A DNA stretch of 36,776 nucleotides from NCBI GenBank assembly GCA_000220375.1, contig GL982576.1:289750-326525 (forward strand). The letters are read 5' to 3'. This document shows positions 1 through 36,776 of the stretch, in pieces (the stretch's first letter is position 1; every line of letters starts with the position of its first letter). Both the position numbers and the translations under genes were made by a program. Below the pieces are notes generated by a model. That model made no database searches, was not told the DNA's origin, and was given only the letters and a program-made list of their open reading frames with translations. The stretch comes from Candidatus Nanosalina sp. J07AB43. Lineage in GTDB: Archaea; Nanohalarchaeota; Nanosalinia; Nanosalinales; Nanosalinaceae.

Positions 1-2
1 AA

Positions 3-380
3 GAAGCTGAAGCTGCACTCGAAAAATCTTACCGTATATTATGTCACCTTGCCGGTAAAAAATCAAAGTATGAGGGCGAATTGGCAGATAGAGACTACAG
101 CGATAAATATGTCTCAGGAGTTTATAACTATGTATCAACCGTGGAGAACTACTGCCTTAAGAGGCTCAAGCAAAAGATAGGCGAATTTAGGGGCGATGAC
201 GTTGCTGCAGCTCGAGATATGGGCTACTCACTTATGATAGCTGCTTTTGATAGTGACGATGGACCGAGCGACGATTGTAAGCGACATTTAAAGACTAAGA
301 TAGGATCAGATCTTAAGAAAGTTCTCAAGGAAGCTGAGCGTGAGACTGGCTTCTCAGGCAGTGGGACATCTAGGCTGTAG
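3..380 (+). CDS. 3' end of an unknown protein (cut by left edge)
   Basis: The reading frame is open from base 3 to the TAG at 378-380, so the gene starts outside the window. A TTG at 81 could serve as a start, but the codons before it read as ordinary acidic/basic protein without a stop, which argues that the frame simply continues leftward. About 125 residues are visible: a charged, probably helical protein with a few cysteines (a YC pair near the middle) and a C-terminus rich in Gly/Ser. There are no membrane segments. I do not recognise the family and assign no function. Confidence 0.6.
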   Translation, partial: EAEAALEKSYRILCHLAGKKSKYEGELADRDYSDKYVSGVYNYVSTVENYCLKRLKQKIGEFRGDDVAAARDMGYSLMIAAFDSDDGPSDDCKRHLKTKIGSDLKKVLKEAERETGFSGSGTSRL

Positions 381-486
381 ATGCTGAGTCAGTCTCTCCA
401 AGTATATCTGGACATGTAATGTAGTTAGGTTGTTAGACATGGCTCTCATTGCAATAATCAAAAAGCATTGTTCACGATTGTATAGT

Positions 487-804
487 ATGTCAAATCTAGT
501 AAAAAACCTCACGAAGGTGACAGGGGTTAAGAAAGTCAAAAATCGTGGAGATACTCTGAAAATTAAGCTACATTCAAGAGAGAAAGGAGATGTACATGAG
601 ATCAAAGGAAATCTTAGGAAGATCTCACAGAAGATAAGGCATAAGCTGGATGAATCACGAAGTAACTCCAAAATAGATACCTGGAACTGGGTTCAAAAGC
701 CGGAAAAGGAGTACAGAAGCAAAGGACCTGATATCGGAAAAGTTAATGATAGGCAACCGATAGGGCATAAACCTCCCTACTACACGGTTTCAATACAAAA
801 ATAA
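487..804 (+). CDS. small basic hypothetical protein
   Basis: This is a protein of about 105 residues if it starts at the ATG at 487. In-frame alternatives are the ATG at 439 and a TTG at 430, giving up to 124 residues. I prefer 487 because the 16 residues before it (many Ile, Lys, Cys, His) look less like the acidic coding sequence of this genome. The protein is Lys/Arg rich and hydrophilic, with a WNW motif near the middle and a Pro/Tyr-rich tail (KPPYYTVSIQK). The basic charge could suit nucleic-acid binding, but no domain is recognisable. Confidence 0.5.
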   Translation: MSNLVKNLTKVTGVKKVKNRGDTLKIKLHSREKGDVHEIKGNLRKISQKIRHKLDESRSNSKIDTWNWVQKPEKEYRSKGPDIGKVNDRQPIGHKPPYYTVSIQK

Positions 805-909
805 CGGTATAATCTAGCCGAAGATGCCTGAGCTGACTCTTTTATTAGGACTCTTTCACTGCGTTCCTATATTCAGCTTTATGAGCTTTCGAGCTGGATT
901 TACGATAGA

Positions 910-1044
910 ATGGTTGACAGCTCTCTGGAGATAGAATGCAGTAACTGTGGAAACAAATACTGGTACAATGGCTCAAAGAATAGTCCAGACAGCATGGAGT
1001 GCCCGGTATGCTACAGGAGCAATAAAATCCCTGAAGACGGTTAA
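910..1044 (+). CDS. 44-residue zinc-ribbon microprotein
   Basis: A short frame starts at ATG 910 and ends at TAA 1042-1044, in the otherwise empty gap 805-1160. The 44 residues contain two CxxC knuckles, CSNCG near residue 10 and CPVCY near residue 31, separated by a linker with aromatic residues (KYWYNGS). This is a four-cysteine zinc ribbon of the kind common among haloarchaeal small proteins. A weak TATA-like element (ctttatgag, 877-885) lies about 29 nt upstream of the ATG, consistent with a leaderless start. Function is unknown; protein or nucleic-acid binding is typical of such ribbons. The paired CxxC motifs with correct spacing make a chance frame unlikely. Confidence 0.6.
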   Translation: MVDSSLEIECSNCGNKYWYNGSKNSPDSMECPVCYRSNKIPEDG

Positions 1045-1135
1045 ACTTCCGAAGTGTAATAAACTATTCAAAAGTAGGAATTAGTGACAGTTTTAAATTC
1101 TGTGCTGGATTCAAATTATGTGAAAATCATTAATG

Positions 1136-1144
1136 TTTATTTTA
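1136..1144 (+). promoter_or_regulatory. TATA-like box for the antiporter gene
   Basis: The run tttatttta is centred about 21-25 nt before the ATG at 1161 in an AT-rich stretch. This fits a leaderless archaeal promoter, but the element is not a perfect consensus. Confidence 0.4.
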
Positions 1145-1160
1145 GGGAATCAGATAATTC

Positions 1161-2309
1161 ATGGCACTGACATTTGAGTTTCTGGCTGCTTTAGCTTTAG
1201 TATATGCTACAAACTACTTCCTTATACCATCGGAAAAGTATGGAGTGCCAGTACTAGGAGCTGAAATTGTTTCAGGAATAGTCTTTGGAGCAGTTACAGG
1301 GGCTTTGACGCCGTCCACCCCTGGATTTGAGCTGATTACGTCTTTTGCAGCCATTGGATTAATGCTGATTATGTTTGAAGCTGGCCTGGAGCTTAAGCCG
1401 AAATCAATTAAGAAGCATGCCGGAGAAGTAGCGGAGATAGGTTTGGCCACTTTCTTTGTGCCTCTACTCGTGGGAATTGGATTTGGGCTCTTATTGGATC
1501 TAGGGATATTCGCCTCTGTGTTAATAGGTATAACAGTATCTACAACGTCGTTAGGACTTATACATCCTTTGCTTGAGGAGTACGAGCTCCTTGAAACTGA
1601 GGACGGACAGATAGTGCTTTCTGTAACTGTGTTAAATGATGTTTTGTCTGTACTGGCTCTTGCATATGCGGTCGCGTTCACCGGCTCAGATCTTCTGATT
1701 TCAATAGCAAGTGTGACTGCAGCAGTAATATTCTTTTTGTACATAGCGCCTTTCAAGCTGTCAAATACACTACAGAAATATCTTGCAGACACCTTGAGAG
1801 ACCATACTGTGAGATTTTCGATGATGGCTCTAGTAGGTATAGCATGGATTATGGAACACATTGGCGTACACGCAGTGCTGGGAAGCTTCTTTGCTGGTTT
1901 GTTAGTCTCCCAGATGTCTCACGATGATCAAGATGTCAACGATTCTATGAGACCTGTTACAAACCTTGCAGCTCCGATATTCTTCTTCTTCGTGGGTTAC
2001 CAGATACCTGTTACGAACTTTCCAGTGGGATCTCTGGGTCTTATAGGAGGAGTTATAGCGATAGGGTTTGGTGCAAAGTTTGTCGGAGCGTATCTTGGAA
2101 GTGTGCTCGCGGGAGTTGAAGAAAAGGCAGAGTACATGCTCATCGGAGCTATGCCAGGAAGACTTTCAATATCAGTTGCCGCCGCTGAAATAGGTCTTAG
2201 AGAGGGTATAATACAGGAACCTCTATACTATTCGTTCATAATCCTGTCAATACTGTCTGTATTTGTATCAGTTGCCCTTTTCAGATACGTGGCCTCTGGA
2301 CAGGACTAA
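1161..2309 (+). CDS. CPA-type monovalent cation/proton antiporter, membrane domain only
   Basis: This 382-residue, very hydrophobic protein has about 11-12 membrane segments and the layout of Kef/NapA-type sodium or potassium/proton antiporters. The conserved MFEAGLEL motif lies at residues 71-78, a TVSTTS stretch (the unwound helix region) at about 125-130, and the ion-binding pair at Asn159-Asp160 (VLNDVLSV). It exchanges Na+ or K+ for protons across the cytoplasmic membrane, central to ion balance in a halophile. The protein ends after the last helix, so there is no TrkA-N/RCK regulatory domain. The Asn-Asp pair, rather than the Asp-Asp of electrogenic CPA2 members, suggests electroneutral exchange, though this is inference. 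The start is the first ATG, with a TATA-like box upstream. It stands alone. Confidence 0.85.
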   Translation: MALTFEFLAALALVYATNYFLIPSEKYGVPVLGAEIVSGIVFGAVTGALTPSTPGFELITSFAAIGLMLIMFEAGLELKPKSIKKHAGEVAEIGLATFFVPLLVGIGFGLLLDLGIFASVLIGITVSTTSLGLIHPLLEEYELLETEDGQIVLSVTVLNDVLSVLALAYAVAFTGSDLLISIASVTAAVIFFLYIAPFKLSNTLQKYLADTLRDHTVRFSMMALVGIAWIMEHIGVHAVLGSFFAGLLVSQMSHDDQDVNDSMRPVTNLAAPIFFFFVGYQIPVTNFPVGSLGLIGGVIAIGFGAKFVGAYLGSVLAGVEEKAEYMLIGAMPGRLSISVAAAEIGLREGIIQEPLYYSFIILSILSVFVSVALFRYVASGQD

Positions 2310-2353
2310 ATCAATAAAGCGAGTGTTCGGCATACTGAGATGCTATTCATATC

Positions 2354-2683
2354 TCAGACTGATGTCGAATCGGTCAGTGCCTGTCTGACACGCTGCCAGG
2401 AGTCACTTTCCACCCCTTCCTGATCCTGTAAAGCGTGATATATATCTGAGCCATCTAGATGCTTCTTGTTGTATGTTACTTCGGTCTCATTATAAGACAG
2501 TGCAAAGTCCGTAGCTCCAGGTAGAAGAGGAATTATGTCAGGCCTGTGTACGTAGGTGTTGTCAAATATATGATCAAAACCCTTGGAGATTGCTAAGCTG
2601 GTTAAGGCATCCTCCAGATCACCTTCTGGATCATAATCTCGAATATAGTCTGACAGATCAACAGTCTCAATATCTTCTGACAT
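2354..2683 (-). CDS. acidic hypothetical protein, 109 aa
   Basis: This is a soluble, strongly acidic protein with no cysteine, no membrane segment and no motif I recognise. The N-terminal third is dominated by Asp/Glu, and the centre has an NTYVHRPDI stretch. It starts at ATG 2683, about 28 nt downstream of a good TATA-like box (2707-2714), which supports both the start and independent transcription. It is convergent with the antiporter gene, about 45 nt away. The function is unknown. Confidence 0.6.
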   Translation of the reverse strand: MSEDIETVDLSDYIRDYDPEGDLEDALTSLAISKGFDHIFDNTYVHRPDIIPLLPGATDFALSYNETEVTYNKKHLDGSDIYHALQDQEGVESDSWQRVRQALTDSTSV

Positions 2684-2706
2684 ATGAGGATTATGAATTT
2701 TATCTC

Positions 2707-2714
2707 GTTTATAT
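2707..2714 (-). promoter_or_regulatory. TATA box for the 2354-2683 gene
   Basis: Read on the minus strand this is atataaac, centred about 27-28 nt upstream of the ATG at 2683, the spacing expected for a leaderless archaeal transcript. Confidence 0.5.
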
Positions 2715-2766
2715 CTTCTGACTCATAGGGCGAAATTGCATTTGACTAAACACATGTTTAAGTTAT

Positions 2767-3012
2767 GTGCACCAATATAACGATGTGAATTACAAGAAAC
2801 TGCTAGGACCTGTAGCTTTGTTACTTGGTTTAGTATACTTTTTTAGGCCATGGTTCCATAGCCTCATACTCAGTCTGTATGTGAATCCATTCATTTTTCA
2901 GATAGCATTGATTGTAGGAGGTTCTCTAATAGGTTACATCCTCTACTATAGAGAAAGTTTAGATAAAGAAGAAGAGCGAAGAAATGGAAGACTGGCAGAA
3001 GAGTATCTATAG
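2767..3012 (+). CDS. small two-helix membrane protein
   Basis: This 81-residue protein begins at GTG 2767; the ATG at 2765 is out of frame and hits a stop at once. It has two hydrophobic segments, about residues 11-25 and 42-60, with a short loop between them and a charged C-terminal tail (KEEERRNGR). No family is recognised. Its 3' end overlaps by 29 nt the likely ATG (2984) of the following large anchored protein, so the two are probably co-translated and may act together in the membrane. The GTG start is the weakest part of this call. Confidence 0.55.
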   Translation: MHQYNDVNYKKLLGPVALLLGLVYFFRPWFHSLILSLYVNPFIFQIALIVGGSLIGYILYYRESLDKEEERRNGRLAEEYL

Positions 3013-4352
3013 GCGGTGGGAAGCTGCGTGCTGCGGCAACAATCTTCTTTGTATTATTTGCGGTTGGAGGTGTGTTGAACACGGCATTTACAAACGTAGT
3101 TATGGCTGAGGAAGTTCAAAATGATCTGACTGAGATCGACAAACTTCCTGATATAGATAATACAAATCCTAGGATACTTCCAAGAACTGTGGCAAGCGAA
3201 TTTGCAGAGAACAGTCTGCAGGAACCACGTCACAAGCTAGGTCCAAGTGATATAGCTATAGGGGAAAACGGAACACCGTACTGGTCACATCCACTGCAGC
3301 CTGACGGGGATGTAAACACGTTTCTAATAGAGCAGAAAGGCGCAGCCTTCGCAGATATGACAACTTCAAGCGCAAACATAAGCTACAGTGAGCAAAAAAT
3401 GGACGTAGGAATAGGTATGCAAGTCTTCGACAACATCAACTGGGTTCTCAAAAAGGAGAAATACTGGGTAAACTATGAAGACCACTTTGTACTCGAACAT
3501 GAGGGAGAGAACTACATTGCAACACCCTACATAGAGTACGACTTTGAGTTCACTTTCCCTATTGTGCATACAGTGCCAGAATGGGGTGGAGTAGCCCTGA
3601 CAGACAGCAAAGGGAATGTCGAATACATCAAGGCCGAAGATGTAAGGAACAACGAGGTTCTAGAAGATCAGAGGACATATCCGTTTGATCTAGCCAGAGG
3701 ATATGTATCGGCGATGGAGTACAGAGAAGGAATCATAAACAAGTGGTTCCTGCACGAAAATCAGCTAGAGGTAGCACCTGTACCAGGATTTAACAATGAA
3801 CAGCCATTCATGATACTGACTGAAGACAACCCAGAGCTCTTCGTGGCTACAGAACCATACGGCGAAGCATCCGGACTATTCGAGATCTGGACTATAGACG
3901 CCGTGACAGGTAAATACGAAGTTTTCCGTTTAGATAGAAACCAAGGATTGATCGGGGCGAATAGAGCTGTAAACTTTGTCAGGCAGGCGAACTCCAGAGT
4001 GAACTGGGCTGATCAAGACAGCGATACAGGCTTTGCACCTATAGAACCGTTGCCAGTCATAGTTGATGACAAGCTCTACTGGCAGGTAAGGGTAGTGCCT
4101 CTTGACAGCGCAGGAATAGCCTTCACAAGCTTTGTAGAAGCCGAATCGAGCAACGTCTTCTCAGCTCAAACGGACGACGAAATAGTCGACTTCTTAGAAG
4201 GTGAACCGATAAACCAAACGGCTAATCTCACCACAGAGAACTCGACAACTCAGGAAGGAGATGTCAAGATATCAATCATAGAAAATGGGAATGTGGTAGA
4301 AACTGTTACAACAGAGACCGGAAACTTCAGCATAGATGTAACAAAGAGATGA
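2984..4352 (+). CDS. membrane-anchored extracytoplasmic protein, unrecognised, frameshifted near its start
   Basis: The intact frame after 3021 encodes a long acidic protein without a suitable start: the only in-frame starts, such as GTG 3072, fall inside a hydrophobic segment (IFFVLFAVGGVLN). An ATG at 2984 in another frame gives MEDWQKSIYRRW. Removing one G from the GGG at 3018-3020 joins it to KLRAAATIFF, restoring a short basic cytoplasmic tail, one membrane anchor or signal at about residues 14-35, and about 420 residues outside the cell. The large domain is rich in aromatic residues and in Asp/Glu/Asn. It ends in a Thr/Asn-rich region (NQTANLTTENSTTQEG) with N-glycosylation sequons, followed by a short beta-rich tail. 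I do not recognise the family. The upstream two-helix protein is its likely partner. Confidence 0.65.
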
Positions 4353-4407
4353 GTCACATCATACTCATCGCTTCAGTTTATATTCTGCAGAGATGCTTGG
4401 TGTGACA

Positions 4408-4415
4408 TTTAAAAT
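4408..4415 (+). promoter_or_regulatory. TATA box for the SWIM-domain gene
   Basis: The sequence tttaaaat lies 27 nt before ATG 4435, the typical distance for a leaderless archaeal gene. Confidence 0.5.
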
Positions 4416-4434
4416 CTGATATCCATTCAAGACT

Positions 4435-4722
4435 ATGGGAGATGATATGTCCCGGGGGCAGAGGGAGAATCTTCACAAGTGGGGGAAGGCTCGGCGCTTG
4501 ATAGACGAGGACAAGATTGAGATCAAGTTCAAGTCTGAAGACCGTTATCAGTTCAAGATTGAAGGTGACTCAACAGAGTACACAGTTGGCGTAGATATTG
4601 ATACTGGCGAAAGCTTTTGCCCTTGTCAGTTCAAAGGAGAAAACTGCAGCCATCAACTGGCAGCTCACCTATTTCTAGCTGGCATAGGAGTAGAAAACGA
4701 TAGATACAGACAAGACACCTGA
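4435..4722 (+). CDS. SWIM zinc-finger protein, 95 aa
   Basis: The C-terminal half carries the SWIM signature CxCx6CxH: Cys62, Cys64, Cys71 and His73 (FCPCQFKGENCSHQLAAHLF). The N-terminal half is a small charged alpha/beta region. SWIM domains bind zinc and usually mediate DNA or protein contacts; stand-alone archaeal versions of about this size are common in haloarchaea and their role is unknown. The start at ATG 4435 is supported by the TATA box at 4408; ATG 4447 is an in-frame alternative. It is transcribed alone. Confidence 0.75.
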   Translation: MGDDMSRGQRENLHKWGKARRLIDEDKIEIKFKSEDRYQFKIEGDSTEYTVGVDIDTGESFCPCQFKGENCSHQLAAHLFLAGIGVENDRYRQDT

Positions 4723-4826
4723 AACTTACTTCTAGTACAGAAGATTCCAGAATTAAATCACAACTGACACAGATGTATCGGACTTTCAACAAAACATATA
4801 TTCAGACGAGATTTATTCTAGATTAG

Positions 4827-5546
4827 ATGCTTAGCCAGATACAAGATTTCATTGACAATAACGAAAAACTGATTGAAACCACTAACCCTTCGCTGTTCGA
4901 TACAAACTATTCAAAAAGCTTCATATCAGGTATAGCATTAATCTTGCTGCTTATTACTCTTCTAGTCGGTAAAGCGTTTGGTTTTGCAGATTCAATACCC
5001 TACCAGATCATATTAGCGGCATTTATAGTACCCGGATATCTTATATCAAGTGTAATTACTCGGAGAATGTTTGTCATGTACCATTTTACTGATAGGAAGG
5101 TAATAGAGGAGGACGGAATTCTGAATAAGGAGTATAAGTCAATAAACTACGATGATATAGACAATGTAAAGTTGGAAGAAGAGATTGAGGAGAGGATGTT
5201 TGACGTTGGAGACGTTTATGTGGATACTGCGGGAAGAGATAAGACAGAGATTATACTTGAAGGTCTTAGGGATCCTGAAAGATATCAGAGCGAGATTACA
5301 GAAAGGGCAAATAACTCTGAACAGGAAGATTCCCAAAACAATCAAACACAGGGCTTTGAAACCCAGTTTGATTCAGAGCAAAACGAGGTAGACCAAGATG
5401 TATTAGAAAATGAGAAAGAGAGGGTAAACCAAAGAATATCAGAGCTTAATCGGAAAATGAACAGCCAGAGACTAAGCCAAAGCGAAGCAAATCAATGGTA
5501 CAAGCTGAAAGGTCAAAAAGAGCTTCTCAACCGACTAATAGAATAG
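4827..5546 (+). CDS. bPH2/YdbS-like membrane protein with charged C-terminal coil
   Basis: This 239-residue protein has two adjacent membrane helices at about residues 29-50 and 56-78. A bacterial-type pleckstrin-like domain (bPH2, formerly DUF304) follows at about 84-150, with the characteristic HFTDRKVI...Y.SINYDDIDNVKLEEEI pattern. A hydrophilic Gln/Asn/Glu-rich tail, probably helical or coiled coil, fills 160-239. bPH2 proteins sit on the cytoplasmic face of membranes; their ligands are mostly unknown. The Gln-rich tail is unusual for the family and may be a protein-contact region. It starts at ATG 4827. It has no clear operon partner. Confidence 0.65.
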   Translation: MLSQIQDFIDNNEKLIETTNPSLFDTNYSKSFISGIALILLLITLLVGKAFGFADSIPYQIILAAFIVPGYLISSVITRRMFVMYHFTDRKVIEEDGILNKEYKSINYDDIDNVKLEEEIEERMFDVGDVYVDTAGRDKTEIILEGLRDPERYQSEITERANNSEQEDSQNNQTQGFETQFDSEQNEVDQDVLENEKERVNQRISELNRKMNSQRLSQSEANQWYKLKGQKELLNRLIE

Positions 5547-5655
5547 GAAACCTCTATCACCTCAGAGATAATCTGGGAGTTCAAGGCTACGATCAGCCAG
5601 AATTTCCGGCATCGATCAAATTGCTGATGGTTTACATGCTACCTGTGAGTCATAA

Positions 5656-5663
5656 TATAAATA
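5656..5663 (+). promoter_or_regulatory. TATA box for the 5684 gene
   Basis: A near-perfect archaeal TATA element, tataaata, lies 28 nt before the ATG at 5684, so the transcript is probably leaderless. Confidence 0.6.
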
Positions 5664-5683
5664 TTGATTAGCTGAATGTAAAT

Positions 5684-6313
5684 ATGTCATCTATACTAGA
5701 CGCGGTCGTTGACAGATATCTAGATTGGAGAGCGTTCACTGGGAGCGGAGACCCTCTTCTGGATGTATCAGATGATTCAAGTGTAAATGAGATTAAATAT
5801 GGTGATCCTGGGAAGAGAAGAGTTAAGACATTTGACGAAGATACAGAAGTGATTAGCTTTTTCAACTCAAGATTGAAGTCGAAATATCAGAATCCAGATG
5901 ACTTCACAATCGGCGACAGTCAAGAAGCACGTGAATACGTCGGTGGTTCTGCAGGAGGTTTAGGACATATTGAAGACTCGTGGGCTCTAGATGTACCCGA
6001 CTCACTACTACAACTAAGGCAGTGGATAAGAAGGGATGCAAACCTAGAAGTAGGGCCATACCAACCTAAAGGCTACAAAGTATGTGAAGATGAAACAATT
6101 GAGGAAGCGGCAGAGAGAGCTACAAAAGCAGAGTTGGAGAGAACTGAGCAATACAGAAATGATCTCGAGGAAGAGTTCGAGGATCAAAGCATCGAATATC
6201 TGAGCGCCGCGACAGTCAAAGCAGTTTCAGACGCTTACACTTCAGAAGATACCCCCTCCGTTGAATGGTACAAGGAACAACAAGAGGATGAGAAAGATTT
6301 GTTCAGTTTGTAG
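5684..6313 (+). CDS. acidic soluble hypothetical protein, 209 aa
   Basis: The protein has no membrane segment or signal peptide. It has a Gly-rich stretch in the middle (YVGGSAGGLGHIEDSW) and long acidic helices toward the C-terminus. I recognise no domain. The strong TATA box at 5656 fixes the start and shows its own transcription unit. It is convergent with the putative zinc peptidase gene at 6364, about 50 nt away. Confidence 0.65.
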   Translation: MSSILDAVVDRYLDWRAFTGSGDPLLDVSDDSSVNEIKYGDPGKRRVKTFDEDTEVISFFNSRLKSKYQNPDDFTIGDSQEAREYVGGSAGGLGHIEDSWALDVPDSLLQLRQWIRRDANLEVGPYQPKGYKVCEDETIEEAAERATKAELERTEQYRNDLEEEFEDQSIEYLSAATVKAVSDAYTSEDTPSVEWYKEQQEDEKDLFSL

Positions 6314-6363
6314 AGACTTGGAATGATGCACAATCTTATTGATACCTGGCTCGAGCCAAGATA

Positions 6364-7128
6364 TCAAGCCACCGCCTTTGGACCAGCGCGATCTGAATCT
6401 GTATCCATGGTAACGCTCCCAGATTCTAATTCTTCTTCAATAGCTGTATTAGAATCTATGTCAGGGTCAAACTCCTGCTCAGGATCCGTGCCGTAAACCT
6501 CTTCCATCATGTACTCTGCCAGCTGAGTATAGCCTGGATAAAAGTCCTCACCAAGCTCTTGACCATTCTCCTGCAGGGCCTCAGTAACACGCTGAGTGTA
6601 GCCTTCAACCAAAGCCGTTACCATACCATCGTCAACCAACTCACCGAGTATTGGATCCTCTGCAACATCCATAAGATTATCAACATAGTTCAGCTGGAAC
6701 CTCATCTCGTCAGAGAGATTATACTCCTCATCAAGAACATTACCCCATAAACTGCCTTCGCTGTACTGCTGCAGATGCTGGAGCTCATGCACGTCTACAT
6801 GCTCCTTCAAATCATTACCCAGACTACCATACACTTCAGAGTCAGATATAAAACCAATATACTCATCTTTCTCTAGACCGTAAAGATTGCCTTCGTCATC
6901 AACCATCTTCAAATCATATTCAACAAGATCCTCATAGTCCTCAATCTCTACGGCAGATACACCCGGAACCTTTGCCGTGGCAGCCACAGCACCATCTTCC
7001 AAGTTGTCCTCGGTCACAAAGTCATAGTCGCCATCAAGACCATACTCTTCGGCCGTATCCTCAAGATCTGACAAGCTTGTGTCCATGTTCTGATCTATAT
7101 TGGGATCGATCGGTCCTGCGGCAGACAT
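6364..7128 (-). CDS. putative HExxH zinc metallopeptidase, 254 aa
   Basis: The protein carries HELQH at residues 114-118, the zinc-binding and catalytic motif of gluzincin-type metallopeptidases. Some 57 residues later comes Glu175 in a VEGYTQRV context, which fits the third zinc ligand in the EG-T pattern of minimal peptidases. The N-terminal 100 residues are very acidic and may be a regulatory or substrate region; the C-terminal 60 are disordered and acidic. There is no signal peptide or transmembrane helix, so it should act in the cytoplasm. No known family was recognised beyond these motifs. A TATA box 28 nt upstream supports ATG 7128. Function as a protease is inference from the motif. 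Confidence 0.6.
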   Translation of the reverse strand: MSAAGPIDPNIDQNMDTSLSDLEDTAEEYGLDGDYDFVTEDNLEDGAVAATAKVPGVSAVEIEDYEDLVEYDLKMVDDEGNLYGLEKDEYIGFISDSEVYGSLGNDLKEHVDVHELQHLQQYSEGSLWGNVLDEEYNLSDEMRFQLNYVDNLMDVAEDPILGELVDDGMVTALVEGYTQRVTEALQENGQELGEDFYPGYTQLAEYMMEEVYGTDPEQEFDPDIDSNTAIEEELESGSVTMDTDSDRAGPKAVA

Positions 7129-7148
7129 GTAAGTGATTAAATCTTGAA

Positions 7149-7156
7149 ATTTTATA
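7149..7156 (-). promoter_or_regulatory. TATA box for the HExxH protein gene
   Basis: On the minus strand this reads tataaaat, 28 nt upstream of ATG 7128. The leaderless spacing matches other promoters in the window. Confidence 0.55.
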
Positions 7157-7164
7157 GGTATTTC

Positions 7165-7896
7165 TCAGTCAGTGGATATCTTGACTCCCGAAATTACCGC
7201 AAATATCAGCCAACACAGACCCGCTAGAACAAGCCCATTCAGGCCTCTATATGCGAATATGGTTAAGCGGATAGGAGCTAATCCAAGTATGATAAGTGAT
7301 ACAAGCGTTGCTAGAAACATTTGAGGTCTGAGAGTGTCTTTACCAGTTCTAAGCTGGCCTTTTAGCTTTACTGAAGAGAAAGGCTGGTTCCACGCGATAC
7401 CTGATCTGGTCAGGCTATCCTGAATCATGTGGAGGAAAGCTCCAGAAGTGTATCCTGCCATCATATAAACCAGAAGAGACACAGAACCAAGGTACGAGAA
7501 CACCGGATACAGGAACGCGCCAGTGGATATGGCAAGTACAAGTATGCCTATTAGGGAATGAGTGAATCCTCTATGCTTCTCTTCAAACGCATAGTTATTA
7601 GAGACAAGATTAAGAAGCTTTACTGCTGGCTTATAGACAAGATATCTGGTAAGGTATCCAAAGACAGGCATCAAAGGCGAGAGCAGATAAACAAAGCTCT
7701 TGGAGATATATCCCTCCAGCTCATTTATTTCACCGCTAAATATTGCGGCACCCTTGGAATCTATGTCAGGTATCAGAGATCCTATTCCGACACCTACTAA
7801 CACAAACCCTATCTTAATCCTGTACTCCGGAAGAAAAGGTATTAGAACCAGTAGGGCTGTTGCAGTTGAGAGCGTGAAGTGTTGGTGGCCTAACAT
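7165..7896 (-). CDS. YdjM/DUF457-family membrane-bound metal-dependent hydrolase
   Basis: This 243-residue integral membrane protein has about five to six helices. It shows the family's polar motifs: an N-terminal GHQHF (His4, His6), PDIDS with Asp44 and Asp46, HRGFTHS with His108 and His113, and HxxxD at His156/Asp160. These would bind metal at the membrane surface. The family is predicted to hydrolyse membrane-associated substrates, perhaps phosphoester lipids, but no archaeal substrate is known. The gene reads leftward, just upstream of the peptidase gene, which has its own TATA box, so the two are probably separate transcripts. Confidence 0.8.
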   Translation of the reverse strand: MLGHQHFTLSTATALLVLIPFLPEYRIKIGFVLVGVGIGSLIPDIDSKGAAIFSGEINELEGYISKSFVYLLSPLMPVFGYLTRYLVYKPAVKLLNLVSNNYAFEEKHRGFTHSLIGILVLAISTGAFLYPVFSYLGSVSLLVYMMAGYTSGAFLHMIQDSLTRSGIAWNQPFSSVKLKGQLRTGKDTLRPQMFLATLVSLIILGLAPIRLTIFAYRGLNGLVLAGLCWLIFAVISGVKISTD

Positions 7897-7950
7897 GTTG
7901 CCTGTCTAAGTTTACAATTACAGAAGATTAACTGTAAGTCTTTTTCCCTG

Positions 7951-8751
7951 TTAAACCATATCCAGCTCAGATATGGCAAGATTGAATCTATCGTTTCTGT
8001 AAAGTACTGCGCCAAATAAGATTGCGACAATGACCGGAACAATATTCAGGTAATACAAGTTCACTACACCCCAGAGAAACACAAAACTAACCATGTCATC
8101 CAGAAAGTATTCAGTATTTTCTAATCTTTCAGAAAGTCTTTCTGTATTCAGAGCTGAGTTTAAAACCAGTATAGATACAGTGCCGGAAAGTATCCACCCC
8201 GCAAAATTTGAGAGCGGAACACCGTAGAAAAAACCTCCTGAATAGTTCCAGATACCTAGTGATACCGCAGCAGGATCAAGCACAGAATCAACGGCTAACA
8301 GAGCAGCAAGGGATCCAAAAACATTCTTAACAAAGCCCTTGACTTCGAAGAGACTGATAAAGAGAACAGAGTTCAGCACCAGAGGTATGAAGAATACAGG
8401 AAGACCAATAGGGATGCCGTAAATCATTGGACCAAGCTCTACACCATAGCTAAACTCTCCGTATGGAAAACCTGTCTGGATCCCAATAAACTCTATAATA
8501 TAAGCATACAAAGTTACCGCGAGAATAGCCAGCCCTGACTTAACGTCTATCAAGGGCTTGATACCTGATATAAGAGGAAGCCTCATAACCAGTGTACCAA
8601 AGAGAACCATCAACGGGTTGAACTCAAGGAATTCTGGTAGGAAACCTTCAGCCGAAGCCACAAATCCTAGGGCTCCAAAAAGAGGAAAGATAACTGATAT
8701 CGTAAACCTATTTTCCCTGACAAGCTGTTCAAGACTATCAGGTTTATACAT
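7951..8751 (-). CDS. cruF: CruF-like carotenoid hydratase (bisanhydrobacterioruberin hydratase)
   Basis: This polytopic membrane protein of about 266 residues matches the carotenoid-biosynthesis CruF family (formerly DUF422). Polar signatures lie between helices: an FPYGEFSYG loop, PIGLPVFFIPL, and DxxLDPAAVSLGIWNYSGGFFYGVPLSNFAGW. In haloarchaea CruF hydrates the C50 carotenoid ends to give bacterioruberin. The gene follows the lycopene elongase gene with an 8-nt overlap if ATG 8751 is used; TTG 8757 is the alternative. The preceding desaturase and elongase, in the order known from haloarchaea (crtD-lyeJ-cruF), strongly support the role. Confidence 0.88.
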   Translation of the reverse strand: MYKPDSLEQLVRENRFTISVIFPLFGALGFVASAEGFLPEFLEFNPLMVLFGTLVMRLPLISGIKPLIDVKSGLAILAVTLYAYIIEFIGIQTGFPYGEFSYGVELGPMIYGIPIGLPVFFIPLVLNSVLFISLFEVKGFVKNVFGSLAALLAVDSVLDPAAVSLGIWNYSGGFFYGVPLSNFAGWILSGTVSILVLNSALNTERLSERLENTEYFLDDMVSFVFLWGVVNLYYLNIVPVIVAILFGAVLYRNDRFNLAISELDMV

Positions 8752-9573
8752 GTACAAGCACCCAAAGGCCGGAAATAGCGATCACCATACCTGTAAACGC
8801 ATTGATATACGGGAACCACCAATAGGCTCGTGAATCATCTATATCCAGATAAAATACCAGTGTGGTCAAAACCGGGTATATCAGGAATATTGTTCCCAGA
8901 TACACGCTGTGGAGTGTCATTGCCGCAGCTGACAGAATCCAGACAGCCGTTACATATCCGTACGCACCAGTCCTGCCCAGATATGTGGCAGTAGTCCGGA
9001 TTCCTGCTTCCCTGTCCGGCTTGATGTCAGGTATCGCGGAGAACGTATGCATCGACATTGTCCATAGCCAAGCACCCGCCATGACAGCAACAGGAGGAAG
9101 TGATCCACTCAACCAGGTATACGTGATAAAGAAAGGAAAAGCGTAAAGGCCGTTTGAGATAGAATCAAGGTAGGGTTTTGTCTTGAATCTAAAGGGGGGT
9201 GCACTGTACTGATAGCTTAACCCTAAAAACACCAGCATAAGAGGATAAACCCTCTGCGGCAACGACAATGCCACAGGGATCGCAGCCAGTGCTGATAGAC
9301 CTATTATGGAATCAACTATCCTTGAGGATCTGTAGCTCTCCTCTTTCTCATCTTTTTTGGGGTTTTCCTCATCAATATCTCTGTCAAAGTAATCGTTTAT
9401 TCCATACAGCATGATGTTTGCAGGTATCAAAAAGTAAAGCCCTACAGCAAGGTTGTGTAATGTGAGGAAGTTAGAGGTCTCTGAAACCCCGAATATCATT
9501 CCTAGTAGTGCTGGCCCTGCCAGATACAGCCAGAACCTTGGTCTTGAGAGCTTGAAAATATATCTTAACTCAT
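8744..9573 (-). CDS. lyeJ: UbiA-family lycopene elongase (LyeJ-like), start disrupted by one-base loss
   Basis: The protein is a UbiA prenyltransferase with about eight to nine helices, a first Asp-rich motif NDYFDRDID and a second, PDIKPDREAGI. In haloarchaea the enzyme adds C5 units to both ends of lycopene. The frame is open upstream of the first in-frame ATG (9499) and encodes a typical UbiA N-terminus, KLSRPRFWLYLAGPALLG, but has no start codon. An ATG at 9573-9571 overlaps the desaturase stop as ATGA and runs into a stop after two codons. Adding one T to the minus-strand TT at 9568-9567 gives MSLRYIFKLSRPRF in frame. I annotate this repaired start. It is the middle gene of the carotenoid operon. 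Confidence 0.85.
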
Positions 9574-11039
9574 TCCAAATCCTCTACCACCTTCTCAGCA
9601 GCATGTTCACCACTGATAAGGCACATCGGAACACCTATACCAGGATTGGTGTACTGCCCTGTATAGTACATATTCTCCATCTGTTTTGACCTTTGCTTTG
9701 GTCTAAATACAGAGGTTTGTCTCAGTGTGTGAGCTATTCCAAGCGCTGTCCCATTAAAGCTGTTGTACCTTCTCTGGAACTCTTCACCGGCAAAGATCTT
9801 TTCATATTCAATTCTTCCCCTAAGATCTGTATCGGCGTTCTCCTCAAGATCGTCAAGAATCATCTCCTTGAATCTTTGTCTGTCCTCTTCGTCTAACTCC
9901 ATCTCCGCTGCAATAGGTACAAGTACAAACATAGCTGACTTACCTTCAGGAGCTACCGCGTCATCAGTATCAGACGCGTTGCAGACATAATAGGCAGGAT
10001 TATCAGGCATTTCAGGATCTTCAAATATCTTGTCAAAGTGATCATTCCAGTCCTCAGGAAGAACCAAGGTATGATGGTCTATATTATCAAGCTCTCCTTC
10101 TACACCAAGATACATCAGGAAAGCGCCCGGAGCATAGGTTCTAGAGTTCCAGTAATCCTCGTCATAGGTAGTATACTCATCCGGTAGAAGCTCTACCTCA
10201 GTAAACGCATAATCTGCACCCGATACAACAGCATCGGCTTCGATTCTTCTGTTTTCAGTCTCGACCACGTTTTTGCCGTTCTCTCTATCAATCCTCTTGA
10301 CTTCCTCTCCTGTGGAAAACTCTGCGCCCTGCTCCTGTGCAAGCTGCTTCATACCTTCAACAACTGAATAAACGCCTCCTTCAGGATAATAAACACCCAT
10401 ATTGAAGTCGACGTGACTCATCAGATTATACAGCGCAGGAGTATTTGTAGGTGAACCCCCAAGGAAGACGAGAGTATACTGCATTACCTGCTGAAGCTTT
10501 GGATTGTCAAAATATTCTTCAACATGGTCCTGCATTTTCTTTATCAAACTGATTCCTCTGGCATTTTTCAGTACATCAAGAGACAGGTAGTCACGGAAGT
10601 TATTCCTGTCTTTTAATACAAACTCATTCATACCTATCTCATATGTCTCTTTCGACTTCTGAAGGTAGCTCTCAAAGGCTTCTTCGGCACCGTCCTCATA
10701 GGTTTCAAACAACTTGCCAGCTTTCTCAGGGTCAGCCGGTACATCCATCTGATCGCCGTCCTTGAAAAATATCCTATAGTTCGGATCTAGCCTTGTCAGC
10801 GAGTAGTAATCCTCCGGTTCGTGGTCAAATTTCCCGAAAAATCTGTCAAATATATCAGGCATCAGGTACCAAGAAGGACCCATATCAAACTTAAATCCGT
10901 CCTCTTCAAGCACAGATGCACGGCCACCAACCTGCTTATTTTTTTCAACTACCTCCACATCAAGGCCTTCATCCGCAAGAAATGAAGCAGCTGACAGACC
11001 TCCAAAACCTGCACCAACTATCACGACTTTATTGTTCAT
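9570..11039 (-). CDS. crtI: CrtI-type carotenoid desaturase (phytoene desaturase, or CrtD-like)
   Basis: This 489-residue flavoprotein has an N-terminal FAD-binding GAGFGG (residues 9-14) followed by ASFLADEGLDVEVVEKN. The C-terminal FAD/carotenoid motif TGQYTNPGIGVPMCLISGEHAAE lies near residues 455-480. It should introduce double bonds stepwise into phytoene to give lycopene, at the membrane face. The gene order desaturase-elongase-cruF matches haloarchaeal crtD-lyeJ-cruF, so this copy could instead be the 3,4-desaturase CrtD, or do both jobs, as no second desaturase is seen here. ATG 11039 has a TATA-like box 27 nt upstream. Confidence 0.9.
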   Translation of the reverse strand: MNNKVVIVGAGFGGLSAASFLADEGLDVEVVEKNKQVGGRASVLEEDGFKFDMGPSWYLMPDIFDRFFGKFDHEPEDYYSLTRLDPNYRIFFKDGDQMDVPADPEKAGKLFETYEDGAEEAFESYLQKSKETYEIGMNEFVLKDRNNFRDYLSLDVLKNARGISLIKKMQDHVEEYFDNPKLQQVMQYTLVFLGGSPTNTPALYNLMSHVDFNMGVYYPEGGVYSVVEGMKQLAQEQGAEFSTGEEVKRIDRENGKNVVETENRRIEADAVVSGADYAFTEVELLPDEYTTYDEDYWNSRTYAPGAFLMYLGVEGELDNIDHHTLVLPEDWNDHFDKIFEDPEMPDNPAYYVCNASDTDDAVAPEGKSAMFVLVPIAAEMELDEEDRQRFKEMILDDLEENADTDLRGRIEYEKIFAGEEFQRRYNSFNGTALGIAHTLRQTSVFRPKQRSKQMENMYYTGQYTNPGIGVPMCLISGEHAAEKVVEDLE

Positions 11040-11056
11040 AAGTTAACATTGGTAGC

Positions 11057-11066
11057 ATATTCTTAA
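11057..11066 (-). promoter_or_regulatory. TATA-like box for the carotenoid operon
   Basis: The minus-strand sequence ttaagaatat ends the 75-nt gap between divergent carotenoid-locus genes, with its first base 27 nt from the desaturase ATG. The gap must hold promoters for both directions. Confidence 0.45.
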
Positions 11067-11114
11067 GGTGTTTGCGAAACTAAACAAATTAGCGGAGAGT
11101 GAAACAAGAATCCC

Positions 11115-12071
11115 TTGAATAAGACGAACCTGAAGAAACCTCTGATGTTCGGTTTTACGACCCTGCTGTTCATTTCGATGCTGTACCTTTCCGACTTCGA
11201 CAGATCTATGGAAGCCCTGAGGCAAGCCCATCATCATCTGCTTGCTGCAGGATTTATGCTTGCAAATGCTCCAGTGCTGATCTATGCAAAGGTCTGGAAG
11301 AATATGCTATATATCTCAGATGTAAGCCTGTCATACAGGACTTCGCTCAAAGTTGTGCTTGCCAACACCTTTGTTAATAACCTGACACCTTTCGGAAACA
11401 TAGGAGGTGAGGCAGCTGCAACACTCTACATCTCGAAGCTCACGGACAGGAAAAAATCACAGATATTCTCAGCAGTCTTTTCAGCAAGCATCATAAACTT
11501 CACGCCTTTGATCGTTCTAGGCCTAACTGGAGGTGTACTACTAGGCTACATCAGTCTAGAGCAGATTCTAGCAGGTTTAACTATTATCGCTCTAGTATAT
11601 CTAGCGCTTGTTTACGGATCTAAAATAGGGTTTTCAGATCCTCTACCTGTCAGGGTCGAAAAGTTTCTCTCAGAGACAGCTAGTGAACTCAGTAAATTGA
11701 AAGGTAGAAAGAAAGAAGTCGGTTTTCTCCTGCTTTTGACCCATGTAGCAGCACTTTCCTCAATAGCGTCAGTACATGCTATAGGGTTTTCACTCGGTTA
11801 TAGTCTGTCGATACCTTTGTTGGTAGTTGCTGTGCCGCTGGCAAGGATTGGAAATTATGCCCCGACACCAGGAGGATCAATAGCATATGAAGCGACTCTA
11901 ACAGGCATTCTCACCTATCTATTTCCTGTACCGCTACAGAGTGCAGTTCTAATAACAGCAATATACAGAGCCATAACATACTACACAGGGATAGCTGCAG
12001 GATATATAGGAGTAAGTATGCTGGAATTTGAGGGCGAAAACCTATTTAACGGAGACCCAGGTGAAACATAA
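11115..12071 (+). CDS. YbhN/UPF0104-family (flippase-like) integral membrane protein
   Basis: This 318-residue protein has about eight helices and the family's conserved loops: NNLTPFGNIGGEAAATLY at about residues 92-110 and NYAPTPGGSIAYEATLTG near residue 255. Related domains occur in lysyl-PG synthase/flippases and in archaeal AglD, so lipid-linked transport is a reasonable guess, not proven. The start used is TTG 11115. A GTG at 11101 would join in frame only if one C of the CCC at 11112-11114 were removed, giving MKQESLNKTN. Because it lies between the desaturase and phytoene synthase genes, it may handle carotenoid or polar-lipid placement. Confidence 0.75.
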   Translation: MNKTNLKKPLMFGFTTLLFISMLYLSDFDRSMEALRQAHHHLLAAGFMLANAPVLIYAKVWKNMLYISDVSLSYRTSLKVVLANTFVNNLTPFGNIGGEAAATLYISKLTDRKKSQIFSAVFSASIINFTPLIVLGLTGGVLLGYISLEQILAGLTIIALVYLALVYGSKIGFSDPLPVRVEKFLSETASELSKLKGRKKEVGFLLLLTHVAALSSIASVHAIGFSLGYSLSIPLLVVAVPLARIGNYAPTPGGSIAYEATLTGILTYLFPVPLQSAVLITAIYRAITYYTGIAAGYIGVSMLEFEGENLFNGDPGET

Positions 12072-12073
12072 TC

Positions 12074-12553
12074 ATGGTTAGTCTTCCCAAGAGAAAGTAC
12101 ATAGTACCAACTTGGGGTTTTACAGCCTCCCTAGGCTGGGTGCTTACAATTGCAATGAGTTATGTAGGTTTCTATACGACTGAAGTACTGGTGATGTGGA
12201 CGGTTTTGATGGCTATCCCTGTAACATTTACCCTTTTACTATGGCAGGATAGTAGATCCAATAAACTACTGAACTTCTGGGCTCTAGCTGTACCTTTGCT
12301 GTTGATGGTAAACTTTCTAACGCCTTACAGCCTGTCTCTGTATAGCTACTTTCACCTTTGGATGATCTCCGGTACAGCAGGACTTTACTACACTGCTAAA
12401 AAAGTACCTTCTCCATATAATAAAGTATACAAGTATGGTGTCTACGCCTCACTGGCGGCGGTCCCCTTAGTGTTCTACAGGCCTTACTTGACGCCTGTTC
12501 CTGCGGCGGTCGTCCAAGGCGGTCCGATGCTGTACGATTACTTCAGAAACTAG
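12074..12553 (+). CDS. unknown polytopic membrane protein in the carotenoid locus
   Basis: This 159-residue protein has about five hydrophobic helices and few charged residues. It starts 2 nt after the stop of the YbhN-like gene and ends 3 nt before phytoene synthase, so the three are certainly one transcript. Its size and topology could suggest a carotenoid cyclase-like or isomerase-like membrane subunit, but I cannot see the Pro-Glu-rich motifs of the heterodimeric lycopene cyclases. Its position makes a role in carotenoid synthesis or membrane placement likely. It deserves structure-based comparison. Confidence 0.7.
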   Translation: MVSLPKRKYIVPTWGFTASLGWVLTIAMSYVGFYTTEVLVMWTVLMAIPVTFTLLLWQDSRSNKLLNFWALAVPLLLMVNFLTPYSLSLYSYFHLWMISGTAGLYYTAKKVPSPYNKVYKYGVYASLAAVPLVFYRPYLTPVPAAVVQGGPMLYDYFRN

Positions 12554-12556
12554 AAG

Positions 12557-13384
12557 GTGAAAAAATTGGATCAAGACCTGAAACAGATATTCAGCGGCAA
12601 CTCTACCTCGTACTACTACAGCAGCTTGTTCTTCCGGAAAGATGTGCGGGAGGATGTATTCAAGCTGTACGCCTATGTGAGAACTGCAGACGACTTTGTA
12701 GACGAGAAACCTCAGCAACCTGAGAAACTTGAGCAATTTAGAGACAAGACACTGGAAAACTGGAGATCGGGAGAAAGCGGTGACAAGATAGTTGATTACT
12801 TTCTAGAGGTAGCCAGAGAAAACGACTTTGAGAAGGAATGGGCAGAAGCGTTTATCGACTCCATGAAGATGGACACCAAGAAGGACGAATACGCAACCAT
12901 GGAGGAGACTCTTGAATACATCTATGGATCAGCAGAAGTAATAGGATTAATGATGGCGCGTCTTCTAGATCTTGACAGCGAATCAGAAGAATATGCCTGT
13001 ATGTTAGGCCGTTCAATGCAGTACTGCAACTTCCTGAGAGATATAGAGGAGGACTACAGACTTGGAAGACGTTACATGCCCATGGAGGAAATGGAGAGGT
13101 TTGGAATAGAAACACTTGAACCTGGAAGGGTCAATGAAGAGAAATTCAGGATATTTATGAAAGAGCAGATCAAGCAGTACTTTGAATGGCAAGAAGAGGC
13201 TGAAAAAGGCTTAAAGTACATACCTTACAGGGAGAGAGTTCCTGTAACACTGTCTTCAAGGCTATACAAATGGACTGCAAAACAGATACACTCCAACCCA
13301 ATGATCGTCTACGACAGAAAAGTTAGGCCATCAAAAACCAGGATTTCCGTAGAACTCCTGAAAGCGTTCTCGGGAATCAAGTAA
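12557..13384 (+). CDS. crtB: phytoene synthase
   Basis: This soluble all-alpha enzyme of 275 residues condenses two GGPP molecules to phytoene. Both Asp-rich magnesium-binding motifs are present: RTADDFVDE near residue 45 and NFLRDIEEDYRLGRRYMP near residue 157. The N-terminal NSTSYYYSSLFF and the C-terminal helices fit squalene/phytoene synthases. The length is normal for the family. It starts at GTG 12557, directly after the unknown membrane protein. It feeds the oppositely transcribed desaturase-elongase-CruF operon; its GGPP substrate would come from the prenyl synthase encoded at 29936. Confidence 0.92.
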   Translation: MKKLDQDLKQIFSGNSTSYYYSSLFFRKDVREDVFKLYAYVRTADDFVDEKPQQPEKLEQFRDKTLENWRSGESGDKIVDYFLEVARENDFEKEWAEAFIDSMKMDTKKDEYATMEETLEYIYGSAEVIGLMMARLLDLDSESEEYACMLGRSMQYCNFLRDIEEDYRLGRRYMPMEEMERFGIETLEPGRVNEEKFRIFMKEQIKQYFEWQEEAEKGLKYIPYRERVPVTLSSRLYKWTAKQIHSNPMIVYDRKVRPSKTRISVELLKAFSGIK

Positions 13385-13418
13385 CATTAAAGATCCACAT
13401 AAATCATAGTAAATTACT

Positions 13419-13649
13419 GTGGCATTCTCAAGATTGGTTTACGAGGCTGAGGCAGGAGGGATAGAAAAGATCCGACGAGGAGAAGTACTTCCGTTTAACT
13501 CAGATCTTGAAGTTAAGAACATTACCGTAGGCGAAGACGGACAGTGGGTAGTAGTAACCTATAACAACCTGACAAAAAACTCAGAGGGAAGTTTCATGAT
13601 ACCCTGTGAGAGAGTGGTAAGACTGGGCGGACCCGACGAAATATCATAG
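13419..13649 (+). CDS. small hypothetical protein, 76 aa
   Basis: This beta-rich small protein starts at GTG 13419, 34 nt after crtB. A TATA-like attaaaga (13386-13393) about 29 nt upstream suggests its own promoter. It contains EDGQWVVVTYNN and ends with PCERVVRLGGPDEIS. The pattern of short beta strands ending in a P..R-hydrophobic turn is loosely like the small protein encoded at 34586-34840, but the resemblance is weak. The function is unknown. Confidence 0.55.
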   Translation: MAFSRLVYEAEAGGIEKIRRGEVLPFNSDLEVKNITVGEDGQWVVVTYNNLTKNSEGSFMIPCERVVRLGGPDEIS

Positions 13650-13654
13650 AGAAT

Positions 13655-14227
13655 TCAAAGAACAGTTCCTGATCTGAAAGGCACTTCAATATGTTGCTCG
13701 GCCACATTAAAGCTAACAACCCCTTGAACTCTGACATCCTTCTGACCGTTCTTGATACTCTGCATTATCTGTCTCGAATCTGAGATACCGGATATATCCA
13801 AACTGTACTCGACTGCTGACATCCTACTTTCCTCCGGAGGAACAACACTGGATCCTAGTATTTGACCTCTCTTCACAGTATCTTCGTCCAGTAAGATGCT
13901 GTAGTCAATCTTCTTTATTTCAGCCTGCACAAAGTTCGGATTAAAGATTTCCGAGTCCACAACAAAAGATATCTCACCGTTAGATAAGCTTTCTGCTTTT
14001 ACCTCTGTGTCCTGTACAACAGGCTGCTGTAACTCGGTCTGACCTGAAAACATTCCGGTAACTGACTGATCAGAAGGCATCAATACAGCAGACGAACCGA
14101 AGAAACCTATAGTCAGGGCCAGAGTCAAGACAGCATAGCCTGACTCGGATGAACTCAAGGCCTTGTTCTGTTTCTCAACTACTCGCTGCCTGACAGATTC
14201 ATCTGATTTATTTTCCTTTTTACTCAT
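13655..14227 (-). CDS. membrane-anchored LEA14/WHy-domain-like protein
   Basis: This 190-residue protein has a charged cytoplasmic start, one transmembrane helix at about residues 30-50 and an extracytoplasmic beta-sandwich. The latter shows the LEA_2/WHy pattern: a strand leading to NPNFVQAEIKKIDYSILLD, then GxxLGSSVVPPEES, then a second strand set. The Asn-Pro-Asn motif after a strand is diagnostic for the WHy fold. Such proteins are linked to desiccation and osmotic stress; an anchored version fits a hypersaline lifestyle. It is convergent with the 13419 gene. The domain call rests on the motif pattern alone. Confidence 0.65.
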   Translation of the reverse strand: MSKKENKSDESVRQRVVEKQNKALSSSESGYAVLTLALTIGFFGSSAVLMPSDQSVTGMFSGQTELQQPVVQDTEVKAESLSNGEISFVVDSEIFNPNFVQAEIKKIDYSILLDEDTVKRGQILGSSVVPPEESRMSAVEYSLDISGISDSRQIMQSIKNGQKDVRVQGVVSFNVAEQHIEVPFRSGTVL

Positions 14228-14327
14228 AATTATGCAATTGTTGCAGTGGGTCTATAGTTTAATTTAATTGTCTAAAGATCTAGATATAAAACAAATGCAT
14301 TCTACCAACTAGAAACATGGTGCCTTG

Positions 14328-14585
14328 ATGAAGTTTAACGAAGAGATGTATAGTAAGGATGCAGGAAAACAGATAAGTCAGGCTCTTCAGCAGACAGTCA
14401 AGAGACTGGTTTCCAAGAGGCTAGATGATATGGAATGTCAAGCCTGTGGTTCTGAGGAGCTGAAGGCTGAAGCAGAAAACCCGACTGAAGAAGAGGTTAG
14501 AGGATATTCCAAGTGCACTGAATGCGGTGAAAGGATGAGTATTGAGATAGACTACAAGGATTTGAGCTCAGTCATCAGTTCTTAA
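14328..14585 (+). CDS. zinc-ribbon protein, 85 aa
   Basis: An N-terminal helical part (about 35 residues) is followed by a treble-clef-like zinc ribbon, CQACG and CTECG, about 27 residues apart. This would bind one zinc and may contact nucleic acid or protein. The start is ATG 14328; a TTG directly before it adds one residue. A TATA-like gatataaaac lies about 40 nt upstream at 14283-14292, so a short leader is possible. Its stop overlaps the stop of the DUF192 gene on the other strand by 4 nt. Confidence 0.65.
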   Translation: MKFNEEMYSKDAGKQISQALQQTVKRLVSKRLDDMECQACGSEELKAEAENPTEEEVRGYSKCTECGERMSIEIDYKDLSSVISS

Positions 14586-15118
14586 TCAGAGAGATTGAAC
14601 GATACTTTATCCCCTTTCTCAATACCTTCCTGATCTGTAAAGTTCCTGTTGGTCTCTATAACGTACTTGGCAGGGCCTTCACTTGAGTAAAGCTCTAAAT
14701 TCTCCTCGGTTACGTTTGGCTGTGGCTCTGCCTCCTGAATAGCTCTAATAGTTTTCTCAGCTGTCACAAATATAATGTCCAGTGGAATATACGTGTTTTT
14801 CATCCAGAATGTTCTGTTAGAGGAGTCATCCCAGATAAACAGCATTCCAGAATCATTGTCCAGAGATCTCCTGTTCATCAGACCGTTTTTTCGTTCTTCC
14901 CTCGTTTCAGCTTTCTCAAGCTGCAGCTCTGCCAGAGTTTTGTTCCCTTCCAGGAAAACTGTACTGACCGGCGAGTTATTAGCCTCCTCCATATCAATAT
15001 GGCTCATAGACCTGTTTACCTCAAACCTCTCCTTAAGAGGATGCTGAAACGCTGCCACCCCAACAATGAGAGTCAACAACAGTACTACAGAGAGGAAATA
15101 CCTTTTCTGATCCTCCAT
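14582..15118 (-). CDS. DUF192 family secreted/anchored protein
   Basis: The mature part matches the DUF192 (COG1430) family: AELQLEKAETREERKNGLMNR, GMLFIWDDSS, RTFWMKNTYIPLDIIFV and the IxAIQEAEPQ region. I start it at ATG 15118, which puts a hydrophobic signal or anchor (YFLSVVLLLTLIVGVAAF) at residues 7-24 with positively charged residues before it; ATG 15190 would add 24 residues before the signal. The protein probably faces outside the cell. The family is widespread and its biochemical role remains unassigned. Confidence 0.8.
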   Translation of the reverse strand: MEDQKRYFLSVVLLLTLIVGVAAFQHPLKERFEVNRSMSHIDMEEANNSPVSTVFLEGNKTLAELQLEKAETREERKNGLMNRRSLDNDSGMLFIWDDSSNRTFWMKNTYIPLDIIFVTAEKTIRAIQEAEPQPNVTEENLELYSSEGPAKYVIETNRNFTDQEGIEKGDKVSFNLSD

Positions 15119-15217
15119 GCAAGCATTGAGATTACTACACCTTTTGAACCTTACCCTCTTAGACACAGCGGTTAAATCACTTATCGACAAACCCTTAACA
15201 GAGGTGTATCAAGGAGT

Positions 15218-16582
15218 TTGAACGACTTTGTCGACAGGTTCTCAGAAGAGCTGGAGGATAAAAAACAAGACATAAGAGACAGCCTGGATCAAGATTTAGG
15301 GTCAGGTTCAACTGAGAACGTCGAAAAGAGATTTCAGCAGGTTTACACATCTAGCAAAGTTGAGGAACTTGGTGAAGAAGTCAGGGTGCTAGCTACAGAC
15401 GCAGGCAGGAATGAGATGGAGCTGAAGAACAACACAAGACTCTACATAGTTCAAGCTGCAGCCGTCGATACTAAGGGAGAAATTTCGAAGTCCTTAGACC
15501 TAGATTCTGTTAAAGTATACAGACAGAGAGACTACGAGAAATTCATGCAGAGAGCCTCGGAGCTAGAGGAAGTCAATTCGATACTAGAGGCGCTGGATCA
15601 GAGGCCCGCAAGAGAAAAAACAATTATACTCATAGATGGAACGCTCCTCACCAGGCTATTAACTGTACCAGAGCCTCTGGATATATCAAAAAACCGGGAG
15701 ATAAGAGTTAAGCTTATGGATGCTTTTGGAGAGCTCATTGAACGCACACAAAACAATAGCAATATCGTACTGGCAGGTGTTTCAAAGGACTCAAACTCCA
15801 GCATACTTTACAGAAAGATAGTAGGCGACTTGCTTGAAACCAAGATCAAGAAACTTGAAACAGAAAAACTTGAATCCATAGGATTTGAAGACAAACAATT
15901 CCTATTGAAAAACTATCACAGGATAAGATACAACCCTCAAGAAATCAGGCAAAACCTTGAAAACCTCCGGAAATCCAACGCCGACCAAGAAAAAGTCAAG
16001 CAGATTGAAAAACTCGTCGAAAAATACAGAGTAAGAGTATCAGACACCGAGCTCATAGAAAGAATGACCTCAAAGCCAGGATTCACAAAACCCCTCAGAA
16101 TAGGAAAGATAAAACCTGACTTCTTTTCAGCCATCGAAAAATTCCAGCAGAACAGGGAAAACTACCTGAAAGACACTTTTCCGCAGGTCCACAATGAAGA
16201 AGGAGATAGCTTCGTAGAAAGATATCAAGACGCGATACAGAGGATTAAGGATGCGCCAGGCGTTGTTAGTACTTATTACAAGCCATCAGAAAGAGACTCA
16301 GCACTCAGAGTAGATTTACTAAACCACGATATAGACGGTACAGACCTGATGGACTGCGACAAACAGGAGTTTGTCAACATAAACAAAAAAGTACGTGAGG
16401 TTCTCAGGTTGCTGAAAAGTGGCTATGCAGGGGAGGAGATGCACAACGTATGGATTAGCCAAGCGGATAACTCGGCATCCCTGAAAAACAGCGATCTTGA
16501 AAAAATCTACAAACCTATCATATCAAAACAGTTAGACATCAACTTGAGAAATTACATGAGGAGGAGAGACAAGCGTGCCTGA
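15218..16582 (+). CDS. nurA: NurA nuclease
   Basis: NurA is the 5'-3' end-resection nuclease that works with the HerA translocase and Mre11-Rad50 at double-strand breaks. Metal-binding acidic residues are visible as Asp61 (LATDAGRNE) and Asp140 (IILIDGTLL), both after hydrophobic strands as in the RNase H-like NurA fold. The length (454 residues) is within the family range. The start used is TTG 15218, with an upstream purine-rich aaggag only 1 nt away. A GTG at 15204 would fit if one T were missing in the TTT at 15217-15219. It heads the repair operon and overlaps herA by 8 nt. Confidence 0.85.
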   Translation: MNDFVDRFSEELEDKKQDIRDSLDQDLGSGSTENVEKRFQQVYTSSKVEELGEEVRVLATDAGRNEMELKNNTRLYIVQAAAVDTKGEISKSLDLDSVKVYRQRDYEKFMQRASELEEVNSILEALDQRPAREKTIILIDGTLLTRLLTVPEPLDISKNREIRVKLMDAFGELIERTQNNSNIVLAGVSKDSNSSILYRKIVGDLLETKIKKLETEKLESIGFEDKQFLLKNYHRIRYNPQEIRQNLENLRKSNADQEKVKQIEKLVEKYRVRVSDTELIERMTSKPGFTKPLRIGKIKPDFFSAIEKFQQNRENYLKDTFPQVHNEEGDSFVERYQDAIQRIKDAPGVVSTYYKPSERDSALRVDLLNHDIDGTDLMDCDKQEFVNINKKVREVLRLLKSGYAGEEMHNVWISQADNSASLKNSDLEKIYKPIISKQLDINLRNYMRRRDKRA

Positions 16583-18182
16583 ACAAACAATAGGAAGAGT
16601 TGTAGGAGAAACCAGCTCCACGTACTTCAAATTTGCAGTAAAGGATGGCAGAGAACCTGCAGTATTCGAATACGTAAAGATAGATATTAAAGACAAGGTA
16701 GACGGCGAGGAGGTCAAAGAACCTGTTCTTGCTCAGGTAACAGACATAAGCAGACAAAACCCTGCAATGGAAGGAGAGACTCCTATAGAGGCAGTTGAAA
16801 CCATGACGCAGCAGGGAATCGACAACACCAGAACAGTAGCATCGGCACAGGTCATAGGATACAGTGGCGTAACAGGAGTAACCAAGCCAAGGTACGCAGC
16901 AAAACCAGGTACAAAAGTGGAGAAAGCACCTGATGAATTCCTGGGAAAGTTTGTATCTAGTTCAAGTGGGCTTGAAATAGGTGAGATGCTTACCAGAGAT
17001 TCAGTGACCGCAGAGCTTGATATGGAAGGTTTAAACAGGCATCTGGCTATACTAGCTGCTACAGGAGCAGGAAAAAGCCACACAACAGGCGTTATAATAG
17101 AGGAGATGCTTGAAAAAGGTGCATCTATGATTGCAGTCGATCCACACGGAGACTACGCAAAGATGGGAGACCCTGAATCCAGCTACAGACATACAGACAA
17201 GATAAGAGTATTTAAGGCCAGAAATCCAGGGGACGATGACTACCAGATCAAGATAAAGACCTCAAAACTTGGATGGAGAAAACTCTCAACTCTTGCTGGT
17301 ATCAAGGAAGACTTTACAAACCAGAGAAGAATGCTGAGGCGCACCGTAAACCGGATAAAAGCCGAGAAAGGAGAAAACTACAGCTACAGCCTAGAAGAGA
17401 TTGTAAAAACCCTGGAAGACATACAAGATGACAAGGTAATCTTGGACGACGATGGAAACAAGACAAAAACTATCGAGACCGCTGAAAAAGTTCAGTTCAA
17501 GATGGAGAACCTGCAGAGGTTCGGTATATTCGGCACGTCAGAACTCGATTTCTCAGAGCTTGTAGGACCTCAGCAACTAACTGTTCTCGACCTCTCAGGA
17601 ATACCATTTGACGCACAGGACCTTATCTCAGACCTGTTACTTGAAAGAATATACGAGGCACGGGTGAAGTACTCACTTGGGGAAAAAGGAGAGAAATATG
17701 AATACCCTATATTCACTATAGTAGAGGAGGCTCACAGGCTCTGCCCCTCCGGCTCAAAAGGCTCAGCACCACGCTCAAAGAAAAGGCTTTCAGAGATAGC
17801 AGCTGAAGGAAGAAAGTTCGGAGTATTCCTCACCCTGATAACCCAGAGACCATCGAAGATAGACGAAGACGTGCTCAGCCAGTGCAACTCCATGATAGTT
17901 CAGAGGATAGTCAACGAAAGAGACCAGCAAAGCATAAAAGCAGCTTCAGAGTCCATGGCTGGAGACATGGTCTCGGAGCTACCAGGATTAAATGTAGGAG
18001 ATGCAATAATCACAGGACCTGCCGTAAAAGTGCCCTCAACAGTACATATACGGGAAAGGAGAACCAAACACGGTGGAAACGATATCGACATATCAGGAAA
18101 CCTGCAAAAAGCCCTTGAAGACGTGGAAAACAAACAGAACACATCTGACACACTCGGAGATGAAGATACTTTAGATGTATAA
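16575..18182 (+). CDS. herA: HerA DNA translocase (FtsK/HerA ATPase)
   Basis: This 535-residue hexameric ATPase pumps DNA into NurA during resection. It has an N-terminal HAS-barrel region (about residues 1-145), Walker A ATGAGKSH at about 162-169, Walker B FTIVEEAHRLCPS near 380, a sensor segment LITQRP near 420 and an arginine-finger-like SMIVQRIVNERD near 440. The C-terminal latch region is acidic. It starts at GTG 16575 inside the nurA 3' end, and its own stop overlaps the mre11 start by 8 nt. Translational coupling of NurA, HerA and Mre11 is likely. Confidence 0.95.
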   Translation: MPEQTIGRVVGETSSTYFKFAVKDGREPAVFEYVKIDIKDKVDGEEVKEPVLAQVTDISRQNPAMEGETPIEAVETMTQQGIDNTRTVASAQVIGYSGVTGVTKPRYAAKPGTKVEKAPDEFLGKFVSSSSGLEIGEMLTRDSVTAELDMEGLNRHLAILAATGAGKSHTTGVIIEEMLEKGASMIAVDPHGDYAKMGDPESSYRHTDKIRVFKARNPGDDDYQIKIKTSKLGWRKLSTLAGIKEDFTNQRRMLRRTVNRIKAEKGENYSYSLEEIVKTLEDIQDDKVILDDDGNKTKTIETAEKVQFKMENLQRFGIFGTSELDFSELVGPQQLTVLDLSGIPFDAQDLISDLLLERIYEARVKYSLGEKGEKYEYPIFTIVEEAHRLCPSGSKGSAPRSKKRLSEIAAEGRKFGVFLTLITQRPSKIDEDVLSQCNSMIVQRIVNERDQQSIKAASESMAGDMVSELPGLNVGDAIITGPAVKVPSTVHIRERRTKHGGNDIDISGNLQKALEDVENKQNTSDTLGDEDTLDV

Positions 18183-19398
18183 AGTACTGCACTTCGGGGA
18201 TACACACCTAGGGAGGAAACATCCATCCAAAATATCCAAGAAACGAGTAGAGTCCTCAATAAAGGCTTTCCGTCACGTGATCCAGAAGGCGATACAGGAA
18301 GATGTGGACTTTGTAATACATGCAGGAGACGTATTCGACACCGTGTATCCGTGGCACACTGTCATAGAGTCAGCAAAAAAAGAGCTTCAAAACCTAGAGG
18401 AAGCTGAAATACCTCTTTACTGCATCAGAGGAAACCATGACAGGAGCTTTGGACAGGGGCGAAGCCTGAAAGGCCTAGCAATTGAACATCTAACATCAGA
18501 GTACATTCACCTGATAGATCCTCAGGCCTCAGAGTTCCCACAAAACGGCTACATCGACCATGACGAGAATATCAGGGTTTACGGACTTGGATACCATGCA
18601 TCCCGCACACAGGAAATACTAAGAGAGTTTAAACCGGAGAATGAGAAGTTTAACATCCTCCTGATGCATGATTTTGTGGAAGGAGTTACACGTAGCTACT
18701 CAAACAGCATTCCGAAAGCAGATATGATAGCCGAAAAAGATCTTCAATACGTCGCAATAGGCCACGATCACGAACCAAACCCAGAACAAGTCATAAACTC
18801 CACAACCTTCTCTGCGACAGGAGGCACAGTGGATTACGACTTCAACACAACCAACTTCAGAAAAACCTTCAATATACTGGAGATAGACGAGGAAAACCAG
18901 AATATAGATGTAGACAACCATAAAGTGCCTCAGGAACTTGAGCTTAGGAAAAAAAAGTTCAAGGTAGGTCACTCACCTCAACAGATAAGAAACAAGATAG
19001 AGGATGAAATACAGGAACATAAGGAATACGCATACAAGATCAAGATACAGGGAGAGATCAGCTCAGGTCAAGAGATTCAGACACAGAAAATTGCAGACGA
19101 AGTCGAGAAAATAGACCAAGTTGTACTTGCGGATACCTTACTTGACGTCAAGACAGACGAAGTCGAGATGGCGGAGAGCAAAGGAGAGGGCTTCAATATC
19201 TATGAGCACTTGGAAGACAACTTACAGCAGAACAAGCTCGAGGAGAACTTTATTCAGATGCATGAAAGAGCGGAAAACATGCTTTCAAATGAGGAAAACC
19301 TAACAAGATCAGGTTTCAGCCTTCAGAAACAGGCAAGAAAAAATCTCAGAGAGAAAATTGACAACCAGATCTTCGGAGACATAGAAGATGAGGCTTAA
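18175..19398 (+). CDS. mre11: Mre11 nuclease
   Basis: The calcineurin-like phosphoesterase motifs appear in order: HFGDTHLGRK (Asp9, His11), VIHAGDVFD (Asp near 45), CIRGNHDR (Asn/His near 84-86), LLMHD and VAIGHDHEPN (His pairs). These bind two Mn ions for 3'-5' exonuclease and endonuclease action. The capping and Rad50-binding regions follow, giving a normal 407 residues. The gene overlaps herA by 8 nt and rad50 by 11 nt. Confidence 0.95.
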   Translation: MYKVLHFGDTHLGRKHPSKISKKRVESSIKAFRHVIQKAIQEDVDFVIHAGDVFDTVYPWHTVIESAKKELQNLEEAEIPLYCIRGNHDRSFGQGRSLKGLAIEHLTSEYIHLIDPQASEFPQNGYIDHDENIRVYGLGYHASRTQEILREFKPENEKFNILLMHDFVEGVTRSYSNSIPKADMIAEKDLQYVAIGHDHEPNPEQVINSTTFSATGGTVDYDFNTTNFRKTFNILEIDEENQNIDVDNHKVPQELELRKKKFKVGHSPQQIRNKIEDEIQEHKEYAYKIKIQGEISSGQEIQTQKIADEVEKIDQVVLADTLLDVKTDEVEMAESKGEGFNIYEHLEDNLQQNKLEENFIQMHERAENMLSNEENLTRSGFSLQKQARKNLREKIDNQIFGDIEDEA

Positions 19399-21846
19399 AC
19401 AAATACATCTAAGAAATTTCAGAAAGTTCAATAACGAAAAAATAGAATTCTCAGAGAACCTCAATCTTATAGAAGGCGAAAACAATGCAGGGAAGTCATC
19501 AGTCTTCTACGCAATCTACTTCGGCCTCACAGGAAACGCGCTAAACTTCAGATCACCGAAAGAATACATCAACTTCGATGAAAGCAAGATGATGGTGGAT
19601 ATAGAGTTCACATCAGCAGGAACGAACTACTTCATAAGAAGACACTACACACGCTCATCAGGAGGAGAATACTCAATAGGCAGAGTGAAAAACGAGGAGA
19701 GAACAATACTGGAATCCACAGAAAAAGGCTCAAAGGCAAGCGAGGTCAACAAAAAACTCTACGACGTAACAGGCCTCAACAGAAAGATCATAGAAAACGT
19801 AACATACGCCGCACAGCAGAAGTTCGTAAACCTCATAGAAGGAGGAAAGAGCCAAAAAGACGCGATGGACTACATATTTGACTTCAAAACAATAGATGAA
19901 GTAACAAAACAAGCTAAAAAAGTAATTAAAAATCGTGAAACGCAGGTAGAAAGAAAAAACGACATCAAAGAAAGACTAGAGAGAAGAGAAGAAGAACTGA
20001 ACGAACAGGAGAAACAACAAAACCAACTGCAGGAAGAAAAGGACAATTTGGAATCCGAGATCAAGGAAATAGAACAGAATCTCAAACAGACTAAGAAAAA
20101 GAAGGAGGAACTGGAAGAGAGGTTTGAGCAGTTAGAGTCGGCGAAACAATTAAGCCAGAAGCTGGAGACCAAAAAACACGTACTGGACGAAAAAAAGCAG
20201 AATCTGAGAAAGAAAAAGGCCAAGCTAGAGGAAATTGGCAAGGATAAAGAAGACATAGATGAGAAAGTCAACAAGACAAAGGAAAAGCTCGAGAAAACAG
20301 AAAGCCAACTGGAAGATATAGATAAAAAGAAAGAAAATCTTTCAGAGCTTCAACAAAAAAAGAAGTCAGCGGAAACACGTATAGAACAACTCCAAAAACA
20401 GGGAAGCGATTTAAAGCAGAAAATAGGAGAAAAGAAGGTACAGTAAATGAAAAGAGGGCTAATGTAAACAGCCTTGGACAAGATCTCTCGGTGTCAAGCA
20501 AGAAGCAGGCGGAAGAAATGCTAGAAGGCCTCCAAGAAGAGGAAGAAAAGATAAGAGATAAGATAAAGAACCTAGAGTCAGATATATCAGAGAATAAGAC
20601 TCTGTTGGAAGGTGCCAGAGAGACCTACGAAAACGGAGAATGCACAAACTGTGGGAGAAAAGTAGAGGAACCACAGAAATACAAACAGAAGATAGAAGAA
20701 CTCGAGTCCATTATTCAGGATCTCGAAGAGAACAGAGATCAAAGCTCAGAGAAGCTATCCCAAAACCTACAGAAACAGGAAAGGGTAGACCAGCTAATTG
20801 AGATGATAGGCAACGTCGAGAAAATCGAGGATGAGAAACAAGATCTTGAAGAAGAATATAAAGATCTAGATGAAAACATTAAAGACGAGAAATCCAATCT
20901 AGACGACCTAGAAGAGGGCATAAATAAGTATGAAGATCAGATCAAAAATCTAAAGCCTGATACGGTGGCGCAACAGCGTGAAGACCTTAAGAAAGACTTA
21001 AACAGGTTGGAGCGCCGGAAGGAAAAAATTGAGGACCTCAAACAGGAGATCGGAAATATGAGAGAGGGGCTTAACAAAATTGAGGAGGAAAGAGATAAAC
21101 TAAAGGAAGAGATAAGAGAAACGGGAGTAGATAAGTCCTCTGTTAATGAGGAGTACGATAAGATTCAACAGAGGATACAGAACAAGGTCAAGGAATCAGA
21201 GAAATGGAAGACACAGAAAGAGCAAAAGGAAAAGAGAATCAAACAGATCAAGGATAATCTACAAAACAGAGAGGAAAGTCTAGAGCAGAAGAAAAAGGAA
21301 ATTGAGGACATCAAAGACGAGCTCAAGGAAATTAGACAAGTTGAGGAAAGACTTGAGGAGGCAAAGGAAGCTCTGAAGGTTTACAAGAGCTCAGAGGCTG
21401 AAATGCGTGATATAAATCTACAAAGGCTTGAGAAAAAGATATTCAACTGGTACCAAGAACTCGCCGCAAAACAGGAGTTTAAACAGCTAAAGATTGACAG
21501 AGAATCCTATGAGCTACGTGGTATACCACGGAACACAAACCAAGAGCTCTCAATCTCAAACTACCAAGGGGGAGGTCAAAGAACGCTTACCGCACTTGCA
21601 TACCAGCTGGCCTTAGCAGAGATGACAGGAGCCACAGACTTTATGATGATAGACGAGCCTACAGACGCAACAGACTCGGAAAACAGGGAGAACATGCTTG
21701 AAATGATTCACGGAGCCGTCAAACAGTTTTCACAGATACTTCTTATTACGCACCACGGTGTAGGGCGTGAACAGGCAAATAACATAATCAAAATAACAAA
21801 AAAGAACTCAGAAGAAAGCAAGGTAGAATACCCTCTCAGATCATAG
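19388..21846 (+). CDS. rad50: Rad50 SMC-like ATPase, one-base frameshift in the coiled coil
   Basis: Rad50 tethers and clamps DNA with Mre11. The N-terminal lobe has Walker A GENNAGKSS (residues 30-38). A long coiled coil follows, with a zinc-hook CTNCG encoded at 20641-20655. The C-terminal lobe has YQGGGQRTLTALA (signature), MMIDEPTDATD (Walker B and D-loop) and ITHH. The first frame stops at 20444-20446. The second is open well before its first usable start (GTG 20491) and still reads as coiled coil. Adding one A to the AAAA at 20430-20433 joins them (GEKEGTVNEKRAN), giving about 819 residues, near family length. Many Rad50 hooks are CPxC; here the Pro is Thr. The break is probably artefactual. 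Confidence 0.9.
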
Positions 21847-21914
21847 AACAGAAACGCTCAAGCACAGATAAACAGTATCTCAGCCCAGTGATGTAGTGAA
21901 TTAGAGATCAGTGA

Positions 21915-22034
21915 CCGCAGAAAGGTGTTCAGAAACTGTTCAAGGAATGTATAAAGGAAGATTGTGGCAATAAGAGTTTTCTTACAGTATGCAACGAGTG
22001 CAACGAGTCCAAGAAAATCAAGAAAAAGCCCTAG
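21915..22034 (+). pseudogene. possible remnant of a small zinc-ribbon gene
   Basis: This frame has no start codon (it opens just after a TGA at 21912-21914) and ends at TAG 22032-22034. It encodes a cysteine pattern, CIKEDCGNKSFLTVCNECNE, reminiscent of a zinc ribbon, and a basic tail KKIKKKP. It lies in the 184-nt gap between rad50 and the converging zinc-ribbon gene, whose stop it overlaps. It may be a degraded or frameshifted microprotein gene, or chance. Confidence 0.25.
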
Positions 22035-22132
22035 GGATCACTACAGTCTCTGATAAAACCGCAGTTCATACACTTTAGCTCACAGGCAACATACTTCACC
22101 ATTTCATTTCCGCAGTTCCAGCAGTCCTCCAA
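22031..22132 (-). CDS. 33-residue zinc-ribbon microprotein
   Basis: The short product has CWNCG (Cys4, Cys7) and CMNCGF (Cys21, Cys24) and ends RDCSDP. I recognise this CGxxRDCSDP ending from haloarchaeal small zinc-finger proteins. It would start at TTG 22132, one base after the cis-prenyltransferase stop and preceded by the purine-rich gggggag, so it is the last cistron of that operon. The frame extends upstream into the prenyltransferase gene (to ATG 22294), but that part is a shadow of the longer gene. The role is unknown; the stable linkage to lipid genes is notable. Confidence 0.6.
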   Translation of the reverse strand: MEDCWNCGNEMVKYVACELKCMNCGFIRDCSDP

Positions 22133-22133
22133 G

Positions 22134-22805
22134 CTACTCCCCCTTCTTTCTTCTGAGAGAATTGAAATGGTCAAGTGCCTCCCTAACATCCTTAGGGCTG
22201 ACACTTGGAAAGTTTTTCTGTATGTGATAGAACTCCGCGTAGCTTGAGTTCCAGATTGGGAATCCAGATATACACTCTCTCTCAGGGTTGTCACCAGTTC
22301 TTATTACAAAATCGATATCATCCTGTACCTCAAGGCTTGCCGAAAAATTCTCCTCAGTATGTTCTAAACCTCCAGCTTCTAGGTTTTCGCTGGCCTGTAA
22401 TATATCTTGTTTGCCTGAGTAAGATATCAGTAGGTTAACTGTTTTGCTGCCACGAGAATACTTTTGCTCGATATCTGCCAGCTTGTCCTGTAGATACTGT
22501 GGCAGCGCTCCAGGGTTTGTTGAAGCCCAATTAATACTGTATTCTTCCTCATCCAGAAACTCTCCTATCTCATCAATATTGCTTTCCAAGAGGTCAAATA
22601 AGGTCTCAAGCTCTTCCTCATCCCTCTTCAGATTCTCCTCAGATAACAGGTAGAAAGTAATAGAATCTACATTCTCAGAGTAGTCATTCAACGATTGGGT
22701 TACCTGTTTTACAGTTTGCTTTGCGTTCTTGTAAGCCTTTCTTCTGCTTATTCCCTTTTGCTCTGCGTACCTTCTGTTCCCGTCAGGTATTACTCCTACA
22801 TGCAT
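22134..22805 (-). CDS. uppS: cis-prenyltransferase (polyprenyl diphosphate synthase, UppS-like)
   Basis: This 223-residue enzyme condenses isopentenyl diphosphate units in cis onto an allylic primer, making the long polyprenyl carrier used for protein glycosylation. Family motifs are the N-terminal VIPDGNRRYA with catalytic Asp8, FYLLSEENLKR near residue 52, and RTGDNPERECISGFPIWNSSYAEFY near 168, which binds the diphosphate. The protein is slightly short, with a charged end. It starts at ATG 22805, abutting the stop of the geranylgeranyl reductase gene, which implies coupled expression. Confidence 0.88.
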   Translation of the reverse strand: MHVGVIPDGNRRYAEQKGISRRKAYKNAKQTVKQVTQSLNDYSENVDSITFYLLSEENLKRDEEELETLFDLLESNIDEIGEFLDEEEYSINWASTNPGALPQYLQDKLADIEQKYSRGSKTVNLLISYSGKQDILQASENLEAGGLEHTEENFSASLEVQDDIDFVIRTGDNPERECISGFPIWNSSYAEFYHIQKNFPSVSPKDVREALDHFNSLRRKKGE

Positions 22806-23916
22806 TCAATTACTCCCTGCTGTATTCATGTCCTCAAAGTAGCTTTTTAATCTCCCTTGAAGCAACATCGCCTTCACCTGCCCTAGGCTGAACAGTGTCG
22901 AGGGCTGGTCCATATGAACACCTATCTTCCCCTGAAACAACTTAAGCGCCGGCTTTTGAACTATACCGGGCAACGAGTAAAACTTTTCTATCAGGCGACC
23001 AAGCATTATCTCGTTGGAGAGCTCTGAACGCCACTCATCTTCGTACAGCTGGAGGCTCGAAGGATCATCTATATCTATACATTCAGAGGCTATATCACTG
23101 CATCTCATCCCATAGAGTATACCTCCGCCTGTAAATGGCTTGGTCTGTGCAGCCGCATCACCTACAAGAAAAACCCTTTCAGAGGTCACCGAGTCAGGTG
23201 GTCCAACAGGTATAGCTCCCGCACACACATCTTTCTTGTCATCCACGTCAAACCTGTTCTGCAATACTATCCAGCCACTCCATAGGATTCTCACCTTTTG
23301 GAACTGCTGCCCCGTACTCAACTGAGTCACCTCTTGGAATTCTCCATCCAAAGAAGCTTGGAACATCCAATGTAACATCAACAAAGTCAGAGGAATCCTC
23401 TTCATCAGTAAAACAGAGTACTCCCTGATAGAAATGATCTGGCTCGGGCAAACCTGTTTCATCTCTTACTTTTGATGAAGCCCCGTCACATCCCGCAACC
23501 ATCTTAGCCTCATAGGATGCGCTGTCGGTATCTACGACAACCCTATCTTCCTTTTCTTCAACAGATTCTACATTTTCACCTAGGGCTATTTCAGCACCTG
23601 AGTTCTGGGCTTGCAATGCTTTTTTCTTATCAAGCTCAATCCTATCTATAACATATGAAACTTTTTCATCCCTGAAAAACCTGTACTTACCGTTTAAGTG
23701 GAAATCTGCTCCATTTATGCCGTTCTGCAATATTTCTTCGAACTCATCATCTGACAGAAAGTCTCTAATATCAGGAGATACGTGACCGGAGCAAGCAAGA
23801 GGTTCTCCAATAGACTCGCTCCTCTCAATAACAAGTACATCTACATCCTTGTTGGAGAAACGCTTGGCGAGTTGAGAACCTACAGGACCTGCTCCAACCA
23901 CGATCAGATCTCTCAA
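22806..23916 (-). CDS. geranylgeranyl reductase family flavoprotein, one-base frameshift
   Basis: The N-terminal part has GAGPVG (residues 8-13) for FAD, the EPLACSGHVS cysteine motif of archaeal geranylgeranyl reductases and GCDGASS. The C-terminal part, in another frame, has GPPDSVTSERVFLVGDAAAQTKPFTGGGILYG, the second FAD motif. The first frame ends at TGA 23250-23248; the second picks up at NRFDVDDKKD. Removing one base within 23251-23275, for instance in the minus-strand TT at 23264-23263, rebuilds one protein of about 369 residues. It saturates isoprenoid chains of ether lipids or polyprenols. The start is TTG 23916 with an aggtg Shine-Dalgarno-like element. The ferredoxin gene 16 nt upstream likely encodes its electron donor. 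Confidence 0.85.
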
Positions 23917-23932
23917 TATGATACACCTGTTA

Positions 23933-24238
23933 TTAGTACCAATCTGGCTCAGAGATTTTAATATCTCCGTGGACTGTTACCTGGCAGCTAAGTCTAAAGG
24001 GTCCCTCTAGAACTTCATCTCCTTGAAATCTTCTTAACGTGTTTTTCTCGTCCTCGTGCATATCTGAGACGTTGTCCATACCGTCCTCAATCTTCACTCT
24101 ACAAGTGGTGCAGTTGCAGAAGCCGCCGCAGGCATGCATCCACTCAATACCAGAGTCAAGCAGAGCCTGTAGAATAGTCTGGCCATCATTAGCCTCAATC
24201 ACCTCATCTCTGTCGGTAAACTTCACAGTATGTGACAT
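23933..24238 (-). CDS. [2Fe-2S] ferredoxin, adrenodoxin/Isc-like spacing
   Basis: This 101-residue protein has cluster ligands in the C-x5-C-x2-C pattern: Cys37, Cys43, Cys46 (ACGGFCNCTTC), with the last at Cys85 (LSCQ). Cys41 is an extra one in the loop. The fold and length match [2Fe-2S] ferredoxins. It is the first gene of the lipid operon, 16 nt before the geranylgeranyl reductase, and probably supplies its electrons, as reported for an adjacent ferredoxin in methanogenic archaea. ATG 24238 has a TATA box at 24262-24269. Confidence 0.9.
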   Translation of the reverse strand: MSHTVKFTDRDEVIEANDGQTILQALLDSGIEWMHACGGFCNCTTCRVKIEDGMDNVSDMHEDEKNTLRRFQGDEVLEGPFRLSCQVTVHGDIKISEPDWY

Positions 24239-24261
24239 AATAGTTAAATATATGATTAAGT

Positions 24262-24269
24262 GATATAAG
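24262..24269 (-). promoter_or_regulatory. TATA-like box for the ferredoxin-reductase-uppS operon
   Basis: The minus-strand sequence cttatatc is centred about 27 nt upstream of ATG 24238 in a very AT-rich gap of about 80 nt, fitting a leaderless promoter. Confidence 0.45.
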
Positions 24270-24320
24270 CTGATTGATTCAGATAAATAAGAAAAAATTT
24301 GGTTTGAATAGATACGTGAT

Positions 24321-24515
24321 TTAAGCCCTCTTGCCTTCGGACTTCCATTTCCTCACGATGTTTGAACCCTTTGATGTCTTCTTGGTATCACTTGAACTGT
24401 TGTTATTTACATGTTCCTCAGCTCTGTGAATACCTTCTTTCGTGATTGCACTGGACTCATCGTCGGAATGGAAAACCTCTCCACAATACGGGCATTCTTG
24501 TGTATCTTCTGTCAT
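24321..24515 (-). CDS. small C2H2-type zinc-finger protein
   Basis: From ATG 24515 the 64-residue product has CPYCGEVF followed, about 20 residues on, by HRAEEH, a C2H2 finger pattern with His-x4-His. A basic Lys/Ser-rich tail (KKTSKGSNIVRKWKSEGKRA) follows. DNA or protein binding is likely but unproven. An in-frame TTG at 24581 would add 22 residues; I prefer the ATG since those residues carry no family pattern. Confidence 0.55.
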   Translation of the reverse strand: MTEDTQECPYCGEVFHSDDESSAITKEGIHRAEEHVNNNSSSDTKKTSKGSNIVRKWKSEGKRA

Positions 24516-24628
24516 TTTATCGAAACCCTTAATTAGAGAATTAGGATTTAGATTATACAAATGGCCCCAAGCTTTTATCAATGTTTTGAATTACTGGGTG
24601 GAGGTGAAGGATGATATATTTGAGGTTC

Positions 24629-25885
24629 TTAGAGCAAGGGCGTTGCAAGCCCGTACACCAATGAAAGTATCAGGGCGACCCATATAACCAGCGAGAAGGC
24701 GTTGACTACTGGTTCTCCGTCTGAATAAAATCTCTCAAATAGAACTGAGATCATCTGGCCTCCATCAAGAGGCTTCACCGGCAGTAGATTAAACATACCT
24801 ATCAGAAAGTTAAGCAAAGCCACAGTCTGCAGCATAGAGAGCGTCCAAGAGATCGGAGCTTTTAGGCCGCTGTATTCTGGCTTAATCTCTCTGTTGTTTC
24901 TTAACATGTCGAAGAAGGCTGGCAAGGTCCCATCATTATCACGCATTAGTATACCCATGTAAGCAGAATCATTTCTTTCTCCTAATGTAACGTTAAATCT
25001 TCCTTCAGAGGTATTCACACTGACCGTCTGATTAGGTTTAAACTCCTCTGAAATTGTCTGGAGCTGACCTGTGTATCTTATCCTCTCTCCCTCCAAGCCA
25101 ACAATAGTTCCGTTGTTCATACCTGCCTCCATGGCTGAAGTGTTGTTCTGAGCTGCGTAGGTCACACCTACAGGTTGAGCGACACTAACAAACATTGTGA
25201 AGGCTGCTAAGGCAAAAATAACTGCCGTAACGTAGTTTGCAAAGCTGCCTGCAGCCAATACCTTAAGCTGTGATGTCCAAGAACCCTGATGCCATGGACC
25301 CCCTGAAGAGTTGTCAGAATCATTCGAGCTCTCCTCAGATTCTTCTTCGCCCGGAAGCATATTCTCACCTTTAGGCTCCACAAAGGCACCAGGTATAATA
25401 CCCATCACAATCCAGCCAACAGAGTTAATCTCCATATCCTCAAGTCTGGCCACTACACCGTGACTCATCTCGTGAACAAACATCAGCACACCTATGCCGA
25501 TCAGCCAATACTCAACAGGGATAAACGAGATACCTGACTGCAGGGTAGTCTGGCTGGATAGGCCTGGTGCAATTAAACTGGGACCTCCAGCACTGCCTCC
25601 AGACTGAATCATCTGCTGAAACGACAGTAATACATTCCAGAGGATAAACGGTATTGTCAGAAACCCAAGTACGACTCCAGTCCAGGCGTAAACGTTCCAG
25701 AAACGGGGCGCGGCCTTTGCAACCTTGTTGATCTTGTCTATACCTCTTTTAGTCCGTCTGTAGAAAAGTATTGAATGCCTCTCAACGTTGTTCCTATCCC
25801 TGTAGATCAGGGCACCTACTATAGAGGTGAATACCAGCAGAAAAATCAGCCTTGGATTAACTGACTGCAAAATGTCAAAAACCAT
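24629..25885 (-). CDS. site-2 protease-like M50 metallopeptidase
   Basis: This integral membrane zinc protease cuts substrates within the membrane. HEMSH (about residues 138-142) holds two zinc ligands and the catalytic Glu; the third ligand is the Asp in NLLPVKPLDGG near residue 380. A PDZ-like domain (AMEAGMNNGTIVGLEGERI) sits between the membrane blocks, and an acidic Ser-rich loop (EEESEESSNDSDNSSG) follows the first block. The length is typical for archaeal S2P. The start is ATG 25885; TTG 25894 would add three residues. No obvious substrate or anti-sigma partner lies nearby, as expected in archaea, where targets are poorly known. Confidence 0.88.
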   Translation of the reverse strand: MVFDILQSVNPRLIFLLVFTSIVGALIYRDRNNVERHSILFYRRTKRGIDKINKVAKAAPRFWNVYAWTGVVLGFLTIPFILWNVLLSFQQMIQSGGSAGGPSLIAPGLSSQTTLQSGISFIPVEYWLIGIGVLMFVHEMSHGVVARLEDMEINSVGWIVMGIIPGAFVEPKGENMLPGEEESEESSNDSDNSSGGPWHQGSWTSQLKVLAAGSFANYVTAVIFALAAFTMFVSVAQPVGVTYAAQNNTSAMEAGMNNGTIVGLEGERIRYTGQLQTISEEFKPNQTVSVNTSEGRFNVTLGERNDSAYMGILMRDNDGTLPAFFDMLRNNREIKPEYSGLKAPISWTLSMLQTVALLNFLIGMFNLLPVKPLDGGQMISVLFERFYSDGEPVVNAFSLVIWVALILSLVYGLATPLL

Positions 25886-26075
25886 AACAAACAAATTTAC
25901 TGCACCTTTAAGAAATAACTTGACCGGGCTACAGAAGCCTAGTCCATATTACTCAACAAGTCTGTTTCTAACTTTCAGGACCTGAAAACTATTTGCAGCA
26001 GTAATCTCGCTGCCGTGCAACCATACCTCTAAAATACTTCTGATGCAATATCTTGTTCTAAGAGGTTCAAAAAGT

Positions 26076-27663
26076 ATGGATGAGAGACCTGTCTTCTGGA
26101 GCGATCAGCTAGCATTTGGAACAAGAAAAAAGTTTGAAGATGAAGAAGAATATGTCTGTGCATCAGGAGTTTCTCCATCAGGAGTTGTACACGCCGGAAA
26201 CTTCAGAGAAATAATAACCACAGACTTTGTCGTGAAATCCTTGAAGCATCAAGGCGAAGATGTAAAGTTTATTTACTCGTGGGATGACTACGATCGGTTT
26301 CGAAAGGTACCGGAAGGGGTTCCTGAAAGCTTCGAAAAACACATCGGGAAGCCTCTAGTCGAGGTGCCTGACCCACAGGGATGTCATGAGAGCTACGCAA
26401 AACACTACGAAGAAAAGCTGGAGAACCAGCTTGAAGACATGCACGTAGACATAAACTTCATCAGACAGGCTGAAAACTTCAGAAACGGAGAATACGCAGA
26501 TCTTATCAAGAAAGGACTGGAAAAGAGATCGGAAATCAAACAGATATTGGACAAGTACAGAAAAGAGCCTCTCGAAGAACCTTACTACCCTGTACACGTG
26601 TACTGTACAGAATGTGGTAAGGACTTCACAGAGGTCAAATCCTGGGATGGTTCTTACATGTTAGAGTACCACTGCAACGAATGCGGTGAACAGAGAGAGA
26701 TAAACTTCAAACAGGAGGGAAACGTGAAGCCTCCATGGCGTATAGACTGGCCGATGAGATGGAAGTACGAACAGGTAAACTTTGAGCCAGCCGGCAAAGA
26801 GCACTCGGCCGCAGGAGGATCGCGAGACACTGGAAACGAACTATCGGAGAAAATATACGACAAAGAACCACCAGTACACCAGATGTACGAGTTCGTAACT
26901 AAAGACGGATCCAAGATATCCTCAAGTCAGGGAGAAGGAGTTTTCACACTTTCAGAGCTAAAAGACATATACTCACCTGAGATAATTAGATTTCTGTTCT
27001 CAGAGACCAAGCCAAACAAGGCCTTTGAGATACCTTTTGAGTCAGAGGAAGTCATACAAATATATGACAGATTTGACAGATACGAGGAAGACTACTTTGA
27101 AGACTCTGAGGACGACAAAGACACAAGACACCGTGAAAGAGTATACGAACAGGCAGCAGTAGAAGTGCCAGAAAATCAGCCTGTAAGAATACCTTTCAAG
27201 CATGCTGCCTTTGTGGCACAGACAGTTCCTGAGGAGGAATGGAAAACCAATGGAGTAAAATCACTCAAACGCACGGGACATGCACCAGACAGCCTAGACA
27301 GAGATGACAAAAACAGGGTTGTCAGCCGCCTTGAAAGAGCAAAGGAATGGGCCAGGAAGCTACGCACCTGAAAAGTACGTGTATGAGATAAACTGGGATG
27401 GAGATCCTCAAAGTCTAAACATGGAGCAGCAAGACGCAGTGAAGGCCATGAGGAATCGGCTGGAAAATCGGTCTTTTGAGGGCTCAGATGAACTCGATGA
27501 CATGCTTTATACTGTCGCCGAAGAATCAGACTTGAGTACAGGAGAGTTCTTCCAGACAGCTTACAGAGCGCTTCTAGGACGTGAAAACGGTCCAAGGCTA
27601 TCTACTCTGATAGTATCCATAGGACAAGATCAAACCACCCAAATACTTCAGAAACTTGTATGA
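26076..27663 (+). CDS. lysS: class I lysyl-tRNA synthetase, one-base frameshift before the C-terminal domain
   Basis: Class I LysRS charges tRNA-Lys in most archaea. The HIGH-like HAGNF is at residues 39-43, a zinc-binding CTECG and CNECG pair lies in the middle and the KMSKS-like KISSSQG at about 279-285. The first frame ends at TGA 27371 after about 431 residues, too short. The C-terminal anticodon-binding part (YAPEKYVYEINWDG...) continues in the next frame to TGA 27661-27663. Removing one base in 27349-27359 (for example a G of GGG at 27349-27351) joins them into about 529 residues, the family length. ATG 26076 fits the family N-terminus (MDERPVFWSD) better than ATG 26043. It overlaps the rhomboid gene as ATGA. 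Confidence 0.9.
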
Positions 27664-28316
27664 AAGGTAGAGGACTTGAAGCAATCAAGCTCTGCGCTGT
27701 ACTTGCCGCTGTCTACGTTTTACAGATATCTACAGGGTTTCAGCCAGGCTTTGAGGCTGGAGAAAGCATCTGGTGGAAGTTCTTCACCTCGTTCTTTGGA
27801 CACTCTGACATAGAGCACCTTACAAACAATCTATTTTTCATAGGTTTATTTGGCACAATTTACAGCCTTGTCACTAGCAGCAAGAATTTCTGGACAACAT
27901 TCCTGATCTCTGCCGTAGGAGCAAACCTTACAGCATTCATATTCTATCCTAACTCAGTTATAGTCGGCGCCTCAGGAGGAGCCATGGGGCTGCTGTCAGC
28001 TCTCACAGTATATAAACCCAGACAGACCGGTCTAGCCCTAGGTGTGCCCGCACCCATGTACGTGGTTTTAGGTATATACCTTCTGATTAATTCTGCAGGT
28101 CTGACAGGGCAGTCACAGGTTGCATACGAAGCACACCTTTTTGGACTGTTAACTGGAGCAGCAATCGGCCTAAAACTCAGAAATAACTCCTCCACCTCAT
28201 TAGATGAGCCACAGTCAGAGGAATCAGATCCCTCGGATGATGGCGGCAACCAAGATGAAGATAAAGATCTAGATGAAAGAATCAGGAAATGGGAAGAGAA
28301 GTATATGCTTGATTAA
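27660..28316 (+). CDS. rhomboid-family intramembrane serine protease
   Basis: This 218-residue protein has six hydrophobic segments and the rhomboid catalytic elements: GASGG with Ser105 and AHLFG with His159, plus the HLTNNLFF helix start near residue 53. A charged acidic tail (about residues 188-218) faces the cytoplasm. It cleaves membrane proteins within the bilayer. Its ATG overlaps the lysS stop (ATGA), so expression is coupled. Its stop overlaps the stop of the convergent TraB gene. Confidence 0.88.
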   Translation: MKGRGLEAIKLCAVLAAVYVLQISTGFQPGFEAGESIWWKFFTSFFGHSDIEHLTNNLFFIGLFGTIYSLVTSSKNFWTTFLISAVGANLTAFIFYPNSVIVGASGGAMGLLSALTVYKPRQTGLALGVPAPMYVVLGIYLLINSAGLTGQSQVAYEAHLFGLLTGAAIGLKLRNNSSTSLDEPQSEESDPSDDGGNQDEDKDLDERIRKWEEKYMLD

Positions 28317-29455
28317 CAGGCAAGGTTGACGCCGAGGTAGAAAGCAGCTATGAAAGTGGCTGAGGCGCTACCCAAGGTCACAAACACAAAGCTCAGGATT
28401 ATCCTCCCAGCCTGATTTGACCACAGATTCCTGTACTGAGTAATCTTTACTATATTCTCCAGTTCATCCATATTCGGAGGATTAACCTTTCCTTCCACAT
28501 ACGCAGCAACCATTCCAGCACCAAGCGCCGGATCTATAGAGGTAAATGGAGCTGATACAAAAGATGCAATCCACGTAACAGGAGACGACCTAGCCAGTAT
28601 AGCCCCAAAAAAGGGTAAAACAGCGTTAATAAGAAATGCATTTCTAGCCAGAACCAAACCCTGAGAAACACTACAGAAGGCAAATACATAACCAAGGCTG
28701 ACAGCGATGAAGGCAGGCATACCATACTTAGCAACCTTAAACCATGGTATACTGATGCCAGATGTGTCAACGTATTCTCCAGGTGTGTAAGATGTTTCCT
28801 CAGCCCTGAGTTCTTCAGCTAAGCCCTCTACGTGTGCGGCTCCTACAACCACAACAGCCTTGTCAAAATCCTGGTCCAGAATTTTCTCCGCCATAAACTC
28901 ATTTCTTTCGTCAAGAAAAGTCTTTTTGATGGATGGAAACTCGTCCTCAAGCTCCTTCACAACCTGAGATAGCATATCCTCTTGTTTCAGGTTCTCGACA
29001 TCAAGCTCAGATTCAGAAAAGCCAATAGAGCTTAGTAGCTTAACCTTCTCCCAGAACGTCAGTTTCTCAAGAGCCCTGCTGAATGTTTCATTTATATCCC
29101 TGTCAACAAGAGAATACTCAATATTATTTTCTTCTGATACCTTTACGGCCTCAAGAAGCTCTTCACCTGGTTCAACACCCTGCTCTAGGCCCATGCGCCT
29201 TTGATATATGGACAAAAATAGCTTCAGAAACAGAGTAAATCCTTTACCCTGTCTTATAGCCTCAACAAGATTCATCTCCTCCCATCCAGAATCCGAACTC
29301 AGGGACCTGTACCGGTTCTCATCAAGCTCAACAAAGACCCTGTCAGGGCTCTCAGACTCAATCTTCTCCCTGACCTCTTCCTTACTCTCCTCAGAGACAT
29401 GCGCCGTCCCCACTATGGTTATCTTTCTATCGTCAAGCTCGACTTGGGTTTCCAT
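28313..29455 (-). CDS. TraB/PrgY family membrane protein
   Basis: The N-terminal domain (about residues 1-225) has the family's GTAHVSEES near the start, FVELDENRY, and VVVVGAAHVEG. About four membrane helices follow in the C-terminal third. PrgY in enterococci blocks pheromone signalling; archaeal TraB proteins belong to a fold related to EreA/ChaN-like enzymes and their reaction is unknown. The start is ATG 29455; TTG 29467 is an alternative. The length (about 380) is normal. It overlaps the rhomboid gene tail to tail. Confidence 0.85.
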   Translation of the reverse strand: METQVELDDRKITIVGTAHVSEESKEEVREKIESESPDRVFVELDENRYRSLSSDSGWEEMNLVEAIRQGKGFTLFLKLFLSIYQRRMGLEQGVEPGEELLEAVKVSEENNIEYSLVDRDINETFSRALEKLTFWEKVKLLSSIGFSESELDVENLKQEDMLSQVVKELEDEFPSIKKTFLDERNEFMAEKILDQDFDKAVVVVGAAHVEGLAEELRAEETSYTPGEYVDTSGISIPWFKVAKYGMPAFIAVSLGYVFAFCSVSQGLVLARNAFLINAVLPFFGAILARSSPVTWIASFVSAPFTSIDPALGAGMVAAYVEGKVNPPNMDELENIVKITQYRNLWSNQAGRIILSFVFVTLGSASATFIAAFYLGVNLAC

Positions 29456-29545
29456 GGTACTTGCCAAAGATCAGATGTGCAACCGTATTAAACCATTCGA
29501 ACCTAGGGAACCGCTTTTATTACTAGAGACTGAACCTTCGATAAC

Positions 29546-29935
29546 ATGTCTCTGATAGGTGTCAAGGCCGAGAGAAAGATTGTTGATACAGCCGTAATAT
29601 GTGTCTGCGTGATCTCTGCATACTTTGGAGGTATCTTGGCGGCGATGAGTCTGGGGGCTACTGCAACAGCGCTGTCGCTGCCGATAATATTCATAATCTC
29701 AATGGGGTTTATCCACCTAGTGCTGAGGAGAGGAAGAGAGCTTGACAGGGAAGAACATGACAACAAGTATGAATTACTTAAGTCTTTTGCATTCCTGACG
29801 ATGAGCTTTTTGGCCTACAATATAGGAACAGCTTCAGGTGAAAACATCATTCCCACAGCCAGCTTACCGGCTTATCTCACCGCGGCCGCAGTTTCCTTCA
29901 ATATATACTTGATGGGATATAGGGCAAACAGCTAA
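29546..29935 (+). CDS. hypothetical membrane protein, 129 aa
   Basis: The protein has four hydrophobic helices at about residues 13-35, 40-60, 83-97 and 107-125, with a charged loop RRGRELDREEHDNKYE in the middle. I recognise no family. It starts at ATG 29546 and ends just before the stop of the GGPP synthase gene on the other strand. Its upstream region (29456-29545) is shared with the divergent TraB gene. Confidence 0.6.
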   Translation: MSLIGVKAERKIVDTAVICVCVISAYFGGILAAMSLGATATALSLPIIFIISMGFIHLVLRRGRELDREEHDNKYELLKSFAFLTMSFLAYNIGTASGENIIPTASLPAYLTAAAVSFNIYLMGYRANS

Positions 29936-31009
29936 TTACTTTTCCCTTTCCAAACAGAATATTGTCATCTTCTGCAAAAAATCCTTCGAATCCTCTTCTA
30001 GATCAAGTTTCTCAATCATCTCTGAGGCCTCTTCAGCTAATGCCTCCATCCGTTCATGGACATCGGATTTCACGTTCTTCTCCCGGATTAAGTGCTTAAT
30101 TTGTTCTCTTTCCTCATCTGTCATGTCTGTACCAAGCATCTCCCTGACCTTTTCCTCCTTGTCATCAGAGAGCCTCTCAAGAAGCTTTAGCCTGTGAAGA
30201 GTTTTTTTGTCTTCATCAAGATCTGATCCTATGTCTTCTCCAATTTTTTCCTCGTCCCCAAATAATCCAAGCTCATCGTCCTTTAGCTGGAATATAGTTC
30301 CTATCTTCTCTCCTATGTTGTAAAGTTTCTTTCTTTCGTTTTTGTCAACGTCTGCCATAATTGCACCGGCTTTCATAGGCAGTGAGAAGGTGTAACGAGC
30401 TGTCTTTGTCCTGTAGAGATCGAGTATTTCATCTTCAGATGGTTCGTCAGAAGAGTAACCTGAGTAAATATCAACCTGTTCCGCCAGTCCCACATTTGAG
30501 AATTCACGGAAAACAAGCTCCTGAATATTTGACTTTGGGTCCTGTGGTACCTGAAGAGACGACAACACGTTTTGGCCAAGGAAAAATGATACGTCTCCAC
30601 CTGCCAGAGCCATGCTGATTCCAAAGTGTTTTCTCTCTTCAATCCCTTCTTTGTCAGCCAAGTCTCTGTACTGCTTCTGAAACGTTTTCATACCTCTTCT
30701 GCGCAGGTCCTTATCAATTATATCATCGTGCATCAAAATACCGGTGTGAAGTAATTCAACTGCAGCACCTGCCTTTACAGCGCTATCATGATGATCACCG
30801 TTGTAGAACTTGTTGATGATGACGACAAGGGTTCCACGAACCATCTTACCCTCCTTCACCATCTCCTGAAGTCTTTTTCTAACGTCTTTTCTCCACCGGC
30901 CTTGTGTACCTTCTTCCTCCCATTCATCAAGAAAACCGTCAAGGAAAGAAGATATTTCCTTTTTATGGCGGCCTATCTCCTCCAATATCTGTTCTCTTTC
31001 AGAGGCCAT
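29936..31009 (-). CDS. idsA: trans-polyprenyl diphosphate synthase (GGPP/farnesyl synthase)
   Basis: The enzyme builds C15-C20 prenyl diphosphates from isopentenyl and dimethylallyl diphosphate. The first Asp-rich motif is HDDIID at residues 94-99, followed by RRRGMKTFQ; the second is LKDDELGLFGD near residue 240 with KKTL after it. The C-terminal third is a long charged helical region, giving 357 residues, on the long side for the family. The product feeds ether lipids, phytoene synthase (12557) and the cis-prenyltransferase (22134). The start ATG 31009 is clear. Confidence 0.9.
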   Translation of the reverse strand: MASEREQILEEIGRHKKEISSFLDGFLDEWEEEGTQGRWRKDVRKRLQEMVKEGKMVRGTLVVIINKFYNGDHHDSAVKAGAAVELLHTGILMHDDIIDKDLRRRGMKTFQKQYRDLADKEGIEERKHFGISMALAGGDVSFFLGQNVLSSLQVPQDPKSNIQELVFREFSNVGLAEQVDIYSGYSSDEPSEDEILDLYRTKTARYTFSLPMKAGAIMADVDKNERKKLYNIGEKIGTIFQLKDDELGLFGDEEKIGEDIGSDLDEDKKTLHRLKLLERLSDDKEEKVREMLGTDMTDEEREQIKHLIREKNVKSDVHERMEALAEEASEMIEKLDLEEDSKDFLQKMTIFCLEREK

Positions 31010-31102
31010 ACGGAATGATTATCGAGTAAACTCTTTAGTTAATAAGCCATTTTTCTACATATAACCAAAGCTTATACGTACCCGATTCAAAAATTACATT
31101 AT

Positions 31103-31108
31103 AGGTGA
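31103..31108 (+). promoter_or_regulatory. Shine-Dalgarno-like site of the ABC transporter gene
   Basis: The motif aggtga lies 8 nt before ATG 31117, a good ribosome binding site. This contrasts with the leaderless starts elsewhere and implies a transcript with a 5' leader. Confidence 0.5.
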
Positions 31109-31116
31109 ATTGAAAA

Positions 31117-31797
31117 ATGGCTGTAATCAACGTAGATGGTCTAGAGAAAAGTTTTGGCGATGTCAACGCCTTAAATGGAGTGGAACTTGAGGTCAAAAAA
31201 GGAGAGATCGTAGGTGTATTAGGTCCAAACGGAGCCGGAAAATCATCTCTGATGAAAGCACTAACAGGACAGCTCGAGTATGACTCAGGCAACGTATCCG
31301 TTCTTGGAAGAGATCCTGTAAAAGAGCCTGTGGAGGTTAAGAAACGTATCGGAGCTCTTCCAGAAAGAGAAGATCCTCCAAGCTTTCTAACAGGCAGTGA
31401 ATACTTCGAGTTTGTATCAGACGTACGCGAGACAGATATTGAATCCGATAGATGGATTGAGAAGCTGAACCTGAAAGGTAAGCTGAACAAGATGACTCAG
31501 GATCTCTCAAAGGGAGAGAGACAGAAATTGATGATATCACAGGCATTCTTCCATGATCCCGACCTAGTGTTTGTAGACGAACCCCTAGTTAACCTTGACC
31601 CTGTTATACAGGAGCGTGTAAAGGAACTCTTTGAGGAGAAAAGAGAGAACGGGGGCACAATATTCCTATGTACGCACGTAATATCTCTTGCAGAAGAGCT
31701 ATGTGATAGAGTGTTCTTCCTGAAGGACGGAGAGATAGTCGAAGAGATAGAAGACGTAGACAATCTCAAAGACAAGTTCCTTGACTCCCAAGAATGA
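31117..31797 (+). CDS. ABC transporter ATP-binding protein
   Basis: The ATPase subunit is 226 residues long. Walker A is GPNGAGKSS (36-44), the signature is LSKGERQKL near residue 130, Walker B is LVFVDEPLVNLDP near 150, and the H-loop is CTHV near 187. It is nearest to the export-type ABC-2 ATPases. It overlaps the permease gene by 4 nt. Its substrate is unknown. Confidence 0.92.
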   Translation: MAVINVDGLEKSFGDVNALNGVELEVKKGEIVGVLGPNGAGKSSLMKALTGQLEYDSGNVSVLGRDPVKEPVEVKKRIGALPEREDPPSFLTGSEYFEFVSDVRETDIESDRWIEKLNLKGKLNKMTQDLSKGERQKLMISQAFFHDPDLVFVDEPLVNLDPVIQERVKELFEEKRENGGTIFLCTHVISLAEELCDRVFFLKDGEIVEEIEDVDNLKDKFLDSQE

Positions 31798-32943
31798 TAC
31801 GCAAGATGATAAAGGAGGAGTGGCGAAGAAACTCCCGCCTTTACAGAGGCAGAAGCTTCGCTCTCTTTCCAGCAGTGATATTCCTGTTCTCTCTTGGCTG
31901 GAACTACATGGTGGTGAACTTCTCAACCCTCAGCTACCCGATGATAGGCAACTCACTTGCAGCCATAGCAGGGTTAATGGGTGTGGCAGTAGGCCTATCC
32001 GGTTTCTCAGGCAAAGACGCATTCAGAAACGTACTAGGTGATACGAACTACATAGTATTCTCCAGCCATACACTACCTGTATCCAAGAGAAAGCTCTACC
32101 TAGAGTTCTTCATAAAAGATACCTTTTTTTACATGTTCCTAGTCTTAATACCTCTTTCACTGGGTTTCCTAATACCTACAAACTTTGCTATACTGCCATC
32201 CTTACTTGACGCGGCCGCATTATTCACTCTAGGATTAATGTCATCGGCCCTGGTGGCACTAAGCTCGCTTACACTTCCATCTCTGAACATAGTAAACTAT
32301 GGAAATATTGATATACTTGATCCTGTTGCCGATAAATCAGTTGTCGATATATTCAGATCCTCCGGAGGCTTTCTCAAGATACTGTTCTCCCTTGGTGTAC
32401 TGAGCTTTTTCTACTGGGTAATGGTTCTGAACTTCCCGCTTGCATCAATATTCCTTGAAAACCCTCTGCTTTCATTCAGTATACTCATAGGGCTGATAAA
32501 CCTTTCAATCTACAACTGGCTAAATAAGTTTGACTCACTGGAGACATACAGCTATATACCCTCTAGACAGCCTTTCTATAGCACACTCCAAACAAATAGC
32601 CTACCTCTCCCTAGCACTGCCGGTATCATTCGTAATGGTTCTAGCATCGGCCCTAATCTACCAAGGACAGATCCTGCTCTCACTGATTACCGCGGCCTCA
32701 ACAACCGTTTACGGAATGGCTGTAGCTGTCAGAGTACTAGGATTAAACCCTAACCAAAGCCTATTTCACGCAGATATTTTCCTGAAGTATATTCTTGGAA
32801 TGGGAGCGGTGACAGTTCCTCTGCTTTACATGTCGATAATCTATAGTGAGAGGTTTCTGTTCCACGTGCTGGCTGTATGCGGGCTGGGGCTCATGGCCGG
32901 ATCCTTTGTCCTTCTTAGGACTCAGAGAGACGAGCTCAGCTAG
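31794..32943 (+). CDS. ABC transporter permease (ABC-2-like), one-base frameshift
   Basis: A hydrophobic membrane protein with about ten to twelve helices forms the permease partner of the ATPase. The first frame runs to SLETYSYIPSRQP and then becomes unlike a membrane protein, ending at 32753. The next frame continues with DSLSIAHSKQIAYLSLALP and further helices to TAG 32943. Removing one C from the CCC at 32559-32561 gives TYSYIPLDSLSIAHSKQ, a smooth join, and about 382 residues. I annotate the merged gene. The substrate is unknown. Confidence 0.8.
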
Positions 32944-32959
32944 ACACAAGAACCCGGTG

Positions 32960-34096
32960 TCAGAATGTGGGCAAGTCGCCTTCGATTGCCTCTTCAGTTA
33001 TACTTGGGCTGTCAAGCTCCTTTCTAATTGCTTCCTTTACCTCTTCTTTAGATGCCTCTGATCGAACCTCAACGGACTGAGGCTCATCCATAGGAACACC
33101 GATCTGTGAAAGCATCTTCACCTCAGTAAAACCATGTCCAGATAAGCTTTCAGAAATCCTGTTCGCAAGCACATTGTAAATCTTACCAACATGATTCACA
33201 GGGTTCTTCCCTGAAGCCGCCTCAAGGCTCATCGACCTGTGCGGAGTAATCAAACCGTTAACCCTGTTACCTCTGCCAACGCTTCCATCATCACCCATCT
33301 CCGCGGAGGTACCTGTCTCCGTAAGATAGACGTCACCTACCTCCATATCATCAGCAGTATTAACAAAGATCTTTGGCTCAAGAGAGGTATTGTCACGTAT
33401 ATAGTTCTCAGCAACTTTTTTGATTTTCTTCTTAGCCTCCAGATACTCCTCTATGCCGGCAACCCTTTCAGATATCATTGCTGCAGCAACAGTAAGCTTC
33501 AGCTTGCTTCCACGACGCAGACCCATCACTTTAACATCTTCGCCTGCCTCATGTACCTGGTTACGGATCAGCTCCTCCACAGACCTGACTACTTTCTCCG
33601 TGTTTGAAAGAGGTGAGTGACCTACACCAAAACTTGTATCATTGGATACAGGTGACTCATTAGAAAATATCGATTTCAGGTCGGTGGAAGTTTCACCTAT
33701 CCTACAGTCAAACTCAACTTGCCTCAACTTCAGCTCCTCAAAATTATCTCTAATATAGTCTCTTGCAGCCTCCAAAGCGATCTCATCAACAGGAATCTTC
33801 TCACCTTCAAACTCTTTCGTCGCTCTACCAGCCAGAAGCACATAGATTGGTGTAACAACTTCGCCACCACCGTACTTAGGCTTTGAATCACCTGCAACAA
33901 GCTGAACCTCATCAGTGTTATGATGCAGCACCCTTCCAAAACGCTTTTTATACTCCTCAGATAGACTTCTTGAAACAGATTCAGCTATACCATCACATAT
34001 AGAATCCGGATGACCTAGTCCTTTTCTTTCGACTAGCTCGGTATTTCTCTTTCCAACTGGGTCACATTTAACACTTGTATAATCTAGAAACTCCAT
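32960..34096 (-). CDS. metK: archaeal-type S-adenosylmethionine synthetase
   Basis: The enzyme makes S-adenosylmethionine from ATP and methionine. It belongs to the archaeal MAT family, distinct in sequence from bacterial Met[21 protein letters not shown] near the start, [21 protein letters not shown], and [24 protein letters not shown] near residue 275. The length of about 378 is close to the usual 400. The start ATG 34096 is favoured by the TATA-like box about 27 nt upstream and by the family N-terminus; GTG 34114 would add six residues. Confidence 0.93.
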
Positions 34097-34117
34097 ATCA
34101 ACCAGACTACACACTGG

Positions 34118-34128
34118 TTTAATAAAAA
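34118..34128 (-). promoter_or_regulatory. TATA-like box for metK
   Basis: The minus-strand run tttttattaaa is centred about 27 nt before ATG 34096. The distance excludes a leaderless start at GTG 34114. Confidence 0.5.
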
Positions 34129-34182
34129 CGTGACTGATAAGATCTCATGTCTAATTTTTGACGGATAGGGATTCTGTATATT

Positions 34183-34465
34183 TTACACAGATTCCGTCTC
34201 TGGCGGCGTATAATATTCAACATCGGAGTCACTTACTTGCACATCTCTATCTTCAAGCTCTTTCTTATATTCTCTTAGTTTCCAGGTAGACAGAGGATCT
34301 TTAAGGCTCTCATCGTTTTCTTCTATGTAGGATTGAAGCTTGCTACACGTTTTTGTGTGGGCTCCAAAGTCATTCTTATAAGCTGCGTACGCAGGCTGAA
34401 AGCAACGCTGCTCCATAACCAAATGCTGCCAAGCTATCTGGGTCGGACAGTAACTCCTTAACCAT
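34183..34465 (-). CDS. small hypothetical protein, start probably frameshifted
   Basis: The intact 3' frame runs from ATG 34416 (or GTG 34422) to TAG-side 34183 and encodes a hydrophilic helical product of about 77 residues (GAHTKTCSKLQSYIEEN...). An ATG at 34465 in another frame has a TATA-like tatattt about 26 nt upstream and encodes MVKELLSDPDSLAAFGYG before a stop near 34379. There is no TATA-like element before 34416. A one-base change in the overlap (about 34380-34416) would join both into one protein of about 93 residues. The family is unknown, and the merge is less certain than those in the larger genes. Confidence 0.4.
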
Positions 34466-34585
34466 CTCCATGATCTATCCTCAGAAATATAGAATTATAA
34501 ACCATTTCCAGATCTTCGAGATAAGATTGTATTAGATTTCTTCTAGTTCATAGTGGTTGCTCAATAGACGCTTATGTGGCAGTCT

Positions 34586-34840
34586 TTACTGTCTTCTCTG
34601 TTTTTGGAGCTCTTCCGGAATAGTTTCCCTGCTGGATGACATCTTCAATTCAAGTATCCTAGATGAAGGGTAAAACAGGTTTACATTATCCTCAGTTCTG
34701 ATCCAAGCCCCTCCATCCCTGACGTCGATGAAAACCACGTGTTCATAACTGGAGTTAAACTTCTTTTTAGAGCCATCAGGAAGCTGAACACTTACCTCAA
34801 CCATCCTATCCATAGAAACATAGTCAGGTATATCTTCCAT
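34586..34840 (-). CDS. small beta-rich hypothetical protein, 84 aa
   Basis: Starting at ATG 34840, the product has alternating strands (VSVQLPDGSKKKF, HVVFIDVRDGGAWIRTEDNV, ILELKM) ending in a Gln/Arg-rich tail. It looks like a small beta-barrel domain of about 60 residues. I do not recognise a family. It resembles loosely, in strand pattern, the 13419 protein. Confidence 0.6.
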   Translation of the reverse strand: MEDIPDYVSMDRMVEVSVQLPDGSKKKFNSSYEHVVFIDVRDGGAWIRTEDNVNLFYPSSRILELKMSSSRETIPEELQKQRRQ

Positions 34841-34896
34841 ACTTGTCCTTTAACAAGGAGACTGAAAAATCTCCCTTACCAAAAATACGCTATAGC

Positions 34897-35019
34897 ATGT
34901 TTGATGAAATAATATGCACATTTACCGGTCATACACTGGAAAGAGACTCAGATAGAGACCGCGGACCCCTGCCAGGCTTCAAATGCAGCAGATGCGGAAC
35001 CAAAATAAACAGGTTCTAG
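34897..35019 (+). CDS. 40-residue zinc-ribbon-like microprotein
   Basis: The short frame ATG 34897 to TAG 35017-35019 encodes a pattern of Cys-x4-His (ICTFTGH) followed by CSRCG about 18 residues later, close to its C-terminus. This is a plausible zinc-binding microprotein of the kind seen at 910 and 22031. It lies between a divergent small gene and tRNA-Arg. Confidence 0.5.
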   Translation: MFDEIICTFTGHTLERDSDRDRGPLPGFKCSRCGTKINRF

Positions 35020-35038
35020 ACCTTAATTAAGAAGAATT

Positions 35039-35113
35039 CGAGTCCGCAGGGATTTGAACCCTGGGCCTAGCGGTCCGAAGCCGCTCGCTCTGTCCGTGCT
35101 GAGCTACGGACCC
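35039..35113 (-). tRNA. tRNA-Arg (anticodon UCG)
   Basis: The minus strand folds as a full cloverleaf. The acceptor stem GGGTCCG pairs with CGGACTC (one G-U), followed by D-arm TAGCTCAGCACGGACAGAGC and the anticodon stem AGCGG/CCGCT with loop CTTCGGA, anticodon TCG. The T-arm is CAGGG-TTCAAAT-CCCTG and the discriminator G is at 35039. CCA is not encoded and no intron is seen. Confidence 0.93.
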
Positions 35114-35200
35114 ATACAGTTTTCTTATTGTAGTTTTGTTTGTTGGCTTCTATCTTTTTATACAGAATCCTGTGCCTTGAAATTTGTACGGGATAAAATA

Positions 35201-35584
35201 ATGTATATGGATACTGTTGCAGCTCTTATTCGACGCGGAGACAAGCTTTTTCTGACCAGAGAAGACGAGGACGACGAAAACCTTTCAGAGATATCAGGTG
35301 AGATAGAACGTGGAAACACACATAGAGAGGCATTAAGGGAAAAAGTACGTCAGGAAGTAGGTATAGAAGTTGAGATTGAGGAGAAAATTAAGAAAGTAGA
35401 TAATTCAGAAAACAGGAAGCACTGGTACCTGGTTGAAGAGGTTAAACAGTCTGAGGAAAACCCTGATCCGGATAAAATACAGTCCAATCAAAACGGGGAA
35501 TGGGTACAAATCACTGAAACTAGCAAAATGCACGATAGAACTGCAGAATTCTCGGAGAAACACAGAGAGGAATTAAGGAACTAA
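35201..35584 (+). CDS. Nudix-fold protein with a degenerate Nudix box
   Basis: From ATG 35201 the 127-residue product follows the Nudix fold: an MYMDTVAALIRRGDKLFLTRE strand pair, then a helix-loop region at residues 32-55 (SGEIERGNTHREALREKVRQ...) aligned with GGxxExGExxxEAAxRELxEExGI. In that alignment the REL and EE core reads EKV and QE, so two of the metal-binding glutamates are replaced (Lys48, Gln51). Hydrolysis may be lost or altered. Earlier in-frame codons back to 35054 overlap the tRNA and are excluded. The real function is unknown. Confidence 0.65.
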   Translation: MYMDTVAALIRRGDKLFLTREDEDDENLSEISGEIERGNTHREALREKVRQEVGIEVEIEEKIKKVDNSENRKHWYLVEEVKQSEENPDPDKIQSNQNGEWVQITETSKMHDRTAEFSEKHREELRN

Positions 35585-35589
35585 GGTTT

Positions 35590-35662
35590 TGCCAGGGCCG
35601 CGATTTGAACGCGGGTCTACACACCCCCAGTGTGCAATGATAGTCCGCTACACCACCCCGGC
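35590..35662 (-). tRNA. tRNA-Pro (anticodon GGG)
   Basis: The minus-strand cloverleaf has acceptor GCCGGGG pairing with CCCTGGC (one G-U), anticodon stem GCACA/TGTGT with loop CTGGGGG (T33, anticodon GGG), and T-arm CCGCG-TTCAAAT-CGCGG. The D-arm is weak, with GG at positions 18-19. The discriminator is A at 35590 and CCA is not encoded. Confidence 0.88.
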
Positions 35663-35675
35663 ATATGAAGTCTAA

Positions 35676-35734
35676 TCGGAGGGCTTTCACCCCGTGGCAT
35701 CCGTACTAATGTGCCTCTCCCATATCCCGATACA
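35676..35734. other. possible structured RNA element upstream of tRNA-Pro
   Basis: Within the 282-nt gap 35663-35944 I see nested inverted repeats: GGCA (35695-35699 region) with TGCC (about 35710-35714), and TCGG at 35676 with CCGA at 35727, followed on the plus strand by TACA. This resembles an H/ACA-like hairpin, or may just be tRNA-leader structure on the minus strand. The rest of the gap holds a TATA-like ttataagtatatag (about 35756-35769) before a 23-codon ATG frame; I do not call it a gene. Confidence 0.2.
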
Positions 35735-35944
35735 TCGAAACAGTTCAAGTATTAGTTATAAGTATATAGAAAGTGAGATGTCATATTACAGCACTTCATG
35801 GGCTGACAAATATTCAGTATCAAAACATATTGTTCTTACGCCCAGCTAAGAGGTTAAGCCAGAAGTTTAATATTGTTAGCTTATGTCAGTGAGGGAGAAT
35901 TCCCGAGAATGGAAAATGATGATAGAATAAAGGAGGGTGAGCCT

Positions 35945-36775
35945 CTAGCTGGAACCTAGAAGCTTATTCAGGTCAGGCGTAGTGACTTTAGTTCTTTCAG
36001 AGCGTGAGTTTTGAGATACCTTCTGCTCCAGTTCATCCATAGAATTTTCAAGCAGCTTCTCCAGATCGTTGTTTACTTCTGGTTCAGACCTTAGTTGATA
36101 CAGGTTGTCTCCCAACTCAAATCTGTCTCCTGTGTCTCCCTCTTGAGTTACTGTTCCAATGCCGCTCAAGTTATCGTTCCTTCTAGCCAGCTTTTCGGCA
36201 TCACTTATCGGATTGCCGGACGGCTCGTAATTTAGAGCAAACTGTAGGAATTCCGACATTTCCTTCGGTGATACAGTTCCTTCCCTTCTATCGGCAAACC
36301 ATTCCAATGCCTGAGAATATGCTTTCTCCTGAGTATCAGCTGTTTCCTCTGCCACAGCATATCTTTGTGACTCTAAGAACGTTTTTGCAGATTCTTCAGG
36401 GTGGCTTCCTAGCTCTTCATCTAATTCAGCAGCTACATGGTCCTTTCCTTCAGGCCCATCAGGAGAAACTGCTGCAAGGTTGGAAAATCTGACTTCTCTC
36501 CTCTCTTCCTTATTGTATTCGTCTCCATGTTCTTCTTCACCGAACACATTGGCTATCTGCGCTTGCACCCATTCATCCTCCAATAGGTTTTCGCTGCCTC
36601 CGTAATTGTCAGAGCTTGATACTTGTCTTACTCTTTCTGGCAGCTCTTCAATGTTGCTCCAATTGTCGTATACTTCTTTTACTGTGTCTAACGCCATTTC
36701 TGAGATTTGCTCTCTCACGTTGCTCTTTGGCTCTCCTGTAATCGGGTCAATGCTTACGTCTATATCATAGTCTAC
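35945..36775 (-). CDS. unknown acidic protein, 5' end beyond right edge
   Basis: The frame is open to the last bases of the window (reading DIDVSIDPITGEPKSNVREQ), so the gene begins outside; the GTG at 36718 is probably internal. About 277 residues are visible: soluble, acidic, mostly helical, with a Leu/Glu-rich C-terminal helix pair and a TTPDLNKLLGSS end. No domain is recognised. Similar charge and style to other unknown soluble proteins in this window. Confidence 0.65.
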   Translation of the reverse strand, partial: VDYDIDVSIDPITGEPKSNVREQISEMALDTVKEVYDNWSNIEELPERVRQVSSSDNYGGSENLLEDEWVQAQIANVFGEEEHGDEYNKEERREVRFSNLAAVSPDGPEGKDHVAAELDEELGSHPEESAKTFLESQRYAVAEETADTQEKAYSQALEWFADRREGTVSPKEMSEFLQFALNYEPSGNPISDAEKLARRNDNLSGIGTVTQEGDTGDRFELGDNLYQLRSEPEVNNDLEKLLENSMDELEQKVSQNSRSERTKVTTPDLNKLLGSS

Positions 36776-36776
36776 T

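Follow-up and report, generated by a model that had tools for sequence, protein, structure and literature searches.

Within 36,776 nucleotides of the Candidatus Nanosalina sp. J07AB43 assembly, several genes that would be expected to be indispensable change reading frame part-way along their length. This raises the question of whether the single-base shifts are errors in the deposited sequence, real mutations in the genome, or signs of an organism that changes reading frame as a matter of course. The whole stretch analysed here (G000:C7:289750-326525) is referred to as the window. The source assembly, G000, comprises 1,227,157 bases in 7 contigs, with 82.66% completeness and 2.58% contamination. 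Relatives in the Nanosalinaceae served as references, several of them available as one-contig genomes at 95-99% completeness. The genes of the window were compared with intact orthologues having uninterrupted frames, using a dynamic-programming protein-to-DNA aligner that permits single-base shifts.

Genes of the window

The original prediction was that six genes in the window each carry a one-base shift. Frameshift-aware alignment to the relatives bore this out for five of them, the exception being the lycopene elongase. Intact versions of the genes were sought in the related genomes, and the orthologues found there continue in one frame across the shift sites. The six genes are as follows.

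2767..4352, + strand, membrane protein gene; split, one base missing within about 2965-3067
8744..9600, - strand, lycopene elongase (UbiA family, PF01040); conserved frame intact
19388..21846, + strand, rad50; in two frames, one base missing within about 20420-20444
22806..23916, - strand, geranylgeranyl reductase gene; split, one extra base within 23250-23265
26043..27663, + strand, class I lysyl-tRNA synthetase (lysS); split, one extra base within 27357-27360
31794..32943, + strand, ABC permease gene; split, one extra base within 32556-32577

All aligned relatives agree on the sign of the shift in lysS. PF01921 is found in the first piece and PF19269 in the second, leaving the catalytic and the anticodon-binding parts of LysRS in different frames. 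LysRS of the family relatives occupies a single frame of approximately 530-560 amino acids, except for two copies, one lying at the edge of a contig and the other containing an in-frame TAA. In a genome collection the nearest named relative is Candidatus Nanohalarchaeota bin NHA29, with 75% identity in LysRS, which makes the source of the window a nanohaloarchaeon. The identity of LysRS is lower at the C-terminus, equally so among the relatives, and this is normal for the family. For the ABC permease, nine relatives with open frames of 355-431 amino acids span both pieces and all give the same sign, the closest of them confining the shift most tightly, to 32556-32562. The two pieces of rad50 are both covered in alignment by L024 (793 amino acids) and L025 (795 amino acids), and those of the geranylgeranyl reductase gene are matched by five relatives with open frames of 355-368 amino acids.

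NurA-, HerA-, Mre11- and Rad50-like genes, named from their ORF translations and from the Rad50 relatives, follow one another on one strand at 15218-21846 as a complete archaeal end-resection operon. Near the geranylgeranyl reductase gene are polyprenyl diphosphate synthase-like (29936-31009) and undecaprenyl diphosphate synthase-like (22134-22805) genes, both named by eye, which suggests an isoprenoid gene group local to this region.

The membrane protein gene, for which a Pfam search returned no match, is the most loosely placed of the five. Three relatives (L073, L074 and L075) indicate the missing base, and the continuous frames of 509-535 amino acids in L073 and L074 span both pieces with one -1 event; the position of the shift is loose because conservation is poor there. 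The G001 copy of this protein (L072) is a frame of 429 amino acids that likewise starts only downstream of the shift site.

The lycopene elongase showed no frameshift event against three relatives (L065, L066 and L067), with which it is collinear, its frame being open from about 9574-9598 to 8750. At 9499-9600 the conserved N-terminal frame has no ATG, GTG or TTG start, and the same is true of L067; in the two other relatives a TTG start overlaps the desaturase stop. This gene is part of a carotenoid cluster at 7951-13384, which also includes a carotenoid hydratase-like protein, phytoene desaturase and phytoene synthase (assigned by eye, except for UbiA) and which looks like the haloarchaeal bacterioruberin pathway.

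Shift rate in this genome and its relatives

The genome-wide count was made by comparing the ORFs of each genome with other genomes by tblastn and counting the cases in which one protein matched side by side in two reading frames on a single strand. For G000 the sample was 437 kb, made up of the window, nineteen further 20 kb stretches from its contig and a twentieth from contig 5; stretches of G010, G011, G005 and G001 were used for comparison. This automatic count gave G000 17 shift sites over 187 kb of conserved coding sequence, or 9.1 per 100 kb, and the membrane-protein site, detected with other relatives, brings the total to 18. G010, G011 and G001 have 7, 4 and 3 sites in 289, 224 and 145 kb, respectively (1.8-2.4 per 100 kb), so that the rate in G000 is roughly four to five times theirs. 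Support from at least two references exists for 10 of the 17 sites in G000, compared with none in the 658 kb of G010, G011 and G001. The window holds 5 of the 18 sites against 2.0 expected at the genome-wide rate, a clustering that is not significant (overall dispersion P = 0.14). In-frame internal stops are also somewhat more frequent in G000 (13.6 per 100 kb) than in the relatives (2.2-7.8 per 100 kb), but this count includes stops regardless of reference number and, at the ends of genes and the edges of shifts, was too noisy to be used. Plain ORF lengths did not differ between the genomes and were uninformative, and viral contigs were scanned without result.

One further assembly behaves like G000. 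G005, which belongs to another genus and is in 3 contigs at 79% completeness, has 10 sites in 95 kb (10.6 per 100 kb), 8 of them with at least two references. Since G000 and G005 are of different genera, share few contigs and low completeness, and show the same excess, the manner of assembly is indicated, and the two would appear to have been sequenced alike.

The background in the other relatives, where each shift is backed by a single reference, indicates that some apparent shifts stem from divergence or real change. It is therefore conceivable, if unlikely, that a few of the sites in G000 are real, whether as variants within the population or as genes that are truly split, amid a majority of artefacts. 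The membrane protein would fit this reading, being poorly conserved at its site and having in G001 a counterpart that starts only past it. Against this, for four of the five sites in the window two or more intact relatives agree on the sign and place the shift narrowly.

Besides LysRS and Rad50, the shifted genes in G000 encode EF-2, ribonucleotide reductase, GlyRS, MetRS, V-ATPase subunit I, TrkH, an aminotransferase and a xylose isomerase-like barrel protein. Searches of G000 for a second full copy covered EF-2, GlyRS and LysRS and recovered the split copy only, LysRS occurring at a single place; each of the three is in one frame in G008, G010 and G011. EF-2 is split in G005 as well, at a different site from that in G000. 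The G005 gene (G005:C3:900142-903783) has an open frame of 1291 amino acids with approximately 500 additional residues around residue 42 that may represent an intein located at the GTP-binding loop, and its C-terminus is frameshifted too.

DPANN archaea are symbionts with reduced genomes in which gene loss occurs, and the lineage of G000 belongs to such a group. The shifts could thus be read as real mutations that mark recent pseudogenes in a decaying genome. We consider this very improbable. EF-2, LysRS, GlyRS and MetRS cannot all be dispensed with, and a living cell could not have these three synthetases and EF-2 as pseudogenes. Nor do the sequences past the shifts look like those of decaying genes. 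At the window shifts, substitutions on both flanks fall mainly on third codon positions once the frame is restored, so selection still acts on the downstream parts, and no decay after these shifts was found from the codon positions of substitutions. The closed relatives, moreover, have no comparable wave of shifts.

Sequence at the shift sites

The direction of the shift is mixed across the 18 sites of G000, with an extra base at 11 and a missing base at 7. It had been proposed that the shifts fall mostly in short homopolymers, and homopolymers are where indels of nanopore and 454 sequencing occur most often. This did not hold: runs of at least three bases occur at 8 of the 18 sites (8.4 expected), runs of at least four at 2 (2.7 expected) and runs of at least five at 1 (1.0 expected), and the lysS interval is without any run of three. 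Because the sites meet runs no more often than chance would have it, a homopolymer mechanism is unsupported. The missing excess speaks against error of the nanopore or 454 type, but not against error as such.

No 4-, 5- or 6-mer was enriched at the shift sites after family-wise correction. Two candidate motifs were rejected, namely ACCT/AGGT, which might have reflected an influence of modified bases on base calling (8 against 3.2 expected; family-wise P 0.50 for 4-mers), and GCAACA, the best 6-mer (family-wise P 0.16). A slippery heptamer of the form X_XXY_YYZ, read in the zero frame, is present at 1 of 17 sites, where 0.44 would be expected.

These observations bear on the possibility, also raised at the outset, that a natural ribosomal frameshift mechanism lets the organism read through many shifted genes. 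In its favour, essential genes are broken and yet their downstream parts look functional, and the sole slippery heptamer, A_AAA_AAG at L079 near 139, could serve a -1 shift. Programmed frameshifting would, however, require the sites to have a signal in common and to shift one way only, and it is disfavoured here because both +1 and -1 shifts would be needed, at sites without a common motif and with a single slippery heptamer among 17 of them. The frames are uninterrupted at the same positions in the relatives, and G005, of a different genus, has an equal excess with EF-2 split elsewhere. Only one case of -1 programmed frameshifting has been reported in archaea (PMC8211752), that of the alpha-L-fucosidase of Saccharolobus solfataricus. 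G000 resembles it in having archaeal genes in two overlapping frames. It differs from it in that 16 of 17 sites have no slippery heptamer, the shifts go in both directions, many unrelated housekeeping genes are affected and the relatives are without the sites. We therefore regard such a mechanism as extremely improbable, and the same applies to the broader idea of a lineage that tolerates dozens of frameshifted essential genes through ribosomal or transcriptional realignment that is frequent and goes either way. If true, a natural mechanism would overturn views of translation accuracy, but the evidence does not support it.

Origin and consequences of the shifts

Very probably, judging from the sequence comparisons, the shifts are erroneous insertions and deletions of single bases left behind in the consensus of a metagenome assembly that was polished too little. 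The consensus of such an assembly could keep random single-base indels in both directions, and these would cut genes into two frames in the deposited sequence while the genes most likely remain intact in the living cell. If so, the DNA of the cell, and the reads, would have intact genes. Error in an environmental assembly, the explanation that had been favoured from the start, is strongly supported by a rate that is genome-wide and raised over that of the relatives, by breaks in indispensable genes, and by mixed signs at sites that share no motif. Random indels in both directions, spread over the genome, lying in indispensable genes that are intact in relatives and in frames that are under selection, point to consensus errors. 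The shifts are thus almost certainly not a genuine biological feature.

The assembly is probably a long-read one. Watson and Warr reportedly described, in 2019, gene-fragmenting indel errors in long-read assemblies. Such indels are a known failing of these assemblies (PMC12007338). Long-read assemblies of bacteria and archaea (Kastor, PMC12007338) share with G000 scattered single-base indels, genes in two pieces, few long contigs, low apparent completeness and intact references, whereas the 18 sites of G000 are without the homopolymer excess. A literature search on nanohaloarchaea, nanopore and frameshift found no paper.

If the rate holds, this public archaeal genome would contain false gene breaks numbering very roughly a hundred, a figure that takes 9.1-9.9 sites per 100 kb over approximately 1 Mb of coding DNA and from which the background of about 2 per 100 kb has not been subtracted. 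The main import of this result is as a warning, as false breaks lower the completeness score of a genome and can lead to mistaken claims of gene loss, split genes or recoding in the nanohaloarchaea.
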